A stretch of 64,000 nt of DNA from Catenuloplanes indicus (GTDB taxonomy: Bacteria > Actinomycetota > Actinomycetes > Mycobacteriales > Micromonosporaceae): the NCBI RefSeq assembly GCF_030813715.1, contig NZ_JAUSUZ010000001.1, forward strand, positions 5,456,001 to 5,520,000. Reading direction: 5' to 3'. Under the pieces are notes generated by a model. That model saw only the letters and a program-made list of their open reading frames with translations. It was not told the DNA's origin and did not search any database. This document shows, in pieces, positions 1 to 64,000 of this stretch. Position 1 is the stretch's first letter, and every line of letters starts with the position of its first letter. The position numbers were made by a program, and so were the translations under genes.

Positions 1-523
1 TGGCGTCGACCAGGAACAGCAGCATGTAGTTCGCCTGTGCGGCGAAGCCTGCCAGGATCGCGGACGACGCGAAGCCGAGATTGATCGCCCAGTAGTTCAG
101 CGTGAACGCGCGCAGCCGGTCCTTCGGCTCGACCACGTCGACCAGCATCGCGGAGAACGCGGGCCGGGCCGCCTCGGCGAACAGGCCGAGCGCGGCCGCG
201 CCGATCGTGATCACCAGGATGTCCCGGGCGAACGCCAGGTTGACCATCATGGCGGACGCGCCGAGGTGCGCGATCAGCAGCGTGGGACGGCGGCCGAACC
301 GGTCCGCGGCGACGCCACCGATCATCGTGCCGGCCGCGGCGCCGGCGCCGTAGAGGCCGAGGATCAGGCCGGCCTGGCTCTCCGACAGGCCCCGCGCGCT
401 GGTCAGGTAGATCGCCAGGAAGATGACGACGAACCCGCCCATCCGGTTGATCAGATTGCCGGTCCAGAGGTACCAGAAGGTTCTCGGTAGTCCTCCGGCC
501 GTCTCCGACAGCCACGCCCGCAC
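1..523 (-). CDS. MFS transporter, N-terminal part (cut by window edge)
   Basis: Reading the minus strand from a GTG at 523 gives about 174 codons with no stop. The product starts with a short cytoplasmic segment followed by hydrophobic helices, and contains the loop [15 protein letters not shown]. That loop matches the major facilitator signature between helices 2 and 3 (GxLaDRfGRRxxl). It is probably a drug/metabolite:proton antiporter of the inner membrane; the substrate cannot be told. A GGGGG run lies about 7 bases upstream of the GTG. It is divergent from the phosphoglycerate mutase gene, so the 91-base gap must hold both promoters. The C-terminal half is outside the window. Confidence 0.8.
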
Positions 524-602
524 GCCGTACCCCCGTGTAATGAATGATTTTCGTTCGGGACCTTACAACCTAGTCCCAGGTGGCCCGGCGGGGCACGCGG
601 AA

Positions 603-608
603 TATCCT
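603..608 (+). promoter_or_regulatory. -10 box for leaderless gpmA transcript
   Basis: TATCCT fits the actinobacterial TANNNT -10 element and ends 6 bases before the ATG. Transcription would therefore begin at or next to the start codon, and no Shine-Dalgarno sequence is present in the remaining space. Confidence 0.5.
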
Positions 609-614
609 GATCGC

Positions 615-1364
615 ATGACTGTGGGGACCCTGGTGCTGTTGCGGCACGGCGAGAGCGAGTGGAACGCCAAGAACCTCTTCACCGGCTGGGTCGACGTCGA
701 CCTGAACGCCAAGGGTGAGGCAGAGGCCCGGCGCGGCGGCGAACTGCTCAAGGAGCACGGCCTGCTGCCCGACGTGGTGCACACCAGCGTGCTGCGTCGC
801 GCGATCCGGACGTCGGAGCTGGCGCTGCACGCAGCCGACCGGCACTGGATCGCGGTGCGCCGCTCGTGGCGGCTGAACGAGCGCCACTACGGTGCGCTTC
901 AGGGCAAGAACAAGAAGGAGACGCTGGACGCGTACGGCGAGGAGCAGTTCATGCTCTGGCGCCGCTCCTACGACACGCCCCCGCCGCCGATCGAGGACGG
1001 CGACGAGTGGTCGCAGATCGGCGACCCGCGCTACGCCACGCTGCCGCCGGAGCTGGCGCCGCGCACCGAGTGCCTGAAGGACGTCGTGCAGCGCATGCTG
1101 CCTTACTGGTACGACGGCATCGTGCCGGACCTGCTGGCCGGCCGCACCGTGCTGGTCACCGCGCACGGCAACTCGCTGCGCGCGCTGGTCAAGCACCTCG
1201 ACCAGATCTCGGACGAGGCGATCGCGAAGCTGAACATCCCGACCGGCATCCCGCTGCGCTACGACCTCGGCGCGGACCTGCGGCCGACCGTGGCCGGCGG
1301 CACCTACCTGGACCCGGAGGCGGCCAAGGAGGCGGCCGCCGCGGTGGCCAACCAGGGCAAGTGA
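615..1364 (+). CDS. gpmA: 2,3-bisphosphoglycerate-dependent phosphoglycerate mutase
   Basis: The 249-residue protein is the usual length of the dPGM family, which interconverts 3- and 2-phosphoglycerate in glycolysis and gluconeogenesis. The phosphohistidine motif [10 protein letters not shown] is at residues 8-17 (catalytic His11). The second catalytic region [14 protein letters not shown] is near residue 182, and the [11 protein letters not shown] segment typical of bacterial GpmA is near residue 90. The start is chosen because LVLLRHG should lie close to the N terminus and a TATCCT -10 box lies 6 bases upstream; a longer reading is open upstream but has no support. In mycobacteria gpm1 also precedes senX3-regX3, as here. 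The gene ends at a strong hairpin facing phoU. Confidence 0.95.
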
Positions 1365-1368
1365 CGTG

Positions 1369-1395
1369 GTGGGGCCCGGCACCGCCGGGCCCCAC
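1369..1395. terminator. Bidirectional hairpin between gpmA and phoU
   Basis: A perfect 12-base inverted repeat (GTGGGGCCCGGC and its complement) with a 3-base ACC loop lies between the stop codons of two convergent genes. There is no clear U tract, as is common in actinobacteria. Confidence 0.7.
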
Positions 1396-1400
1396 TCCCG

Positions 1401-2066
1401 CTAGCTGCCGGCGACCGACCCGTCGGTCACGGTCTCGCCGGTGAGCAGGTAGATGACCCGGCGGCCGGAGTTCACCGCGTGGTCGGCGAAGCGCTCGTAG
1501 AAGCGGCCCAGCAGCGCGCCGTCGATCGCGGTCTCCGCACCGTACGGCCAGTCGTCGCCGAGCAGCACCTTGAACAGCTCGCGGTGCAGGTTGTCCATCA
1601 CGTCGTCGTCGGCCTCGAGCTCGGCCGCGAGCTTCGCGTCCGGCTCGGCCAGCACGGTCGCCACCTTGCCGGCGATCGCGTCGGCCACGTTCGCCATCTC
1701 CTTGAAGACGCCGCGCAGCTCGGCCGGGACCGCGGGGGACGGGTGCCGGCGCAGCGCGGTCTTGGCCACGTGGTCGGCCAGGTCGCCCATCCGCTCCAGG
1801 TCCGCCGCGATGTGCAGCGCGGTGATCAGCAGCCGCAGGTCGGAGGCGACCGGCGCCTGCCGGGCCAGGATGTCCGCCACCTTCTCCTCGACCTGCCGGT
1901 ACAGATCGTCGAGGTCGGCGTCCTGCTCGATGACCGCCTCGCCGGCGGCGCGGTCGGCGGCGAGCAGCGCCGTCGTGGCGCGGCGCATGGCGACGCGCGC
2001 ACCCTCGGCCAGCTCGACCAGCAGCCGGCTGACCTCCCTCAGGTCTGCCTGAAATTCAACGCGCAT
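1401..2066 (-). CDS. phoU: PhoU phosphate-signalling regulator
   Basis: The 221-residue helical protein consists of two PhoU repeats. Segments such as ALHIAADLERMGDLADHV and YERFADHAVNSGRRVIYLLTG carry the conserved E/DxxxD metal-binding helices of the family. PhoU links the Pst phosphate transporter to the PhoR/SenX3 kinase and represses the phosphate-starvation response when phosphate is plentiful. The third Met of the open frame (MRVEF) is taken as the start because PhoU proteins normally begin there. It is divergent from senX3, the arrangement seen for phoU and phoRP in Streptomyces, and shares a promoter region with a PHO-box-like repeat. Confidence 0.93.
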   Translation of the reverse strand: MRVEFQADLREVSRLLVELAEGARVAMRRATTALLAADRAAGEAVIEQDADLDDLYRQVEEKVADILARQAPVASDLRLLITALHIAADLERMGDLADHVAKTALRRHPSPAVPAELRGVFKEMANVADAIAGKVATVLAEPDAKLAAELEADDDVMDNLHRELFKVLLGDDWPYGAETAIDGALLGRFYERFADHAVNSGRRVIYLLTGETVTDGSVAGS

Positions 2067-2125
2067 GATCACGTCCTCGTTGTCTGTGTATGCGGGGTTA
2101 CCGTAGGTCGCGGGGGCGGCCCACC

Positions 2126-2164
2126 GGTGAACTGCGATGAACGACGCCGAGCCGGGAGTTGAAC
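2126..2164 (-). promoter_or_regulatory. Candidate PHO box in the phoU/senX3 divergent promoter
   Basis: On the minus strand three copies of GTTCAnC (GTTCAAC at 2164-2158, GTTCATC at 2142-2136, GTTCACC at 2132-2126) are spaced 22 and 10 bases apart. This is close to the 11-base periodicity of PhoP direct-repeat units (consensus GTTCACC) in Streptomyces. The middle unit (GGCTCGGCGTC) is degenerate. The position between phoU and the kinase gene fits autoregulation. Confidence 0.55.
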
Positions 2165-2224
2165 ATTACGAAACCCAGGCCGGTTTTGCCGCTTTTGTCG
2201 AGGGCTTCAGGTAAACAATCCCCC

Positions 2225-2230
2225 TACCAT
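2225..2230 (+). promoter_or_regulatory. -10 box for leaderless senX3 transcript
   Basis: TACCAT fits TANNNT and ends 7 bases before the GTG start codon, which has no Shine-Dalgarno sequence. Confidence 0.45.
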
Positions 2231-2237
2231 CGCTGGC

Positions 2238-3548
2238 GTGAGGTGGGCGGTGGAGTCAGGCGTGGCCGGTGCGACAGTGATCGGGCTGGCCCTCGGCGTG
2301 CTCTTCGGGCTCCTCTACGGACGTATGCGATGGGCCCGGCACCGGCACTCCGGGCTGGGCCCGGACTCCGCCGTCGAGGTCCAGGTCGATGGGAGGCCGG
2401 CGATAGGCACGAAGGATCAGGCCCCGATGTCCGGCCTGGGGCGCAAGAGCCTCGACTCGCTGCGGGTCGGCGTGGTCGTGCTGGACGCGACCGACACCCC
2501 GGTGCTGGTCAACCCGGCGGCGCGCGCGATGGGCCTGCTGCGCGCCGGCACCGGGCCCGGGACGATAGCGGCACACCCGATCCTGCGTACCCTCGCCGGG
2601 CAGGTCCGCCGCACCGGCGTGCGCCGCGAGGTGGAGCTGGACCTGCGCCGGGGCCGCGAGGGCGGCCCGCAGGCACCGCTCGGCGTGCATCTGCGCGCGG
2701 TCGCGCTCGGCGGTGAGTTCGTCGCGGTCGAGGCGGCGGACGTCACCGAGTCGCACCGGGTCGACCGGGTCCGCCGCGACTTCGTGGCCAACGTCAGCCA
2801 CGAGCTGAAGACCCCGATCGGCGCGCTCCAGCTGCTCTCCGAGGCGCTGCTGGACGCGACCGACCCGATCACCGCCGGTAGCTCGCCGGACCCGGCCGAG
2901 GACGTGGCCGCGGCCCGGCGCTTCGCCGAGCGCATCCACCACGAGTCGTTGCGGATGGGCCGGTTGGTCAGCGAGCTCCTCGAACTGAGCCGGTTGCAGG
3001 GCGCCGAACCGCTGCCCACGCCGGAACCGGTCTCCGTCGACTGGGTGGTGGCCGAGACGATCGACCGCACCCGTACCGCCGCCGCGGCCAAGTCGATCGA
3101 GGTGGCCGTGGAGGGCGGGCGCGGCCTGCTCGTCTACGGCAACGACAGCCAGGTCGCCACGGCCGTCACCAACCTGGTGGAGAACGCGATCGCCTACTCG
3201 CCGGAGGACACCAGGGTCACGGTCGTGATCAGCGCGGACGACGAGAACGTGCAGATCGCGGTCACCGACCAGGGGATCGGCATCGGCGGCGCGGACATCG
3301 ACCGGATCTTCGAACGCTTCTACCGGGCCGATCAGGCGCGGTCCCGGTCCACCGGCGGGACGGGACTCGGGCTGGCCATCGTCAAGCACATCGCCACCAA
3401 CCACGGTGGCCGGGTGGACGTGACGAGCACACTGGGGGAGGGGTCGACGTTCACTCTTCGGCTGCCTGCCCGACCGCTGGCGGACGGCATGCCGCTAACC
3501 ACGTCGGTTGAGATCGAGTCCGGTCCGGCCGTGCTCGGGCAGTCCTGA
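2238..3548 (+). CDS. senX3: Phosphate-sensing histidine kinase SenX3 (PhoR type)
   Basis: The 436-residue kinase has one N-terminal membrane segment (residues about 8-28), a PAS-like region (about 70-165), a HisKA domain with FVANVSHELKTP (phosphorylated His188), and a C-terminal HATPase with the N box NLVENAIAYSP, DQGIGIG and GTGLGLAIVKH. The single membrane helix and tiny extracytoplasmic part match SenX3, which is thought to read phosphate status through PhoU/Pst rather than by direct ligand binding. The response regulator gene follows after 29 bases, so the two are probably cotranscribed. The GTG start gives a protein beginning directly with the membrane segment. Confidence 0.93.
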   Translation: MRWAVESGVAGATVIGLALGVLFGLLYGRMRWARHRHSGLGPDSAVEVQVDGRPAIGTKDQAPMSGLGRKSLDSLRVGVVVLDATDTPVLVNPAARAMGLLRAGTGPGTIAAHPILRTLAGQVRRTGVRREVELDLRRGREGGPQAPLGVHLRAVALGGEFVAVEAADVTESHRVDRVRRDFVANVSHELKTPIGALQLLSEALLDATDPITAGSSPDPAEDVAAARRFAERIHHESLRMGRLVSELLELSRLQGAEPLPTPEPVSVDWVVAETIDRTRTAAAAKSIEVAVEGGRGLLVYGNDSQVATAVTNLVENAIAYSPEDTRVTVVISADDENVQIAVTDQGIGIGGADIDRIFERFYRADQARSRSTGGTGLGLAIVKHIATNHGGRVDVTSTLGEGSTFTLRLPARPLADGMPLTTSVEIESGPAVLGQS

Positions 3549-3577
3549 GCTGCCGGACATAGGAAAGGAAGTTACTG

Positions 3578-4261
3578 GTGGCCCGTGTGCTGGTCGTCGA
3601 GGACGAGGAGTCGTTCTCCGACGCGCTCTCCTACATGCTCCGCAAGGAGGGGTTCGAGGTCTCGGTCGCGGAGACCGGCGTCTCGGCGCTGACCGAGTTC
3701 GACCGCACCGGCGCGGACATCGTGCTCCTGGACCTGATGCTGCCGGAGATGTCCGGCACCGAGGTCTGCCGCCAGCTGCGGCAGCGCTCGCACGTGCCGA
3801 TCATCATGGTCACCGCGCGGGACAGCGAGATCGACAAGGTGGTCGGCCTGGAGATCGGCGCCGACGACTACGTCACCAAGCCGTACTCGCCGCGCGAACT
3901 GGTCGCCCGGATCCGCGCCGTGCTCCGCCGCAACCAGACGGAGACGGTCGAGGACAGCACGCCCACGCTCGCCGCCGGCCCGGTCCGGATGGACGTGGAA
4001 CGGCACGTGGTCACCGTCGACGGCGCCGCCGTGCAGCTGCCGCTCAAGGAGTTCGAGCTGCTCGAACTGCTGCTGCGCAACGCCGGCCGGGTGCTCACCC
4101 GCGGCCAGCTGATCGACCGCGTCTGGGGCGCCGACTACGTCGGCGACACGAAGACCCTCGACGTGCACGTCAAGCGGCTCCGCTCCAAGGTCGAGCCGGA
4201 GCCGTCCGCACCGCGCTACATCGTCACGGTCCGCGGTCTCGGCTACAAGTTCGAGCCGTAG
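3578..4261 (+). CDS. regX3: Phosphate-response regulator RegX3 (PhoP type)
   Basis: The 227-residue OmpR/PhoB-family regulator has a receiver domain with acidic EDEE near the N terminus, phospho-acceptor Asp52 in LLDLMLPEMSG and Lys101 in VTKPYSP. A winged-helix DNA-binding domain with LLRNAGRVLTRGQLIDRVWG and HVKRLRSKVEP follows. It should be phosphorylated by the kinase encoded immediately upstream and activate genes with PHO boxes, including possibly phoU and its own operon. The AGGAAAGGAAG ribosome-binding sequence 6-16 bases upstream supports the GTG start. A strong hairpin follows the stop. Confidence 0.94.
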   Translation: MARVLVVEDEESFSDALSYMLRKEGFEVSVAETGVSALTEFDRTGADIVLLDLMLPEMSGTEVCRQLRQRSHVPIIMVTARDSEIDKVVGLEIGADDYVTKPYSPRELVARIRAVLRRNQTETVEDSTPTLAAGPVRMDVERHVVTVDGAAVQLPLKEFELLELLLRNAGRVLTRGQLIDRVWGADYVGDTKTLDVHVKRLRSKVEPEPSAPRYIVTVRGLGYKFEP

Positions 4262-4270
4262 GACGGCCCA

Positions 4271-4296
4271 CCGGCCGGCAGCCCGCTGCCGGCCGG
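4271..4296. terminator. Bidirectional hairpin after regX3
   Basis: Perfect 12-base arms (CCGGCCGGCAGC and complement) lie between the convergent regX3 and the Cys-rich gene; the innermost pairs must open to form the loop. Confidence 0.65.
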
Positions 4297-4301
4297 ACCG
4301 G

Positions 4302-5171
4302 CTAGCGCCGCGCCTGCGGTGGGGTGGCCGGCTCGCGGCCGCCGGGCAGCTCGGCGGCGCCGGCCGCGACCGTGGCCGGGTGGACCGCGATCAGGCCCTG
4401 CCGGAGGCGGGTCGTGCACAGCTCGGCCAGCTTGGTGTAGGCGTCCTTGCCGATCAGGGCGATCAGCTCCGGCTCGTAGGAGCGGAACATCGCGTCCGTG
4501 CCGACGTGGGCGTCCGGCGACGAGGTGCACCACCAGTGCAGGTCGTGGCCGCCCTCGCCCCAGCCGCGGCGGTCGAACTCGGTGAGCGTGGAGACCAGCA
4601 CCTTCGTGCCGTCGGGGCGGCTGACCCAGTCCTGGGCGCGGCGGACCGGCAGCTGCCAGCAGACGTCCGGCTTGTACTCCAGCGGGTGGACGCCGTCGCG
4701 CAGCGCCTGGGCGTGCAGCGCGCAGCCGCCACCGGCCGGGAAGTCCGGGTCGTTGAGGAAGACGCACGGGCCGCCCGCGCGCTGGGTGGCGGTGCGGCGG
4801 GCCGGGGCGTCACCGTCGATGGTGTCGACCTCGGTGTAGTTCTTGAAGCCGCGCCGGTAGTGCTGCCAGGTCTCCGGCGTGAGGCGCTTGACCGCCTTCT
4901 TCAGCCGGTCCTCGTCGTCGGAGTCGGTGAAGAACGCGCCGTGCGAACAGCAGCCGTCCTGCGCGCGGCCCGGCACGATGCCGTGGCAGGCCTTGCCGAA
5001 CACGCACGTCCAGCGGGACAGCAGCCAGGTGAGGTCCGCGCGGATCACGTGCTTCGGATCGGCGGGGTCGGCGAACTCGATCCACTCGCGGGGGAAGTCG
5101 AGGCCGACCTCCCGGGCGCGGGGGTCGTCCGGGGAGTCGACCAGTACCTGAAGCTGCGTTCGGCTTGCCAC
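4302..5171 (-). CDS. Conserved Cys-rich actinobacterial protein (Rv0495c-like)
   Basis: The 289-residue protein has no membrane segment and carries many conserved Cys and His residues: [41 protein letters not shown] and HWWCTSS. This pattern suggests a bound metal or Fe-S cluster, similar in style to YkgJ-type Cys-rich domains, but the function is unknown. Its length and place next to regX3 match M. tuberculosis Rv0495c, also near senX3-regX3. The GTG start is supported by a TAGGGT -10 box 6 bases upstream on the minus strand (5183-5178). That implies a leaderless mRNA. Confidence 0.75.
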
Positions 5172-5273
5172 CCGGTCACCCTACGCCCGGACCTGCGACT
5201 CAGCAGCGCGACAAGCGGTGGCCGGGTGACACTTCGCCGGGCGGTACGGCCGTCGCGAGTTACGCTGAGGGGT

Positions 5274-6074
5274 GTGACCGAGCGAGTGCCAGTTCTTCTG
5301 TCCAGCTCCTCCGTCTTCCCGGAGCCGACCGCCGCGGCCTTTCAGATGGCCGCCCACCTCGGCTTCGACGGCGTCGAGGTGATGGTGTGGACGGACGTGG
5401 TGAGCCAGGACGCCGGCGCGCTGCAGGGCCTCGCGGCGCACTACGGCGTACCGGTGATGTCCGTACACGCGCCCTGCCTGCTGGTGACGCAGCGGGTGTG
5501 GAGCCCCGACCCGTGGGAGCGGCTGCGCCGGGCCGCGGTCCTGGCCGAGAAGCTGGGTGCCACGACCGTGGTCGTGCACCCGCCGTTCACCTGGCAGCGG
5601 GACTACGCGAAACGCTTCCAGGAGGGCCTGCACAAGATGACCCTCAAACACCCGGGCCTCAAGTTTGCGGTGGAGAACATGTACCCGGTGAAGATGGCCG
5701 GCCGCGACTTCGTGCCGTACGTCCCGGGCTGGAACCCGGTCGAGACCGGCTACGACGCGTACACGCTGGACATCTCGCACTGCTCCGCCGCGCGCACCGA
5801 CCCGCTCGCGATGGCCGAGTCGATGGGTGACAAGCTCGCCCACCTGCACCTGGGCGACGGCACCGGCGAGGGCCGCGACGAGCACCTGGTGCCGGGCCGC
5901 GGCACGATGCCGTGCGCCGAGGTGCTCGCGTCGCTCTCCCGGAACGGGTTCCGCGGGTCGGTCGCGCTGGAGGTCGCCACCCGGAAGTCGAGCAGCCGCG
6001 CCGAACGTGAGGCCGACCTGGCCGAGTCGCTGCGCTTCGCCCGCGAACACCTCGGCGTGCTGACCAGCCACTGA
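5274..6074 (+). CDS. Sugar phosphate isomerase/epimerase-like TIM barrel
   Basis: The 266-residue protein resembles the xylose-isomerase-like / AP endonuclease 2 TIM-barrel family. Typical strand ends with metal-binding residues are SVHAP, VVHPPF, FAVENMYP, DISHCS, HLHLGDG and VALEVAT. The family isomerises or epimerises sugar phosphates with a divalent metal; the substrate here is unknown. Position and size match Rv0498 of M. tuberculosis. The GTG start is preferred because a TACGCT -10 box (5261-5266) lies 7 bases upstream; upstream in-frame codons do not look like the family. Confidence 0.82.
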   Translation: MTERVPVLLSSSSVFPEPTAAAFQMAAHLGFDGVEVMVWTDVVSQDAGALQGLAAHYGVPVMSVHAPCLLVTQRVWSPDPWERLRRAAVLAEKLGATTVVVHPPFTWQRDYAKRFQEGLHKMTLKHPGLKFAVENMYPVKMAGRDFVPYVPGWNPVETGYDAYTLDISHCSAARTDPLAMAESMGDKLAHLHLGDGTGEGRDEHLVPGRGTMPCAEVLASLSRNGFRGSVALEVATRKSSSRAEREADLAESLRFAREHLGVLTSH

Positions 6075-6158
6075 ACAGCGATATACCCGCTTCCGGCGGC
6101 ACCGGTTCCGCACGCTCCCGCAGGCACCGGTCGTCGCGGGGGCAGAGCGTTTACTCCG

Positions 6159-6199
6159 TGCAGGGGTGTGTGGCCGGGTCGGCGGCAGGGCCCCCTGCA
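6159..6199. terminator. Weak hairpin between convergent genes
   Basis: TGCAGGGG and its complement are separated by about 25 G/C-rich bases, in the gap between the isomerase-like gene and the CGNR gene. It is the only dyad of note in the gap. Confidence 0.3.
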
Positions 6200-6237
6200 T
6201 GATCCGAGGGCGCAAGGCCGGACCGGCACGCCGGTGC

Positions 6238-6804
6238 TCAGACGCGGGTCAGCTGCGGGCTCTCGGCGGCGGCGGGATCGGCGGAGGCGGCGCGCTTGCG
6301 GGCGCGGTGGGCGGCCACGTGCGAGCGGGTCGCGCAGCGCTCGGAGCAGAAGCGGCGGCAGCAGTTCGAGGACGTGTCCAGGTAGACGTTGCCGCAGCGC
6401 TCGTCGGCGCAGATGCCGAAGCGCGAGCTGCCGTACTCGCACAGCCAGACGGCCAGGCCCCAGACGGCACCGGCCAGGTACTCCGCGCTGACCGACGCGC
6501 CGCGGCTGGTCACGTGCATGTGCCAGTCGGCCGCGTCATGGCCGGAGATGCGCGGCTGGACCGGGAAAGCCTCCAGCAGCGAGTTCAGCTCGGAGACGGT
6601 CTCGGTGTCGCGTCCGGCGGCGCCGGACTCGAAGACCTCGCGCAGGCGCTTCTGCGCCCGGCGGAGCGTCGCGAGGTCCCGGTCGGCGACCTCGTCGCGC
6701 ATGTACGCGTTCTCGTCGGTGAAGAGACCCCGGAGGTCGTCGACGGTCGCGAGCTGCGTGTTGACGAGGTCGACCGCGGTGCGGGCGTACGCATCGAAGT
6801 TCAC
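6238..6804 (-). CDS. CGNR zinc-finger (ABATE-domain) regulator
   Basis: The 188-residue protein starts with NFDAYARTAVDLVNT, typical of the ABATE domain. It ends with a treble-clef CGNR zinc finger: GICADERCGNVYLDTSSNCC followed by RRFCSERCATRSHVAAHRARKR. Such proteins are stress-related transcription regulators of actinobacteria. The frame is open much further upstream, but that part is the antisense shadow of proline dehydrogenase. The GTG at 6804 is chosen because it gives the usual family length and a TACGGT -10 box lies 6 bases before it on the minus strand. It is divergent from the proline dehydrogenase gene, 69 bases away. Confidence 0.85.
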   Translation of the reverse strand: MNFDAYARTAVDLVNTQLATVDDLRGLFTDENAYMRDEVADRDLATLRRAQKRLREVFESGAAGRDTETVSELNSLLEAFPVQPRISGHDAADWHMHVTSRGASVSAEYLAGAVWGLAVWLCEYGSSRFGICADERCGNVYLDTSSNCCRRFCSERCATRSHVAAHRARKRAASADPAAAESPQLTRV

Positions 6805-6861
6805 CCGACAACCGTAGACGATTCGTTCGACTACGTCGGTCGTCCGTAAGGGCGGGGCGTA

Positions 6862-6867
6862 TACGCT
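6862..6867 (+). promoter_or_regulatory. -10 box for leaderless proline dehydrogenase mRNA
   Basis: TACGCT fits TANNNT and ends 6 bases before the ATG. Confidence 0.45.
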
Positions 6868-6873
6868 CCCCGT

Positions 6874-7794
6874 ATGCTCCGTTCGGCCATCCTCGCCGCC
6901 TCCCGCTCCGCCCGGCTGGAGAATCTGGTCTCGAAGGCACCGTTCGGCCGGGACGTGGCACGGCGTTTCGTCGCCGGCGACGGCGTGGCGGACGCGATCC
7001 GGGTCGCCACCGAGCTGGCGGCGGACGGTCTGTCCACCACGGTCGAGCACCTCGGCCCGGTGACGGCCACCGAGGCGGGCGCCCACGCGGCCCGCGACGA
7101 GTACCGCCGGCTGCTGCACCGCGTCGCGGAGGCGGGCCTGTCCGACACGGCCGAGGTCAGCGTGAAACTGTCCGCGCTCGGCCGGTCCGTGGACGAGCAA
7201 CTGGCCCGGGAGCTGGCGCGGGACGTCTGCACGGCTGCGGCCGAGGCCGGCACCACGGTCACCGTGGACATGGAGGAGAGCGCGGCCACCGACTTCGTGC
7301 TGGACACGGTCGGCAAGCTGCGCGGCGACGTACCGTCCACCGGCGTGGCGGTGCAGGCCTACCTGCGCCGGACCGAGGCGGACTGCCGGGAGCTGGCACA
7401 CCCCGGTTCCCGGGTGCGGTTGTGCAAGGGCGCCTATCCGGAGCCGGAGTCGGTGGCCTGGCAGGCCGCGCTGGAGGTCGACAAGTCGTTCGTCCGCTGC
7501 CTGAACGCGCTGCTTTCCGGCCCGGCGTACCCGATGGTCGCCACGCACGACGCGCGGCTGATCGCGATCGCGGAGGACCGGGCGCGGTGGTTCGACCGGG
7601 GGGCCGGCGAGTTCGAGTTCCAGATGCTCTACGGCGTGCGGCCGGCCGAGCAGGCGCGGCTCGCGGCCGAGGGCCACACGGTCCGCGTCTATCTGCCGTA
7701 CGGCACGCACTGGTACGGCTACCTTGCGCGCCGGCTTGCCGAGCGGCCGGGTAGCGCGGCGTTCCTGGGCCGGGCGCTGACCAACCGACGGTGA
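6874..7794 (+). CDS. Proline dehydrogenase (monofunctional, FAD)
   Basis: The 306-residue protein is a PutA-type beta/alpha barrel that oxidises proline to pyrroline-5-carboxylate with FAD. Recognisable motifs are VSVKLSALG, VTVDMEES, RLCKGAYPEP, VATHD, FEFQMLYGVR and the C-terminal substrate-binding helix RVYLPYGTHWYGYLARRLAERP. It lacks the fused aldehyde dehydrogenase of proteobacterial PutA, as usual for actinobacteria, and no P5C dehydrogenase gene lies beside it. The short upstream space with TACGCT suggests a leaderless mRNA. Confidence 0.93.
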   Translation: MLRSAILAASRSARLENLVSKAPFGRDVARRFVAGDGVADAIRVATELAADGLSTTVEHLGPVTATEAGAHAARDEYRRLLHRVAEAGLSDTAEVSVKLSALGRSVDEQLARELARDVCTAAAEAGTTVTVDMEESAATDFVLDTVGKLRGDVPSTGVAVQAYLRRTEADCRELAHPGSRVRLCKGAYPEPESVAWQAALEVDKSFVRCLNALLSGPAYPMVATHDARLIAIAEDRARWFDRGAGEFEFQMLYGVRPAEQARLAAEGHTVRVYLPYGTHWYGYLARRLAERPGSAAFLGRALTNRR

Positions 7795-7874
7795 TCCCGG
7801 CCGAACCGAGCACCCGGCGGTAAACCGCGCGATTCGAGCCAAAAGGCCTATGCCCGCGGCGTGACACGCGGTTC

Positions 7875-7880
7875 TAGGCT
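7875..7880 (+). promoter_or_regulatory. -10 box for the HExxH membrane protein gene
   Basis: TAGGCT fits TANNNT and lies 6 bases before the GTG start. Confidence 0.45.
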
Positions 7881-7886
7881 GCGCTC

Positions 7887-9617
7887 GTGAGCACGCCGGA
7901 CGGTCACTCAGAGTCAGCAGCGTCACCGCCCCCGGGCGCCGTACCGCCGGTCCCCGTCTTCGACGCGATCGTGGTCTACAACCCGGCGGCTGTCCCGGCC
8001 CAGCCTGGCCCGCCCCGGGCGGAGAACCCGGCGCCGCCCGGCCCGCCACCGGCGGCGCCCCCACAGCCCGGCCCGGCGGTGATTCCCGCGCAGGCGGGCC
8101 CGCCCGCGGCGGAGACCCCGGCGCGACCCGGCTACCCCGCGATCCCCGCCCAGCCGGGCCCGCCGCCGGCCGAGAGCGTGCCGCACGGCGTACCCGCACA
8201 GTGGCGTTCCCCGTTGGCGGGTTCGGCGCCGATCCCGGACGACTACCCGTTCCCGCGCCTGCCGCAGTTCGACTCGGTCCCGGCGGCCTGGTACGGACCG
8301 CCGCCACCCCCGCCCCCGCGGAAGCGGCGCGGCCGTACCGCCGTGGTGGTCCTGGCGGTCTTCGCGGCGCTCGCCGCGGCCACCGCGGTCGCGGTCTACC
8401 CGGTCCTGACCGGCCGGGACGCCGACGCCACCGCCGCGCCCGCGGAGACCGGCCCGCCGCCCAGCCCGGCGCCGAACGCGCTCTCCTACGAGCGCGTCCC
8501 GTGGATCCGCTACCAGATCGACGCCGCGCTCCAGGCCCAGGCGGCCGCGCTGCTGGCCGGTGACGAGAACGGCTTCCTGGCGCCGGTCGCGGAGGGCAGC
8601 ACCGAGCTGACCCGGGATCTGCGCCGCCGGTTCGAGACGCTGCGCGCGATGCAGGTGACCGGCTGGTCCGAGGAGATGATCGGCGCCCCCACACCGGTGA
8701 CCGGCCAGGGCGGCCGGGACGAGTGGCGCGTCGTGGTCGACCTGCGGCACTGCTTCGTGGTCCCCGGGTGCACCGTGGACGGGCTGCGCGCCGAGACGCG
8801 CTGGATCGAGACACCCGCGCAGGGCCTGCGGATGGTCGCGTTCGCACCGTCCGAGCCGGAGGAGAACGGGCCGCGCCCGTGGGAGGTCACGAACCTGACC
8901 GTCGCGGTCGGCGCGCGCACCATCGTCGGCGTCACCCCGAAGTACGCCAAGCGCCTGCCCGAGCTGCAGAAGCAGGCCGAGGCCGCGGCGCTGCTGGCGG
9001 ACCGGTACGTACGCGGCGACGCCGGCCCGGTGGACCGCTACCGGATCTTCATGGCCGACGGCAAGGAGTGGCAGCGCTGGTACGGCGGCGAGGACCTGGA
9101 GTGGGCCGCCGGCTTCGCGGTCCCGACCGGTGAGGCGCGGCTGGACGTGGTGCTGAACCTCAGCGAGATGGCCGAGGACTACATCGACGACACGCTGCGG
9201 CACGAGCTGGCGCACGTGGCGACGCTGCGCGCGGCCGGCTACTCGGACGACGACGACTTCTGGTGGCTGATCGAGGGCATCGCCGACTACGTGGACGAGC
9301 TGGGCGTGCCGGTAACCGAGTACGAGGAGGCCGAGCTGGTCGCCCGGTACGCGGACGAGGTCGACATGAAGACCGGCGTGGTCGTCCCGCCGCCGGACGC
9401 GAACACCGAGGACTGGCAGGTCGCGGCCCGGTACGGCGTCGGCTACTACGCGGTCCGCCGGATCTCCGAGCGGTTCGGCGAGCCCGCGATGCTGGCCTTC
9501 TTCGACGCGGTCGTCCGCGACGGAAAATCACTGAAAGATGCGGCACCGCTTACTTTGGGCAAGGATTGGGACGACGTGAACCGCGACTGCCTCGCCTATC
9601 TGAAAGAGGTCACCTGA
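7887..9617 (+). CDS. Membrane-anchored HExxH (gluzincin-like) putative peptidase
   Basis: The 576-residue protein has a Pro/Ala-rich cytoplasmic region (about 1-145), one membrane helix (about 150-172) and a large extracellular domain. Near residue 435 it has the zinc-protease motif RHELAHVATL, followed after about 20 residues by WLIEGIADYVDELG. The two His and the downstream Glu are the usual ligands of MA-clan (gluzincin) peptidases. Before that lies a region of NTF2-like appearance. The substrate is unknown. The gene is 4 bases upstream of the ABC exporter operon and may be cotranscribed with it. A small chance remains that the domain is a non-catalytic homologue. Confidence 0.75.
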   Translation: MSTPDGHSESAASPPPGAVPPVPVFDAIVVYNPAAVPAQPGPPRAENPAPPGPPPAAPPQPGPAVIPAQAGPPAAETPARPGYPAIPAQPGPPPAESVPHGVPAQWRSPLAGSAPIPDDYPFPRLPQFDSVPAAWYGPPPPPPPRKRRGRTAVVVLAVFAALAAATAVAVYPVLTGRDADATAAPAETGPPPSPAPNALSYERVPWIRYQIDAALQAQAAALLAGDENGFLAPVAEGSTELTRDLRRRFETLRAMQVTGWSEEMIGAPTPVTGQGGRDEWRVVVDLRHCFVVPGCTVDGLRAETRWIETPAQGLRMVAFAPSEPEENGPRPWEVTNLTVAVGARTIVGVTPKYAKRLPELQKQAEAAALLADRYVRGDAGPVDRYRIFMADGKEWQRWYGGEDLEWAAGFAVPTGEARLDVVLNLSEMAEDYIDDTLRHELAHVATLRAAGYSDDDDFWWLIEGIADYVDELGVPVTEYEEAELVARYADEVDMKTGVVVPPPDANTEDWQVAARYGVGYYAVRRISERFGEPAMLAFFDAVVRDGKSLKDAAPLTLGKDWDDVNRDCLAYLKEVT

Positions 9618-9621
9618 CGCG

Positions 9622-10953
9622 ATGATCGCCCGGAGCCGCCCGCTCGCCCTTCTGGCCGCCGTCACGCTGGCGGCCGGTGCGACCGCGGCCTCGTGCGAGG
9701 AGGAGCCGTCCGGCGTGGACGTCGGCGAGGTGCGGCTCGGCGCGGTGAGCGAGGTCGTGGACGCGCCCGCGACCGTGACCGCCCGGTCCGCGGCCACGCT
9801 CACCGCCGCGTCCGCCGGCACGCTCAAGGAGTTGCTGGTCCGCCCGGGTGACACGGTCCGGCCCGGCCAGGTACTCGCCGTGATCGACTCGCCGGAGGCG
9901 ACGGCCCGCCTGGACTCGGCCGCGCGCACGCTGGACGCGGCCGCGCAGACCGGCAGTCCCGGCTTCACCGCCGGTGGGCTGGACGGCGCGCAGCGGGAGA
10001 CGGACGCGGCCGCCGCGGACTCGTTCGCCGCGGCCCGCGCCGCCGCGAAGCAGGTCGCCGACCGGGGCGTCCGGGACACACTGCTGCGCCAGGTGGACGC
10101 GGCCCAGCACCGGTACGACGCGGCGTCCGCGGCCGTGGCCGACGCGACCCGGTCCGTGCAGGCGGGCGTGGCCGGTCTCGGTACCGCGCTCGGTGCGCTC
10201 TCCACCGCGCAGCGGCTACAGGCGGAGGCCGCGTACGACCTGGCCAAGGGCACGGTCGACGCGCTCACGCTGCGGGCGCCGATCGGCGGTGTGGTCCAGC
10301 TCGGCGGCGCCGCGGCCGCACCGGCCGGCGTGGACCTCACCGAGATCCTGCAGGGCGCCGCACCGCCCACCGGCACCGGTGGACCGCCCGCCGGCGTCGA
10401 CCCGGCCGTGCCGGAGGGCGGGTACGTGGGCGCCGGCACCACCGTGCTGACCATCGTGGACGTCTCCGAGCTGAGCGTCACCGCGGAGGTCGACGAGACC
10501 GACGTGCTGCTGGTCACCGAGGGCGCGGCCGCGGACGTGGAACTGGACGCCGCGACCGGTGCCGGCTACCCCGGCAAGGTGACCTCGGTCGACCTGCTGC
10601 CGACCACGTCGGCGCGCGGCGGGGTCTCGTACCGGGTGCGGATCTCGCTCGGCCCGGGCACGCTCGCGGACGGCGGGGCCGCGCCGGCGCCGCGGCCCGG
10701 CATGAGCGCGGTTGCCCACCTGCGGGTCCGGGAGGCGGCGAACACGGTGACGGTCCCGGCCGCCGCGGTCTTCTCCACCGAGTCGGGCGGCGAGGCGGTC
10801 TGGGTCGTCGACGGCGGACGCGCGGAACGGGTGGACGTGTCCGTCGGTGTGCAGGGCCAGGACGCGGTGCAGATCACGCGCGGCCTGCGGGCCGGGCAAA
10901 CGATCGTGGTGCGCGGGACGGACCGGGTGGCGGCCGGGCAGCGGGTGCCGTGA
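9622..10953 (+). CDS. HlyD/MacA-like periplasmic adaptor of an ABC exporter
   Basis: The 443-residue protein begins with an export signal (LALLAAVTLAAGATAASC). A weak lipobox ending at Cys suggests a lipoprotein, although the -3 residue is Ala rather than Leu. A biotinyl-lipoyl-like half (TLKELLVRPGDTVRPGQVLAVIDSPEA) is followed by an Ala-rich helical hairpin, then the second half (LRAPIGGVVQLGG) and a C-terminal beta domain with VPAAAVF. This is the membrane-fusion fold of MacA-type adaptors. It overlaps the ATPase gene by 4 bases (GTGA). Confidence 0.88.
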   Translation: MIARSRPLALLAAVTLAAGATAASCEEEPSGVDVGEVRLGAVSEVVDAPATVTARSAATLTAASAGTLKELLVRPGDTVRPGQVLAVIDSPEATARLDSAARTLDAAAQTGSPGFTAGGLDGAQRETDAAAADSFAAARAAAKQVADRGVRDTLLRQVDAAQHRYDAASAAVADATRSVQAGVAGLGTALGALSTAQRLQAEAAYDLAKGTVDALTLRAPIGGVVQLGGAAAAPAGVDLTEILQGAAPPTGTGGPPAGVDPAVPEGGYVGAGTTVLTIVDVSELSVTAEVDETDVLLVTEGAAADVELDAATGAGYPGKVTSVDLLPTTSARGGVSYRVRISLGPGTLADGGAAPAPRPGMSAVAHLRVREAANTVTVPAAAVFSTESGGEAVWVVDGGRAERVDVSVGVQGQDAVQITRGLRAGQTIVVRGTDRVAAGQRVP

Positions 10954-11639
10954 CCGGGCCGGCGGTCGAGGCGGAGCGGGTGTCCCGGACGTACCGGCTG
11001 GAGGGTTTCTCGGTGACCGCGCTGCACGAGGTCAGCCTGACCGTGGCACGCGGCGAGTACACCGCCGTGGTCGGCCCGTCCGGTTCCGGCAAGAGCACAC
11101 TGATGCACCTGCTCGGCGGCCTGGACCGGCCGACCGGCGGGCGGCTGCGGCTGGACGGCCGCGACGTGGCCGGCCTGTCCGCGGCGGAACTGGCCCGGCT
11201 GCGCAACGAGGTGATCGGCTTCGTCTTCCAGGCGTTCCATCTGCTGCCCCGGACCAGCGCGGTGGAGAACGTGGCGCTGCCGCTGGTCTACCGCGGGCTC
11301 GGCACCCGGAAGCGGCGCGCGGCCGCGGCGGAGATGCTGCACCGGGTCGGTCTCGGCCATCGCCTCGACCACCGTCCGAACCAGATGTCCGGCGGTGAGC
11401 AGCAGCGCGTCGCGATCGCCCGCGCGCTGGTCACCGGCCCGTCCCTGCTGCTGGCGGACGAGCCCACCGGCAACCTGGACACCGCCACCGGCGCGGCGGT
11501 GCTGCACCTGCTGGAGGAGCTGAACGCGGAGTCCGGCGTCGCGGTCGTGCTGGTCACCCACGACCGGGAGGTGGCCGCCCGGGCCCGCCGCCGGATCGCG
11601 ATGCGCGACGGCCGGGTCGAGAGCGACAGCGCGGCATGA
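10950..11639 (+). CDS. MacB-type ABC transporter ATPase
   Basis: The 229-residue nucleotide-binding protein has Walker A GPSGSGKST (near residue 47), Q-loop FVFQAFHLLP, signature MSGGEQQRVAIARAL, Walker B LLLADEPTGNLD and H-loop VLVTHD. It belongs to the LolD/MacB class that powers mechanotransmission-type efflux of peptides, antibiotics or lipoproteins. It is translationally coupled to both the adaptor upstream and the FtsX-like permease downstream by 4-base overlaps, so the three form one exporter. Confidence 0.93.
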   Translation: MTGPAVEAERVSRTYRLEGFSVTALHEVSLTVARGEYTAVVGPSGSGKSTLMHLLGGLDRPTGGRLRLDGRDVAGLSAAELARLRNEVIGFVFQAFHLLPRTSAVENVALPLVYRGLGTRKRRAAAAEMLHRVGLGHRLDHRPNQMSGGEQQRVAIARALVTGPSLLLADEPTGNLDTATGAAVLHLLEELNAESGVAVVLVTHDREVAARARRRIAMRDGRVESDSAA

Positions 11640-12820
11640 GGCTCGCCGAGGCCTGGCGGGTCGCGCTCGGCGCGCTCCGGGCCAACCGGCTGCGCAGCCT
11701 GCTGACCATGCTGGGTGTGATCATCGGGGTCGGCGCGGTGGTGGTTCTGGTGGCGATCGGCACCGGCGCGAAGAACGAGGTCGAGGCGCAGGTCGAGGGT
11801 CTCGGCTCGAACCTGATGCTGGTGGTGCCGGGCCGGCTGGAGTTCGGGTCCGCGCCGTCCGCGTCCCGGCTGTCGCTGCGCGACGCGGAGGCTGTGGCGG
11901 AGGTGGTCGGCGACCCGTCCCGGGTGACGGCCACGGTCGCGTCCGGCGAGACGGTCCGGGCCGGTGCGCGCGAACGGTTCACCACGGTCCAGGGCGTGCT
12001 CGAGACGACACCGCAGGTCTTCGACCGCCCGGTCGGCCGCGGCCGCTACTTCACCGCCTCGGACGTGCAGACCGGCCGGCGCGTCGCGGTGCTCGGCGCG
12101 ACCGTGGCGGCGGCGCTGTTCCCGGACCGCGACCCGATAGGACAGCAGGTGTCGATCGCGGGCGTCCGGTTCCGGGTCAGCGGCCTGTTCGCGCCGCTCG
12201 GCCAGAGCCTCGGCGTGGACCGGGACGACGAGGTGCACATCCCGGTCAGCGCGGCGCAGCGGCTGATCGGCGTGGACCGGATCGACGGGCTGGCGATCAA
12301 GGCGCCGGACCGGGAGCGGATCGACGAGCTGAGCGCACGGGTGGTGGCGGAGCTGACCCGGCGGCACCCGGACACCGAGTTCAGCGCGGTCACCCAGGAG
12401 CAGATCCTCGGCGTGCTCGGCGACATCCTGGGCGTGCTGACCGGCGTGCTGGCCGCGATCGCCGGCATCTCGCTGCTGGTGGGCGGCGTCGGCGTCTCCA
12501 ACATCATGCTGGTCTCGGTCCGGGAGCGGACGAAGGAGATCGGCCTGCGCAAGGCGGTCGGCGCCCGGCCGCGCGACATCGGGCTGCAGTTCCTGCTGGA
12601 GGCGGTGCTGCTCACCTCGGTGGGCGGCGTGCTCGGGATGGGCCTGGGCGTCGGCTCGGCGCTGCTGGTCGGCGCGCTGTCACCGGTACCGGCCGCGATC
12701 ACCTGGTGGTCGCTGGCGCTCGCGTTCGGCGTGTCCGCCGCGGTCGGCATCGTCTTCGGCGTGGTGCCGGCGCAACGGGCTGGCCGGCTCGACCCGGTGG
12801 TGGCGCTTCGGAGCGAGTAA
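11636..12820 (+). CDS. MacB/FtsX-type ABC transporter permease
   Basis: The 394-residue protein shows the MacB layout: an N-terminal helix (LRSLLTMLGVIIGVGAVVVLVAIG), a large extracellular domain with SNLMLVVPG and FFTASDV-like segments, and three C-terminal helices with NIMLVSVRERTKEIGLRKAVGARPRDI. The adaptor and ATPase genes precede it. Typical roles are efflux of antimicrobial peptides or cell-envelope stress molecules. The HExxH protein gene upstream may work with it. No terminator is obvious after the stop. Confidence 0.93.
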   Translation: MRLAEAWRVALGALRANRLRSLLTMLGVIIGVGAVVVLVAIGTGAKNEVEAQVEGLGSNLMLVVPGRLEFGSAPSASRLSLRDAEAVAEVVGDPSRVTATVASGETVRAGARERFTTVQGVLETTPQVFDRPVGRGRYFTASDVQTGRRVAVLGATVAAALFPDRDPIGQQVSIAGVRFRVSGLFAPLGQSLGVDRDDEVHIPVSAAQRLIGVDRIDGLAIKAPDRERIDELSARVVAELTRRHPDTEFSAVTQEQILGVLGDILGVLTGVLAAIAGISLLVGGVGVSNIMLVSVRERTKEIGLRKAVGARPRDIGLQFLLEAVLLTSVGGVLGMGLGVGSALLVGALSPVPAAITWWSLALAFGVSAAVGIVFGVVPAQRAGRLDPVVALRSE

Positions 12821-12984
12821 CGGACATACAATGATAAAACCGAAATATTCGGAGTGTCGCCTTGACGGGATCACTCTGAGTTTCCAGAAGGTCTCGCGCC
12901 GTTAACAGCTGCCCCGTTACCGTACTAATTACACGCGCGTTGCCCGGAGGGGGTGCGCGCTCGGGGTCGATGGGTTGTGAGCGC

Positions 12985-13197
12985 ATGGCCGGAGCATCAC
13001 ACGCCGAGGGCCGGCTGCCGGAGGTCCGTTTCCTCACCGTTGCCGAGGTCGCCACGCTGATGCGGGTGTCCAAGATGACCGTCTACCGGCTGGTGCACAG
13101 CAACGAGCTGACCGCCGTCCGGGTGGGCCGATCGTTCCGGGTACCGGAGCACGCGGTCCACGAATATCTGCGTGGCGCGTTCTCCGAGTCGGCCTGA
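12985..13197 (+). CDS. Small excisionase-family HTH protein (Rv0500A-like)
   Basis: This 70-residue protein is nearly all one MerR/excisionase-type helix-turn-helix: FLTVAEVATLMRVSKMTVYRLVHSNELTAVRVGRSFRVPEHAVHEYL. Conserved actinobacterial proteins of this kind sit between proC and galE2 in mycobacteria (Rv0500A), and the next two genes here have the same order. It is not linked to phage genes, so it is probably a chromosomal regulator. The start is uncertain: an ATG at 12970 and a TTG at 12940 are in frame. I chose the ATG nearest the conserved domain. Confidence 0.8.
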   Translation: MAGASHAEGRLPEVRFLTVAEVATLMRVSKMTVYRLVHSNELTAVRVGRSFRVPEHAVHEYLRGAFSESA

Positions 13198-13212
13198 CCG
13201 GCAGGGTCGTGT

Positions 13213-13240
13213 TTGTCGCCGCGTCGCGCACGGGTACCCT
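13213..13240 (+). promoter_or_regulatory. Candidate promoter for the 33-residue protein gene
   Basis: TTGTCG (13213-13218) and TACCCT (13235-13240) are separated by 16 bases, a fair match to -35 and -10 elements. It would give a leader of about 170 bases. Confidence 0.35.
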
Positions 13241-13415
13241 GGAGCGGACTCGGACCCGAACCCAGCTGGCTCGCGCCGGTGCCCGGCCGCTGAAGCCCGG
13301 CGCATGACGCGCTCGCTGAGGTTCCCGGTCCACCGTCTCACCGGTGCCCGGCGTCACGCCCCGTGACCTGCCGAGCCCGGAGGATCGCATCAACAACGAT
13401 TGAAGGGGCTGTCGT

Positions 13416-13517
13416 ATGGGCTCGGTGGTCAAGAAGCGCCGCAAGCGTATGGCCAAGAAGAAGCACCGCAAGCTGCTGCGCAAGACCCGCGTCCAGCGTC
13501 GCCGTCTCGGCAAGTAA
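13416..13517 (+). CDS. bS22-like AURKAIP1/COX24-domain basic protein
   Basis: This 33-residue, extremely basic protein starts [20 protein letters not shown] and ends RRRLGK. It is easily missed because of its size, but the sequence is highly conserved in actinobacteria. It corresponds to M. tuberculosis Rv0500B and to protein bS22, seen bound to the mycobacterial 30S ribosome near the decoding centre. The AAGGGG run 6-11 bases before the ATG is a good ribosome-binding site, and a strong hairpin follows the stop. It lies between the excisionase-like gene and the epimerase gene, as in mycobacteria. Confidence 0.92.
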
Positions 13518-13525
13518 TCCCGCGT

Positions 13526-13558
13526 CGCGCCGGGCCGCTGTCGCAAAGGCCCGGCGCG
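13526..13558 (+). terminator. Hairpin after the bS22-like gene
   Basis: Arms CGCGCCGGGCC and complement (11 perfect pairs) are separated by an 11-base loop, directly after the stop codon. Confidence 0.6.
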
Positions 13559-13621
13559 GGGTGTTGCTTGCCTGAGGTTCACTAGCTGGTCGCAGGTGTC
13601 GAGAAGGCCACGGAGGCGCGA

Positions 13622-14680
13622 GTGACCGAATCGCCGGGGACCGTCGTGGTCACCGGGGTCAGCCGGTTCCTGGGCGCGCACGTGGCCGCGCGCCTCGCCG
13701 CCGACCCGCGCATCGGGCAGGTCATCGGGCTCGACCCGGCCGATCCGCCCGCCGCGCTGGCCGAGACGCTGCGCGGCGTCGAGCTGGTCCGCGTCGACCT
13801 CCGGTCCGCCGGCACGGTCCTCGCCGACCTCGGCGCCGAGGCGGTCGTCCACCTCGCGATCACCAGCTCGCCGGACGCCATCCAGGGCGGCCGGGGCGCG
13901 ATGAAGGAACACAACGTCATCGGCGCCATGCAGCTGCTCGCGGCCGCCCAGCAGGCGCCGAGACTGCGCAAGCTGGTCATGCGGTCGTCGACCGCCGCCT
14001 ACGGTGCCTCGTTCCGCGACCCGGGCGTCTTCACCGAGGACACCGAGCCGCGCGAGGTGCCACGCGGCGGCTTCGCCCGCGACATCCTGGACATCGAAGG
14101 TTACGTCCGCGGCTTCCGCCGCCGGCGTCCCGACGTGGTCGCCACCGTTCTGCGCTTCGCGCCGTTCATCGGCTCCCGCGCGGAGACGTCGCTGACCCGC
14201 TACTTCTCCCAGCCGTTCGTCCCGACCGTGTTCGGGCGCGACGCCCGGCTGCAGTTCGTGCACGTCGACGACGCGCTCGAGGTGATGCACCGCGCGGTCG
14301 CCGAGGACCACCCCGGCACGTTCAACGTGGCCGGCGAGGGCGTGCTCGCCCTCTCCCAGGCGATCCGCCGGGCCGGCCGCGTCCCGGTGCCGGTCCCCGA
14401 GCCGGGCCTGGCCGGCGCCATGTCGATCGCGCGGGCCATGGGCCTCGGCCAGAACGGCCTGGACCAGGTCGACCTGTTCGTGCACGGCCGGGTCGTCGAC
14501 ACCACCCGCCTGATCCGCGAGTTCGGCTTCACGCCCCGGTCCACCGCCGCCGCTTTCGACGACTTCATCCAGGCCCACCTCGGCGGTGCGCTGGTCTCGC
14601 CGGAACGCCTGGCCACGGCCGAACAGTCGATCCTGGACACCATCCGCCGGGTGCGCGTGGCCCGCCAGGAGGCGTCATGA
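13622..14680 (+). CDS. NAD-dependent epimerase/dehydratase (GalE2-like)
   Basis: The 352-residue protein is an extended short-chain dehydrogenase. The N-terminal Rossmann motif is VVVTGVSRFLGAHVA (a variant of TGxxGxxG), with LVMRSSTAAYG and an active-site-like region following. It should act on nucleotide sugars or related substrates with NAD(P). The usual YxxxK catalytic pair is not obvious (EGYVRGFRR at the expected place), so the reaction may differ from UDP-galactose epimerisation. Its last codons overlap the acyltransferase start (ATGA), as for Rv0501/Rv0502 in M. tuberculosis. Confidence 0.85.
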   Translation: MTESPGTVVVTGVSRFLGAHVAARLAADPRIGQVIGLDPADPPAALAETLRGVELVRVDLRSAGTVLADLGAEAVVHLAITSSPDAIQGGRGAMKEHNVIGAMQLLAAAQQAPRLRKLVMRSSTAAYGASFRDPGVFTEDTEPREVPRGGFARDILDIEGYVRGFRRRRPDVVATVLRFAPFIGSRAETSLTRYFSQPFVPTVFGRDARLQFVHVDDALEVMHRAVAEDHPGTFNVAGEGVLALSQAIRRAGRVPVPVPEPGLAGAMSIARAMGLGQNGLDQVDLFVHGRVVDTTRLIREFGFTPRSTAAAFDDFIQAHLGGALVSPERLATAEQSILDTIRRVRVARQEAS

Positions 14681-15699
14681 GCGATTCCCTGCCCGGCGCG
14701 GAGTTCCGGCCGGCCGATCCGGCGCCGATGCCGCGCCGCAGCAACGGCCACCACCCGTCCGTACCCGCGCAGAACGGTTTTCCGCCCGTCGACCGGCCGC
14801 CGGTGAAGAAGCCGGCGGAGAACCCGCCCGCCGGGGACGCCCCGGATGGCATCGTCGATGACGTGTGGGATCAGCGGGTGGCCGGTGCGCTGTCGTTCCT
14901 GCGCCGCCGGCTCTCCGGGCAGTACGACGTCGACGAGTTCGGCTTCGACCCCGAACTCACCGACCAGGTCTTCCACCCGCTGCTCAAGCCGCTCTACCGC
15001 GAGTGGTTCCGCACCGAGGTGCTCGACGTGGACAACGTCCCCGCGGACGGCGGCGCGCTGGTCGTCGGCAACCACTCCGGCACGATCGCGCTGGACGCGC
15101 TGATGCTCTCCGTCGCGCTCCGCGACACCCACCCGCAGGAGCGCCACCTGCGCCTGCTCGGCGCCGACCTGATCTTCCGCATGCCGGTCGTCTCCGAGCT
15201 GGCCCGCAAGTCCGGCGTCACGGTCGCCTGCAATCCGGACGCCGAGCGCCTGCTGCGCACCGGCGAGGTCGTCGGTGTGTTCCCCGAGGGCTTCAAGGGC
15301 ATCGGCAAGCACTACTCCCAGCGCTACAAGCTTCAGCGCTTCGGCCGCGGCGGCTTCGTCGCCGCCGCGCTGCGCACCGGCGCCCCGATCGTCCCGGCCG
15401 CCATCGTCGGTGCCGAGGAGTCCTACCCCATGCTCGCCGACGTGAAGCCGCTCGCCCGTCTCCTCGGCCTCCCGTACTTCCCGGTCACCCCGACCTTCCC
15501 GCTGCTCGGCCCGCTCGGCCTGGTGCCCCTGCCCAGTAAGTGGCTGATCCAGTTCTGCCCCCCGATCCCCACCGCGCACCTGATGGACCAGGCCGACGAC
15601 CCGCTGGTCGTCTACAACCTCGCCGACCAGGTCCGCGAGACCATCCAGCACACCCTCCACACGCTCCTCAAGTCCCGCCCGGACCCCTTCGGCCTCTGA
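14677..15699 (+). CDS. PlsC-like acyltransferase (Rv0502-like)
   Basis: The 340-residue protein has a Pro-rich N-terminal tail of about 60 residues, then a lysophospholipid acyltransferase domain. GNHSGTIALDALML contains the catalytic His with an Asp seven residues on rather than the classical HX4D. The second motif VFPEGFKGIGK is clear. It probably acylates a glycerophospholipid or related lipid at the membrane. It is translationally coupled to the epimerase by a 4-base overlap. Codon third positions become strongly C-rich toward its 3' end, next to inverted-repeat element A. Confidence 0.85.
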   Translation: MSDSLPGAEFRPADPAPMPRRSNGHHPSVPAQNGFPPVDRPPVKKPAENPPAGDAPDGIVDDVWDQRVAGALSFLRRRLSGQYDVDEFGFDPELTDQVFHPLLKPLYREWFRTEVLDVDNVPADGGALVVGNHSGTIALDALMLSVALRDTHPQERHLRLLGADLIFRMPVVSELARKSGVTVACNPDAERLLRTGEVVGVFPEGFKGIGKHYSQRYKLQRFGRGGFVAAALRTGAPIVPAAIVGAEESYPMLADVKPLARLLGLPYFPVTPTFPLLGPLGLVPLPSKWLIQFCPPIPTAHLMDQADDPLVVYNLADQVRETIQHTLHTLLKSRPDPFGL

Positions 15700-16355
15700 C
15701 TGGGACCCCAACCCCAAAGCGGATCTTCCCGCTCCCGGCGGCTCCAATCCCGCATGCTCCCGGGCCCCGGTCGGCCGTGGCCGGCCTCCCTGCCGGTCCC
15801 GCTTCCCAAGACCACCCCTTCCCCGGCCACGCCGCCCACCCGCCATCACCATGCGTGACGCCCCACCCCTCCCGTCACCCCCAAACGATCTTCCCCGCCC
15901 CCTTCCACCCCACTCCCCACGCCGCTTTGCTCTGCTTACATGCTCGCGCCCCGTGGTGATTCGGACGCTATCCCCGATAGGGGCAGAAGGCCGGTTCTCC
16001 AGGCCAAAGACCGTTTCACGACGAAAGTCGCGGCCGTTTCGGGCGATTCGTCAATGTAAGCAGAGCAAAGGTGGGCAGGGAGAGGGCTGTGCGGGGTGTG
16101 GGGTTGCGCAGCGTGACGGGGCGCGGTGGAGAAAGCCGGGTGCGGGGGTCGCGGGGGTTGGGGTGAGTGGTGCGGGAATGGCTCCGTGGCGGTGGCCGGA
16201 GCCGAGCGTCAGCGGAGTCGGAGGCCGCCGCGAGGTTTGCCCGCGGGAGCGTGCGGGCCGGACCGGGCCGGAAGCGGGTAACGCACGAAGGGTTTGATCC
16301 TCGGGGGGGCGATCGGGATCTTTGGATTGTCATGCGGGGTGGGGAGGATGGGGGC
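15700..16355. other. Gene-free stretch holding inverted-repeat element A
   Basis: No credible gene is visible. The left part (about 15700-15924) is C-rich on the plus strand; the part right of the element (about 16071-16355) is G-rich. The only clear structure is element A. A purine-rich GGGGAGGATGGGGG run just before 16356 serves the next gene. Confidence 0.7.
15925..16070. repeat. Dispersed inverted-repeat element, copy A
   Basis: Perfect 17-base arms, CTTTGCTCTGCTTACAT at 15925-15941 and its complement at 16054-16070, flank a 112-base interior without a reading frame of note. The 14-base core TTTGCTCTGCTTAC is shared with four other copies in this window. It lies between two plus-strand genes, where base composition switches from C-rich to G-rich. 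Confidence 0.9.
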
Positions 16356-17231
16356 ATGACGAAGCTTGGGGCGGTGTTCGTGCCGCAGTGGGAGCCGGAG
16401 CGGCTGCGGGGCGTGGCGCGGGCGGCGGACGAGGCGGGGCTGGAGGAGCTGTGGCTCTGGGAGGACTGCTTCTTCGAGAGCGGGGTGGCGAGCGCGGCGG
16501 CGGCGCTGGCGTGGACGGAACGGCTGCGGGTGGTGGTGGGGCTACTGCCGGTGCCGCTGCGGAACGTGGCGGTGACCGCGATGGAGGCGGCGAACCTGGA
16601 GCGGATGTTCCCGGGGCGGTCGATGCTCGGGCTCGGGCACGGCGTGCAGGACTGGATGGGGCAGGCGGGGGCGCGGGCGGAGTCGCCGGTGACGCTGATG
16701 CGGGAGTACGCGACGGCGTTGCGCGCACTGCTCGGTGGCGAGAAGGTCACGGTGTCCGGGCGGTACGTCAACCTGGACGGCGTCGAGCTGGTCTGGAAGC
16801 CGGCCGGGGCGCCGCCGCTGCTGGTGGGCGCGTCGGGGCCGCGATCGCTGCGGCTGTGCGGTGAGGTCGGCGACGTGGTGATCCTGTCCGGCGGGACGAC
16901 GCCGGAGGGGACGGCGCGGGCCCGGGCGCTGGTCGAGGAGGGGCGCGCGGCGGCGGGGCGGACCGATCCGGTCACGCTGGCGGTGTACCTGATCGCGGCG
17001 ACCGGGGACGATCACCAGGAGCGGCTGCGGCGGGCGCACGCGACGTGGGGGATGACGGAACCGGTCGGGGACGTGACGGTCGGCGGTGACGCGGCGGCGA
17101 TCGCGGCGGGACTGCGGCGCTGGGCGGACGCGGGCGCGGACACGATCGTGCTGCAGCCGACCGAGGACGAGCCGTCGCCGGAGGACTTCGTCCGGTTCGT
17201 CGCGACCGAACTGCGGCCGCTGGTCAGCTGA
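16356..17231 (+). CDS. LLM-class (F420-dependent-type) oxidoreductase
   Basis: The 291-residue protein is a luciferase-like TIM barrel: GAVFVPQWEPERLRGVARAADEAGLEELWLWED, RLRVVVGLLPVPLRNVA, MFPGRSMLGLGHGVQDWM and PPLLVGASGPRSLRLCGEVGDVVIL. In actinobacteria such proteins usually use F420H2, less often FMN. The substrate is unknown. GGGGAGGATGGGGG ahead of the ATG supports the start. Codon third positions are almost all G in the first third and become balanced toward the end, which fits the skew around element A. It converges with the next gene with an 8-base overlap. Confidence 0.85.
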   Translation: MTKLGAVFVPQWEPERLRGVARAADEAGLEELWLWEDCFFESGVASAAAALAWTERLRVVVGLLPVPLRNVAVTAMEAANLERMFPGRSMLGLGHGVQDWMGQAGARAESPVTLMREYATALRALLGGEKVTVSGRYVNLDGVELVWKPAGAPPLLVGASGPRSLRLCGEVGDVVILSGGTTPEGTARARALVEEGRAAAGRTDPVTLAVYLIAATGDDHQERLRRAHATWGMTEPVGDVTVGGDAAAIAAGLRRWADAGADTIVLQPTEDEPSPEDFVRFVATELRPLVS

Positions 17232-18348
17232 TCGCGCTGAGCGGCAGCGTGTGCCAGACGATCTCGGTGTCGGCGCCGGTCGACCACCAGAGGACGCCGT
17301 TGCGGGACTGGATCATGCCGACTGCGTCGGCCACCCGAACCGTCTGCTGCTTCTCGATGTCGTAGACGTAGAGAATCTGGCTGCTGGTCGGGACGGTGTC
17401 CGGTCCCGCCTCGGTGAGCACCTCGAACCGGTCGAGCAGCGCCACGTCGGTGACCGCGGACATCGCGGCGCCACCGGCCATCCGGCGCCGGTCGGAGCCG
17501 TCCGGGCGCATCAGGTCGGTGCGGGCCGGTCCGTCCGCGGAGATGACCAGCACTCGGCACCAGACGCTGCCGCAGGTCACCAACTCGGTGCCGGTGGCGG
17601 CGACGGTCAGCTCCCGGTGATTCTTCCAGTCGCGGAGCTGGGGTAGCGACGCCTGGCCACTCTCCGCGCTGACCAGCCACGGGAACTTCGTCATCGCCCA
17701 CGCGCCGTCCTCGGTGCGGGTGGTGACGTCGCCACCGGCCAGCGGCACTGACCGGATCAGCGTGGCGGGCTCCTCACCGGGCGCGACCTCGGCCCAGTGC
17801 AGCGCGCCCTCGGCGATCAGCATGTCGTACTCGGAGTTGAAGAAGACCACGTCGCCGGTGTCCGCGGTGAGCCGGCGCGGCTCGCCGTCCGGCAGCCGCA
17901 TCGACCACATCTCGGTGCGCGTCACGTTGTCGTTCCCGGCCAGCGACTCGGCCCAGGCCAGCTCCGTGCCGTCGGTGGCGAAGCCGCCGAACTGCGGCGT
18001 GCCGGAGTAGGGGAGCCGGCGCAGCTCGCGCAGCGTGCCGTCACCGGCCCGGCGGACCAGCCGCATGAAGGCGCCGTCTGGGCTGGGTGCGGTGCCGATC
18101 GCGGTCTGCGCGTCCAGGAAGTACGACGGGGAGAACGCCGGGCCGTCCGACACGTTGCCGGGGAACTGGCCGATCGTCACGCCCGGCCAGGCCTCGGCCG
18201 GACCGATCGGGCCGGTCTGCGCCGGGCTCTGCGCCCGGTCCGCGTTGCCCGGCAGCACGATCAGCGCGACCGCGGCGAGCACCGCGACCAGCAGGCCGAT
18301 CTGCGCGAACCCGATCCGGCGGCGGGGCAGGGCAGTGCTCGCGGTCAT
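17224..18348 (-). CDS. Membrane-anchored beta-propeller-like protein
   Basis: The 374-residue protein has one N-terminal membrane helix (about 14-34, IGLLVAVLAAVALIVL) and an extracellular region of WD40/TolB-like repeats (FGGFATDGTELAWAES, DVVFFNSEYDMLIAEGALHWAE, ILYVYDIEKQQTVRVAD). No enzyme motif is visible, so a binding or sensing role is likely but unknown. It is coupled to the SerB-like gene upstream by an ATGA overlap. That overlap decides the start at 18348; the longer open frame is a shadow of the phosphatase gene. Confidence 0.7.
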   Translation of the reverse strand: MTASTALPRRRIGFAQIGLLVAVLAAVALIVLPGNADRAQSPAQTGPIGPAEAWPGVTIGQFPGNVSDGPAFSPSYFLDAQTAIGTAPSPDGAFMRLVRRAGDGTLRELRRLPYSGTPQFGGFATDGTELAWAESLAGNDNVTRTEMWSMRLPDGEPRRLTADTGDVVFFNSEYDMLIAEGALHWAEVAPGEEPATLIRSVPLAGGDVTTRTEDGAWAMTKFPWLVSAESGQASLPQLRDWKNHRELTVAATGTELVTCGSVWCRVLVISADGPARTDLMRPDGSDRRRMAGGAAMSAVTDVALLDRFEVLTEAGPDTVPTSSQILYVYDIEKQQTVRVADAVGMIQSRNGVLWWSTGADTEIVWHTLPLSAIS

Positions 18349-19241
18349 CGGGCCGCCCGGCGGCGCAGCGCGACGGTCAGCGCGGTGCCCGCGACCAGGC
18401 CGGTGGCGACCGCGACCGGCACCGCTATCCGCGCCGCCTTCCGCGCGGTCCGGAAGTCGCGGACCTGCCAGCCGCGGATCCGGGCGATCCGGCGCAGCGC
18501 CGCGTCCGGGTTCGTCGCGACGGCGTTGCCGACCGCGGTCAGCATCGGCATGTCGTTGGCCGAGTCGCTGTACGCGGTGCACCGCCTCAGGTCCAAGCCC
18601 TCGACCACGGCGAGCTGGCGTACCGCGTCCGCCTTGGCCGCACCGTGCATCATGTCGCCGACCAGCCGCCCGGTGTAGGCGCCGTCGACGATCTCCGCGA
18701 CGGTGCCTATCGCACCGGTCAGCCCGAGCCGCTGCGCGATCACCCGTCCTATCTCGATCGGCGCGGCGGTGACCAGCCAGACCCGCTCGCCCCCGTCCAG
18801 GTGGGTCCGGGCGAGCGCGTGCGTGCCCGGCCAGATGCGGGCCGCCATCGACTCCTCGAAGATTTCCTCGGCCAGGCGCTCGACGTCCTCGACCGTCCAG
18901 CCGTGGAAGAACGCCAGCGCGATGTCCTTGGCGCTGCTGATGTGCCCGCGGTGCTCGCTGAGCAGCCGGAACCGGGCCTGCTGCCAGGCGAACCGGGCGA
19001 CGTCCCGGGCGGTGAAGTAGCGCCGGGAGGCGAGGCCGCGGGCGAACCAGTACAGCGACGCGCCCTGCATCATCGTGTTGTCCAGGTCGAAGAAGGCGGC
19101 GGCGCTCGGGTCCGGCCGCGGTACCAGCGCGGCCTCCAGATCGGTCGAGACCCAGCCTGCGGTGTGACCCCGTGCGTCCGTGCTCACGGTCACCTTGCGC
19201 ATGCGCGGCACCAGGGCCCCCTTCTCGTAGCGATCGCTCAC
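18345..19241 (-). CDS. HAD-family phosphatase, SerB1-like
   Basis: The 298-residue protein has all HAD motifs of the SerB/IB subfamily: AFFDLDNTMMQGAS (nucleophile Asp in motif I), VWLVTAAPIEIGRVIA (motif II Thr), GAAKADAVRQL (motif III Lys) and YSDSANDMPML (motif IV). A cap domain lies between motifs I and II, and a hydrophobic C-terminal helix may anchor it to the membrane. It may dephosphorylate phosphoserine or a phospholipid. M. tuberculosis serB1 lies in the same neighbourhood. A GTG at 19211 is an alternative start. Confidence 0.85.
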   Translation of the reverse strand: MSDRYEKGALVPRMRKVTVSTDARGHTAGWVSTDLEAALVPRPDPSAAAFFDLDNTMMQGASLYWFARGLASRRYFTARDVARFAWQQARFRLLSEHRGHISSAKDIALAFFHGWTVEDVERLAEEIFEESMAARIWPGTHALARTHLDGGERVWLVTAAPIEIGRVIAQRLGLTGAIGTVAEIVDGAYTGRLVGDMMHGAAKADAVRQLAVVEGLDLRRCTAYSDSANDMPMLTAVGNAVATNPDAALRRIARIRGWQVRDFRTARKAARIAVPVAVATGLVAGTALTVALRRRAAR

Positions 19242-19299
19242 GCGAGCCTAGCCGCCGCCCACAGCGGATCGTGCGGATCCCGGGGGGTGAAAACGCGCC

Positions 19300-19333
19300 G
19301 AGGGCCGCCTGACCGGGTGGTCGGGCGGCCCTC
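19300..19333 (-). terminator. Strong hairpin after the bldN operon
   Basis: GAGGGCCGCC pairs with its complement and is extended inward by a T-G pair and GACC/GGTC, giving 15 pairs with a GGGT loop. It lies just past the stop of the anti-sigma-like gene on the minus strand. Confidence 0.65.
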
Positions 19334-19348
19334 GTGCGTCAGTGCGGA

Positions 19349-20512
19349 TCAGCCGCCGAGCAGGCCGCCGAGCAGGTCCTCCAGCACGTTCTTGCCGGCC
19401 GGCGTGGGGCTCGGCGCGGGCGCGCTGGGCTCCGGCTCCTCCAGGACCGGCTCGTCGGCGGTGCCGCTCGCGGGCTCGTCGGCCGCGGGGGCCGGCGTCG
19501 CGGTGGCCGGGGCGGGCGTGCCGGTGGCGGCCGGCGCACCGGTCGCGGGCGTGCCGCCGTCGGTCTCCCGGGCGGCCGGGACCTGATCCTGCGACCGCTG
19601 TCCGCCGCCGTGCACCGGCGTGCCGACCGGGTCGTCGACGGCGTCGCACAGGTTCGGCAGCGGGCCGAGCGCGTCGGTCCGCGGCAGCGCCTCCGCGGCC
19701 GGGCAGGCGAATCCGTCGGTCAGCGCGCGGGACCGCTTGTCGACGGAGTCGAGCAGGATCAGCGAGCCGAGCGCGCGGTCCCGGTTCGCCCCGGAGAGCG
19801 TGTCCAGGAAGCCGCCGATCTGCCGGCGCTGAGCGGTGACGAACGGGTCCACCGGCTGCAGCGGCGTGCCGCTGTGCTTCCGGGTCGCGGCGCCGGCCAG
19901 CAGCTTCACGCCCTCGCGGGTGTCCGCGTCCATGTCGTTGAGCACGGCCTCGAACCCGGCGGTGTCGCCGGTGACGGCCCGTGCCTCGCGCAGCCGGGTG
20001 GCCGCGAACTCCAGGTACAGCCGGCCCTTGTCCTCGTCCGAGCCGGCGAGTGCCAGCTGAGCCTGTTCCGAGTGCCGTTTGACGCTGTACAGCGCGTCGC
20101 CCGGGTTCGCGTCGGAGCTGGCCGCGGACATGCCGGAGACCACGACCGCGCCGGCGATCACGCCGATCGCGATCGCGCCGCGGGCACGCAGCCGGCGTCC
20201 GGCCGCGTCCGCGGCGGTGCCGGCCTTGATCAGGCGGGCGACCGGGCCGTCGGCGCTCTCCGGGTCCGTCGAGGTCACGCCGATGCCCTCGCGCTCCGCG
20301 GTCGCCATCAACATGGCACGCAGCCCGGTACGGAAGTCGGGGTCGATCTCGGGGCCCGGCGGTGCGCTGTTGAGCTCGTGGCCGAGCGCCACGAGTTCGG
20401 CCATCTGGTCATCGGACCGGGACCGGCCGTGGTGGCGCGGTCCGCCGTCGGCCTCGTCCAGCAGCTGGGCGAAGCGTTCGGCACGACGACGATCGAAGAT
20501 GACGTTTCTCAC
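19349..20512 (-). CDS. DUF5667 membrane protein, putative anti-sigma factor (RsbN-like)
   Basis: The roughly 387-residue protein has a cytoplasmic N-terminal part (about 1-115) resembling the sigma-binding region of DUF5667 proteins. A membrane helix follows (AIAIGVIAGAVVVSGMSA), then an extracellular helical region with SVKRHSEQAQLALAGSDEDKG and a long Pro/Ala/Thr-rich tail. In Streptomyces the gene next to bldN encodes the anti-sigma factor RsbN, and this gene follows a bldN-like gene. The role is inferred from that position. GTG 20512 is preferred over GTG 20521 because GGGAGG lies 8 bases upstream of it. Confidence 0.72.
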   Translation of the reverse strand: MRNVIFDRRRAERFAQLLDEADGGPRHHGRSRSDDQMAELVALGHELNSAPPGPEIDPDFRTGLRAMLMATAEREGIGVTSTDPESADGPVARLIKAGTAADAAGRRLRARGAIAIGVIAGAVVVSGMSAASSDANPGDALYSVKRHSEQAQLALAGSDEDKGRLYLEFAATRLREARAVTGDTAGFEAVLNDMDADTREGVKLLAGAATRKHSGTPLQPVDPFVTAQRRQIGGFLDTLSGANRDRALGSLILLDSVDKRSRALTDGFACPAAEALPRTDALGPLPNLCDAVDDPVGTPVHGGGQRSQDQVPAARETDGGTPATGAPAATGTPAPATATPAPAADEPASGTADEPVLEEPEPSAPAPSPTPAGKNVLEDLLGGLLGG

Positions 20513-20667
20513 CGAGGGCACCTCCCTTCAGTCGTCGCGGTTACCCGGACGGCGTCTGCACCGGCCAGGGCGACCGCGATGCGGGGAAATGCCGGAACCA
20601 CCATGGGTCGCACCGGGACAAACGGGGGACGGGCACGCGTGGTTACGGGACGATCCGGGGGAACGGG

Positions 20668-21543
20668 TCACGGTTGGAAGCCGTCCGGCAGGAGCCGGGC
20701 GAGCGTACGGACCGCACGGTACTGCAACGCCTTGATCGCGCCTTCGTTCTTGCCCATCGCCTGCGCGGTCTCCGCCACCGAGAAGCCCTGCAGGAAGCGG
20801 AGCACGATGCACTCCTGCTGTTCCGGGTTGAGCTGCTTGACCGCGGTGAGCAGGGCCACGTTCGTGATGTGGTCGACGACCGCGGCCTCCGGGCTGCCCT
20901 CCGGCCCGCGGTCCTCCCGGTCGGCGTCGAGCACGTCGCCGGTGGTCACCTCCAGCCGGTAGCGGCCGGACTTGAAGTGGTCGGCGACCAGGTTCCGGGC
21001 GATGGTGACCAGCCAGGCGCCGAGGTCGCGGCCCTGCCAGGTGAAGCTGCCGATCCGCTTGAGCGCGCGCAGGAACGTGTCCGACGTCAGGTCCTCGGCG
21101 AGCTGCCGGTTGCCGACCCGGAAGTAGATGAAGCGGAAGACGGTGTCCACGTACCGGTCGTAGATCAGGCCGAACGCCTCGGCCTCACCGGCCTGGGCGC
21201 GTTCGACCAGCGCCCACACCTCGGCGGCCGCGTCGGACGGGTCCGGCCGGGACGGGCGCTGCGGCGCGTCCGGCCCGGTGGCCGGCAGCGGCGCGGTATC
21301 CGTGGTGCGCTGCCCGGGTGGGGCCGGCTTGGTGGGCGCGCCGACCCGGCCGCCGTTGGTCGGCGTGCCGGTCCGTGGCGGTGCCTGGTTCGGCGGTGCG
21401 TTGGGCGGACGGTTCCGGGTGCGTTCGCTGCCGCTGCTCTCCGCGCGCGCCATCCCGATGGTCACGCCCAGGTGGTGGAGGCCGTCGTTGAGCGCGAGCC
21501 GGGCCGAAAAGACGATCCCGTCCGCGGCGTATCGGTACGTCAC
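20668..21543 (-). CDS. bldN: ECF sigma factor BldN-like (developmental)
   Basis: The 291-residue protein has an unusual N-terminal extension: a hydrophobic start, then a Pro/Thr/Arg-rich stretch to about residue 105. Sigma region 2 spans about 112-190 (GEAEAFGLIYDRYVDTVFRF, AEDLTSDTFLRALKRIGSF), and region 4 about 230-285 (QQECIVLRFLQGFSVAETAQAMGKNEGAIK). From memory, these blocks closely match BldN of Streptomyces, which is made as a pro-sigma with an N-terminal extension and drives aerial hypha and chaplin genes. GGAGGAGG six bases upstream supports the GTG start. The anti-sigma-like gene follows after 155 bases. Confidence 0.85.
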   Translation of the reverse strand: MTYRYAADGIVFSARLALNDGLHHLGVTIGMARAESSGSERTRNRPPNAPPNQAPPRTGTPTNGGRVGAPTKPAPPGQRTTDTAPLPATGPDAPQRPSRPDPSDAAAEVWALVERAQAGEAEAFGLIYDRYVDTVFRFIYFRVGNRQLAEDLTSDTFLRALKRIGSFTWQGRDLGAWLVTIARNLVADHFKSGRYRLEVTTGDVLDADREDRGPEGSPEAAVVDHITNVALLTAVKQLNPEQQECIVLRFLQGFSVAETAQAMGKNEGAIKALQYRAVRTLARLLPDGFQP

Positions 21544-21951
21544 TGGGCCTCCTCCGCGCAGCCCCGTACTGAGGGCATATCGGCGCATCCGGCGGGTAAG
21601 GGGGGTCGGCGATCCAGGAGCGGACACGCACCCATGAGGTGCAGTTGCGGTGCAAGATCGGGCACAACGGCCTCCTCTGGGTGAGGGGTGTCAACTCATA
21701 ACAAAAGGGGTGAGTCGACCCTTTGAGATGATAGGGCCTGCCTCACCCACACGTGTGGAGTCCGTTACATAGAGCAGGAGTATTTCGCGGAAACCGCCCT
21801 TCCGTGTCGCACACGGTGTGCGTCCGGCCAAACCATACGTGTGGTGACCAGGCGCTTACCTCGGGCTATGCCGCAACACGCCCGACCGCACTTGCACCGC
21901 GACACGCCGTGACGGGTGTCCACCGGGGGTCACTCTGGCACACTGGACCGG
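21544..21951. other. Divergent regulatory region with three palindromes
   Basis: This gene-free region upstream of bldN contains CCACACGTGTGG (21747-21758, perfect palindrome), CGCACACGGTGTGCG (21808-21822, perfect about a central G) and CCATACGTGTGG (21833-21844, imperfect). An AT-richer patch around 21700-21740 may hold the bldN promoter. No gene is seen. Confidence 0.5.
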
Positions 21952-22200
21952 GTGCAGGAGCCCCGTCTGACCCTCATCACCCGGCCCGGCTGCCACCTGT
22001 GCGAGGTGGCCAAGGAAGCGGTCGGCCGGGTGGTCGCCGCGACCGGTGACCGCTACGTCGAGATCGACGTGGAAAGCGACATCGAGCTGGAGCGGGAGTA
22101 CGGCGAACGCGTCCCCGTGGTGCTGCTGGACGGCCGCGAGCACGGCTACTGGCGGGTCGAGGAGGCCCGTCTGCTGGCCGATCTGGCGCAGCCCCGCTGA
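21952..22200 (+). CDS. Glutaredoxin-like protein (DUF836/Rv0508-like)
   Basis: The 82-residue thioredoxin-fold protein has the redox motif RPGCHLCEVAKE (CxxC near residue 14), cis-Pro loop RVPVVLLDG and C-terminal helix RVEEARLLADL. It probably reduces or senses disulphides in the cytosol; the partner is unknown. M. tuberculosis Rv0508 lies just upstream of hemA, and this gene stands a few genes before hemA here too. The GTG start gives the normal short N terminus of the family. Confidence 0.85.
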   Translation: MQEPRLTLITRPGCHLCEVAKEAVGRVVAATGDRYVEIDVESDIELEREYGERVPVVLLDGREHGYWRVEEARLLADLAQPR

Positions 22201-22204
22201 GCGT

Positions 22205-22210
22205 TAGCAT
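22205..22210 (+). promoter_or_regulatory. -10 box for the HAD gene
   Basis: TAGCAT fits TANNNT and lies 6 bases before the ATG at 22217; there is no Shine-Dalgarno sequence. Confidence 0.4.
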
Positions 22211-22216
22211 CGCGCG

Positions 22217-22861
22217 ATGGGCACTCGCACACACCTCGTCTGGGACTGGAACGGCACGCTCCTCAACGACCTGCAACTTGTCGTCGAGGCGACCAACGCG
22301 GCCTTCGCCAGCGTCGCCGGCCCCGCGGTCACGCCGGACGAGCACCGGCGGCACTTCCGGCGGCCGATCTCGGAATATTACGCGCAGGTGCTGGACCGGG
22401 CCGTCGACGCGGACGAGTTCAGCGTCCTCGACCGGATCTTCCACGACGCGTACCGGGACGGGCTGACCTCCGTCGCACTCGCCGCGGACGCGGCCGAGGC
22501 GATGCGCGAGTGGGGACCGCACCAGTCGCTGCTGTCCATGTGGTTCCACACCGAGCTGGTCCCGGTCGTCGAGCGGTACGGCCTGACCTCGCAGTTCCTC
22601 CGCGTCGACGGCCTGCCGCACGAGGTCGGCGGCGGGCTCAAGTCCGCGTACCTGGTCAGTCACCTCGCGGCACTCGGCATCGACGGCGCCGACGTGGTGC
22701 TGATCGGCGACTCGCTGGACGACGCGGACGCGGCGCACTCGGTCGGCGGCGCGGTCGTGCTCTACACCGGCGGCTTCACCGACCCGGACCGGCTGCGGGC
22801 CTCCGGGCTGCCCGTCGCGGACTCGCTCACCGACGCCGTGCGACTCGCGAAGCGCTGTTAA
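22217..22861 (+). CDS. HAD-family phosphatase, Gph-like
   Basis: The 214-residue protein has HAD motif I as LVWDWNGTLLND (nucleophile Asp, with Trp and Asn replacing the common F and D), a helical cap, Lys in GGLKSAYLVSHL and motif IV as VVLIGDSLDDADAAH. The motif I variant DWNGTL is typical of a small actinobacterial group of phosphoglycolate-phosphatase-like enzymes. The substrate is unknown. It ends in a 4-base convergent overlap with the LuxR-type regulator gene. Confidence 0.85.
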   Translation: MGTRTHLVWDWNGTLLNDLQLVVEATNAAFASVAGPAVTPDEHRRHFRRPISEYYAQVLDRAVDADEFSVLDRIFHDAYRDGLTSVALAADAAEAMREWGPHQSLLSMWFHTELVPVVERYGLTSQFLRVDGLPHEVGGGLKSAYLVSHLAALGIDGADVVLIGDSLDDADAAHSVGGAVVLYTGGFTDPDRLRASGLPVADSLTDAVRLAKRC

Positions 22862-23502
22862 CCACCCAGGTACGTCAGCACCGCCAGCACCCGGCGGTGC
22901 TGCTCCTCGTCCGGCGGCAGCTGCAACTTGGTGAAGATGTTGCGCACGTGCTTCTCCACCGCGCCGTCGCTGACCACCAGCTTCCGGGCGATCGCGGTGT
23001 TCGACCGGCCCTCCGCCATCAGCCCGAGCACCTCCCGCTCGCGCGGCGTCAGCTGACGCAGCGGATCGTCCCGGCGGCGCCGCGCGAACAGCTGCGCCAC
23101 CACCTCCGGGTCGAGCACGGTGCCACCGGCCGCGACCCGGCCGAGCCCGTCGAGGAAGTCCGCGACCGCGGCCACCCGGTCCTTGAGCAGGTAACCGATG
23201 GCCCCGGCCCGGTCGGCGAGCAGGTCGTCGGCGTAGGAGACCTCGACGTACTGGGACAGCACCAGGATCGGCGTGCCCGGCACCAGGCTGCGTGCCTCGA
23301 CCGCGGCGCGCAGCCCTTCGTCGGTGTGCGTCGGCGGCATCCGCACGTCCACGATCGACACGTCCGGCCGGTGCTCCCGCACGGCCGCGACCAGCGCCGG
23401 TCCGGTGTCCACGGCCGCGACCACCGCGTGCCCGTGCTCGGTCAGCAGCCGGATGAGACCTTCCCGCAACAGCACCGCGTCCTCGGCGATCACGACCCGC
23501 AT
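22858..23502 (-). CDS. NarL/LuxR-family response regulator
   Basis: The 214-residue regulator has a receiver domain with EDAVLLREG and phospho-acceptor Asp52 in IVDVRMPP, and Lys in YLLKDRV. The C-terminal HTH carries LTPREREVLGLMAEGRSNTAIA and VEKHVRNIFTKL. It partners the kinase encoded immediately upstream, with a 10-base gap. The start is set by the conserved MRVVIAED beginning. Confidence 0.93.
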   Translation of the reverse strand: MRVVIAEDAVLLREGLIRLLTEHGHAVVAAVDTGPALVAAVREHRPDVSIVDVRMPPTHTDEGLRAAVEARSLVPGTPILVLSQYVEVSYADDLLADRAGAIGYLLKDRVAAVADFLDGLGRVAAGGTVLDPEVVAQLFARRRRDDPLRQLTPREREVLGLMAEGRSNTAIARKLVVSDGAVEKHVRNIFTKLQLPPDEEQHRRVLAVLTYLGG

Positions 23503-23512
23503 GACCCCGTGT

Positions 23513-24793
23513 CTAGCACGGCAGGTCGACCCGCAGCTCCGTCGGCCCGCCCATCGGGCTGTCGATGCGCAGCGTGCCACCGGCCGCCTGCACCCGGTCG
23601 GCCAGGCCGGCCAGCCCGTGCCCCTTCGCCACGTGCGCGCCACCGGCACCGTTGTCCAGCACCGAGATGCCGAGCCGGCCGGCCACGTGCGCCACGGTCA
23701 GCCACGCCTCGGACGCGTTGCTGTGCTTGTTCACGTTGGCCAGCGCCTCGGCCACCACGAAGTAGGCCGCGTTCTCCACGGCCGGGTCCAGCCGCCCCAG
23801 GTCACGGTCAACAGCCAGTTCCACCGGTACGGTCGACCGCCCGGCCAGCGCGGCCAGCGCGCTCGGCAGCCCGCGGTCGGCCAGGACCGGCGGTGCGATG
23901 CCCCGGGACAGTGCCCGCAGCTCGTTGAGTGTGTCCACGGTGTGCTCGAGCGCCTCACCGAGCGTGGCCCGCGCGGCGTCCGGGTCCGTCTCCAGCTGCT
24001 GCTGCGCGCGGCCCAGGTCCATGGCCAGCCGGACCAGGCGCTGCTGCGGCCCGTCGTGGATGTCCCGCTCCAGCCGGCGCAGCGCGTGCGCCTCGGCGGA
24101 GACCGCGGCCCGGCGCTGCCCCTCCAGCGTGCTGATCCGGGTCTGGAACTGCGCCATGCCGGTCAGCAGCGCCCGGCCGGTGCCGGCGCTGAGCAGCGCG
24201 GCGCCGCGGACGACCAGCGGCAGCGTGGCGGCGAAGAAGAGGCCGAGCACGGTGTAGGTCGCGATCCGCGAGCCGCTGGTGTCCGGCAGGCCGAGCAGCT
24301 CGGGCAGGTCGGTGTTGTCCGGCTCGGACGGCAGTGCCCAGTCCCACATCCAGTACGTGACGCCGGCCGCCGCGCCGGCCCACCACACCACGGTGATCAG
24401 GAACGATACGGCGGAGATCGGCAGCCGCAACAGCGCGTGGGCGAAGTCGAGCCAGGACTGGACGTCCAGGATCGGCGCGAACACCCGGGACCACAGCCCG
24501 CCGTTCTCCCGGCCCTTCCGGTACGCCGGCCGGATGTAGGACGTGCGCAGCACCGCGGGCAGGCGCAGCCGTTCCAGGTCCGCGAACCCGCGGGCGACGA
24601 GCAGGCCACCCGCCATGATCGGCAAGCCGATGACGGTGACCGCCATCCCCGCACCCAGCGTCACGATGACGATCGTCAGGATGAACCCGATCAGGGCGAG
24701 CGGCAGACCGATCAGGACGTATCCGGAATCGATCAGCAATTGCCGCATCGGGGCGGGTGCCCGGGTCTCCGATTCGGCGGTGAGCGTCGTCAT
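23513..24793 (-). CDS. Sensor histidine kinase (DesK/NarX type) with membrane sensor domain
   Basis: The 426-residue protein has an N-terminal membrane sensor domain of about four helices (residues about 20-70 and 125-205). The dimerisation domain carries ERDIHDGPQQRLVRLAMDLG (phospho-His246), and a compact HATPase follows (NVNKHSNAS, LDNGAGG, GHGLAGLADRV). Such kinases pair with LuxR-type regulators, here encoded downstream. The signal is not known; the layout resembles kinases that respond to cell-envelope stress. The ATG is chosen because MTTLTAES directly precedes the sensor domain. Confidence 0.92.
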   Translation of the reverse strand: MTTLTAESETRAPAPMRQLLIDSGYVLIGLPLALIGFILTIVIVTLGAGMAVTVIGLPIMAGGLLVARGFADLERLRLPAVLRTSYIRPAYRKGRENGGLWSRVFAPILDVQSWLDFAHALLRLPISAVSFLITVVWWAGAAAGVTYWMWDWALPSEPDNTDLPELLGLPDTSGSRIATYTVLGLFFAATLPLVVRGAALLSAGTGRALLTGMAQFQTRISTLEGQRRAAVSAEAHALRRLERDIHDGPQQRLVRLAMDLGRAQQQLETDPDAARATLGEALEHTVDTLNELRALSRGIAPPVLADRGLPSALAALAGRSTVPVELAVDRDLGRLDPAVENAAYFVVAEALANVNKHSNASEAWLTVAHVAGRLGISVLDNGAGGAHVAKGHGLAGLADRVQAAGGTLRIDSPMGGPTELRVDLPC

Positions 24794-25085
24794 GCCGAAA
24801 ACGCTAAGCCCTCGGCCGTACGTATCCGATCCCGTGCGCACGCCTCTTGGTAGTAGGGCTCTCCCTACCGTCGCACGGCGCGGTTACCCGTTATTTGCAG
24901 CATAAAAGCCATTTGGCGCATACTGATTGGTGGACGTCTTCAGGCGGCTCAGGGGTGAGCTGGTCGGGGCGCGGCGCGGGGCTGGTCCCGGTGGAGACGG
25001 AGGGCTTCGGTGCACCGACGAAGCCCGGCGAATTCGCTAGCATGGACGACGGCCGGTTGTCCACTGCTTCGATCAAGATCGCGAT

Positions 25086-25103
25086 TTGTGCACGCCTTCA
25101 CAA
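25086..25103. promoter_or_regulatory. Rex operator
   Basis: TTGTGCACGCCTTCACAA is a near-perfect dyad of the Rex operator type (TTGTGnAnnnnnnTnCACAA). It overlaps the -35 element and spacer of the promoter upstream of rex-hemACDB, so Rex binding at low NADH/NAD+ should block transcription. Confidence 0.85.
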
Positions 25104-25114
25104 GCGCCTACATT
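25086..25114 (+). promoter_or_regulatory. Promoter of the rex-hem operon
   Basis: TTGTGC (25086-25091) and TACATT (25109-25114) are spaced exactly 17 bases. The start point would be near 25121, giving a leader of about 105 bases before the rex ATG. Confidence 0.6.
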
Positions 25115-25225
25115 GTTAGCTCTACACGCCCCGTCAGGGCAGCCGGTAACGGCGGGTGTCGAGGGGCTTCCACAACGACCGATCCGCGGGATCGGCCGAG
25201 GATCGCTACGTCGGCACGGAGTCAC

Positions 25226-26029
25226 ATGAGCCAGCACCCCCCGCCGGGCGCGCCCGGGCACGGCGCGACCGATCAAGGCGAGCCCGGTCACGCCGCGGTC
25301 GTCCCGGCACTGCCGGACCTCCCCGAGGCCACGATCGCCCGGCTGCCGGAATACCTGCGCGCCCTGCACCACCTGGCGGAGGCGGGTCACGAGACGGCCT
25401 CCAGCGAGGAACTCGCCGTGGCCGCCGGGGTCAACTCCGCGAAGCTCCGCAAGGACCTCTCTCACCTCGGGTCGTACGGCACCCGCGGCGTCGGGTACGA
25501 CGTCACCCTGCTCGTCGACCAGATCGAGAACGTGCTCGGCCTCACCCAGCGCCGCTCCGTCGTCCTGGTCGGCCTGGGTAACCTGGGCCACGCGCTCGCC
25601 GGGTACGCCGGATTCGCCAGCCGCGGCTTCCGCATCGCCGCGCTCTTCGACGTCGACCCGGAGCTGGTCGGCCAGCGCATCCACGGCCTGACCGTGCGCC
25701 ACCTCGACGAGCTGCCGCAGGTCGCGGCGGAGGACCCGATCGCGATCGGTGTCATCTCCACGCCCGCGGAAGGCGCCCAGAGCGTAGCGGACCGGCTCGT
25801 GGCCGCCGGCGTGACCGGCATCCTGAACTTCGCTCCCCGCGTGCTGAACGTGCCCGTGGGAGTGGACGTCCGGAAGGTGGATCTCGCGATCGAACTCCAG
25901 ATCCTCTCCTTCCACCAGCACCGCAAGTCGAGCGCGGCCGGGCCGGCCGGGCTCACCGCCCTGCCCGGCGGCCTGACCGGGCCGGGAGCACACCATTCCA
26001 CCGACGCTGCGGAGGCGGTCGGCTCGTGA
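25226..26029 (+). CDS. rex: Redox-sensing transcriptional repressor Rex
   Basis: The 267-residue protein has a winged-helix N-terminal domain (ARLPEYLRALHHLAEAGHETASSEELAVAAGVNSAKLRKDLSHLG) and a Rossmann domain with VVLVGLGNLGHALAGY that binds NADH/NAD+. GTRGVGYDV joins the two, as in other Rex proteins. Rex represses respiratory and haem genes when NADH is low and lets go when NADH rises. The operator at 25086-25103 implies autoregulation of the whole operon. The gene is fused head to tail with hemA by a GTGA overlap, as in the Streptomyces rex-hemACD operon. The N-terminal 25 residues are low-complexity. Confidence 0.96.
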   Translation: MSQHPPPGAPGHGATDQGEPGHAAVVPALPDLPEATIARLPEYLRALHHLAEAGHETASSEELAVAAGVNSAKLRKDLSHLGSYGTRGVGYDVTLLVDQIENVLGLTQRRSVVLVGLGNLGHALAGYAGFASRGFRIAALFDVDPELVGQRIHGLTVRHLDELPQVAAEDPIAIGVISTPAEGAQSVADRLVAAGVTGILNFAPRVLNVPVGVDVRKVDLAIELQILSFHQHRKSSAAGPAGLTALPGGLTGPGAHHSTDAAEAVGS

Positions 26030-27342
26030 AACTCCTCGTCGTCGGCGCGTCGTACCGCACCAGCCCGGTCTCCGTGCTGGAACGGCTCGCGACGCCGCCC
26101 GCGGACCTGCCCGGCATCCTGGAACGGCTGGTCGCCCAGCCGTACATCGGTGAGGCCGTGATGCTGTCCACCTGCAACCGGGTGGAGGTCTACGCGGCGG
26201 TCTCCGGCTTCCACGGCGGTCTCGGCGACATCTGCACCGTGCTGGCCGGGCACGCCGGCTTCGACGTGCCCGCCGAACTGGCCGGCCACCTGTACGTGCA
26301 CTTCGACGGCGACGCCGTGGAGCACACGTTCAAGGTCGCGGCCGGGCTCGATTCCATGGTCGTCGGCGAGCCGCAGATCCTCGGGCAGCTGCGCGACGCG
26401 TACCACTCGGCCACCGAGGCGGACACGGCCGGCCGGCTGCTGCACGAGCTGATGCAGCAGGGCCTGCGGGTCGGCAAGCGGGCGCACGCGGAGACCGGCA
26501 TCGACCGGGCCGGCCAGAGCGTGGTCACGGCCGCGCTCGAGGTCGCCGCGGAGCACCTGCCCGGCGGGCTGGCCGGCCGGCCGGCGCTGGTCATCGGCGC
26601 GGGCGCGATGGGCGCGCTGTCCGTCGCCACGCTCAGCCGGGCCGGTGTCGGCCCGCTGCGCGTCACGAACCGCAACACCGAGCGGGCCGAACGGCTCGCC
26701 GAGGCGTACGGCGCGCACCCGGCCGACTACGCGGACGTGGTCACCGCGCTCCGCGACGCCGACCTGGTCGTCTCCGCGACCGCGTCGCAGACGCCGGTGC
26801 TCACCCGCGCGCTGCTGGAGACGGCCGTCGCCGGGCGCACCGGCCGGGACCCGCTGGTGGTGCTCGACCTGGCGCTGCCGCGCGACGTGGCGCCGGACGC
26901 CGTGACCTTGCCCGGCGTGGTCGTGCTGGACATCGACCGGCTCGCCGAGGCACGCCGGGAGCACCCCGCGTCCGCGGACATGCTCGCGGTGGAGAACATC
27001 GTCGCCGGTGAGGTGGAGAACTTCCTCGGCTGGCTGCGTGGCAAGGACGTGGCACCGACCGTCGCCGCGCTGCGCGGCCGGGCCGACGACGTGGTCACCG
27101 CCGAGCTGCGCCGGCTCAACCAGCGTCACCCCGAGTTCAGCGACGACCAGCGCGCGGACGTGGCGAAGACGCTGCACCGCGTCGTGCAGCAGCTGCTGCA
27201 CCAGCCGACGGTCCGGGTCCGCCAGCTCGCCCAGTCACCCGGCGGCGACCAGTACGCGGCGCTGCTGCGCGAGCTGTTCGACCTGGAGATCCCGCAGGCG
27301 ACCCACGCCGACGCCGTACCCGAGATCGGAGGGAAAGCGTGA
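26026..27342 (+). CDS. hemA: Glutamyl-tRNA reductase
   Basis: The 438-residue enzyme reduces glutamyl-tRNA to glutamate-1-semialdehyde with NADPH, the first step of the C5 route to haem. The catalytic Cys50 lies in MLSTCNRVEVYA, and the substrate region VVGEPQILGQLRDAY and the NADPH-binding segment VIGAGAMGALSV follow. The C-terminal dimerisation helices are complete. It overlaps rex and hemC by 4 bases each, so production is coupled to both. The aminomutase gene hemL is not in the window. Confidence 0.96.
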   Translation: MKLLVVGASYRTSPVSVLERLATPPADLPGILERLVAQPYIGEAVMLSTCNRVEVYAAVSGFHGGLGDICTVLAGHAGFDVPAELAGHLYVHFDGDAVEHTFKVAAGLDSMVVGEPQILGQLRDAYHSATEADTAGRLLHELMQQGLRVGKRAHAETGIDRAGQSVVTAALEVAAEHLPGGLAGRPALVIGAGAMGALSVATLSRAGVGPLRVTNRNTERAERLAEAYGAHPADYADVVTALRDADLVVSATASQTPVLTRALLETAVAGRTGRDPLVVLDLALPRDVAPDAVTLPGVVVLDIDRLAEARREHPASADMLAVENIVAGEVENFLGWLRGKDVAPTVAALRGRADDVVTAELRRLNQRHPEFSDDQRADVAKTLHRVVQQLLHQPTVRVRQLAQSPGGDQYAALLRELFDLEIPQATHADAVPEIGGKA

Positions 27343-28346
27343 CCGGCTCACCATTGCGCCTCGGCACCCGGGGCAGCGCGCTCGCGCTCGCCCAGTCACA
27401 GCGCGTCGCCGGCGCGCTCACCGCGGCCACCGGCCGGCCGGTCGAGCTGGTCCGCATCGTGACCAGCGGTGACACCTCCGCCGCGCCGGTGCAGACGCTC
27501 GGCGTGGGCGTGTTCGTCTCCGCGCTGCGCGACGCGCTGACCGCCGGAAAGATCGACTTCGCGGTGCACAGCTACAAGGACCTGCCCACCGGCGCGGCCC
27601 CCGGCCTGCACATCGCGGCCGTACCCGCCCGGGAGGACCCGCGCGACGCACTGATCTCCCGCGACGGCCTGCGGCTGACCGAGCTTCCCCCCGGAGCCCG
27701 GATCGGCACCGGCGCGGTCCGCCGCATCGCCCAGCTCCAGGCGCTCGGCCTGCAGTTCGAGACCGTCCCGATCCGCGGCAACGTGGACACCCGGATCTCC
27801 CGGGTGGTCGGCCCGCACGCGGACCTGGACGCGGTCGTGCTGGCCCGCGCCGGCCTGGCCCGGCTCGGCCGGGACGGCGAGATCACCGAGACGCTCGACC
27901 CGATGCTCATGCTGCCCGCGCCCGCGCAGGGTGCGCTCGCCGTGGAGTGCCGCGCCGACGACGCCGACCTGATCGACCTGCTCAGCGTGCTCGACCACCC
28001 GGACACCCGGGCGGTCGTCGCGGCCGAGCGGTCGCTGCTGGCCACACTGGAGGCCGGCTGCAGCGCACCGGTCGGCGCGTACGCGGAGATCGCCGAGGGC
28101 GACGACGGCGACGAGATCTACCTGCGCGGCGCCGTGATCGCCCCGGACGGCAGCCACGACGTGCGCCTGTCCCGCACCGGACACCCGGCCGACGCCGTCG
28201 AGCTCGGCAAGGCGCTCGCGGCCGACCTGCTCGACTCCGGTGCCGCCGGACTCTGGACGGCCGGCCCCGCACAGCCCCCGAATGGCACGACTCCGAATGC
28301 CTCACCGCGGACCGCGGAAGCACATGTAACTGGGAGCACGCAATGA
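27339..28346 (+). CDS. hemC: Porphobilinogen deaminase (hydroxymethylbilane synthase)
   Basis: The 335-residue enzyme joins four porphobilinogens into hydroxymethylbilane. Motifs include LRLGTRGSALALAQS, VHSYKDLPT, IGTGAVRR and the cofactor-attachment Cys241 in LEAGCSAPVGAYA, which carries the dipyrromethane. The C terminus has an extra Pro/Thr-rich tail of about 25 residues. Its stop overlaps the hemD start (ATGA). Confidence 0.96.
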   Translation: MTGSPLRLGTRGSALALAQSQRVAGALTAATGRPVELVRIVTSGDTSAAPVQTLGVGVFVSALRDALTAGKIDFAVHSYKDLPTGAAPGLHIAAVPAREDPRDALISRDGLRLTELPPGARIGTGAVRRIAQLQALGLQFETVPIRGNVDTRISRVVGPHADLDAVVLARAGLARLGRDGEITETLDPMLMLPAPAQGALAVECRADDADLIDLLSVLDHPDTRAVVAAERSLLATLEAGCSAPVGAYAEIAEGDDGDEIYLRGAVIAPDGSHDVRLSRTGHPADAVELGKALAADLLDSGAAGLWTAGPAQPPNGTTPNASPRTAEAHVTGSTQ

Positions 28347-29923
28347 CCCGCACCCGTAAAGCCGTAGGCCACATCGCGTTCGTCGGGGCCGGCCCCGGCG
28401 ATCCCGGCCTGCTCACCCGCCGTGCGCACGACGCCGTCGTCGATGCGGACCAGGTGATCTACGACCGGGGTCTCCCCGAATCGCTGATCGAGGCATTGAA
28501 GGCGCAGGCCGCCGAGGACGCCCAGTTCACGCCCGCGGAGGGCGCCCCCGGCGACGTCGCCAAGGTGCTGCTCTCCGCCGCCCGCTCCGGGCTGCACGCG
28601 GCGTACCTGGTCGCCGGTGACCCGTTCGGCCACGACTCGGTGGTCGCCGCGGTGCAGGCGGTCGCGCGTACCGCCGCGCACTTCGAGGTCGTGCCCGGCA
28701 TCGGCCAGGCGGCCGGCGTAGCCACCTACGCGGGCGTGCCGCTGCCCGGCGTGCGCACCGCCGGTGACGTCGACGACGTCACTACGCTGGACTTCGAGGC
28801 GCTCGCCGCCGCGCTCGGCCGCGGCTCGATCTCCCTGGCAGTCGACGCCGGTGACCTGGCCGCGGTCCGCGACGGACTGCTGGCCGCGGGCGTCGACGGC
28901 ACCACACCGGTCGGTGTCACCGGCGACGGCACCGGCGACACCCAGCACACCACCACCTCCACCGTCGACTCGTTCGTCGCGGCCGCGCTCGGCTTCACCG
29001 GCCGCGTCGTGCTCACGCTCGGCGCGGGCGTCGCCGAGCGGGACAAGCTCAGCTGGTGGGAGAACCGGCCGCTGTACGGCTGGAAGGTCCTCGTCCCGCG
29101 GACCAAGGAGCAGGCCGGCGTGATGAGCGCGCGCCTGCGCGCGTACGGCGCGATCCCGTGCGAGGTGCCGACCATCGCGGTCGAGCCGCCGCGCACCCCG
29201 GCCCAGATGGAGCGGGCGATCAAGGGCCTGGTCGACGGCCGGTACGCGTGGGTCGTCTTCACCTCGGTCAACGCGGTCCGCGCGGTCTGGGAGAAGTTCG
29301 GCGAGCACGGCCTGGACGCGCGCCACTTCGGCGGCGTCAAGATCGCCTGTATCGGCGAGGCCACGGCCGAGGCGGTTCGGGCGTTCGGCATCCAGCCCGA
29401 GCTGATCCCGGTCGGCGAGCAGTCCTCCGAGGGCCTGCTGGCCGAGTTCTCCCCGCACGACGAGATCCTGGACCCGGTCGGCCGGGTGCTGCTGCCGCGC
29501 GCCGACATCGCCACCGAGACGCTCGCGGCCGGCCTGGTCGAGCGTGGCTGGGAGGTCGACGACGTGACCGCGTACCGGACCGTCCGGGCCGCCCCGCCGC
29601 CCGCCGACATCCGCGACGCGATCAAGTCCGGTGGCTTCGACGCGGTGCTCTTCACCTCGTCCTCCACTGTCCGCAATCTGGTCGGCATCGCCGGCAAGCC
29701 GCACCAGCGCACGGTGGTCGCGGTGATCGGCCCGAAGACCGCGGAGACCGCGACGGAGTTCGGCCTGCGGGTCGACGTCCAGCCGCCGCACGCCTCGGTC
29801 CCGGACCTGGTCGAGGCGCTCGCCGGGTACGCCGTCGAGCTGCGCGAGAAGCTGGCTGCGATGCCGGCCAAGCAGCGCCGTGGCTCGAAGGTGCAGGGCC
29901 CGACCGCGCTCCGCTTCCGGTAG
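28343..29923 (+). CDS. hemD: Fused uroporphyrinogen-III synthase with CobA-like N-terminal domain
   Basis: The 526-residue protein has an N-terminal tetrapyrrole-methylase-like domain (HIAFVGAGPGDPGLLTRRA, LVAGDPFGHDS, residues about 8-235). A C-terminal uroporphyrinogen-III synthase domain follows (VLVPRTKEQAGVMSARL, VFTSVNAVRAVWE, DAVLFTSSSTVRNLV). The synthase closes hydroxymethylbilane with ring-D inversion. The methylase part has GDPFGHD where CobA enzymes have GDPFxFGRGGEE, so methyl transfer may be lost. Similar fusions occur in mycobacteria and Streptomyces. The start is fixed by the 4-base overlap with hemC. Confidence 0.92.
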   Translation: MTRTRKAVGHIAFVGAGPGDPGLLTRRAHDAVVDADQVIYDRGLPESLIEALKAQAAEDAQFTPAEGAPGDVAKVLLSAARSGLHAAYLVAGDPFGHDSVVAAVQAVARTAAHFEVVPGIGQAAGVATYAGVPLPGVRTAGDVDDVTTLDFEALAAALGRGSISLAVDAGDLAAVRDGLLAAGVDGTTPVGVTGDGTGDTQHTTTSTVDSFVAAALGFTGRVVLTLGAGVAERDKLSWWENRPLYGWKVLVPRTKEQAGVMSARLRAYGAIPCEVPTIAVEPPRTPAQMERAIKGLVDGRYAWVVFTSVNAVRAVWEKFGEHGLDARHFGGVKIACIGEATAEAVRAFGIQPELIPVGEQSSEGLLAEFSPHDEILDPVGRVLLPRADIATETLAAGLVERGWEVDDVTAYRTVRAAPPPADIRDAIKSGGFDAVLFTSSSTVRNLVGIAGKPHQRTVVAVIGPKTAETATEFGLRVDVQPPHASVPDLVEALAGYAVELREKLAAMPAKQRRGSKVQGPTALRFR

Positions 29924-29952
29924 ACACTCGGTAGCCAAGGAAGGCCAGAGAC

Positions 29953-30936
29953 GTGTCTTTCCCCGACATCCGCCCCCGGCGTCTCCGTACCACCCCGGCC
30001 CTGCGCCGGCTGGTCGAGGAGACCCGGGTGGCGCCGGCCCAGCTGATCCTGCCGATGTTCGTGAAGGAGGGCCTCACCGCGCCGCGCCCGATCTCGTCGA
30101 TGCCGGGCGTGGTGCAGCATTCCCGCGACTCGCTGCGCAAGGCCGTGGTCGAGGCCGTGCAGGCCGGCGTCGGCGGCGTGATGCTCTTCGGCGTGCCGGA
30201 GACCCGGGACGAGACCGGCTCCGGCGGCCTCGACCCGGACGGCATCCTCAACGTGGCGCTGCGCGACGTCCGCGCCGAGGTCGGGGACGCCACGGTCATC
30301 ATGAGCGACGTCTGCCTGGACGAGTTCACCTCGCACGGTCACTGCGGCCTGCTCGCCCCCGACGGCACCGTGGACAACGACGCCACGCTCGAGGCGTACG
30401 CCCGGATGGCCGTGGCTCAGGCCGACGCGGGCGCGCACGTGCTCGGCCCGTCCGGGATGATGGACGGCCAGGTCGGCGCGATCCGCGCGGCCCTGGACGC
30501 CGCCGGGCACACCGACCGCTCCATCCTCGCCTACGCCGTGAAGTACGCGTCCTCGTTCTACGGCCCGTTCCGCGAGGCCGTCGAGTCCGCGCTGGACGGC
30601 GACCGCCGCACCTACCAGCAGAATCCGGCGAACCTGCGCGAGTCGATGCGCGAGGTGGCGCTGGACGTCGCCGAGGGCGCCGACATGGTCATGGTCAAGC
30701 CCGCGCTGCCCTACCTCGACGTGATCACCCGGGTTGCCGGCACCGTCGACGTCCCGGTCGCCGCCTACCAGATCAGCGGTGAGTACGCGATGGTCGAGGC
30801 CGCCGCCGCGAACGGCTGGATCAACCGCGAGGCCGCCATCCTGGAGACACTCACCTCCATCCACCGCGCCGGCGCTCAGCTCATCCTGACCTACTGGGCC
30901 GTCGAGGCCGCCACCCTGCTGCGCGCCCGCTACTAG
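29953..30936 (+). CDS. hemB: Delta-aminolevulinic acid dehydratase (porphobilinogen synthase)
   Basis: The 327-residue enzyme condenses two 5-aminolevulinates into porphobilinogen. Both active-site lysines are present: Lys197 in [12 protein letters not shown] and Lys249 in [12 protein letters not shown]. The metal loop reads [14 protein letters not shown], so the second Cys of the zinc type (CLC) is Asp. This places it with enzymes that do not depend on the three-Cys zinc site. AAGGAAGG lies upstream of the GTG. Third codon positions become C-rich toward the end. It closes the rex-hem operon. Confidence 0.95.
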
Positions 30937-30949
30937 CGGCGACACTGAG

Positions 30950-30977
30950 GGGGACAGGCCGGCAGGAGCCTGTCCCC
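30950..30977 (+). terminator. Terminator of the rex-hem operon
   Basis: GGGGACAGGC and its complement form 10 perfect pairs around an 8-base loop, 13 bases after the hemB stop. Confidence 0.65.
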
Positions 30978-30993
30978 ATACTCAGGTAATCTT

Positions 30994-30999
30994 TATATT
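30994..30999 (+). promoter_or_regulatory. -10 box for leaderless padR mRNA
   Basis: TATATT lies 7 bases before the padR ATG, within an AT-rich imperfect dyad (GTAAT...ATTTAC, 30986-31001). The dyad could also be the autoregulatory operator. Confidence 0.5.
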
Positions 31000-31006
31000 T
31001 ACTGGC

Positions 31007-31348
31007 ATGGCCAAGGCAATGCGGGAACCCACGTTCTGGATCCTCACCGCGCTGACCGACCAGCCCCGGCACGGCTACGGCATCATCCGCGAGGCCGGCA
31101 CCCTCTCCAACGGATCCGTCCGCCTCCAGCCCGGCACCCTCTACGCCGCCCTCGACCGCCTCACCGCCGAGGGCCTGGTCGCCATCGACCGCGAGGAAAC
31201 CGTCGACGGCCGCCCCCGCCGCTACTACCGCCTCACCGACAACGGCGCCGCTGCCCTCGCCGCCGAAACCACCCGCTTGGCCCACAACGCCGCCACCGCC
31301 ACCACCCGCCTCCGCACCCGCCCCACCCCCGGCACCTCCCCCGCCTGA
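31007..31348 (+). CDS. PadR-family transcriptional regulator
   Basis: The 113-residue winged-helix protein reads FWILTALTDQPRHGYGIIREA, LQPGTLYAALDRLTAEGLV and GRPRRYYRLTDNGAAALAAE, the typical PadR core. It lacks a long C-terminal dimerisation helix. PadR genes are normally followed by the membrane protein they control, but here only repeats follow. Almost every third codon position is C, more extreme than nearby genes. The last codons belong to the first unit of a 15-base tandem repeat. Confidence 0.88.
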   Translation: MAKAMREPTFWILTALTDQPRHGYGIIREAGTLSNGSVRLQPGTLYAALDRLTAEGLVAIDREETVDGRPRRYYRLTDNGAAALAAETTRLAHNAATATTRLRTRPTPGTSPA

Positions 31349-31415
31349 CCCACCCCCGCCTGACCCACCCCCGCCTGACCCACCCCCGCCTGACCCACCC
31401 CCGCCTGACCCACCC
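31341..31415. repeat. 15-base tandem repeat, five units
   Basis: CCGCCTGACCCACCC is repeated five times without change. The first unit contains the padR stop codon (TGA), so every unit carries an in-frame stop; extension by slippage would not lengthen PadR. Confidence 0.9.
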
Positions 31416-31982
31416 CCGCTCCCCGCTCCCCGCCGCGGTCGCCCATCGACCTCCTCGCCCGGCGCCGCTCCTCGCTCGCCCCGGCCTCCGGCCCCGGCGC
31501 CGCCCCCTCCCGCCCCGGCTCTTTGCCCCGGGTGCCGCCCTCGCCGAGCCGACCGCGCCTCCACCTTCTCGCTCCGCCCGCCCGCCCGCGGAATTGATCT
31601 GACGTCGCGCCTTGCCAGATCTTGGGCTCGATCAACTCTCGCTCCACCGGCATTCAATCGACGGATAGCCATGCGCTACAGCATGATCGTGACCGATTGG
31701 ACCCGACTTCAGTGCCGCCGATCCGGCCCAATTCGGTTACTCCAAGTAGTTACCCATGCTGAGGCCGCCTTGGCTCTCCCGCAACCTTTGCTCTGCTTAC
31801 ATTGGCGGCAGCTTGTATTTTCCCTGTTCATTACGTCAATTAGGGTCGGGAGTGTGCATGTAAGCAGAGCAAAGGTTGCGTGGGGGTGGGGTGGGGAGAG
31901 TGGAGGGAGTTACGGAGAGTTGTGGGGTGTGCGGAGTGGGCGGGGTGGATGGGGAGGGGTGGGGTGGGGCAGAGTGCGCGGC
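31349..31982. other. Gene-free, repeat-rich stretch
   Basis: The region holds the tandem repeat, a C-rich segment (to about 31600), a less biased segment, inverted-repeat element B and then a strongly G-rich tract up to the XRE gene. No credible gene was found on either strand. Confidence 0.7.
31781..31879. repeat. Dispersed inverted-repeat element, copy B
   Basis: This copy has the longest arms, 22 perfect bases (31781-31802 and 31858-31879), containing the shared core TTTGCTCTGCTTAC followed by AT (ATG on the right). The interior is 55 bases and AT-richer than its surroundings. It separates a very C-rich side (padR) from a very G-rich side (XRE gene). Confidence 0.92.
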
Positions 31983-32573
31983 ATGACGAAGGCGAAGGTG
32001 CGGCGGAGAAGGCGGGCTGTGGGGTATGGGCGGCCGGTGGTGCGGGGTGGGAGTGGTGGTGGGTTTCCGGTGGCGGGGCTGGTGCGGCGGGCGCGGCGGA
32101 TGTCGGACATGAGTCAGCGGGATCTGGCCCGGTGGGCGGAGGTGTCGGCGGGGGCGGTGGCGCGTGTGGAGAGCGGTGGGCTGGCGCCGAGTCTGGCGTT
32201 GCTGGAGCGGATGCTGGGGGTCACGGGGCTGCGGCTGGTCGTGGTGGATCCGGATGGGCGGATCGTGCAGCCGATGGGGGTGTGGGACGAGACCTATGAC
32301 GGGGCGGGGAGGCGGTATCCGGCGCATCTGTCGACGATTTTGGATCCGCGGCCGGGGGAGTGGTGGGGGGACCAGTACGGGCTGGCGCGGCCGCCGGAGA
32401 CGTTTCACCGGTCGCCTGAGCTGCGGGAGCGGCAGCGGCGGCGGAGTCAGTGGGAGGTGCGGGTGGCGCAGTTCCGGAACGTTCCGCCGCCGCCGGTGTG
32501 CACGGTGTGGCGGGAGGACGGGAGGCCCGCCACCGTGATCGGTGACGGGCCTCCGGGGATCGCGGACGGGTAG
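31983..32573 (+). CDS. XRE-family helix-turn-helix protein
   Basis: The 196-residue protein has a basic N terminus, then an HTH (LVRRARRMSDMSQRDLARWAEVSAGAVARVESGG, about residues 33-66) and LLERMLGVTGLRLVVVDPDG. The C-terminal half, rich in Arg, Trp and Pro, has no known domain. It may be a regulator, perhaps of itself; no partner gene is adjacent. Third codon positions are almost all G, the reverse of padR upstream. A hairpin lies inside its last codons. Confidence 0.78.
   Translation: MTKAKVRRRRRAVGYGRPVVRGGSGGGFPVAGLVRRARRMSDMSQRDLARWAEVSAGAVARVESGGLAPSLALLERMLGVTGLRLVVVDPDGRIVQPMGVWDETYDGAGRRYPAHLSTILDPRPGEWWGDQYGLARPPETFHRSPELRERQRRRSQWEVRVAQFRNVPPPPVCTVWREDGRPATVIGDGPPGIADG
32521..32554. 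terminator. Hairpin inside the 3' end of the XRE gene
   Basis: GGAGGCCCGCCACCG pairs with its complement with one mismatch, and the loop is TGAT. It sits within the last codons of the XRE gene and just past the stop of the convergent nuclease gene, so it could end both transcripts. Confidence 0.55.
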
Positions 32574-32579
32574 AGCGGG

Positions 32580-35500
32580 TCAGTCGTCGTTGCGGATGGT
32601 GCCGGTGGCGATCGGGTCGGTGTTGCGGATGCCGGGGATGCCGGCGACGAGCAGTGAGAGCTTCTCGTCGGCCTCGCGCTTGCGGTCGCCGTTGACCGAG
32701 ACCGTGAACGTGGTGCCGGTCTGGCCGGCGGCGATGGTGGTGCAGCGGATCAGCGGGCTGTAGTCCGAGCCGGCCGATGCGGTGCTGCCGAGCGTGGTGG
32801 CGCAGACGACGACCGGTGTGGCGGTGGCGCGGGACAGCGAGACGGTGAACGTCAGCGGGCTGGTGCCTCGGTCGCCCTCGGTGACCTGGGCGTCGGTGAC
32901 GGTCAGGGACGGGCGGGTGTGGAAGCGGGCGACCTGCGGGTCGTGGTCGCTGCTACCGCGGGAGCCGTTCGAGGAGTCCTCGGCGGACCAGTCGGCGTTG
33001 ATGTGGGCGGCGCGCATCTCGATCAGGTCGGCGTAGAGCGCGTCGTTGACGAACAGGTGGTCCAGCGTCTGCGTCTGGCCCTCGTAGGAGTACGAGTAGG
33101 CGGACGACGGCGCGTCGGCCAGCAGGTCGTCGTACAGGTTGTGCAGGCCGGCGTCGTACAGCGGGCCGAGCTGGTCGGACGTGGCCGGGTTCGCGGCGGT
33201 GGCGATCGGGTCGTCGGGGCGCGGGAACACGTTCAGGTCGCCGCCGTAGACGACCTTGGCCGTCGCGTCCGCGGCCTCGATCGCGTCGACGATCGCAGCA
33301 CCGTACCCGGCCTGCTCCCGGCGCTGGCCGACGCGGCTGTCCGGGCCGGACGAGTAGTGGTTCGCCACGGCCCACAGCGGGTACGTGTCGGACGAGCCGG
33401 GCGCGGCCCGCACGATGAACTTGCCGACCTGCGGCGCCCGGGTGAAGACGTTGGCGCCGTCGATCCCGGTGGACGTGTCCACGTCGGAGGGCAGGGTCGC
33501 GTTCAGCGTCTTCGGGTTCTGCACGTCCGCGTTGCTCGCCAGGCCCGCGCTGCGGTACCGCACGGCGGGGGACGAGCCCAGGACCGGGTCGCCCGCGGTC
33601 GCCGGGGCCAGGGACAGCCGGTCGGTGCGGTAGAGGAACGCGGTCGTGATGCCGCGCGCGTCCGCGCCGTCCCGGTCGTAGGCGGTGGCGTAGGCGGGAC
33701 CGCCCGCGCGGGTGACGGTCAGCGCCAGTTCCTGCAGCGTGTCCGGTGCGCCGTCCGCGTCGTTCGTGGTGCCGCAGACCAGCTCACCGCCGCTCACGGT
33801 GCAGATGTCCTGGTCCTCGGCCTCCTCGACCAGGATCAGGTCCGGCGCGTGCAGGTCCTTGATGATCTGGTCGGCCAGGTTCGCCAGCTGCGTGTCGTAC
33901 TCGGCCTGGCTGCCCGGGACGTAGTCGAACGGCGGGGAGACGCCCGCACAGCCCGTGTTGCCGGTGAAGTCGCAGCCGTCGAACGGGTCGTCGCGGTAGT
34001 CGTAGAGGTTCTCCACGTTGTACGACGAGACGGCCAGTTCGGAGGCGCGGTCGGCCGGTTTCGGCGGGTTGTTCCGCGACGGGTCGGCGCCGGCCGCGAA
34101 CGACACCGTCCCGGCCTGCACCGCGTACTTCTCGAACGTGTAGTAGAGGCCGCCGACCGCATCCGTCGTGAGCCGGTCGAACGTCTTCGCGCCCGGGATC
34201 AGCGCGGTGCTGTCGTTCGCCGTGGCCTTCACGCCCATGCTGGCGATCATGATGCGGCTGCCGTTGCCGTTGTCGAACAGCTCGCCGGGCACGTCGTCCA
34301 GCGGGTGCGCGTCCCGGAACACCCGGCGCGCGTAAGGGTCTGCGCGCTTCAGGATCGGGTCGTCCCGGTCGAGCAGCCACACCTCGGCGTCCGCGGTGGA
34401 CGGGAACACGTTACGGCCGCTGACCGTCTGCGCGCCGGACCGCACCCGCATCCGCTCACCCTCGTGCCGCTCCCAGAAGCGGTCCGCGGCGGCCAGGTCG
34501 GCCGGCGGGCGCGCGTCGGTCGTGGCCACCACGGCGTTCACGTCCAGGCCGGACGCGATCCTGCTGACCAGCGAGGCGCCGCTGAGCTGCGTGTAGTTGT
34601 AGTACTCGGAGACGCGGGCGCGCAGCGCCACCTCGTCGCCGACGACCGGCACGTAGCCGCCGACCAGCGACGTGAACGTGCTCATGAAGACGAAGACGCC
34701 GTCCGCGCTGGCCGGGTCGCCGTCGGTCGCGCCGATCCGGCTCTGCAGGAAGAAACCGTACGTGGTGGCGCCGGCCGACGTACGCGCCTGAGTCAGCTGC
34801 GTGATCACGCCCTGCACGACGTGGTACTGCGCGCTGCTGCCGTTGCCGGACGCGGGTGCCAGCGGCGAACGGTGGTCGCGGGCGTTGCCGGTCTCCGGCG
34901 TCGCGCCCTGCACCTCGCCCACGGTCAGCACGCCGGCGACGGTCACGCCGACCGTGCAGCTCGCGGTGCCACCCGCGGCGTCCGTCGCGGTGACCGTGAC
35001 CGGGTAGGTGCCGGCCGGTACGTCCGCGGCCACACCGATCGTGGCGGACGCGGTGCCGCCCGTCGCGGCCGCCGGAGTGAACGCGGTCCGGGTGATACCG
35101 GCGGCCGGGCTGGTCACGGCCAGCTCGGTGATCACGTCGTCCGGGTCGGTCGCGGTCACCGTGCCACCGCCGGCCGTGCCGGCCACGACGGAGATCGCCG
35201 GGCAGGAGAACACCGGGGGTACGTCCACCGGGCCGCCGCCGTCGACCGTGTGCACGCCGAGGCCGTCCACGGTGTCGGTGGCGAACCCGGCCCACTGCGC
35301 CGCCGGGTCGAAGGCGTCGTCGACCACCGTGTCGCCCGCGGTCACGCCCGGCAGCCGGCGCAAGGTGTTGTCCGCGGTGCCGGTCAGCCCGGTGCCCCAC
35401 TCGGTGCCCGGGTCGACGCCCACCTGGCCGAGCGAGTCGACCACGGTCGTGCCCCTGACCAGCACGAGCGCGTCGTCGCCGTTGTAGAAGCTCGCGCTCG

Positions 35501-35828
35501 ACGTCTGGTCCGCGGCGGCCAGGATCGCCGCGTTCGCGGACGCGTGGGCCAGCACGAACACGTCGCCGTCCGCGACCGCACCGGTCAGCGGCACGCTGCT
35601 GAACGTGGTGCCGCCGTTGAAGTACATCCGGAGCGCGTACGCGGAGAGGTCCACCGCCGCACCCGTACCGTTGAAGATCTCGACAGCCTTGTTGTTGCTG
35701 CTGCCTTCGATGTATTCGGAGATGAACAGGTCGGGCGACGCGGCGGTCGCCACGCCGGGCACGAGACCGATCGCCGTGACGGCGGTGACCGTGCCGGCCA
35801 GCGTGGCGCGCCAGAGCCGAGGGCGCAT
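32580..35828 (-). CDS. Secreted ExeM/NucH-family nuclease with lamin-tail domain
   Basis: The 1082-residue protein has a signal peptide (about 1-29, cleaved after ATAA), a lamin-tail domain (ASPDLFISEYIEGSSNNKAVEIFN, about 30-160), Ig-like and OB-like segments (about 190-500) and an endonuclease/exonuclease/phosphatase domain (about 600-960). Catalytic-type motifs are SSYNVENLYDY, ILVEEAEDQD, VVYGGDLNVF and SSDHDPQVA. A C-terminal Calx-beta-like domain follows (SLTVTDAQVTEGDRGTSPLTFTVSLSRA). It should degrade extracellular DNA for nutrients or biofilm control. No sortase signal is visible. The end of the gene is skewed like the XRE gene beside it. Confidence 0.88.
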   Translation of the reverse strand: MRPRLWRATLAGTVTAVTAIGLVPGVATAASPDLFISEYIEGSSNNKAVEIFNGTGAAVDLSAYALRMYFNGGTTFSSVPLTGAVADGDVFVLAHASANAAILAAADQTSSASFYNGDDALVLVRGTTVVDSLGQVGVDPGTEWGTGLTGTADNTLRRLPGVTAGDTVVDDAFDPAAQWAGFATDTVDGLGVHTVDGGGPVDVPPVFSCPAISVVAGTAGGGTVTATDPDDVITELAVTSPAAGITRTAFTPAAATGGTASATIGVAADVPAGTYPVTVTATDAAGGTASCTVGVTVAGVLTVGEVQGATPETGNARDHRSPLAPASGNGSSAQYHVVQGVITQLTQARTSAGATTYGFFLQSRIGATDGDPASADGVFVFMSTFTSLVGGYVPVVGDEVALRARVSEYYNYTQLSGASLVSRIASGLDVNAVVATTDARPPADLAAADRFWERHEGERMRVRSGAQTVSGRNVFPSTADAEVWLLDRDDPILKRADPYARRVFRDAHPLDDVPGELFDNGNGSRIMIASMGVKATANDSTALIPGAKTFDRLTTDAVGGLYYTFEKYAVQAGTVSFAAGADPSRNNPPKPADRASELAVSSYNVENLYDYRDDPFDGCDFTGNTGCAGVSPPFDYVPGSQAEYDTQLANLADQIIKDLHAPDLILVEEAEDQDICTVSGGELVCGTTNDADGAPDTLQELALTVTRAGGPAYATAYDRDGADARGITTAFLYRTDRLSLAPATAGDPVLGSSPAVRYRSAGLASNADVQNPKTLNATLPSDVDTSTGIDGANVFTRAPQVGKFIVRAAPGSSDTYPLWAVANHYSSGPDSRVGQRREQAGYGAAIVDAIEAADATAKVVYGGDLNVFPRPDDPIATAANPATSDQLGPLYDAGLHNLYDDLLADAPSSAYSYSYEGQTQTLDHLFVNDALYADLIEMRAAHINADWSAEDSSNGSRGSSDHDPQVARFHTRPSLTVTDAQVTEGDRGTSPLTFTVSLSRATATPVVVCATTLGSTASAGSDYSPLIRCTTIAAGQTGTTFTVSVNGDRKREADEKLSLLVAGIPGIRNTDPIATGTIRNDD

Positions 35829-35932
35829 GAATCCTCCAGAGAAGGACGATCAGAACCAACGCACGTTAAGGCGTGGCACCGACCGTCGTCCATCTCTTGG
35901 CGGTCATGCCCGTGAACTTTTCGCGCCGCAGG

Positions 35933-36937
35933 TCAGACCGCTTCCAGGCGATGCACCAGTTCGCCCGCATCGGCCCCGTATTCGCACCACTCCCGGTCCG
36001 GCTGGAAACCGAGCTCGGCGTTGACCTTCAGCATGGACACGTTGGACTGCGCGTTCCAGGTCTGCACCTCGGTCAGGCGCGGCTCCGCGGACCGCAGCTC
36101 GAACAGCATGCGCGCCTTGATCGCCCGGTCGATGCCGTACCCGCGGTGGTCCTGCACCACGATCGTGTCGTACTGGTCCGCGCGCGTCGGGCGCTGCACC
36201 GGCACGACCACCTCGGTCAGGCCGGCCACCGCACCGGTCCGCTCGTGCACGGCCAGCACGATGTGCGGGATCATGCCGCGGCGGTGCAGCACGTTCAGGC
36301 TCTCCCGCAACCGGCGCGCGTCGTACGAGCTGGGGCGCAGGTCGAGGTCACCGTTGTCGCTGTCGCGCAGCTCCGCCTTGGCCACCGCGTACGCCTCCAG
36401 CATGTCGTCCGGCGGCCCGCCCGGGAAGTACTCCACCCGGTAGCCGGCCGCGATGCCGCGCGCCATCTCGCCCAGCGCCAGCCAGTCCACCGTGGACAGG
36501 CGGAGCACGCTGCGGGTCTCCACGTACTCCCGCTCGAAGCCGAGCGACTCGAAGAACGCGACGGCTGGGGTGCCGCCGACCACCTCCACGCCGATCGAGG
36601 AGAACCCCTCGGCGAAGACCCGGCGCGCGGCCGTGGCGACCAGCCGGCGGGCCACCCCGGTACGGCGCACCCGCGGGTGGACCAGCACCTCCAGCACCCC
36701 GATGCCGCCCAGCAGCAGCACCGTCACCAGGCCGGTCAGGCGCCCGTCGCCGTCCTCCGCGACCCAGCAGACCCGGCGCTCGCTCGGCATCGTCTCGGCC
36801 AGGTACTCCCGGAGGTGGTCGTCGCGCCACGGCGGATCGTCCGGCAGGTCGGCCGCCAGCGCCGCGTTCAGCGACTCCAGCAGGGCCTGGAACTCGCGGT
36901 CCGGCGCCGTCCGGGGATCCCACTCGCGCACTGTCAC
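35933..36937 (-). CDS. GNAT acetyltransferase with two GNAT domains
   Basis: The 334-residue protein has two GNAT folds. The first has GVLEVLVHPRVRRTGVARRLV (acetyl-CoA loop, near residue 90), and the second has TIVVQDHRGYGIDRAIKARML and VQTWNAQSNVSMLKVNAELGF near residues 265-315. Double-GNAT actinobacterial proteins include mycothiol synthase MshD, but the substrate cannot be assigned here. The GTG start begins MTVREWDPR. It is divergent from no gene and stands alone. Confidence 0.85.
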   Translation of the reverse strand: MTVREWDPRTAPDREFQALLESLNAALAADLPDDPPWRDDHLREYLAETMPSERRVCWVAEDGDGRLTGLVTVLLLGGIGVLEVLVHPRVRRTGVARRLVATAARRVFAEGFSSIGVEVVGGTPAVAFFESLGFEREYVETRSVLRLSTVDWLALGEMARGIAAGYRVEYFPGGPPDDMLEAYAVAKAELRDSDNGDLDLRPSSYDARRLRESLNVLHRRGMIPHIVLAVHERTGAVAGLTEVVVPVQRPTRADQYDTIVVQDHRGYGIDRAIKARMLFELRSAEPRLTEVQTWNAQSNVSMLKVNAELGFQPDREWCEYGADAGELVHRLEAV

Positions 36938-37018
36938 GGGTACAGCTTGCCGTGACAGTGCGCCGGAGGAAAGCGTGTGCGCGCCCCCGGGTCGTGGCGC
37001 GAGCCGGTGGCCGTCACG

Positions 37019-38818
37019 CTACGTCTGGCTGCGCAGCCCGAAGTCGTTCGCCGCCTCGTACACCGACTGGGCGTACGGCTCCACGTTGTTGTAGGTCAGG
37101 ATCGCGTTCCACCAGTCCTCGGTGGTCGACAGGTCCTTGTCGTTCGCGCACAGGTAGTTACCGGCGGCCAGGGCCGCGTCGTCGATGTCGTTGGGGTCGG
37201 TGACGCCGTCGTTGTCCGCGTCGACCTTCCACAGCGCCCAGGTGGTCGGGATGAACTGCATCGAGCCGATCGCCCGGTCGTACGTGGTGTCGCTGTCCAG
37301 CCGGCCCTGGTCGGTGTCCGGGATCAGCTTGCGGTCGCCCTGCCCGTCCAGCGGCAGGCCGTAGATCGGCGGGTTCGACTCGCCGTCCGGGAGCAGCGCC
37401 GCGCCGTTCGCCCGGCCGTGGTTCGACTCGACCCGGCCGATCGCCGCGAGCGTGGTCCAGTTCAGGTGGCAGTTCGGCTGGCGCTGGGCGACCACCCACT
37501 CCGCGTACCCGTACGCCTGCAGCGCCACCGGCGGGATGTCGACCTTCGCGCCGACCTGCTGCGCCCAGGCGGCGAGCGCGTCCGCAGGCCGGGCCCCCGG
37601 GACCGGCGCGGTCGGCGTGGCGCTGCCGGTCGGTGCCACCGGCACGTCCGTGACCAGCGGCGGCAGCGGAACGTCCGTGGCCGGTACGGGCAATCCGGTG
37701 TCGGCCGCGCCGGGCGCCGGGGTCGCGGCCGGCGGTGGTTCCGTGACCCGGTCACCGGCCGCGGCCGGCACCAGCACCCCACCGGCCGTGCCGGCGGCGC
37801 CGAGCAGCGCCAGCAGCAGCAGACCGGGCAGCGTCAGGCGTCCCCACCGGCCACGCCGCCAGGCGGCGGCACCGTCGAGCGAGCGCTGTGCCATCCCGTG
37901 TACGGCCGGGAAGCGGCGCAGCAGCGGATTCAGCGGGACGGCGGCGTGCCGCGGCGCGGTCGGCGGACGCAGCCGCCGCCGGGTGAGCCGGGCCAGTCCG
38001 AAGGCGGCGCTCCCGGCGAGCGCGGGCTCCTTCACCGGGGGCAGGTCGGTCTTCGTCGTACCGAGGTCACCACCGGCACCGGCGGTGCCGTTCTTGCCGT
38101 TCTTGGCGGCGCCGGGGGCACCGTCCGTGGCGGAGGCGTCCGGCTCCGCACCCGAGCCGGGCCGGGTGGCCTGGTCCGGTTTCGCGTTCTCGCCGGTTGC
38201 GGCGTCCGTGGGTTTGCCGGTGGCGTCCGGCTTCGCGGGCTTGCCCGGCTCGGCGGGAGCAGCGGGGGTCGGCGTCGCTCCCGTGGCCGGAGCCGCACCG
38301 GGAGCCACGGTCGCGACGGTGGCCGGAATCGACGCCGACGCGGGAGTCGCGGCGGATGCCGCAGCGGTCGTGGGGGCCGCAGTCGTGGTGGTGGCCGGGA
38401 TCGGGGTGGTGGCCGGTGACTCCGTCGGGGTGCGTGGGCGCGGGGAGCCGGTGGTGCGGGGAGGCTCCTTCGCGTCCGTGGTCACTCCGCTATCGGGTGA
38501 ATCCGCCTCGATCACGGATGAGCCGGCGGGACGGGCGGCGTCGGGCTCGGAGCTCGCCCGTTCCGCGCTCTCGGCCGTACCCTGGGATGGTTTTCCCGCT
38601 TTTGAGGTCTTTTCGGCCGGGGGCTCGGGTTGCTCGATGGCATCGCTGGCGACGCCCCACGACTGCGGTGCGGGAACGGGCGCTTTATCCGTATTGGCCG
38701 GCTTGCCCGGTGTATTTGCCATTCCTGGCGATGATGGTTCCTTGGTCGGACTGTCCATATTCGGCATCCCTGACTCCGGCCGGCCGTCCCCGTCCATCAC
38801 TCGTCGAACCTTACCCAT
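37019..38818 (-). CDS. Membrane-anchored lytic transglycosylase-like protein
   Basis: The 599-residue protein has a long Pro/Ala/Thr/Lys-rich N-terminal half (about 1-320), one membrane helix (LLLLALLGAAGTAGGVLV, about 330-350) and a short linker. A C-terminal SLT/MltB-like domain (about 430-599) has LAAIGRVESNHG (catalytic Glu), AIGSMQFIPTTWALW and ILTYNNVEPYAQSVYEAA. It probably cleaves peptidoglycan glycan strands outside the cell. The intracellular Pro-rich part may bind divisome or polar proteins. ATG 38818 is used; a second Met (MDGDGRPE) eight residues on is possible. Confidence 0.85.
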   Translation of the reverse strand: MGKVRRVMDGDGRPESGMPNMDSPTKEPSSPGMANTPGKPANTDKAPVPAPQSWGVASDAIEQPEPPAEKTSKAGKPSQGTAESAERASSEPDAARPAGSSVIEADSPDSGVTTDAKEPPRTTGSPRPRTPTESPATTPIPATTTTAAPTTAAASAATPASASIPATVATVAPGAAPATGATPTPAAPAEPGKPAKPDATGKPTDAATGENAKPDQATRPGSGAEPDASATDGAPGAAKNGKNGTAGAGGDLGTTKTDLPPVKEPALAGSAAFGLARLTRRRLRPPTAPRHAAVPLNPLLRRFPAVHGMAQRSLDGAAAWRRGRWGRLTLPGLLLLALLGAAGTAGGVLVPAAAGDRVTEPPPAATPAPGAADTGLPVPATDVPLPPLVTDVPVAPTGSATPTAPVPGARPADALAAWAQQVGAKVDIPPVALQAYGYAEWVVAQRQPNCHLNWTTLAAIGRVESNHGRANGAALLPDGESNPPIYGLPLDGQGDRKLIPDTDQGRLDSDTTYDRAIGSMQFIPTTWALWKVDADNDGVTDPNDIDDAALAAGNYLCANDKDLSTTEDWWNAILTYNNVEPYAQSVYEAANDFGLRSQT

Positions 38819-38853
38819 GTCCGCGCGACTGCCGGAACCGGCGCGTGTCGCCG

Positions 38854-38859
38854 TACCCT
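38854..38859 (+). promoter_or_regulatory. -10 box for leaderless FmdB-like mRNA
   Basis: TACCCT fits TANNNT and lies 6 bases before the ATG. Confidence 0.45.
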
Positions 38860-38865
38860 CTTGTC

Positions 38866-39078
38866 ATGCCACGCTACGACTTCCGCTGCCGGGCCTGCGG
38901 CGCGACGTTCGAGGTCAACCGCCCGATGACCGCGGCCGCCGACCCCGCATCGTGTCCGGCCGGTCACGATGACACCGTGAAATTGCTCTCCACCGTCGCG
39001 GTCGCCGGCCGCGGCGGCTCGGCTTCGGCGCCGGCCGGCGGGGGTGGTTGCTGCGGTGGCGCGTGCGGGTGCGGATAA
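38866..39078 (+). CDS. FmdB-family zinc-ribbon protein
   Basis: The 70-residue protein begins MPRYDFRCRACGATFEVNRPM with a CxxC and a second pair within PASCPAGHDDTVKLL (Cys/His), the FmdB/CxxC_CXXC_SSSS regulatory ribbon. It ends with a Gly/Cys-rich tail (GGGGCCGGACGCG) that may bind metal. The function is unknown. The TACCCT box 6 bases upstream suggests a leaderless mRNA. It is divergent from the transglycosylase-like gene. Confidence 0.85.
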   Translation: MPRYDFRCRACGATFEVNRPMTAAADPASCPAGHDDTVKLLSTVAVAGRGGSASAPAGGGGCCGGACGCG

Positions 39079-39139
39079 CGCTATAAAAAGCACATATCCC
39101 CGCAATTAGCCCAGGTTTAAACCGTACGACCGGGCCTTT

Positions 39140-39153
39140 CGGATGATCATCCG
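39140..39153. promoter_or_regulatory. Palindrome upstream of the cyclase gene
   Basis: CGGATGATCATCCG is a perfect 14-base palindrome about 190 bases before the start. It may be an operator; no protein is assigned. Confidence 0.35.
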
Positions 39154-39342
39154 GATGGTCGTCAGCTCTGACCTGTCGTGCCACAACCGGCCCCGGCCGG
39201 TCTCGTTGTCCCAGCCGTAGTCGCCCGGCTGACACCCGGCGCGGCGGAAACGGTGGCTCGATGACCCCGTGCTCGGCTACTACCTTGGGGGAGCCGGGGC
39301 CATCCGTTTCGAGGATGTACCTGGTCGAGCGGGTACGGCAGC

Positions 39343-42120
39343 ATGATTCGCGACTTCCAGGGGGCGGAGGTTCCACGCGTGCCGGCAATGGATCACCTGC
39401 CAAGCGGCCTGGTGACGTTCTTGTTCACCGACATAGAGGGCTCAACACGGTTGGCCCAGATGCTCGGTGCGGGCTACCGGCCGGTGCTCGAAGAGCACCG
39501 GCGACTGCTGCGCGAGATCATCGCGGCGCACCACGGCACCGAGCTGTTCACCGAGGGCGACTCGTTCTTCATCGCGTTCGCCGACGCCTCGGACGCCGTC
39601 GCCGCCTGCCTGGCCGCCCAGCGCGCGCTCGCCACCCATGCCTGGCCCGGCGCCGCCCCCAAGGTCCGGATGGGCCTGCACAGCGGCTACGCCACCCCGG
39701 TCGGCCGGGAGTACGCGAGCCCGGAGGTGCACCGCGCCGCGCGGGTCGCCGCCGCCGCGCACGGTGGTCAGGTGCTCTGCTCGGCCGCGACCGTCCGGCT
39801 AGCCGCGATACCGGCCGACGCCGGGCTGCTCGACCTCGGCCTGCACCGGCTGCGCGGCTTCGACGGCCGGGAGCGCCTGTTCCAGCTGACCGCGCCCGGG
39901 CTGGAGACCGAGTTCCCGCGCCCGCGCACCGAGGCGGCCGCGCACAACCTGCCGCACCAGCCGACCACGTTCGTCGGCCGCGGCGCCGAGTGCATCGAAC
40001 TCGCCACGCTCGTCGAGACCCACCGCCTGGTGACCGTGGTCGGCCCGGGCGGCGCGGGCAAGAGCCGGCTGGCCATCGAGACCGCCGGCGGCCTGGTCGA
40101 GCGCTTCCCGGACGGCGTCTGGTACGTCGATGTCGCCCCGGTCACCGACTCCGGGCTGGTCGCGTTCGCGGTCGCGGCCGTGCTCGGCCTGCGCCCGGAA
40201 CCGGGCCGCCCGATCCTGGACACGCTCGTCGAATCCGCCGCGAACCGCCGCATGCTGCTCGTCCTGGACACCGGCGACGCCCAGCTGGCCGCGGCCGCCG
40301 AGGTGATCTCGTCGCTGCTGACCGGGGGTACCGGCGCGAAGGTCCTGGCCACCAGCCGTGAGCCGTTCCGGGTGGCCGGCGAGGTCGTCTGGCGCATACC
40401 GCCGCTGTCCGTGGCGCCCGGACCGGGCGGCGCACCGTCCGACGCGGTCGCGCTGCTGATGGACCGCACCTCGCTCGCCCGGGGCGGTCGCGCGCCCAGC
40501 CCGGCCGAGGTCACCCACCTGGCCCGGGTCGCCGGCCGGCTCAACGGGCTGCCGCTGGCGATCGAGCTGGCCGCGGCCCGGCTGCGCCTGCTGTCCGCCA
40601 GTCAGCTCGCCGAACGCCTGGACGACCTGCTCGGCGCGCTCGACGCCGGGTCCGGGGACACCGACGCCACGGTCGCGATCGGCCCGGCCGCGCGCGCCGC
40701 CTCGGCCGCCTCCCGCAACCGGACCATGCAGGCCACGGTCACCTGGTCGTACCGGACGCTCGGCCCGCGCGCCGCCCGGCTGCTGCGCTGGCTGTCCGTC
40801 TTCGCCGGCCCGGTCGACCTGCCCACCGTCGAGTGGGTGCTCAAGGACGACCCGCTGGACCCGCTCGCGGTGCTGGTCGACAAGTCGATGGTGCAGGTCG
40901 AGCCGCACGCGTCCGGCACGCTCTACCGCATCCTCGACCCGATCAAGGCGTACGGGGCCCGCCGCCTCGCCGACGCCGGTGAGGAGCACTTCGCCCGCGA
41001 CCAGCACGTCGACTGGTCCATGCAGGCGCTCCAGCGCGCCCACGTGGACCAGGGCGGGCAGCCGATCACGCTGTCGCTCTACGCGCTCGACCCGCTGGCC
41101 GACGAGGTCCGGGCCGCGCTGCGCTGGACCTCCACCGGCGGCAGCGCCCGCTCCGGGCTGCACCTCGCGCAGGGCCTGGACCAGTGGTGGCGGGAGCGCG
41201 GCCTGGCCCGCGAGGGGCGGCTGTGGCTGTTCCGGATGTACGGGCGGATGGCCGAGACCGGCGAGCCGATCCCGGACGCCGAGCTGGCCCTGGCGTACCA
41301 CATGCACTCGCTGCACGCCGGCGCAGACGGCGAGTCCGCCGAGGAACAGCGCTTCGCCCAGCGCGCCGAGATGCACGCGCGCCGCTCCGGCGACCCCGGC
41401 CTGCTGGTCCGGGTGCTGTCCACCCGCGGCGGCCCGCTGATCTTCCAGGGGCAGTACGCCGAGGCCGAACGCCAGGTCTGCGAGATCATCGAGTGGGCCA
41501 CCGCGAACGGCGTGCCCGGCGACGCGCTCTACGCCATCTACAGCCTCGCCGAGCTGCTCTGGCGCCGCGGCGCGCTGGACGAGGCCGCCGAACTGCTCGG
41601 CGCCGCCCGCAACGTCGAGGCCGGCCGCCCGCTGGAGCGCGGCCGCCGCGGCGTCGACATGCTGCTCGGCATGATCGCGCTCGGCCGCGGTGACCTGGTC
41701 GCCGCACACGAGCACCTGGTCGTGGCGCTGCGCTCGCGGATGGGCCACGGCTTCCACCGCCGTGCCTGCGACACGATCAACGCGATGGCCGTGCGCTGCG
41801 CCATGGGCGGCGACCCGGTCACCGCCGCCCGCCTGTTCGGCGCCACCGCCGCGATGCGCTCGTCGCTGCGCAGCACGCCCGGTATCTTCGCGAACTACTG
41901 GACCGAGCATCAGCAGTTCGTGCGCGCGGTCATCGGTGACGACGCGTTCGACCGCGCCTACGCCGAGGGCAACGACCTCTCGCTGCCGGAGGCGGCCGCG
42001 GCCGCGCTCGCCGTCGAGCACCCGGACCTCAGCTCCGACACCGGCCGTTTCCTCGACGCCGGCCGCCTGCTCGACCTCGACACCCGCACGATCGAGCTGC
42101 CACCCGGCCGCCGCCCCTGA
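39343..42120 (+). CDS. Class III adenylate/guanylate cyclase fused to an NB-ARC ATPase
   Basis: The 925-residue protein has a cyclase homology domain (about 20-185) with metal-binding TFLFTDIEGST and TEGDSFFIAF and the GLHSG turn. An NB-ARC/STAND ATPase follows (P-loop VVGPGGAGKSR near 235; VLDTGD; ATSREPFR; GLPLAIELAAARL) and then helical repeats to the end. No DNA-binding domain is visible, unlike related LuxR-type STAND regulators. In the cyclase the usual V-N-x-A-A-R motif reads EVHRAARV, with His for Asn, which may alter activity. An ATG at 39388 (MDHLPSG) is an alternative start. Confidence 0.85.
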   Translation: MIRDFQGAEVPRVPAMDHLPSGLVTFLFTDIEGSTRLAQMLGAGYRPVLEEHRRLLREIIAAHHGTELFTEGDSFFIAFADASDAVAACLAAQRALATHAWPGAAPKVRMGLHSGYATPVGREYASPEVHRAARVAAAAHGGQVLCSAATVRLAAIPADAGLLDLGLHRLRGFDGRERLFQLTAPGLETEFPRPRTEAAAHNLPHQPTTFVGRGAECIELATLVETHRLVTVVGPGGAGKSRLAIETAGGLVERFPDGVWYVDVAPVTDSGLVAFAVAAVLGLRPEPGRPILDTLVESAANRRMLLVLDTGDAQLAAAAEVISSLLTGGTGAKVLATSREPFRVAGEVVWRIPPLSVAPGPGGAPSDAVALLMDRTSLARGGRAPSPAEVTHLARVAGRLNGLPLAIELAAARLRLLSASQLAERLDDLLGALDAGSGDTDATVAIGPAARAASAASRNRTMQATVTWSYRTLGPRAARLLRWLSVFAGPVDLPTVEWVLKDDPLDPLAVLVDKSMVQVEPHASGTLYRILDPIKAYGARRLADAGEEHFARDQHVDWSMQALQRAHVDQGGQPITLSLYALDPLADEVRAALRWTSTGGSARSGLHLAQGLDQWWRERGLAREGRLWLFRMYGRMAETGEPIPDAELALAYHMHSLHAGADGESAEEQRFAQRAEMHARRSGDPGLLVRVLSTRGGPLIFQGQYAEAERQVCEIIEWATANGVPGDALYAIYSLAELLWRRGALDEAAELLGAARNVEAGRPLERGRRGVDMLLGMIALGRGDLVAAHEHLVVALRSRMGHGFHRRACDTINAMAVRCAMGGDPVTAARLFGATAAMRSSLRSTPGIFANYWTEHQQFVRAVIGDDAFDRAYAEGNDLSLPEAAAAALAVEHPDLSSDTGRFLDAGRLLDLDTRTIELPPGRRP

Positions 42121-42487
42121 CCCGTCCCGGGTGCGCGGCGAGCGGGCTGAGGGCGCCGATGCCGGATATTTACCGCTATCACACCATCGACCGCAGTTAG
42201 TCAGGCTTCCACCACGTACTCCGGCACGCTTTGCTCTGCTTACCTGGCACAAATCCGGCGGATCGGCGCCGCAGATGTGCCGGTCGCCGACAGGTAAGCA
42301 GAGCAAAGGCGGCGCGGAGATCGACGGTTGTTTTCGCGGTTTGCGCCAAATGTTCAGGTGGACGGTTCTCTTGCGGGCGGGTGACTCGCGCAAACTTAGG
42401 ATCCGCTCAGGTGGCCGACGGGTAGCCGGGGCGGCGATGCCGGATCGCCCGCGGTCCCCCCGCGGGCCCACCGCTCAGGAGCCCTGG
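42121..42487. other. Gene-free stretch with inverted-repeat element C
   Basis: The stretch contains element C (42229-42308), a moderately AT-rich lead-in, and AGGAG just before the phospholipase gene. No gene is seen. Confidence 0.65.
42229..42308. repeat. Dispersed inverted-repeat element, copy C
   Basis: Perfect 18-base arms (CTTTGCTCTGCTTACCTG at 42229-42246 and complement at 42291-42308) surround a 44-base interior. The interior contains its own smaller dyad GCACA...TGTGC. The inner arm ends in CCTG/CAGG, whereas copies A and B have CAT/ATG. This is the shortest copy. Confidence 0.92.
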
Positions 42488-43051
42488 ATGCCCCTACCGC
42501 AGTCGGCTGACCACATCCCCACCCGCACCAGGGCCGGCACCGTCCTGGTGACGCTGCTGGCCGTGCTGGCGATCGCGAGCCCCGCCGCGGCGGCCGTGAC
42601 GCCCGCGCAGAAGGCCGCGACGCTCGCGAGCTTCACCCAGACCGCCGCGCAGAGCTACGACGCCTGGAACGCGGCACGCCAGGACCAGGGCGCGTGGGCC
42701 GAGTACGGATTCGACTGGGCCACCGATCACTGCTCGGCCAGCCCGGACCGCCCGCTCGGGTTCGACTTCGCGCTCTCCTGCCACCGGCACGACTTCGGCT
42801 ACCGCAACTACAAGGTGGCCGGCGCGTTCCCGGCGAACAAGGGCCGGATCGACTCGGCGTTCTACGCGGACCTGAAGCGCGTCTGCGCCCGGTACTCGTC
42901 CGCGACCCGCCCGGCCTGCTACAGCCTGGCGTGGGTCTACTTCGAGGCGGTGTCGGTCTTCGGCTCGGTCTCCGCGGTGCGGCAGTCCGACCTGGACGAG
43001 GCCGCGCGGCTGAAGGCCCAGGGGCTCAAGGCCGAGGCCAACGCGGCCTGA
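42488..43051 (+). CDS. Secreted phospholipase A2 (prokaryotic type)
   Basis: The 187-residue protein has a signal peptide (VLVTLLAVLAIASPAAAA, cleavage near residue 36). The compact domain has the prokaryotic PLA2 core DHCSASPDRPLGFDF then SCHRHDFGYRNY (His101 and Asp102 as catalytic pair). Four Cys could form two disulphides. It resembles the secreted Streptomyces enzyme that releases fatty acids from the sn-2 position with calcium. AGGAG lies 8 bases before the ATG. The gene follows element C and ends at a hairpin shared with korB. Confidence 0.88.
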   Translation: MPLPQSADHIPTRTRAGTVLVTLLAVLAIASPAAAAVTPAQKAATLASFTQTAAQSYDAWNAARQDQGAWAEYGFDWATDHCSASPDRPLGFDFALSCHRHDFGYRNYKVAGAFPANKGRIDSAFYADLKRVCARYSSATRPACYSLAWVYFEAVSVFGSVSAVRQSDLDEAARLKAQGLKAEANAA

Positions 43052-43055
43052 GCGG

Positions 43056-43082
43056 ACGGGGGCCGCGCGCGGCGGCCCCCGT
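43056..43082. terminator. Bidirectional hairpin between PLA2 and korB
   Basis: ACGGGGGCCGC and its complement form 11 pairs around a GCGCG loop between convergent genes. Confidence 0.65.
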
Positions 43083-43084
43083 TC

Positions 43085-44101
43085 TCAGATCGTCCAGGTG
43101 TCGCCCGCGTGCAGCAGGCCGGTCAGCTGCTCCTCGGGCGTGCCGGTCGCGGCGGCCCGGGCATCCGCGACCTGCTGCTGCAGCACCTCGTCGTAGGTGG
43201 GGCGGGCCACCGCACGGAACACGCCGATCGGAGTGTTCCGCAGGTCGAGCGCGGGCAGCCGGGAGAGCGCGAACGCGTACGCCGGGTCCGCCACCGTCTG
43301 GTCGTGCACCACGATCTCGGACGGGTCGACGGACGCGGCCGGCCGGACCGAGAGACCGAAGCCGCCGGGCGGGTGCACCACGCACGAGTCGCCGAACGTG
43401 ATCGGCTGCCCGTGCTCCAGCCGGATCAGGTAGTCGTCCCGCGTACCCGCGTCCTTGAGGGCCTCGAACGCGCCGTCGTTGAAGATGTTGCAGTTCTGGT
43501 AGATCTCCACGAACGCCGAGCCCCGGTGCGCGGCCGCGGCGCGCAGCACCGACTGGAGGTGCTTGCGGTCCGAGTCGATGGTGCGGGCGACGAACCCGGC
43601 CTCCGCACCGAGCGCCAGTGAGAGCGGGTTGAACGGCGCGTCCGCGGACCCGACCGGCGTCGACTTGGTGATCTTCCCGAGCTCGGAGGTCGGCGAGTAC
43701 TGCCCCTTCGTCAGCCCGTAGATCCGGTTGTTGAACAGCAGGATCTTCAGGTTCACGTTCCGGCGCAGCGCGTGGATCAGGTGGTTGCCGCCGATCGACA
43801 GTGCGTCGCCGTCGCCGGTGACCACCCAGATGGACAGGTCGGGCCGGGTCGCGGCCAGGCCGGTCGCGATCGCCGGTGCGCGGCCGTGGATCGAGTGCAT
43901 GCCGTACGTGTTCATGTAGTACGGGAAACGCGACGAGCACCCGATGCCGGAGATGAAGACGATCCGCTCGCGCGGGATGTTCAGCTCCGGCATGAAACCC
44001 TGCACCGCGGCCAGGATCGCGTAGTCACCGCAGCCGGGGCACCAGCGCACCTCCTGATCGGACTTGAAGTCCTTCGCGGTGAGTTTCAGCATCTCAGCCA
44101 T
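43085..44101 (-). CDS. korB: 2-oxoacid:ferredoxin oxidoreductase beta subunit
   Basis: The 338-residue protein carries the thiamine pyrophosphate fold: WCPGCGDYAILAAV near residue 21, GIGCSSRFPYYM, and GDGDALSIGGNHLIHALRRN (GDG...N motif) with KILLFNNRIYGLTKGQ. With KorA it decarboxylates 2-oxoglutarate (or another 2-oxoacid) to an acyl-CoA and reduces ferredoxin, as an oxygen-tolerant route in actinobacteria. It overlaps the korA stop by 8 bases on the minus strand. Confidence 0.93.
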   Translation of the reverse strand: MAEMLKLTAKDFKSDQEVRWCPGCGDYAILAAVQGFMPELNIPRERIVFISGIGCSSRFPYYMNTYGMHSIHGRAPAIATGLAATRPDLSIWVVTGDGDALSIGGNHLIHALRRNVNLKILLFNNRIYGLTKGQYSPTSELGKITKSTPVGSADAPFNPLSLALGAEAGFVARTIDSDRKHLQSVLRAAAAHRGSAFVEIYQNCNIFNDGAFEALKDAGTRDDYLIRLEHGQPITFGDSCVVHPPGGFGLSVRPAASVDPSEIVVHDQTVADPAYAFALSRLPALDLRNTPIGVFRAVARPTYDEVLQQQVADARAAATGTPEEQLTGLLHAGDTWTI

Positions 44102-45938
44102 TTTTCACCACGTCCTCCAGCGCGGACTCCAGCTCGCCGGCCGTGAACGGCAGACCGCTGACCTTGTTGAACGGCAGCGCGTCGACCAGGAACCGGCCCC
44201 GGATCACGTGTGCGAGCTGCCCCAGGTTCATCTCCGGGATGACCACCTTGTCGTACCGTTTCACGATCTGTTCCAGGTTGGCCGGCATCGGGTGCAGGTG
44301 CCGAAGGTGCGCCTGCGCGATCGTCAGGCCGCGTTGCCGCAGCGCCCGGCAGGCCGCACCGATCGGCCCGTACGTCGAGCCCCAGCCGAGCACCAGCACG
44401 GTCGCCGCGCCGTCCGGGTCGTCCACGGTCACGTCCGGCACCGGGATCGTCTCGATGCGCTGCGCCCGGGTACGCACCATCAGGTCGTGGTTCGCCGGGT
44501 CGTACGAGATGTCGCCGGTCTTGTCCGCCTTCTCCAGCCCGCCGATCCGGTGCTCCAGGCCGGGAGTGCCCGGGACCGCCCACGGCCGCGCCATCGTCTC
44601 CGGATCCCGCAGGTACGGCAGGAACCGGCCGTCCGGCGAGTTCGCGGTGGACGCGAACTCGACGGTCAGGTCCGGCAGCGACGCCACGTCCGGCAGCAGC
44701 CACGGCTCGGAACCGTTCGCCACGTAGTTGTCGGACAGCAGGATCACCGGCGTGCGGTAGGTGAGCGCGATCCGGGCCGCCTCGATCGCGGCGTGGAAGC
44801 AGTCCGACGGCGACTGCGGCGCGATCACCGCGACCGGGGCCTCGCCGTGCCGGCCGAACAGCGCCATGTTCAGGTCGGCCTGCTCGGTCTTGGTCGGCAT
44901 GCCGGTCGACGGGCCGGCCCGCTGCACGTCCACGATGACCAGCGGCAGCTCCAGCGCCACGGCCAGCGAGATCGTCTCGCCCTTGAGCGCGACGCCGGGC
45001 CCGCTGGTGGTGGTCACGCCGAGCGCGCCGCCGTAGGACGCGCCGAGCGCGGCACCGATCGCCGCGATCTCGTCCTCGGCCTGCATCGTGGTGACGCCGA
45101 GCCGCTTGTGCTTGGACAGCTCGTGCAGGATGTCCGACGCCGGCGTGATCGGGTAGGCGCCGAGGAAGACCGGCAGTTTCGCCCGTACCCCCGCGGCGAC
45201 CAGGCCGAGCGCGAGCGCGGCGTTCCCGGTGATGTTGCGGTACGTCCCTGAGGTCATCGGCGCGGGCGTGATCTCGTACCGCACCGCGAACGCCTCGGTC
45301 GTCTCGCCGAAGTTCCACCCGGCCCGGAACGCGGCCTGGTTCGCCGCGACCAGCTCCGGCCGGGCCGCGAACTTGCGTTCCAGGAACCGCAGCGTCGACT
45401 CGTACGGCCGGGAGTACAGCCAGCTCAGCAGCCCGAGCGCGAACATGTTCTTGGCCCGCTCGGCGTCCTTCTTCGACACCCCGGCGCCGGTCAGTGCGGC
45501 CACGGTCATCGAGGTCAGCGCGACCGGGTGCACCGCGAACCGGGACAGCGAGCCGTCCTCCAGCGGGTTCTCCGCGTACCCCACCTTGGCCAGGCTGCGC
45601 TTGCTGAACTCGTCCGTGTTCACGATGATCGCGGCGCCCGCGGGCAGCTCCGGCAGGTTCGCCTTGAGCGCGGCCGGGTTCATCGCGACCAGCACGTCCG
45701 GTGCGTCGCCCGGGGTCAGGATGTCGTAGTCGGCGAAGTGCACCTGGAAGCTGGAGACGCCGGGCAGCGTGCCGGCCGGTGCACGGATCTCGGCGGGGAA
45801 GTTGGGGAGCGTGGAGATGTCGTTGCCGAGCTGCGCCGTCTCGGACGTGAACCGGTCACCGGTGAGCTGCATGCCGTCACCGGAGTCGCCCGCGAAGCGG
45901 ATGACCACCCGGTCCAGCCGGCGCACCTGCTTGCTCAT
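44094..45938 (-). CDS. korA: 2-oxoacid:ferredoxin oxidoreductase alpha subunit (fused gamma-alpha)
   Basis: The 614-residue protein joins the gamma domain (VVIRFAGDSGDGMQLTGDRF, about 1-190) to the alpha domain (GAYPITPASDILHELS, TMQAEDEIAAIGAALGASYGG, TTSGPG, about 235-614), as in mycobacterial KorA. It probably acts on 2-oxoglutarate with KorB. MSKQVRRLD is taken as start because GGGAG lies 7 bases upstream and homology begins there. The open frame continues upstream only through a 74-base tandem duplication that does not encode a conserved segment. Confidence 0.93.
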   Translation of the reverse strand: MSKQVRRLDRVVIRFAGDSGDGMQLTGDRFTSETAQLGNDISTLPNFPAEIRAPAGTLPGVSSFQVHFADYDILTPGDAPDVLVAMNPAALKANLPELPAGAAIIVNTDEFSKRSLAKVGYAENPLEDGSLSRFAVHPVALTSMTVAALTGAGVSKKDAERAKNMFALGLLSWLYSRPYESTLRFLERKFAARPELVAANQAAFRAGWNFGETTEAFAVRYEITPAPMTSGTYRNITGNAALALGLVAAGVRAKLPVFLGAYPITPASDILHELSKHKRLGVTTMQAEDEIAAIGAALGASYGGALGVTTTSGPGVALKGETISLAVALELPLVIVDVQRAGPSTGMPTKTEQADLNMALFGRHGEAPVAVIAPQSPSDCFHAAIEAARIALTYRTPVILLSDNYVANGSEPWLLPDVASLPDLTVEFASTANSPDGRFLPYLRDPETMARPWAVPGTPGLEHRIGGLEKADKTGDISYDPANHDLMVRTRAQRIETIPVPDVTVDDPDGAATVLVLGWGSTYGPIGAACRALRQRGLTIAQAHLRHLHPMPANLEQIVKRYDKVVIPEMNLGQLAHVIRGRFLVDALPFNKVSGLPFTAGELESALEDVVKNG

Positions 45939-46088
45939 GCCGGGCTCCCATCCGAGCTGCGGTGCCAGCGTGGCCGGCGCTGAGCTGATGATTCGCTCGC
46001 AAGCTCGCTCATGCCGGGCCCCCATCCGAGCTGCGGTCCCAGCGTGGCCGGCGCTGAGCCGATGATTCGCTCGCAAGCTCGCTCATGC
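45936..46088. repeat. 74-base tandem duplication upstream of korA
   Basis: Two near-identical 74-base units (45936-46009 and 46010-46083, three differences), plus the first bases of a third, span the korA start codon and ribosome-binding region. Each unit contains an ATG preceded by GGGAG-like bases, and GCTCGCAAGCTCGC. No transposase is present. Confidence 0.85.
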
Positions 46089-46223
46089 TTACACCCTTCG
46101 ATCGCCTCAGGGGAGATGTGTGCCAAGACACACCATTCCAAGCCTACGTCGATTCCGCGACTTACGGCTGTCACGAGATCGACCCAGCGTGGCGGAGAGC
46201 GTGTGCGGGGTCCGGTGAACGGC

Positions 46224-46229
46224 TAGGCT
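46224..46229 (+). promoter_or_regulatory. -10 box for nuoA
   Basis: TAGGCT fits TANNNT and lies 8 bases before the GTG. Confidence 0.4.
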
Positions 46230-46237
46230 CGTCGGGC

Positions 46238-46615
46238 GTGGAGGGATACCTCGGGTCGTACGCGACGCTCGGCCTGTTGCTGCTGGCCAGCGTGTTCATC
46301 TTCGCCGCCGCGTTCGGGGCGAACCGGCTGCTCCGTCCCGCCGCACCGGCCGACCCGTTCGGCAAGCGCGAGCCGTACGAGTGCGGTCTCGACCCGGTCG
46401 GCGGCGACTGGGCGCAGGCGCAGATCAGGTACTACGTCTACGCGTACCTCTACGTGCTCTTCGCCGTGGAGAGCGTCTTCCTGTTCCCGTGGGCGGTGGT
46501 CTTCGACCGGCCCGGCTTCGGTGTCGCCACAGTGGTGGAAATGGCCGTATTCGTGGCTGTATTGGCGCTCGGTATCCTCTACGCCTGGCGCAAGAACGTC
46601 CTCCGCTGGAGCTGA
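46238..46615 (+). CDS. nuoA: Orphan NADH-quinone oxidoreductase subunit A
   Basis: The 125-residue membrane protein has three helices and the conserved loop KREPYECGLDPVG between helices 1 and 2, then QIRYYVYAYLYVLFAVESVFLFPWAVVF. NuoA is part of the membrane arm of complex I. The gene is alone: no nuoB or other nuo gene follows, and the next gene is unrelated. In Streptomyces, as I recall, korAB lie near a second nuo set, so this may be a remnant or a subunit kept for other complexes. The GTG start is supported by the TAGGCT box. Confidence 0.85.
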   Translation: MEGYLGSYATLGLLLLASVFIFAAAFGANRLLRPAAPADPFGKREPYECGLDPVGGDWAQAQIRYYVYAYLYVLFAVESVFLFPWAVVFDRPGFGVATVVEMAVFVAVLALGILYAWRKNVLRWS

Positions 46616-46668
46616 CCGACGGGGTGGCGGTCTCGCCATGATCGGTCCGTCATGTCACGATCGCCGCT

Positions 46669-47154
46669 ATGGGTCTGTTCATCACTCTCGTCACGGCGCT
46701 CGTCGTCGCGGCGATCATCTTCGGCGTCACGGTCCTGGTGAGCGGCAGCGATCCCGCGCTGGTGCCGGCGGAGCCGGACGGCCGCGCCGTGCCACTGCCG
46801 GGCAGCCGCCCGCTGCTGGAGGCCGACATCGCCGACGTCCGCTTCGACACCGCGCTGCGGGGCTACCGGATGGCCCAGGTGGACCAGGCGCTGCGCCGCG
46901 CCGCCTATGACATCGGGTACAAGGAGGAGCTGATCGGCGTGCTCGAGGCCGAGGTCGCCGCGCTGCGCGACGGCCGTCTCGAGGACGCGGACGCGCTGCG
47001 CAAGGCCCGCGAGGAGGCACTCGCACCGGCCGCGTCGGTCACCCCCGCGCCGGTTGCCGAAAACAACGACAATTCCGGCGGTACGGCCGAGAACGCCACG
47101 GTTGCCGTAAAGACTGACGAGGCGCCCGCACCCGACTCTACGGTGAAGGCATGA
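46669..47154 (+). CDS. DivIVA-domain membrane protein (Rv1209-like)
   Basis: The 161-residue protein has one N-terminal helix (FITLVTALVVAAIIFGVTVLV) and a short DivIVA motif (IADVRFDTALRGYRMAQVDQALRRAAYDI). A coiled coil (YKEELIGVLEAEVAALRDG) and an acidic, Thr/Ala-rich tail follow. DivIVA domains locate proteins to poles or septa. In M. tuberculosis a similar gene (Rv1209) precedes tagA, as here with one extra gene between. It overlaps the SRPBCC gene by 4 bases. Confidence 0.82.
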   Translation: MGLFITLVTALVVAAIIFGVTVLVSGSDPALVPAEPDGRAVPLPGSRPLLEADIADVRFDTALRGYRMAQVDQALRRAAYDIGYKEELIGVLEAEVAALRDGRLEDADALRKAREEALAPAASVTPAPVAENNDNSGGTAENATVAVKTDEAPAPDSTVKA

Positions 47155-47648
47155 CCCAGCCCGACCCGGCCGAGAACCTCCGGGAGGCCGCCACCCCCGG
47201 CACCGGCGAGGTGACCGCGACCGTGATCGTCAACGCGTCCGCCGCCACCGTCTTCGCCGCGTTCACCGCCTGGACCAAGCAGGGCGAGTGGATCCCGTTC
47301 ACGAAGGTCCGCGTGGTCGAGGGCGACGGTGGCGAGGGCAGTCTCGTCGAGGCCGTCACCGCGATCGGCCCGGCCGTGCTCCGCGACGAGATGCGCGTGG
47401 TCCGCGTCGACGCACCCTACGAGGTACGTGTCGTGCACTGCGGGAAGTTCCTGCGCGGACCCGGCGTGCTGCGCTGCACCCCGATGGAGAACGACCGGAC
47501 CCAGGTCGTCTGGCACGAGTGGTTCCACCTCCCCGCGGGTGCCGCCGGCAAGGTCGTCTGGCCGTTCCTCTGGCCCGGCTCCAAGTTCAGCCTCAAGCAG
47601 GCGCTGAAGAGGTTCGCCACCATGGTCGAGAGCGGCCGCCTCCCGTAA
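47151..47648 (+). CDS. SRPBCC-superfamily protein
   Basis: The 165-residue protein has the START/SRPBCC pattern VIVNASAATVFAAFTAWTKQGEWIPFTKVRV and a C-terminal helix FSLKQALKRFATMVES. It likely binds a hydrophobic ligand in a deep pocket; the ligand is unknown. It is translationally coupled to the DivIVA-domain gene (ATGA), so a shared envelope or polar-growth function is possible. Confidence 0.82.
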   Translation: MTQPDPAENLREAATPGTGEVTATVIVNASAATVFAAFTAWTKQGEWIPFTKVRVVEGDGGEGSLVEAVTAIGPAVLRDEMRVVRVDAPYEVRVVHCGKFLRGPGVLRCTPMENDRTQVVWHEWFHLPAGAAGKVVWPFLWPGSKFSLKQALKRFATMVESGRLP

Positions 47649-47669
47649 CCGCCTGTCGTACCCCGCGCC

Positions 47670-47675
47670 TATCGT
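47670..47675 (+). promoter_or_regulatory. -10 box for leaderless tag mRNA
   Basis: TATCGT fits TANNNT and lies 7 bases before the ATG. Confidence 0.4.
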
Positions 47676-47682
47676 GGGCCGC

Positions 47683-48252
47683 ATGTCAGACCTGGTCGTG
47701 GGCGAGGACGGTCTCGCCCGCTGCAAGTGGGGCGCCAGCACGCCCGATTACGCCCTCTACCACGACCGCGAGTGGGGCCGTCCGGTGCGCGATGACGACG
47801 GCCTCTACGAGCGGCTCACGCTGGAGGCGTTCCAGTCCGGTCTGTCCTGGCTGACCATCCTGCGTAAACGCCCGGCGTTCCGCACCGCGTTCGCCGGCTT
47901 CTCGATCGCGGCCGTCGCCGAGTTCGGCCCCGCCGACGAGGCCCGCCTGATGGCCGACGCCGGCATCGTCCGCAACCGGCTCAAGATCGAGGCTGCGCTG
48001 GCCAACGCGCGCGCCGCTCTCGACCTGCCGGACGGCCTGGCCGCGTTGCTCTGGTCGTTCGCCCCGCCGCCCCGCCCACGCCCCGCCACGTTCGCCTCCG
48101 TCCCCGCGCTCACCCCCGAGTCCACCGCCATGGCCAAGGCGCTCAAGAAGCACGGCTTCCGCTTCGTCGGCCCCACCACGGCGTACGCGTTGATGCAGGC
48201 CACCGGCATGGTCGACGATCACCTCCGGGACTGCCACGTGCGGATCGTGTGA
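47683..48252 (+). CDS. tag: DNA-3-methyladenine glycosylase I
   Basis: The 189-residue protein matches Tag: CKWGASTPDYALYHDREWGRPVRDDDGLYERLTLEAFQSGLSWLTIL, the conserved zinc ligand region (RCKW at the start, DDHLRDCHV at the end) and the helix-hairpin-helix-like KKHGFRFVGPTTAYALMQATGMV. It removes 3-methyladenine from alkylated DNA. The third Met in the frame (MSDLVVG) is used because a TATCGT box lies 7 bases before it. Confidence 0.94.
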   Translation: MSDLVVGEDGLARCKWGASTPDYALYHDREWGRPVRDDDGLYERLTLEAFQSGLSWLTILRKRPAFRTAFAGFSIAAVAEFGPADEARLMADAGIVRNRLKIEAALANARAALDLPDGLAALLWSFAPPPRPRPATFASVPALTPESTAMAKALKKHGFRFVGPTTAYALMQATGMVDDHLRDCHVRIV

Positions 48253-48314
48253 CACGTGCCCGGCGTGTCCGGGGTCTTGGCTCCGGCCGCGCGCGCCCGT
48301 GGTGAGATGGGCAC

Positions 48315-48875
48315 ATGGTGCAGCAGTGGGCGATTGTGCTTCCGGACGAGCGGCTGAAGCAGGAGCGGCTCTACCACCACGACTTCGTGGAACTCGCCGA
48401 CGTGCTCGCCGGCCTCCCGGCGTCGGCTCACCCGGCGCTCGGTGACGAGGTCGTGCTCGTCACCGACGAGCCGAAGCCGCGCGCCGTCGCGACCGGCCAC
48501 ATCGGCGGCCTGCGGTCCGACGACGAGCGCGACCGCCAGGTCGTCTACTCACGCCGTGCGTTCGACCACCCCCAGCCCGCCACCTCGCTGACGCTCGACG
48601 GTCCGGTCACCCGCATCACCCCCGCCGAGTTCGCCGCCGTCCTCGACCGCTTCGGCCCTCCGCTCGAGCGCAGCACCTGGCTGGTCAGTGTGGACCTGCC
48701 GATCGAGGCCACCACGCGCGCCGAGGCCGTCCGCCTCTTCTGGTCCTACGTCCGCGAACTTGGCCCCGCCGAACTCCCCGCCTTCGTCTCCCCGGCCGGC
48801 GACGAACTCGCCATGCAGGCCTTCGTCCTCGGCGAGGAGACCAACCTCGACCCCGAGGAAGAAGACGAGGACTGA
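48315..48875 (+). CDS. Hypothetical protein, acidic C terminus
   Basis: The 186-residue soluble protein (starts MVQQWAIVLPDERLKQERL) has no motif I recognise; it contains an EVE/ASCH-like stretch (LVTDEPKPRAVATGHIGG) near residue 60, which is only suggestive. It ends in an acidic run (PEEEDED). The codon third positions are strongly C-rich, increasing toward the end next to element D. It is a single gene between tag and the repeat region. Confidence 0.6.
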   Translation: MVQQWAIVLPDERLKQERLYHHDFVELADVLAGLPASAHPALGDEVVLVTDEPKPRAVATGHIGGLRSDDERDRQVVYSRRAFDHPQPATSLTLDGPVTRITPAEFAAVLDRFGPPLERSTWLVSVDLPIEATTRAEAVRLFWSYVRELGPAELPAFVSPAGDELAMQAFVLGEETNLDPEEEDED

Positions 48876-49380
48876 TTTCCTGGCCTTCGCTCGTGCCTCA
48901 GGCCCGGGCGCCCTCCCCGCGCCCTCACACGAGCGGTCGCGTTCCACCCATGATCCAAAATCCCTCGGCAAAGCCGTCCTTCCCGCGGGCCTTTGCTCTG
49001 CTTACCTGACTCAAGGTTGTGGGTGCGTGACGCTCCCTGGAGCCCGGCTGCGTCTGCTGACCAGGTCGGATGCGTGAATTCTGGGTCGGTTGGCGTTGCT
49101 GGTCCCGGATCGGTGCGAATCGTCGGCCGGGCGCGGCGGGTTCGGGGCGACTCGCGTGCCGGGAGCAACGCGGAGGTGCCGGGGGTTGCGTCGATCCGCC
49201 GGCGTGGGGTGCACGAGCGGCAGGGACGGTCCTGATAGGCCCGCCAGCAGGTAATACGTGACCACGCCGGCCAAATGTGAGCCATGTAAGCAGAGCAAAT
49301 CGGGCGCGCGTGGGGGTGGGGGTGGAGGCCGGCGAGCCGCCGCCGGTGGGTGGGCCGGGCGGCGGCGGGGTGCCGGTGGG
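48876..49380. other. Gene-free stretch with inverted-repeat element D
   Basis: The region separates convergent genes. Composition goes from C-rich to G-rich across element D (48991-49299). A very G-rich run (GTGGGGGTGGGGGTGG) follows the right arm. No credible gene is present. Confidence 0.65.
48991..49299. repeat. Dispersed inverted-repeat element, copy D (long, mixed type)
   Basis: The left arm CTTTGCTCTGCTTACCTG (48991-49008) is of the CCTG type, while the right arm (49284-49299) ends in ATG as in copies A and B. Only the 14-base core pairs. The interior is about 275 bases, longer than in other copies, which suggests a composite. Confidence 0.85.
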
Positions 49381-50172
49381 TCAGCGGCCCTGGAAGGCGG
49401 GCTTCTCCTTGTTGACGAAGGAGGTGGTGGCGTTGCGGTGGTCGGTGGTGGCGCCGGTGATGGCCTGGGCCTGGGCCTCGGCGGCGAGGGCGTCGGAGAG
49501 GGTGCCGGCGGTGCCGACGGAGAGCTCGCGTTTGATCGCGCCGTAGGCGACGGTGGGGCCGGCGGCCAGGCGGGCGGCGAGTTCCTGGGCGGTGGGCAGC
49601 ACCTCGTCGTCGGAGCCGGTCAGGCGGGTCAGCAGGCCGAGCGCGTGTGCCTCCGGTGCGGCGACCGGTTCGGCCAGCATGAGCAGCTCGACGGCCTTGG
49701 CGTGGCCGACGATGCGGGGCAGTGACCAGGAGATGCCGGTGTCGCCGGCCAGGCCGACGTTCGCGAACGCCATCAGGAACGACGTGCCGGGGCCGCCGAT
49801 GCGGAAGTCGGCCAGCATCGCCAGGGAGGCACCGGCGCCGGCGGCGGTGCCGCGGACGGCGGCGATCACCGGCTTCGGCAGGTTCGCCAGGCGCTGTGCG
49901 ATCGGGTTGTAGTGGGCGAGCACGGTGGACAGCGGGTCGACCGTGCGGGCCTCCAGGACCGCCACGTGCTCGCGCAGGTCCTGGCCGACGCAGAACGCCC
50001 GGCCGGCGCCGGTGAGCACGACGGCGCGGACGGACCGGTCCGCCTCGATCTCGGTGAGCGTGTCCCGCAGCGCCTCCTTCAACGCCACGTCCAGTGAGTT
50101 CATCGACTCGGGACGGTTGAGCACGAGCGTCAGGACGCCCTCGGAGCGTTCGATCAGCAACGGTTCGGTCAC
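49381..50172 (-). CDS. Enoyl-CoA hydratase/isomerase (PaaG-like)
   Basis: The 263-residue crotonase-fold protein has GVLTLVLNRPESMNSLD, GAGRAFCVGQDLREH (oxyanion-hole region) and PKPVIAAVRGTAAGAGASLAMLADFRIGG, and an intact C-terminal helix. The DLREH segment and the neighbouring PaaX gene suggest PaaG, which isomerises ring-1,2-epoxyphenylacetyl-CoA to the oxepin in phenylacetate breakdown. No other paa gene is present, so this is tentative. The GTG start gives MTEPLLIERSEGV, the usual beginning. Confidence 0.82.
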   Translation of the reverse strand: MTEPLLIERSEGVLTLVLNRPESMNSLDVALKEALRDTLTEIEADRSVRAVVLTGAGRAFCVGQDLREHVAVLEARTVDPLSTVLAHYNPIAQRLANLPKPVIAAVRGTAAGAGASLAMLADFRIGGPGTSFLMAFANVGLAGDTGISWSLPRIVGHAKAVELLMLAEPVAAPEAHALGLLTRLTGSDDEVLPTAQELAARLAAGPTVAYGAIKRELSVGTAGTLSDALAAEAQAQAITGATTDHRNATTSFVNKEKPAFQGR

Positions 50173-50219
50173 GATGCCGGGGCCTTTCTGTCGGGATGGA
50201 GCAAGCGTGCGGGCCTGCG

Positions 50220-51026
50220 TCAAGCCGGGCCACGCCCGGACTGCGCAAGACAATGCTCGACGTACCGGTCCGCGGCGGGGCGCAGCCGGGACGCGTGTCG
50301 GTCGAAGAACGCGGCCGCGGCTGCTCCCGGCCACCCGTCCGGGAGCAGCGAGGGCGGCAGTTGCGGGTCGCGGAACAGGAACTGGCGCCAGGAGTGGACC
50401 AGCAGGAACCGGGCCGCGTACGCCTCCAGGTCCGGGCTGCGCGCGGTCACGCCGGACACCACCGGGGTCAGGTCGCTGACGAACCGTTCGTACGCGCGGC
50501 CGATCTCGCCCAGGTCCCAGGCACGCCGGACCAGCGAGGTGGCACCGGCCGGGCCGCCGGTGTGTGCGGAGCTGAACCGTTCGTAGCTGACGCCGGCCTC
50601 GGTGATCAGCCGGTCCACGTCCTCGCCGGGGCGTGGCGCCACCCAGGTCTGCTCGTCGAGCGCGCCGTACCCCAGGTAGGAGAGGGTGCCGGCGAGTCGT
50701 TGCCGGTCCCGGCGGTGCGGCGGAAGCCTTAAGATGATCAAGTCGAACTGCCCGTTCCAGGCGGGACGGCCGGTGCGGTAGATCCGGGCGGCCGCGTCGT
50801 CCAGGCGGCGCACGGCCTTCGGGGTCAGCAGATATCCGGGGCCGGACGCGAGCCGGAGCGGGTGCAGCCAGCCCTGGCGGACCATCCGGGACACCGCGGT
50901 CCGTACGGCGGGTGCCGCGATCTCGAGGGGGGCGAGCAGTCTGACCAGGGCGGCGATGGGCGCGCGTCCGCCCCGGGCGCGAAGGTGATCCCCATAGAGG
51001 TCAAAGAGGGCAGACCGTGCCTGCAT
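50220..51026 (-). CDS. PaaX-family transcriptional regulator
   Basis: The 268-residue protein begins MQARSALFDLYGDHLRARGG, typical of PaaX, with a winged helix (RTAVSRMVRQGWL) and a PaaX C-terminal domain (FLLVHSWRQFLFRDPQLPPSLLPDGWPG). PaaX represses phenylacetate genes until phenylacetyl-CoA binds. It lies 47 bases upstream of the paaG-like gene on the same strand and may control both. A dyad lies just upstream. The Met is chosen because the family starts at this point. Confidence 0.88.
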   Translation of the reverse strand: MQARSALFDLYGDHLRARGGRAPIAALVRLLAPLEIAAPAVRTAVSRMVRQGWLHPLRLASGPGYLLTPKAVRRLDDAAARIYRTGRPAWNGQFDLIILRLPPHRRDRQRLAGTLSYLGYGALDEQTWVAPRPGEDVDRLITEAGVSYERFSSAHTGGPAGATSLVRRAWDLGEIGRAYERFVSDLTPVVSGVTARSPDLEAYAARFLLVHSWRQFLFRDPQLPPSLLPDGWPGAAAAAFFDRHASRLRPAADRYVEHCLAQSGRGPA

Positions 51027-51035
51027 GACCGCACA

Positions 51036-51076
51036 TTGTGACAGCCGAAAAACGTATAAGCTAGAGACTGTCATAA
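51036..51076. promoter_or_regulatory. Candidate PaaX operator
   Basis: TTGTGACAG (51036-51044) and CTGTCATAA (51068-51076) form an inverted repeat with one mismatch and 23 bases between, directly upstream of the regulator gene. The sequence differs from the E. coli PaaX box, so it is only a candidate. Confidence 0.4.
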
Positions 51077-51319
51077 CTCTGCAGCCTCGGTTTGGGTCTT
51101 GAGGCGTTCATCAGGGAAAATCGTTGGTCGGCAGCGCGGGCTGAGCCGGTCATATGGGTAACCAGGCTTGTTTCGGCCCGCAGCCGGGGTCGCGCGGGGC
51201 GGGCAGCGTTCCGTGCGGTGCTCCGGGCCGTCGCCGGTGCGGGCTGTGCGTGCCGGCGGTGATGGGAAGTGGCTGTGGGGCAACCCATTGACCCTGGTGT
51301 AGGTCTGAGGGGAGACAAC

Positions 51320-51487
51320 ATGGCGGCGATGAAGCCGCGGACGGGCGACGGTCCGCTGGAGGTCACCAAGGAAGGCCGGGGGATCGTCATGCGGGTTCCA
51401 CTGGAGGGTGGTGGGCGGCTCGTCGTCGAGATGACTCCTGACGAGGCGAATGCGCTCGGCGACGCGCTGAAGGCCGCCGCCGGCTGA
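51320..51487 (+). CDS. DUF3117 family protein (Rv1211-like)
   Basis: The 55-residue protein (MAAMKPRTGDGPLEVTKEGR at the start, DEANALGDALKAAAG at the end) is a highly conserved actinobacterial family. In mycobacteria Rv1211 follows tagA, matching the region here; it was described in M. tuberculosis as calmodulin-like, which I recall but cannot check. GGGGAGA lies just upstream of the ATG. A very strong terminator follows. Confidence 0.9.
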   Translation: MAAMKPRTGDGPLEVTKEGRGIVMRVPLEGGGRLVVEMTPDEANALGDALKAAAG

Positions 51488-51496
51488 TTGTTTTCG

Positions 51497-51534
51497 AGGC
51501 CCGCCGGTACGGGGATCCCCGTACCGGCGGGCCT
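51497..51534 (+). terminator. Perfect 38-base palindromic terminator
   Basis: AGGCCCGCCGGTACGGGGA and its complement form a perfect palindrome followed by TTTG, directly after the DUF3117 gene. The fold has a small GATC loop. Confidence 0.8.
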
Positions 51535-51572
51535 TTGTGCCATGAACGAACCGCCAAGAGGGTGAGAAGAGC

Positions 51573-53060
51573 ATGCCGAACGTCCGCCTGGTCGCCGAGC
51601 CGGATCTGACGTCAGTGGTGGTCCTGCCGGTGCGGCCGGTGGCCGCGCCGGCCGAGGACGGTCCGGAGGCCGAGCTGGTGGAGGCCGGCGGCGCGCTCCC
51701 GGCCGACGTGATCGCGGAGGCGACCGCGTTCCTGGCCGAGGCGAAGGGGGCCGGCAAGGCGGGCGGTACGGTCACGTTGCCGCGCCCCACCCGTACCCCC
51801 GGGAAATTGATCTTTGTGGGGGTCGGCGACGCGGACGAGGCGGGCTGGCGTGCGGCGGGCGCGGCCGTGTCCCGCGCGGTGGACGCGGCGGCCACCGTGC
51901 TGCTGCCGTCCGGCGTGTCCGGTGCCGCGGTGCGTGGCCTGGCCGAGGGGCTGCACCTGGGCGCCTACCGGTTCACCGTCCCGGCCGGGTTCGACGAGGC
52001 GGGCCCGGAGCCCGCCGACATCGCGCTGGCTACCGCGGGCGACTTCGCCGCGGAACTGGCCACCGCGTCCGTGGTGGCGGCCGCGACGAGCCTGGCCCGC
52101 GACTGGACCAACACGCCGTCGTCGATCAAGAGCCCGGCCTGGCTGGCCGGTGAGATGGCGTCCGCGGGTGACCGGCCCGGCCTGGCCGGCGTCGGTGGCC
52201 GCGCGCAGGTCGTGGTCCGGGACGCGGCCTGGCTGCGCGAGCAGGGCTTCGGCGGCGTGCTCGCGGTCGGCGGCGGCTCCGTCAGCGAACCTCGCCTGGT
52301 GGAGGCGTCCTGGACGCCGGAGAACGCGGACGCGCGGCACGTGGTGCTGGTCGGCAAGGGCATCACGTTCGACACCGGCGGCATCTCGATCAAGCCGGTC
52401 GCCGCGATGAAGCTGATGCGCAAGGACATGGGCGGCGCCGCGGCGGTGGTCGCGGCCGTGCACGCGGCGGCGGCGCTGCGGCTGCCGGTGCGGGTGACCG
52501 CGATCGCGCCGCTGGCGGAGAACATGGTGAGCGGTTCCGCGTTCCGCCCCGGCGACGTGATCCGCCACTACGGCGGCCTGACCAGCGAGACCACGAACAG
52601 CGACGCCGAGGGCCGGCTGGTGCTCGCGGACGCGATGGCGTACGCGGTGGAGCGGCACGCGCCCGACCTGCTGATCGACCTGGCCACGCTGACCGGCGCG
52701 AACGCGGTGGCGCTCGGCAAGACCATGGCCGCGCTGTACAGCCCGGACGACGCGCTGGCGACGGCGCTGGCGGACGCAGCCGCGGACGCCGGCGAGCGCG
52801 CCTGGCGGATGCCGCTGGCCGACGAGTACGCGGACGTGCTGCACAGCGACATCGCGGACCTCTACAGCGCGCCGACCCAGGTCAGCACGATCTCGGCCGC
52901 GCTGTTCCTGCGTGAGTTCACCGGCGACCTGCGGGAGCGCTGGGCGCACTTCGACATGTCCGCACCGTCCTGGTCGGAGAGCACGGACGGCGTGCTGGCC
53001 AAGGGTGCGACCGGCTGGGGTGTGCGCACGCTGCTCCGGTATCTCACGACGCTCGCTTGA
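51573..53060 (+). CDS. pepA: Leucyl aminopeptidase (M17)
   Basis: The 495-residue protein has an N-terminal domain (about 1-170) and the M17 catalytic domain. Metal-binding motifs are GKGITFDTGGISIKP (about residue 268) and TTNSDAEGRLVLADAM (NTDAEGR signature with Ser for Thr), with TLTGAN nearby. It removes N-terminal Leu and other residues from peptides with two metal ions. GAGGGTGAGAAGAG precedes the ATG. It overlaps the convergent O-methyltransferase gene by 17 bases. Confidence 0.95.
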   Translation: MPNVRLVAEPDLTSVVVLPVRPVAAPAEDGPEAELVEAGGALPADVIAEATAFLAEAKGAGKAGGTVTLPRPTRTPGKLIFVGVGDADEAGWRAAGAAVSRAVDAAATVLLPSGVSGAAVRGLAEGLHLGAYRFTVPAGFDEAGPEPADIALATAGDFAAELATASVVAAATSLARDWTNTPSSIKSPAWLAGEMASAGDRPGLAGVGGRAQVVVRDAAWLREQGFGGVLAVGGGSVSEPRLVEASWTPENADARHVVLVGKGITFDTGGISIKPVAAMKLMRKDMGGAAAVVAAVHAAAALRLPVRVTAIAPLAENMVSGSAFRPGDVIRHYGGLTSETTNSDAEGRLVLADAMAYAVERHAPDLLIDLATLTGANAVALGKTMAALYSPDDALATALADAAADAGERAWRMPLADEYADVLHSDIADLYSAPTQVSTISAALFLREFTGDLRERWAHFDMSAPSWSESTDGVLAKGATGWGVRTLLRYLTTLA

Positions 53061-53658
53061 CCGCGGAGAGGAGGCCCGCGCCGACCGGAAGCAGCGCGGG
53101 CACCCACTCGTCCGCCTCCCGGATCGCCTTGACCAGCTCGCGGATCGTGATCGTGGCCAGGTCGCGCGCGGCCGGGTCACCGATCCGGCCACCGGCCAGC
53201 GCGTTGTTGATCGCCAGTACGCCGCCCGGCCGGAGCAGCCGCTGCGCCGCCTGCGTGCACGCGGCGTACTCGGCCACGTCCGCGTCCACGAAGACCATGT
53301 CGTAGACGCCGTCCGCGAGCCGGGGCAGCACGTCCAGCGCCCGGCCGGTGATGATCCGGGTACGGCCGGACGGGAAGCCGCTCTCCACGAAGATCCGCCG
53401 GGCGATCCGCTGGTACTCGCTCTCCACGTCGATCGTGGTCAGCACGCCGTCGCGCCGCATGCCGCGCAGCAGCCACAGGCCGCTCACGCCGATCCCGGTG
53501 CCGATCTCCACCACCGCCTTGGCGTTGCCGGCGGCTGCGAGAAGGCGCAGCGCGGCACCGGCGCCGGGCGTGACCGTGCCGAGCCCGACCTCGTGCGCCA
53601 GGCTGCGCGCGGTCTGCAGGATCAGGTCCTCCGCGACGTACCCCTCGCTGAACTGCAT
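53044..53658 (-). CDS. Class I SAM-dependent O-methyltransferase (Rv1220c-like)
   Basis: The roughly 204-residue protein has the SAM motif VVEIGTGIGVSGLWLLRGM, GVLTTIDVESEYQRIARR, MVFVDADVAEYAA and LLRPGGVLAINNALAGG, typical of catechol-type O-methyltransferases. The substrate is unknown. In M. tuberculosis the homologue Rv1220c lies next to sigE and htrA. The ATG (MQFSEGYV) is used; a longer in-frame reading is open but only GTC/TTA codons occur near the upstream GGAGG. Confidence 0.85.
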   Translation of the reverse strand: MQFSEGYVAEDLILQTARSLAHEVGLGTVTPGAGAALRLLAAAGNAKAVVEIGTGIGVSGLWLLRGMRRDGVLTTIDVESEYQRIARRIFVESGFPSGRTRIITGRALDVLPRLADGVYDMVFVDADVAEYAACTQAAQRLLRPGGVLAINNALAGGRIGDPAARDLATITIRELVKAIREADEWVPALLPVGAGLLSAVKRAS

Positions 53659-53883
53659 GGCCTGCCCACCGGGGGTGTCAGCCGATCTGGCGACCGTGGC
53701 GATGACGCACCTCCTAAGGCCCGCGTGGATATGAGCGTAAGGCGGGCGTCCCCGCACGTCGTGACGAGGCCCGGTTGCGACCGGCAAGGCATTTATCTAC
53801 GCTGATGCCCGACACCCTGGGAGCCGGGTGGCCAGTCGCTTGGGCAGCGACCCTTAACCGTTTCAGCTCCCTTGAGGTGGGTC

Positions 53884-55248
53884 ATGAGGAAAAGACTGAG
53901 TGTGGTCGGCGCTACACTGCTCGCGCTGGTCGTCTCCATGGTGGTCTTCACGGTTCCGGCGCACGCGGCCGCCGGTTTCACGGTCAGTGGCGGCCGGCTG
54001 CTCGACGCCAACGGCAACGCGTTCGTGATGCGCGGCATCAACCACGCGCACACCTGGTACCCGGCGCAGACCGGTTCGTTCGCGAACATCAAGGCGACCG
54101 GCGCCAACACGGTACGGGTGGTGCTGGCCAGCGGTCAGCGCTGGACCAGGAACGAGGCGTCCGACGTCGCCGGCGTGATCGGCTTGTGCAGGGCGAACAG
54201 GCTGATCTGCGTGCTGGAGGCGCACGACACCACCGGGTACGGCGAGCAGGCCGGCGCGGCCACGCTGGCCCAGGCGGTCGACTACTGGATCAGCGTGCAG
54301 AGCGCATTGACCGGTCAGGAGCGCTACGTCATCCTGAACATCGGCAACGAGCCGTACGGCAACCAGAACTACCAGACCTGGGCCGCGGACACCGCCACCG
54401 CGATCCAGCGGCTGCGCACGGCCGGCTTCGACCACACGATCATGGTGGACGCGCCCAACTGGGGTCAGGACTGGACGTTCACCATGCGGGACAACGCGGC
54501 CACGGTGTTCACCGCGGACCCGGACCGGAACACGGTGTTCTCCATCCACATGTACGGCGTCTTCGACACGGCCGCCGAGGTCACCGACTACCTGGGCCGG
54601 TTCGTCAGCGCCGGGCTGCCGATCGTGGTCGGCGAGTTCGGTGACATGCACTCGGACGGCAACCCGGACGAGGACGCGATCATGGCCACCGCGCAGGCGC
54701 AGCGGATCGGCTACCTGGGCTGGTCATGGAGTGGCAACGGCGGCGGCGTCGAGTACCTGGACATCGTGCAGAACTTCAACCCGGCGAGCCTGAGCACCTG
54801 GGGCCAGCGGCTGATCAACGGGCCGGACGGGATCCGGGCCACGTCCGTCGAGGCGTCCGTCTACGGCGGCGGCACCGGCAGCCCGACGCCGACCCGGACG
54901 GCCGGCCCCACGCCGACCGGCAGCCCGGCGCCGTCACCGACCGGCGGCACCGCCGGCTGCACCGCGACGTACACGGTCGGCAGCCAGTGGAGCGGCGGCT
55001 TCCAGGGCGACGTCAAGGTCTCCGCCGGCCGTGCGATCGACGGCTGGACCGTCACCTGGACGTTCGGCTCCGGCCAGGCCGTGTCGAACGCCTGGAACGC
55101 CACGGTGACGTCCAGTGGCTCCACGGTCACGGCGAAGAACGTCTCGTACAACGGGAAGCTCTCCGCCGGCGGCAGCACGAGCTTCGGCTTCCTCGGCTCG
55201 TGGACCGGGAGCAACCCGGTGCCGGCAGTGACCTGCACCGCCTCGTAA
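53884..55248 (+). CDS. Secreted beta-mannanase: GH5 with C-terminal CBM2
   Basis: The 454-residue enzyme has a signal peptide (LLALVVSMVVFTVPAHAA) and a GH5 domain (about 32-325) very like Streptomyces mannanase: VMRGINHAHTWYPAQTGS, catalytic Glu156 in NIGNEPYG and Glu251 in VGEFGD. A Thr/Pro/Ser linker (about 325-355) and a CBM2 cellulose-binding module (CTATYTVGSQWSGGFQGDVKV, ending in Cys) follow. It should cut mannan in plant cell walls. GAGGTGGG precedes the ATG. The gene lies alone between the O-methyltransferase and htrA, where related genomes have a sigE-type gene pair. Confidence 0.92.
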   Translation: MRKRLSVVGATLLALVVSMVVFTVPAHAAAGFTVSGGRLLDANGNAFVMRGINHAHTWYPAQTGSFANIKATGANTVRVVLASGQRWTRNEASDVAGVIGLCRANRLICVLEAHDTTGYGEQAGAATLAQAVDYWISVQSALTGQERYVILNIGNEPYGNQNYQTWAADTATAIQRLRTAGFDHTIMVDAPNWGQDWTFTMRDNAATVFTADPDRNTVFSIHMYGVFDTAAEVTDYLGRFVSAGLPIVVGEFGDMHSDGNPDEDAIMATAQAQRIGYLGWSWSGNGGGVEYLDIVQNFNPASLSTWGQRLINGPDGIRATSVEASVYGGGTGSPTPTRTAGPTPTGSPAPSPTGGTAGCTATYTVGSQWSGGFQGDVKVSAGRAIDGWTVTWTFGSGQAVSNAWNATVTSSGSTVTAKNVSYNGKLSAGGSTSFGFLGSWTGSNPVPAVTCTAS

Positions 55249-55402
55249 CGCCTGGTCAGCCAGGCCGTGCGACGCTGGGGAGCCGTCCGGGCGGCGGCTC
55301 CCCGTTTCGCGTCCGCGCGAGCGTGCGGAACGAGCTATGAGTGACCGCGCGGGATCCGTGTAATCCTGGACGGGTAGTTCCGGCGAGATACGGAGGCACC
55401 AC

Positions 55403-56662
55403 GTGACCGACGGCGGGATCCCGCCCCAGCCGGGCGATCGCGGCACCTTGGCCCCGCCCGGTTCCGCGTGGTGGTCCGACGCCATGTCCGATCCCTGGCG
55501 TAACCCCTACACGCAGGCGGCCGTCGTGCTCCCGGCCGAACCGCCCGGTGACGGCGACCCCGAGCCGGTCACCGACCCGGATGCGCCACGCGCCCGGGTC
55601 TGGCGTCCCGTCGTGCTGCTGTGCGTGATCAGCGCGGTGCTGGCGGGCACGCTCGGCGGCGCGGTCGGCTATGCGATGGCGGTGCGCGGCGGCGTCGCGG
55701 GCGGTGGACTCGCGGCCGGCGCGGGCGCGCTCGACCCGCCGGCCGCCGCGGTGCGCCCGCCGGAGTCGCTGGCCGGCGTGGCGGAACGGGTCAGCCCGAG
55801 CGTGGTCACGATCCGGGTCAGCGGCCCGCAGGGCGGTGTCGGTTCCGGCTTCGTGGTCAGCCAGGACGGCTACGTGATCACCAACCATCACGTGGTCGAG
55901 GGCGCCGCACGGACCGCGCTGGCCGTGGTCTTCGCGGACGGCACCGCGACACCGGCCACGCTGGTCGGCCAGGACCCGGAGTCGGATCTCGCGGTGCTGA
56001 AGGTGGAGAAGGAGGGCCTGATCGCGGTCGACCTCGGCGACTCCGACGCGGTCGCGGTCGGCGACCCGCTGCTGGCGTTCGGCTCGCCGCTGGCGCTGGC
56101 GAACACGGTCACCCAGGGCATCGTCAGCGCGCTGGACCGGACCATCCAGTCCGACCAGAGCGGGCAGGTGCGCTACTACGCGGCGATCCAGACCGATGCC
56201 GCGATCAACCAGGGCAACTCCGGCGGCCCGCTGGTCGACGCGGCCGGCCGGGTGGTCGGCGTGAACGCGGTGATCAAGTCGGTGACCGGTGACCAGCAGA
56301 CCGCCGGGAACATCGGCATCGCCTTCGCCATCCCAATCAACCAGGCGAAACGCGTCAGCCAGGAGATCATCGCGACCGGCAAGGCGCGGCGCACCGTGAT
56401 CGGCGCCGAGGTCGGCAACGCGTCCGCCGGGCTGACCGGCGGCGTGCGGCTGGAGACGGTCCAGGCGAACGGGCCGGCTTCCGCGGCCGGGCTGCGCGCC
56501 GGTGACGTGGTCACCCGCCTCGACCACCACCCGCTCAACGACGCCATCGACCTGGTGGCGCTGGTCCGCAAGTTCGCGCCCGGCTCGGTCGTCACGGTGG
56601 AGTACCGTCGCGGCTCGACCGCGCAGACCGCCTCGGTGACCTTGGCCGCTGACGCGCAATGA
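55403..56662 (+). CDS. HtrA-like membrane-anchored serine protease with PDZ
   Basis: The 419-residue protein has a Pro-rich cytoplasmic tail, one membrane helix (VVLLCVISAVLAGTLGGAVGY, about 72-93), a trypsin-like domain and a C-terminal PDZ domain. The catalytic triad is visible as His163 in TNHHVV, Asp195 in SDLAVLK and Ser273 in GNSGGPL. It probably degrades or refolds damaged envelope proteins and takes part in stress signalling. In mycobacteria htrA follows sigE-rseA; here no sigma gene precedes it. A TatB gene follows. Confidence 0.93.
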   Translation: MTDGGIPPQPGDRGTLAPPGSAWWSDAMSDPWRNPYTQAAVVLPAEPPGDGDPEPVTDPDAPRARVWRPVVLLCVISAVLAGTLGGAVGYAMAVRGGVAGGGLAAGAGALDPPAAAVRPPESLAGVAERVSPSVVTIRVSGPQGGVGSGFVVSQDGYVITNHHVVEGAARTALAVVFADGTATPATLVGQDPESDLAVLKVEKEGLIAVDLGDSDAVAVGDPLLAFGSPLALANTVTQGIVSALDRTIQSDQSGQVRYYAAIQTDAAINQGNSGGPLVDAAGRVVGVNAVIKSVTGDQQTAGNIGIAFAIPINQAKRVSQEIIATGKARRTVIGAEVGNASAGLTGGVRLETVQANGPASAAGLRAGDVVTRLDHHPLNDAIDLVALVRKFAPGSVVTVEYRRGSTAQTASVTLAADAQ

Positions 56663-56667
56663 ACCTT

Positions 56668-56694
56668 CGCCGGCCCCTGCCGTTGGGGCCGGCG
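56668..56694 (+). terminator. Hairpin after htrA-like gene
   Basis: CGCCGGCCCC and its complement form 10 pairs around a 7-base TGCCGTT loop, five bases after the stop. Confidence 0.55.
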
Positions 56695-56734
56695 CGTGCG
56701 TACAGTTGCCGGGGATGGTCGTGTAGGAGGCACT

Positions 56735-57154
56735 GTGTTCGAGAACCTGAACTGGTGGGAGATCGGCGGGCTCATCCTGCTCGCGCTGCTGATCTTCGGT
56801 GATCGCCTGCCGCAGGTGATCCAGGACGGCCTGCGCATGATCCGCAACCTGCGCAACATGGCACGGGACGCCACCGGCGACCTGAGCCGTGAGCTCGGCA
56901 CCGACATCCAGCTCGAGGATCTGCACCCCAAGGCCTTCATCCGCAAGCACATCCTCAGCGAGGAGGACGAGGCCGCGCTGCGCAACCCGATCCAGGGCCT
57001 GGTCGAGTCGGTGAAGAAGGACGTCACCGGCATCAACGACGAGCTCAAGGACGTCGCCGCCGCCGTCGACCCGCGCCGCCCCGACCCGGCCCCCGCGGTT
57101 CCGGCGGCCACCCCGGCCAACAAGCCGGCCGCGTTCGACCTCGACGCCACCTAG
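56735..57154 (+). CDS. tatB: Twin-arginine translocase subunit TatB
   Basis: The 139-residue protein starts FENLNWWEIGGLILLALLIFGDRLPQVI, the TatA/B membrane helix followed by the GDRLPxxI hinge, then an amphipathic helix (GLRMIRNLRNMARDATGDL) and a charged, Pro/Ala-rich tail. TatB helps recognise folded Tat substrates at the membrane. The GTG start follows TAGGAGGCACT, a good ribosome-binding site. It matches M. tuberculosis tatB next to htrA. Confidence 0.92.
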   Translation: MFENLNWWEIGGLILLALLIFGDRLPQVIQDGLRMIRNLRNMARDATGDLSRELGTDIQLEDLHPKAFIRKHILSEEDEAALRNPIQGLVESVKKDVTGINDELKDVAAAVDPRRPDPAPAVPAATPANKPAAFDLDAT

Positions 57155-57164
57155 GAACAAGGAC

Positions 57165-57212
57165 CACAGAAAAAGCACCGGCGGGTACGTACCCGCCGGT
57201 GCTTTTTCTGTG
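57165..57212. terminator. Perfect 48-base palindromic bidirectional terminator
   Basis: The palindrome is exact over 48 bases, with A-rich and T-rich ends (AGAAAAAGC / GCTTTTTCT) around a GC-rich stem. It gives U tracts in both directions between convergent tatB and mrp. Confidence 0.9.
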
Positions 57213-57222
57213 ATCGAAGAGG

Positions 57223-58368
57223 TCAGCGGCCGCTCGGCGTCAGGCCCAGCGGCTTGCCGAGCAGCGACTCCCGGCGCACCGCGAGCTTCGCCGCGACGGC
57301 CTGCAGCGCGGCGGCGGCCGGTGCGTCCGGCGCGGAGACGACGATCGGAGCGCCACTGTCCCCGGCCTCGCGCACGCGCGTGTCCAGCGGGATCTGGCCG
57401 AGCAGCGGCACCTGCGCGCCGACCGTCCGGGTCAGCGACTCGGCCACGGCCGCGCCGCCACCGGAGCCGAAGATCTCCATCCGCTCGCCGGTCGGCAGCT
57501 CCAGCCAGGACATGTTCTCCACCACGCCGACCAGCCGCTGGTGGGTCTGCAGCGCGATCGCGCCGGCCCGCTCCGCCACCTCTGCGGCCGCGGTCTGCGG
57601 CGTGGTGACGACCAGGATCTCCGCGTTCGGCAGCAGCTGGGCGAGCGAGATCGCCACGTCGCCGGTGCCCGGCGGCAGGTCGAGCAGCAGCACGTCCAGA
57701 TCGCCCCAGTAGACGTCGGCGAGGAACTGCTCCAGCGCGCGGTGCAGCATCGGCCCGCGCCAGACCACGGCCGCGTTCCCGGCCGTGAACATGCCGATTG
57801 AGATGACCTTCACTCCGTGCGCCTGCGGCGGCATGATCATGTCTTCGACGCGGGTCGGCTTGCCGTCCGCGCCGAGCATGCGCGGCACCGAGTGCCCGTA
57901 GATGTCCGCGTCGATCACGCCCACGCTCAGGCCCTTGGCGGCGAGCGCGGCGGCCAGGTTGACCGTGACGCTGGACTTGCCGACACCGCCCTTGCCGCTG
58001 GCCACCGCGTAGACGCGGGTGCGCGAGCCGGGCTGCGCGAACGGGATGACCGCCTGCTGCTGGCCACCGGCGCCGCGCAGCTTCTGCTGGAGCTCCTGGC
58101 GCTGCTCGGTGCTCATCACGCCGAAGTCGATCGCGACGGACGTCACGCCCGGCACCGCGCCGACCGCGGTGGTGATGTCGCTGGTCAGCTTGTCCCGCAG
58201 TGGACAGCCGGAGACGGTGAGCAGGATGCCCACCCGGACCTGGCCGGAGCCGTCGATCTCCAGCGAGCCGACCATGCCGAGGTCGGTGATCGGACGGCGG
58301 ATCTCCGGATCGTCGACCGTGGCCAGCGCTGCCCGGACGGCGTCTTCGACGGTGGTGACTGCAGACAT
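57223..58368 (-). CDS. mrp: Mrp/NBP35-type Fe-S carrier ATPase
   Basis: The 381-residue protein has an N-terminal DUF59/MIP18 domain (AALATVDDPEIRRPITDLGMVGSLEI) and the ParA-like ATPase domain with AVASGKGGVGKSSVTVNLA, VIDADIYGHSVPRML and LLLDLPPGTGDVAI. The usual C-terminal CxxC of Fe-S scaffolds is not visible in the last part (RMEIFGSGGGAAVAE occupies the place). M. tuberculosis Mrp (Rv1229c) sits in the same place. It converges with tatB. Confidence 0.92.
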   Translation of the reverse strand: MSAVTTVEDAVRAALATVDDPEIRRPITDLGMVGSLEIDGSGQVRVGILLTVSGCPLRDKLTSDITTAVGAVPGVTSVAIDFGVMSTEQRQELQQKLRGAGGQQQAVIPFAQPGSRTRVYAVASGKGGVGKSSVTVNLAAALAAKGLSVGVIDADIYGHSVPRMLGADGKPTRVEDMIMPPQAHGVKVISIGMFTAGNAAVVWRGPMLHRALEQFLADVYWGDLDVLLLDLPPGTGDVAISLAQLLPNAEILVVTTPQTAAAEVAERAGAIALQTHQRLVGVVENMSWLELPTGERMEIFGSGGGAAVAESLTRTVGAQVPLLGQIPLDTRVREAGDSGAPIVVSAPDAPAAAALQAVAAKLAVRRESLLGKPLGLTPSGR

Positions 58369-58593
58369 GTCGCCAATGCTACGTCCCGGTCACGCGCACC
58401 CGACCGGCCGCCGGTCCGAGACGTTGCTTACGCACCGAATCAGACATTCTAGTGCGATAAGCCGATAAATGGTCCTTGTTCCCGATTATCCGGATCCGGA
58501 CTGGACGAGTGCGTGGCCGGGGTGTCACGATCACAGAGTCGGCCGCGCGCCCAGCCCCTTGGGGCGCGCGGCTCAACACCGTCCTGACCTGCG

Positions 58594-59238
58594 TCAGAGT
58601 GGTTCCACGTGCTCCGGGTCATATGCGTCGGCGTCGATTGGTTCGTCCAGCTTGGCCGGCTTGCGCTGCTTCGCCGCCTTCTTCTCCGCCTTGTCGGCCG
58701 CCCGGTCGTTCGCCCGGTCGTAGGCCTTCTCGGCCGCCTTCTCCGCCCGCCGCTGCCGCCGGTTCGCCTGCTCGTCCAGCTCCTCGGCCAGCCGGGCGAG
58801 CTCGGACCGGACGAAGTCGCGGGTGGTCACGTCGCCCAGCGCGACCCGCAGCGACGCGATCTCACGCGCCAGGTATTCGGTGTCCGCCTTCTGCATCACG
58901 GCCCGGCGCCGGTCCTCCTCGGCCGCGATCCGGTCCCGGTCCGCCTGCCGGTTCTGCGCCAGCAGGATCAGCGGCGCCGCGTAGGACGCCTGCAACGACA
59001 AGATCAAGGTCAGGAACGTGAACGTGTACGGGTCGAACCGCAGCGACGGCGGGGCCAGCACGTTCCACGCGATCCAGAGCAGGATCACGATGGTCATGTA
59101 GACCAGGAACTTCGCGGTCCCCATGTACCGCGCGATGCTCTCCGACCACTGCCCGAACGCCTCCGGGTCGAACTTCGGCAGCCGGATCCGCCCCGGCTCC
59201 TGCGGCTGGTCGAGCCGGTCACGCCGTCTCTCGGCCAC
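58594..59238 (-). CDS. DUF1003 membrane protein
   Basis: The 214-residue protein has two central membrane helices (TAKFLVYMTIVILLWIAWNVL and FTFLTLILSLQASYAAPLILLAQNRQ, the DUF1003 pattern), then a charged coiled-coil helix and an Ala/Lys-rich tail. The function is unknown. Its gene overlaps the MgtE-N/CBS gene by 20 bases, in the same order as around Rv1231c/Rv1232c of M. tuberculosis, so a joint role in divalent-cation handling is possible. Confidence 0.85.
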   Translation of the reverse strand: MAERRRDRLDQPQEPGRIRLPKFDPEAFGQWSESIARYMGTAKFLVYMTIVILLWIAWNVLAPPSLRFDPYTFTFLTLILSLQASYAAPLILLAQNRQADRDRIAAEEDRRRAVMQKADTEYLAREIASLRVALGDVTTRDFVRSELARLAEELDEQANRRQRRAEKAAEKAYDRANDRAADKAEKKAAKQRKPAKLDEPIDADAYDPEHVEPL

Positions 59239-60505
59239 CGTCGCCTCCCGTCACGCCCTGGGCCGGACCGGTCTCGCGCTCACGCCAGTCCCGCGGCAGC
59301 GAGTGGTCCAGCACGTCGTCGACCGTGATCGCCCCGACCAGCCGCTGCTGCTCGTCCACCACGGGCATCGCGACCAGGTCGTACGTCGCCATCCGCCGGG
59401 TCACCTCGGACAGCGCGCTCTCCGGGCTCAGCGGCGCGATGTCGTTGTCCACCACCCCGCCCAGGATCCGCGACGGCGGCTCGCGCAGCAGCCGCTGGAA
59501 GAACACCACGCCCAGGTACTTCCCGGTCGGCGTCGCCATCGGGCCGCGCGTGACGAACACCTGCGCCGCGATCGCCGGGGACAGCTCCGGCTCCCGGATC
59601 CGGGCCAGCGCCTCCGCGACCGTGGCGTCCGGCGGCATGATCACCGGCTCGGACGTCATCACCGCACCGGCCGTGCCCTCGCCGTACGCCATCAGCTGCC
59701 GGACCGGGTCGGCCTCGCCCGGCTCCATCAGGTCCAGCAGTTCCTCCTGCTCCGGCGGCGGCAGCTCGGCCAGCAGGTCGGCCGCGTCGTCCGGATCCAT
59801 CTCCTCCAGGATGTGCGCCGCCCGCTCCCGGTCCAGCGCGGACACGATCTCCACCTGGTCGTGCTCGGGCAGCTCACCGAGCACGTCCGCGAGCCGCTCG
59901 TCGTCCAGCGCGGCCGCGACCTCGTTACGCCGGGTGTCCGGCAGATCCTGCAGCGCGTTCGCCAGGTCGGCCGGGCGCATCTTCTCCAGCATCGCCAGCA
60001 TGGTCGCGGTCGCGTGCGCGCCGCTCTGCGGGATCAGGCCGCGTACGTCGTCCCAGTCGACCTGCTCCAGGTGGATGCGGCGGGCCAGCCGGATCGTCTG
60101 GTCCCGCACCGCCACCCGGCTCAGCGTCCACTCGCCCAGCCGGTTCGCGTCCATCGCCACGTCCACCACGACCGCGTGCCGGCCCTCCGGCGCGATCGTC
60201 ACCGGGCGGCCCAGCAGCTCGCGCAGGATCAGCAGCTCGCTCGCCCGCTTCTCGAACCGGCGCAGATTCAGCGTGCCGGTGCCGAGCAGCACGCTGTCGG
60301 TGTCGATGCCGGTGATCCGGCTGATCGGCAGGAAGATCCGGCGGCGCACCGGCACCTCGGCGACCAGGCCGACCACCTGAGGCGGGCGGACCGAGGTGCG
60401 CAGCCGGGCGACCACGTCCCGGACCCGGCCGACCGGGTCACCGTTCGGATCGAAGACGGGAAGGCCGCCCAGCCGAGCCAGGTACACCCGCGTCGCCGTC
60501 GTCAC
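59219..60505 (-). CDS. Soluble MgtE N-domain plus CBS protein (Rv1232c-like)
   Basis: The protein (about 428 residues) has PRC-barrel-like segments (FDPNGDPVGRVRDVVARLR), the MgtE N-terminal superhelical domain (MLEKMRPADLANALQDLPDT and related repeats to residue 290), and a CBS pair with DATVAEALARI and AMPVVDEQQRLVGAITVDDVLD. The MgtE membrane part is missing. MgtE proteins import magnesium and the N/CBS part senses it; this one could be a sensor or partner. GTG 60505 is preferred over GTG 60511 because TAGGCT lies 6 bases upstream on the minus strand (60517-60512). Confidence 0.85.
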   Translation of the reverse strand: MTTATRVYLARLGGLPVFDPNGDPVGRVRDVVARLRTSVRPPQVVGLVAEVPVRRRIFLPISRITGIDTDSVLLGTGTLNLRRFEKRASELLILRELLGRPVTIAPEGRHAVVVDVAMDANRLGEWTLSRVAVRDQTIRLARRIHLEQVDWDDVRGLIPQSGAHATATMLAMLEKMRPADLANALQDLPDTRRNEVAAALDDERLADVLGELPEHDQVEIVSALDRERAAHILEEMDPDDAADLLAELPPPEQEELLDLMEPGEADPVRQLMAYGEGTAGAVMTSEPVIMPPDATVAEALARIREPELSPAIAAQVFVTRGPMATPTGKYLGVVFFQRLLREPPSRILGGVVDNDIAPLSPESALSEVTRRMATYDLVAMPVVDEQQRLVGAITVDDVLDHSLPRDWRERETGPAQGVTGGDGGRETA

Positions 60506-60559
60506 GCCCACAGCCTAATGAAAGGTGCGCCGCACGGCGCGCCGGTGATCGAAACGCCT

Positions 60560-60565
60560 TAGCGT
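60560..60565 (+). promoter_or_regulatory. -10 box for leaderless phzF-like mRNA
   Basis: TAGCGT fits TANNNT and lies 6 bases before the ATG. It is divergent from the TAGGCT box of the MgtE-N/CBS gene. Confidence 0.45.
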
Positions 60566-60571
60566 CAGCCT

Positions 60572-61450
60572 ATGACGACAGTGCCGTACGAGATCGTGGA
60601 CGTCTTCACCGACCGCCCGTTTGCCGGCAACCCGCTCGCCGTGGTCTTCGATGCCGAGCTGCTCGGCACCGCGCAGATGGCCGCGCTGGCCCGCGAGTTC
60701 AACCTGTCCGAGACGGTCTTCGTGCTGCCGCCGTCCGCGGCGGCACCGGAGGCGACGTACCGTGCCCGGATCTTCACCCCCGCGTCCGAGCTGCCGTTCG
60801 CCGGTCACCCGAGCGTGGGTGCCGCGGTCACCGTGACGCGCCGCGGCCTGGCCGCCCCCGGCACGCTCCGCCAGGAGTGCGGCGCCGGCGTGCTGCCGAT
60901 CGAGGTGACCGCACACGGTGAGGCCCGGCTGACCGGCGGCACCCCGACGCTCGGCGCGGACCGCGACCCGGCGCCACTGCTGGAGATCGCCGGCCTGTCC
61001 GCCGCCGACCTGGCCGGGCCGGCACCACGACCGGCCGGTTGCGGCCTGGAACACCTCTACCTGGCCGTACGCCCGGACGCGGTGTCCCGGGCCACGCTGG
61101 ACGCGGCCGCCGCCGCCCGGCACGGCGTGCCGAAGCAGACCGTGTTCGCCTGGAACGCCGCCACGCACACCGCGCACCTGCGGATGTTCGCACCCGGCGT
61201 CGGCGTCGCCGAGGACCCGGCGACCGGCTCCGCCGCGCTCGGCCTGGGCGTCTGGCTCACCGGCGCCGGCCTCCTTCCCGCCGACGGCACCACCGCCTAC
61301 ACGATCCATCAGGGCGCCGAGATCCACCGTCCGTCCACGCTGGACTGCACGGTCACCGCCGCCGCCGGCACCGCCGTCTCCGCCACGGTCGCCGGCCACG
61401 TCGTCGAGATCGCCAACGGCAAGATCGCCGTCCCGCCCTTCGTGGGCTGA
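60572..61450 (+). CDS. PhzF-family isomerase/epimerase
   Basis: The 292-residue protein shows the PhzF pattern: [34 protein letters not shown] (catalytic Glu region), [20 protein letters not shown] and [24 protein letters not shown]. PhzF catalyses a double-bond shift in phenazine synthesis, but most family members have other, unknown substrates. No phenazine genes are nearby. Third codon positions become C-rich toward the end, next to element E. Confidence 0.85.
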
Positions 61451-61458
61451 CCACCTCG

Positions 61459-61660
61459 CTTTGCTCTGCTTACCTACGCGATGCCGCCCGATTCGGAGCG
61501 ATTTACCGGTCCGGCGAATTGCCGCTTTTGGTCAGGTAAGCAGAGCAAAAGCGCGTCGGTGCGGCATCCGGAGATGCCGCGCGATGCCGCCGGAAAATAC
61601 GGAATATGAGCGATTTGCGGCGGTGGATTCGCGGCTTTTGGTGATGTAAGCAGAGCAAAG
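61459..61660. repeat. Dispersed inverted-repeat element, copy E, duplicated right arm
   Basis: The left arm CTTTGCTCTGCTTACCT is at 61459-61475. The first right arm (61534-61551) is of the AGG type and matches it apart from one extra A. A second right arm (61644-61660) is of the ATG type, 110 bases further on. Both right arms follow a similar lead-in containing CTTTTGGT, so a segment of about 110 bases appears duplicated and diverged. Confidence 0.88.
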
Positions 61661-61677
61661 GCGGGTGGGTGACGATC

Positions 61678-61925
61678 ACCGCGGCCTGACCGGGCGCTGG
61701 CGTGGATCATCGCCGGCCGGCCGGGCGGTGACGTGGGGGCACCGCGGCCTGACCGGGCAAGGCGTGGAGCGCCGCCGGCCGGCCGGGCGGTGACGTGGAC
61801 ATCGAGGTCTGGCCGGGTCGGGCGTGGAGTATCTGCAGACCGGCCGGGCGGTGGCGTGGAGCGTCGCGGTCTGGCCGGGCAAGGCGTGGAGGTTCGTGGA
61901 CCGGGCAGGGGGTGACTCGGGCACG
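61678..61925. repeat. Degenerate tandem repeat, about four units of 61 bases
   Basis: Four units start at about 61678, 61741, 61802 and 61863. Each has a GCGGCCTGACCGGGC-like start and CCGGGCGGTGACGTGG-like end, with 60-63 bases and many substitutions. Confidence 0.7.
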
Positions 61926-61969
61926 GCGGCGCGGCCGGGCCGGGGCCAGCGGGGCGGGGCGGGCCGGGG

Positions 61970-62470
61970 TCAGGGACGGCGGCCGCGGACGCGGTGGAGG
62001 CGGAAGGGCTTGCGGGCGGGGCGGGATGCGGGGGAGTCGCGGGGTGGGGCTGCCTGGGAGCCGGCGGGCAGTGCGGTGCCGGTGGCGGGGGTGCTGCCGG
62101 CCGGGGTGAGGCGGGTGATCACGCACTCCGTGGACCAGCGGGCCACCAGGTCCGCGGTGGAGGCGGGGGCGTTCAGGCGCTTGCCGGCCAGCTGGGTGGC
62201 GATCTCGGTCCAGTGCTCGTCGGTGGGGGAGAGCCGGGAGACGGTGGCGTCCCAGGCGACCACGGCGCCGCCGTGGTCGCCGCGCAGCGTCACCCGGGCG
62301 GTGGAGGCGTCCGCGAGGCCGGGGGCGGCCTGCTCGCCGGGGCCGCTGACCACGTGCAGCGCGCCGTCGACGGGCAGGCACCAGAGCGCGGTCGCGGGTT
62401 GCCCGCCGGCCGAGACCCACGCCACGGATGCCTTGCGGATCGCCTCGCCGACCAGCGGATGAGCAGCCAT
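61970..62470 (-). CDS. Hypothetical protein, PPOX-like fold
   Basis: The 166-residue protein (starts MAAHPLVGEAIRKASVAW) has segments ALWCLPVDGALHVVSGPGEQ and ARVTLRGDHGGAVVAWDATVSRLSP, suggesting a flavin or F420-binding split beta-barrel (pyridoxamine-phosphate-oxidase-like), but without a firm match. The C-terminal 40 residues are Pro/Arg-rich and may not be folded. A GTG at 62479 is an alternative start. It is 10 bases downstream of the HAD gene and probably cotranscribed with it. Confidence 0.6.
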   Translation of the reverse strand: MAAHPLVGEAIRKASVAWVSAGGQPATALWCLPVDGALHVVSGPGEQAAPGLADASTARVTLRGDHGGAVVAWDATVSRLSPTDEHWTEIATQLAGKRLNAPASTADLVARWSTECVITRLTPAGSTPATGTALPAGSQAAPPRDSPASRPARKPFRLHRVRGRRP

Positions 62471-62480
62471 GAAGGACACT

Positions 62481-63179
62481 CTATGCGGGCTGGAGCACCC
62501 GGTCGACCAGCGCGATCGTGTCGGAGAGCCGGGTGATGTCCGAGCCGGACCAGGTGGTGTCCGGGTTGAACGTGAGGTGGCCGTCCAGGTCAGGGGCGCG
62601 CAGCCGGACCGCGGTCATGCCGACCGCCTCGGCGCCGCTGAGCTCGCGGCTGCCGCCGTCGCCGACGTAGAGGCACTCCTCGGGGCGCGCGCCGACCCGC
62701 GCGGCCGCGGACAGGAACATGCCGGGGTCGGGCTTGCAGATGCCCATCTCGACGGAGAGCACCCGCGCGTCCAGCAGGTGGTGGACCTCCAGCCGGGGCA
62801 GCACGTCGGGCAGTTCGTGCGTGCAGTCGCTGACCACGGCGGTGCGCAGGCCGCGTCGGCGCAGCGCGTGCAGCGTGGGCACGGCGTCCGGGCGCAGCGT
62901 GGTGTCCGCGTGGATGGCCTCGCGGCGGGCGTCGACGGCGGCGCGCAGCGTACGGTCGCCGGGGTGTGCGCCGGCCTCGGCCGCGACCCGGCGCAGCGTG
63001 TCCGCCGCGTCGCCGTAGAGGCCGCGGGCGCGCGCGTGGTAGGTGCGGTCGAGCACCTCGACCAGCGTCGCCGGGTCGCAGCCGAGCATGCGCGCTATGC
63101 CCGCGTGGGCGGGACCGCGGCGGACCGCCCGGGTCAGGGTTCCGAAGAAGTCGAACAGCACCGCACGGTATGCGGGCAT
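62481..63179 (-). CDS. HAD-superfamily hydrolase
   Basis: The 232-residue protein has HAD motifs VLFDFFGTLT (nucleophile Asp; the second Asp of the common DxDGT is Phe), AVVSDCTHELP (motif II, Ser), GICKPDPGMF (Lys) and CLYVGDGGSRELSGAEAVGM. The DFFGT motif lacks the second acidic residue, as in dehalogenase-like or some sugar phosphatase members. The substrate is unknown. It is divergent from the EamA gene. Confidence 0.8.
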   Translation of the reverse strand: MPAYRAVLFDFFGTLTRAVRRGPAHAGIARMLGCDPATLVEVLDRTYHARARGLYGDAADTLRRVAAEAGAHPGDRTLRAAVDARREAIHADTTLRPDAVPTLHALRRRGLRTAVVSDCTHELPDVLPRLEVHHLLDARVLSVEMGICKPDPGMFLSAAARVGARPEECLYVGDGGSRELSGAEAVGMTAVRLRAPDLDGHLTFNPDTTWSGSDITRLSDTIALVDRVLQPA

Positions 63180-63320
63180 AGTTGATCAATCCTCCCCAAA
63201 CGGCATGAAAGAGCGAGTGCTCGATGTCAGAGCGTAGCCGTTCGATGACATTCCGTCCGTGGAAGATTCACCACTCGTAGCTGAATGGGTGCAAGAAGCG
63301 ACGTGTAAGGATGAACCACC

Positions 63321-64000
63321 GTGAGCTCAACCGATCAACCGAAACACCCCGGCTCACACCCCGGTGCGGGCACCGTTTCCGCACTTGCGGTCGCGGTAGT
63401 CGCGATCACCACGTCGTCGCCGCTGATCGCGTTCGCGGCCGCGCCCGGACTCGCGATCGCGTTCTGGCGCAACGCGCTCGCTGTGGGCGTTCTCACGCCG
63501 GTGGCGATCGTCCGGCGCCGTGCCGAGTTCCGCGCGCTCGCCGGGCCGTACCGTCGTCAGTTGCTGTTCTGTGTGTTGTCCGGAGTGGCGCTGGCGGCGC
63601 ACTTCGCGGCCTGGGTGCCGAGCATCAAGCTCACCTCGGTGGCGGCCGCGACCGCGCTGGTCTGCACACAGCCGGTCTGGCAGGGCTTGATCGCGCTCGG
63701 CCAGGGCCGGCGCCTGCCGTGGGTGACCTGGGCCGGCATCGGCGTCGCGGTGGCCGGTGCGGCGGCCGCGACCGGCGCGGACCTGGGCGTCTCCGGCGAG
63801 GCGGTGCTCGGGGACCTGCTGGCGATCGCCGGTGGAGTCTTCGCGGCCGTCTACACCGCGCTCGGTGAGCGGGCCCGCAGCACGCTCAGCACCACCACGT
63901 ACACCACGGTCTGCTACGGCGTCTGTGCGCTGGTCCTGCTGGCCGCGTGCCTGACCGTGGGGGTGGATCTCGGTGGCTATCCGGGCAGCACCTGGCTGGC
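63321..64000 (+). CDS. EamA/DMT-family transporter, N-terminal part (cut by window edge)
   Basis: The GTG at 63321 starts MSSTDQPKHPGSHPGAGTVS, followed by membrane helices (ALAVAVVAITTSSPLIAFA, AFWRNALAVGVLTPVAIV, LLFCVLSGVALAAHFAAWVPSIKLTSVAAATALVCTQPVW). This is the EamA pattern of drug/metabolite transporters. The frame stays open to the window end. AAGGATG lies about 10 bases before the GTG. The substrate is unknown. Confidence 0.85.
   Translation, partial: MSSTDQPKHPGSHPGAGTVSALAVAVVAITTSSPLIAFAAAPGLAIAFWRNALAVGVLTPVAIVRRRAEFRALAGPYRRQLLFCVLSGVALAAHFAAWVPSIKLTSVAAATALVCTQPVWQGLIALGQGRRLPWVTWAGIGVAVAGAAAATGADLGVSGEAVLGDLLAIAGGVFAAVYTALGERARSTLSTTTYTTVCYGVCALVLLAACLTVGVDLGGYPGSTWL

Follow-up and report, generated by a model that had tools for sequence, protein, structure and literature searches.

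Facing pairs of a conserved 14-bp arm between genes of Catenuloplanes as candidate sites for a DNA-binding protein

Introduction

A 64-kb stretch of the Catenuloplanes indicus genome (64,000 nucleotides, here called the window) carries five dispersed inverted repeats, and their presence between unrelated genes raises the question of what is being conserved, and for what reader. To our knowledge, bacteria rarely have strongly conserved non-coding sequences for which no reader is known. A preliminary description of the window regarded the repeats as one family of paired elements with an invariant core and unrelated interiors, probably present in many copies throughout the genome.

Results

A search of the window with TTTGCTCTGCTTAC, allowing up to three mismatches, returned 11 matches, all of them exact and all facing (Table 1). 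In dinucleotide shuffles (n=100), the mean was 0.74 matches and the largest number was 5, such that 0/100 shuffles reached 11. In every group, the + arms lie on the left and the - arms on the right. The five copies of the preliminary description, with their positions, interior lengths and counts, were thus recovered on recount, as were its unchanged core and constant facing. The 14-bp arm has the extended consensus CTTTGCTCTGCTTAC-MTG-NN-C-RAA, and a weak subterminal motif comes after it. The interiors measure about 44-280 bp, differ in sequence from copy to copy, and contain no transposase, as had been claimed. Within the window, Rfam gave 0 gathering-level matches and a tRNA search found none; the lack of any curated RNA family match there agrees with the earlier dismissal of CRISPR.

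Table 1. Arm groups in the window, with strands and neighboring genes
Element	Positions	Arrangement	+ arm	- arm	Spacing (bp)	Gene context
1	15925..16070	facing pair	15926-15939	16056-16069	130	tandem gap: acyltransferase gene (PF01553, +), luciferase-like monooxygenase gene (PF00296, +)
2	31781..31879	facing pair	31787-31800	31860-31873	73	left: PadR-like regulator gene (+); right uncertain: weak + ORF or 1082-aa - gene
3	42229..42308	facing pair	42230-42243	42294-42307	64	left: 913-925-aa cyclase/MalT-TPR-like gene (+); right: 187-aa + ORF, korB (-)
4	48991..49299	facing pair	48992-49005	49286-49299	294	convergent gap: 186-aa gene without Pfam match (+), enoyl-CoA hydratase (PF00378, -)
5	61459..61660	one + arm, two - arms	61460-61473	61536-61549, 61646-61659		convergent gap: PhzC/PhzF-like gene (+), 169-aa gene without Pfam match (-)

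Across the whole 9.2-Mb genome (G000), there are 38 exact arms (21 + and 17 -), while the reversed-pattern control gave 0 exact matches. The expectation of many copies was only partly right: the arms occupy 23 places, 13 of which fall inside one 0.41-Mb stretch located 0.39-0.79 Mb from the parS cluster. Similarly, 17 of the 28 places in a second species (G001) lie inside 0.40 of 8.9 Mb. Exact arms number 33-96 per genome in five genomes, and the corresponding stretches of four genomes hold 23/38 (G000), 37/67, 49/96 and 30/35 of them. The family of facing intergenic elements is real, but it is regional and not evenly spread.

The arms were further sorted into 86 clusters, orthologues included. 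Both orientations are present in 66 of these (62 ordered and 4 concatenated), so that the core is neither rare outside the window nor mostly without a partner; the remaining 20 are one-sided runs, and stacks of up to eight arms occur. Steps between neighboring arms are "+ -" in 69 cases versus "- +" in 4. With genes scoring 25 or less left out, the gaps are convergent for 56 clusters, tandem for 29 and divergent for 1. The intergenic position was confirmed in that 0/14 clusters between 5.30 and 5.68 Mb of G000 overlap a gene by more than 25 bp, as judged with a codon-model gene caller written for this analysis and not a curated annotation; the 14 G000 and 18 G001 clusters showed no overlap with called genes. 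Arms start as close as 3-12 bp after a stop codon: the stop of the PhzC/PhzF-like gene is 10 bp upstream of the first arm of element 5, and in G001 one element takes up an entire convergent gap, the stops being 6 and 9 bp away. A directional 3'-end signal was not supported: among the informative one-sided elements that lie outside convergent gaps, just 5 of 9 point in the fitting way.

The same gaps are occupied in congeners: 12/14 in G003, 12/14 in G004 and 12/12 testable in G001. Three window-region gaps that lacked coverage in some species were dropped from the counts. The gaps of elements 1, 2 and 5 are occupied in all three species, with spacings of 73, 73 and 72 for element 2 (G001, G003 and G004). 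Element 3 is missing in G002, and its gap shows spacings of 73 (G001), 75 (G003) and 64 (G004); the orthologous spacings for element 4 are 77, 281 and 313. Over five species pairs with 18-22 arms each, arm identity is 97-100% versus 32-68% for flanks and interiors, in ungapped alignments anchored on arms with no more than 2 mismatches in both species, which favors the arm somewhat. Therefore, the arms and not the interiors are under selection. They have stayed in place across related species while their surroundings drifted, which suggests that a protein reads them. The claim of unrelated interiors stands for comparisons between copies, but at one gap a by-eye alignment shows clear similarity between the G000 and G004 interiors. 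Furthermore, 57 innermost pairs showed no within-element covariation except at positions 14, 19, 20 and, weakly, 26; a continuous stem is thus not the conserved feature. Most arms occur in facing pairs, but what stays invariant is each single arm and not the pair-bounded element proposed earlier.

The spacings between facing arms form a ladder with steps of about 11 bp. For 35 orthologue-collapsed events, the best period was 11.6 (p 0.0003). The periodicity tests covered facing spacings up to 160 and same-direction spacings up to 130, and the value 26 was dropped in the later ones. With the main mode (70-79) removed, the 22 remaining events stay in phase (jitter p 0.0008, uniform p 0.0036), and the addition of scattered loci gave 30 events with p 0.0006 and 0.0012. 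The scattered loci alone, 8 events, showed no significant ladder (p 0.09-0.17), and same-direction spacings were borderline (p 0.02 and 0.055). The period estimate depends on the range, being 10.6 for spacings up to 115 and 11.4 for those up to 160, and the signal is weaker when each distinct spacing is counted once (p 0.27 and 0.028, respectively). Between orthologues, spacings shift by about one or two helical turns, as in 64/73/75/64, 94/84/96/96 and 84/86/83/104. With the weaker results for distinct spacings kept in mind, the spacing of these putative protein-bound site pairs follows the helical turn, and such a ladder is expected of proteins on one face of the DNA.

Related arms with genome-specific "dialects" were found in 49 of 150 Micromonosporaceae genomes. 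Their distribution is patchy, the inner arms are specific to each genome, loop sequences differ within genomes, and, at the one locus compared, other genera use different gaps. A compact-spacing pattern matched 0/243 genomes outside the Micromonosporaceae, although this pattern misses the window's own elements too. Restriction to that family is ruled out by Actinoallomurus soli (Thermomonosporaceae), where one facing pair of 67 bp lies between convergent genes (L054:4993-5059). In viral contigs, at least 120 stretches contain the 14-mer, with one match each, as by chance. A description of the arm family was not found among the literature matches listed, a weak negative, and among the matches listed for the 14-mer itself was one unrelated plant paper.

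Discussion

The identity of the arms, the shared gaps, the absence of a kept stem, the order of the arms, the spacing ladder and the regional concentration lead us to favor, at a little under an even chance, the reading that the arms are sites, in facing pairs, for a putative DNA-binding protein. Each 14-bp arm would be the DNA site of a sequence-specific candidate protein. The arms would face each other, singly or stacked, at spacings that place the proteins on one side of the helix, and proteins on two arms or stacks could then touch, forming a small loop or short filament between genes. We infer that the protein binds DNA rather than RNA and that it bridges facing sites. As to purpose, our guess is a chromosome-domain organiser, because the arms are concentrated in one region at a single distance from the origin, or else a roadblock or insulator between neighboring transcription units, because they are positioned after gene ends. 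Counting against the binding-site reading are the weaker ladder tests and the 5 of 9 one-sided elements given above, the existence of spacings of 263-570, the near-perfect hairpins formed by the compact elements of other genera, and the far weaker regional concentration in those genera.

Partial parallels exist. The lac repressor uses operator pairs that loop with helical phasing, and parS and the matS sites of MatP are short chromosome-domain sites that cluster in a single part of the chromosome and persist from species to species. The arms resemble lac operators in being paired with a spacing tied to the helical turn, but they are not at promoters, exist in dozens of copies and lie at gene ends. 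Like parS and matS, they are short sites in one region, conserved across species; unlike these, they are asymmetric and arranged in facing pairs or stacks, and their region lies beside the parS cluster, on one side, and not at it.

The main rival holds that the elements form hairpins, as RNA or as cruciforms, where genes end, acting as bidirectional terminators or 3'-end stabilisers with the foot of the stem read by a factor. We consider this unlikely, though worth keeping in view. It would suit the preference for convergent and tandem gaps and the nearness of stops, and folding z-scores range from -5.1 to -7.7 in four of the window elements and reach -11.3 in one compact element, as expected of any facing repeat. 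A terminator-like scan also gave three matches at or in element 5, which are separate small hairpins. Yet in Catenuloplanes pairing beyond the arm is mostly not conserved, six compact elements of 67 bp are mostly unpaired at positions 14-18, and it is exact letters, not pairing, that are conserved. The preliminary description had judged the loops too long for terminators, and the elements do not fit intrinsic terminators, with their G+C-rich stem, short loop and T-tract: the interiors are long, a T-tract is absent, and the outer ends read TTT...AAA, the opposite of a bidirectional terminator. Moreover, an ordinary bidirectional terminator is present nearby (57166-57211), korB is followed by its own hairpin after the stop, and the hairpin reading leaves the regional concentration and the 11-bp ladder unexplained.

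Readings as mobile repeats fit worse. That the elements are mobile palindromes (MITE, REP/BIME, or solo Tn7/Mu-like ends with transposase-site arrays, perhaps domesticated) seems improbable to us, despite the patchy distribution, the genome-specific inner arms and the different gaps in other genera. The ends of Tn7 and Mu are arrays of transposase sites, which the inward-facing stacks may resemble. Against mobility stand vertical presence in the same gaps, the selection on the arms and the differing interiors; the shared interior of a MITE was found neither in the window copies, nor in orthologues, nor in loops within genomes. Plasmid and phage collections gave no match to the one compact element compared with them. 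Flanks were inspected by eye for target-site duplication, and ORF inspection of three long-spaced pairs revealed no evident transposase. These pairs are unlikely to be autonomous transposons, L347 and L349 having no evident gene and L348 an ORF that we take, by motif, to be Fic-like. REP/BIME elements are extragenic and often lie in convergent gaps (PMC1525189), as the arms do, and both are arranged as palindromes and in multiples. Unlike REP/BIME, however, the kept unit in Catenuloplanes is a non-palindromic single arm, positions are shared across species, and Y1_Tnp is absent in 5/5 genomes, in line with the earlier exclusion of a REP with its RAYT; RAYT (PF01797) occurs in 4/23 element-bearing genomes overall and in 1/7 element-free ones. 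A further proposal, that the arms are words for DNA uptake or recognition with dialects like those of Neisseriaceae, appears very improbable. Uptake sequences run to hundreds or thousands of copies, some of them within genes. Those of Neisseriaceae (PMC3630211) share with the arms a short word strict within a genome, lineage variants and inverted pairs at gene ends, but they number 1543-3770 per genome in the species quoted, not tens; the arms, moreover, are absent from called genes in the G000 and G001 regions, are stacked on an 11-bp ladder and are regionally concentrated.

Returning to the binding-site reading, its fullest form is doubtful in our estimation: a lineage-specific chromosome-organising or transcription-insulating system, in which a putative protein family would co-evolve with the 10-bp core and with a 4-bp dialect particular to each genome, bridge facing, helically phased gene-end sites and, in Catenuloplanes, mark one domain 0.4-0.8 Mb from the origin. 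Should the elements instead be a class of terminator, that class would be unusual in being sequence-specific. With the sites, their partners, a spacing rule and species with and without arms at hand, the reader protein can be fished for directly. If it is true that this reader bridges sites in one domain, it would represent a new form of actinobacterial chromosome organisation or of separation of convergent transcription.

Results and Discussion

The preliminary description had claimed five dispersed intergenic inverted repeats with an unchanged core, and a pattern search confirmed that all eleven of their arms carry the 14-bp word exactly, in the +/- order described. Across the 9.25-Mb Catenuloplanes indicus genome (G000), in which the window lies at C1:5456001-5520000, the exact arm occurs 38 times (21 + and 17 -), with no match to a reversed-pattern control, and TTTGCTCTGCTTACNTG, with up to three mismatches, gives 74 matches against 17 for its control. 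Exact arms are present in all five Catenuloplanes genomes, the other four holding 67 (G001), 33 (G002), 96 (G003) and 35 (G004).

Orthologous gaps were anchored by reciprocal best genes (260-336 per species pair, median identity 91-96%). The gaps that hold elements in G000 are also occupied in 12 of 14 cases in G003, 12 of 14 in G004, and 12 of 12 within the fetched G001 stretch; others, such as those of gene pairs 139/140 and 156/157, are occupied in other species and empty in G000. When the 1,400 bp past korB were compared in 30 genomes, a facing pair was found in G000, G001, G003 and G004 and was missing in G002, while the 25 genomes of other genera had no facing pair there, the sole match being a lone core with a single mismatch in G043.

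Identity between species, measured in five species pairs with 18-22 arms per pair, is 0.97-1.00 at arm positions 0-13, 0.60-0.68 at positions 14-16 just past the core, 0.33-0.47 at positions 40 to 21 ahead of the arm, and 0.32-0.51 at interior positions 34-49. The consensus over 181 arms is C-TTTGCTCTGCTTAC-[CA]TG-NN-C-[GA]AA, preceded by a C/T-rich stretch. Excess agreement between the two arms of one element, relative to shuffled pairs, appeared at positions 14 and 19 (57 pairs); it was weak at positions 20 and 26 and absent from all others outside the core. The existence of an element family, and of selection upon it, is solidly established.

Locations of the elements and associated features (elements and terminator in window coordinates)
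Feature	Location	Description
Element 1	15925-16070	tandem gap by both gene callers
Element 2	31781-31879	callers disagree
Element 3	42229-42308	callers disagree
Element 4	48991-49299	convergent gap by both callers
Element 5	61459-61660	convergent gap by both callers
Terminator	57166-57211	20-pair stem, 6-base loop, A-tract before, T-tract after; convergent gap, + gene (to 57154) and - gene (from 57223)
Identical 17-mer	G000:C1:9174809 (near C1 end); G000:C2:5893	may be a repeat common to the two contigs
parS-like cluster	G000, 4.912-4.940 Mb	palindrome GTTTCACGTGAAAC
Row of cores	L315:1913-2093	six left cores in tandem, 21-bp period, TTTGCTCTGCTTGCgcggggc, then a facing right arm
Mixed element	G020:C32:20533	one arm with the dialect TTCC, the other with ACCC
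Actinoallomurus soli pair	L054:4993-5059	67 bp, facing, core TTTGCTCTGC (ten-letter core), convergent gap
ORF between distant left and right arms	L348:2450-3361	Actinoplanes genome; presumably a Fic-like motif

Spacing of facing arms

Among 86 clusters, 62 run + then -, four are concatenated, 13 are single, and four and three are runs of + and - arms, respectively. Measured between the innermost facing arms, spacings fall into groups at 61-66, 72-77, 83-87, 94-100, 104-110 bp and beyond, with a best period of 11.6 bp (p 0.0003; 35 distinct events of at most 160 bp, collapsed per orthologous gap); a repeat of the test gave 11.5 bp for 34 events of at most 160 bp and 11.2 bp for 29 short events (p 0.002). 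As a guard against the mode at 75 alone producing this periodicity, the 22 events outside it were tested and found to share its phase, with p 0.0008 in the jitter test and 0.0036 in the uniform test, as did 30 events once scattered loci were added (0.0006 and 0.0012); the eight scattered events alone gave p 0.09 and 0.17. With each spacing value counted once, p was 0.27 (up to 115 bp) and 0.028 (up to 160 bp), and same-direction spacings gave p 0.02 to 0.055. Together these results are moderate to good evidence that the facing spacings are helically phased. In looping experiments, supercoiled DNA shows an apparent repeat near 11 bp. The row of six cores in L315 is a tandem expansion of single arms.

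Occurrence in other genera

The exact 14-mer was found in 34 of 200 Micromonosporaceae genomes, and a 23-mer with up to three mismatches in 34 of 120; in the latter matches the first ten letters are mostly unchanged and the next four differ (TTAC, TCAC, TTCC, ATCC, ACCC and others), and one element can mix such dialects (Table). Compact facing pairs occur in 18 of 91 genomes of the family, and TTTGCTCTGCNNNCNNNNNCG in 49 of 150, with control-pattern matches in 8 genomes. The compact elements of one genome share their arms and vary in their loops, and 34 of 42 distinct compact elements measure 65-68 or 56 bp. Outside the family, the compact pattern, which also misses window-type spacings, was found in none of 243 genomes of the class. 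At least 118 genome-collection stretches carry the 14-mer and, among the matches listed, seven have two, all from Micromonosporaceae. Confinement to this family is nevertheless claimed less firmly, because a facing pair was found in Actinoallomurus soli (Thermomonosporaceae).

Mechanism and alternatives

The elements depart in at least one tested defining feature from each of REP/RAYT, MITEs, intrinsic terminators and DNA uptake sequences. Chief among the rival readings is a hairpin-type 3'-end element, which the hairpin form of the compact elements in other genera favours. It is the letters of the arms that are kept, and not pairing or interiors, which points to a factor that would read sequence; the spacing rule suggests that it would act on DNA rather than RNA, and the facing order and stacks that the putative bound proteins would touch each other. 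Bridging of DNA by protein appears somewhat more likely than each of its rivals. The nearest mechanical comparison would be with phased operator pairs, as a likeness in working and not as membership of that class.

Placement and possible role

A codon-model gene caller placed nine of the 14 G000 clusters in convergent gaps, five in tandem and none in divergent gaps, and a simpler caller placed 11 in convergent gaps. Over four species, orthologues included, the 86 clusters comprise 56 convergent, 29 tandem and one divergent, against 110, 327 and 217 background gaps of at least 80 bp in four regions. In other genera, nine of 43 clusters overlap an ORF called by the simpler caller, one such ORF being a gene between distant arms. 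As a directional signal, one-sided elements had the expected orientation in five of nine cases, which does not settle direction. The window also holds an ordinary bidirectional terminator (Table), in contrast with the elements. Placement past gene ends would suit either a promoter-avoiding site or a roadblock or insulator.

With the parS-like cluster taken as the putative origin region, 13 of 23 exact-arm places in G000 lie on one side of it, 0.39-0.79 Mb away, and in G001 17 of 28 lie at 0.45-0.83 Mb. Counted by exact arms, the corresponding fetched stretches account for 23 of 38 (G000), 37 of 67 (G001), 49 of 96 (G003) and 30 of 35 (G004). Compact elements in five genomes of other genera show only mild origin proximity (pooled n=40, p 0.0009; per genome p 0.0016-0.20). 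The concentration is weak in those genera, and in Catenuloplanes a role in a chromosomal domain would fit it.
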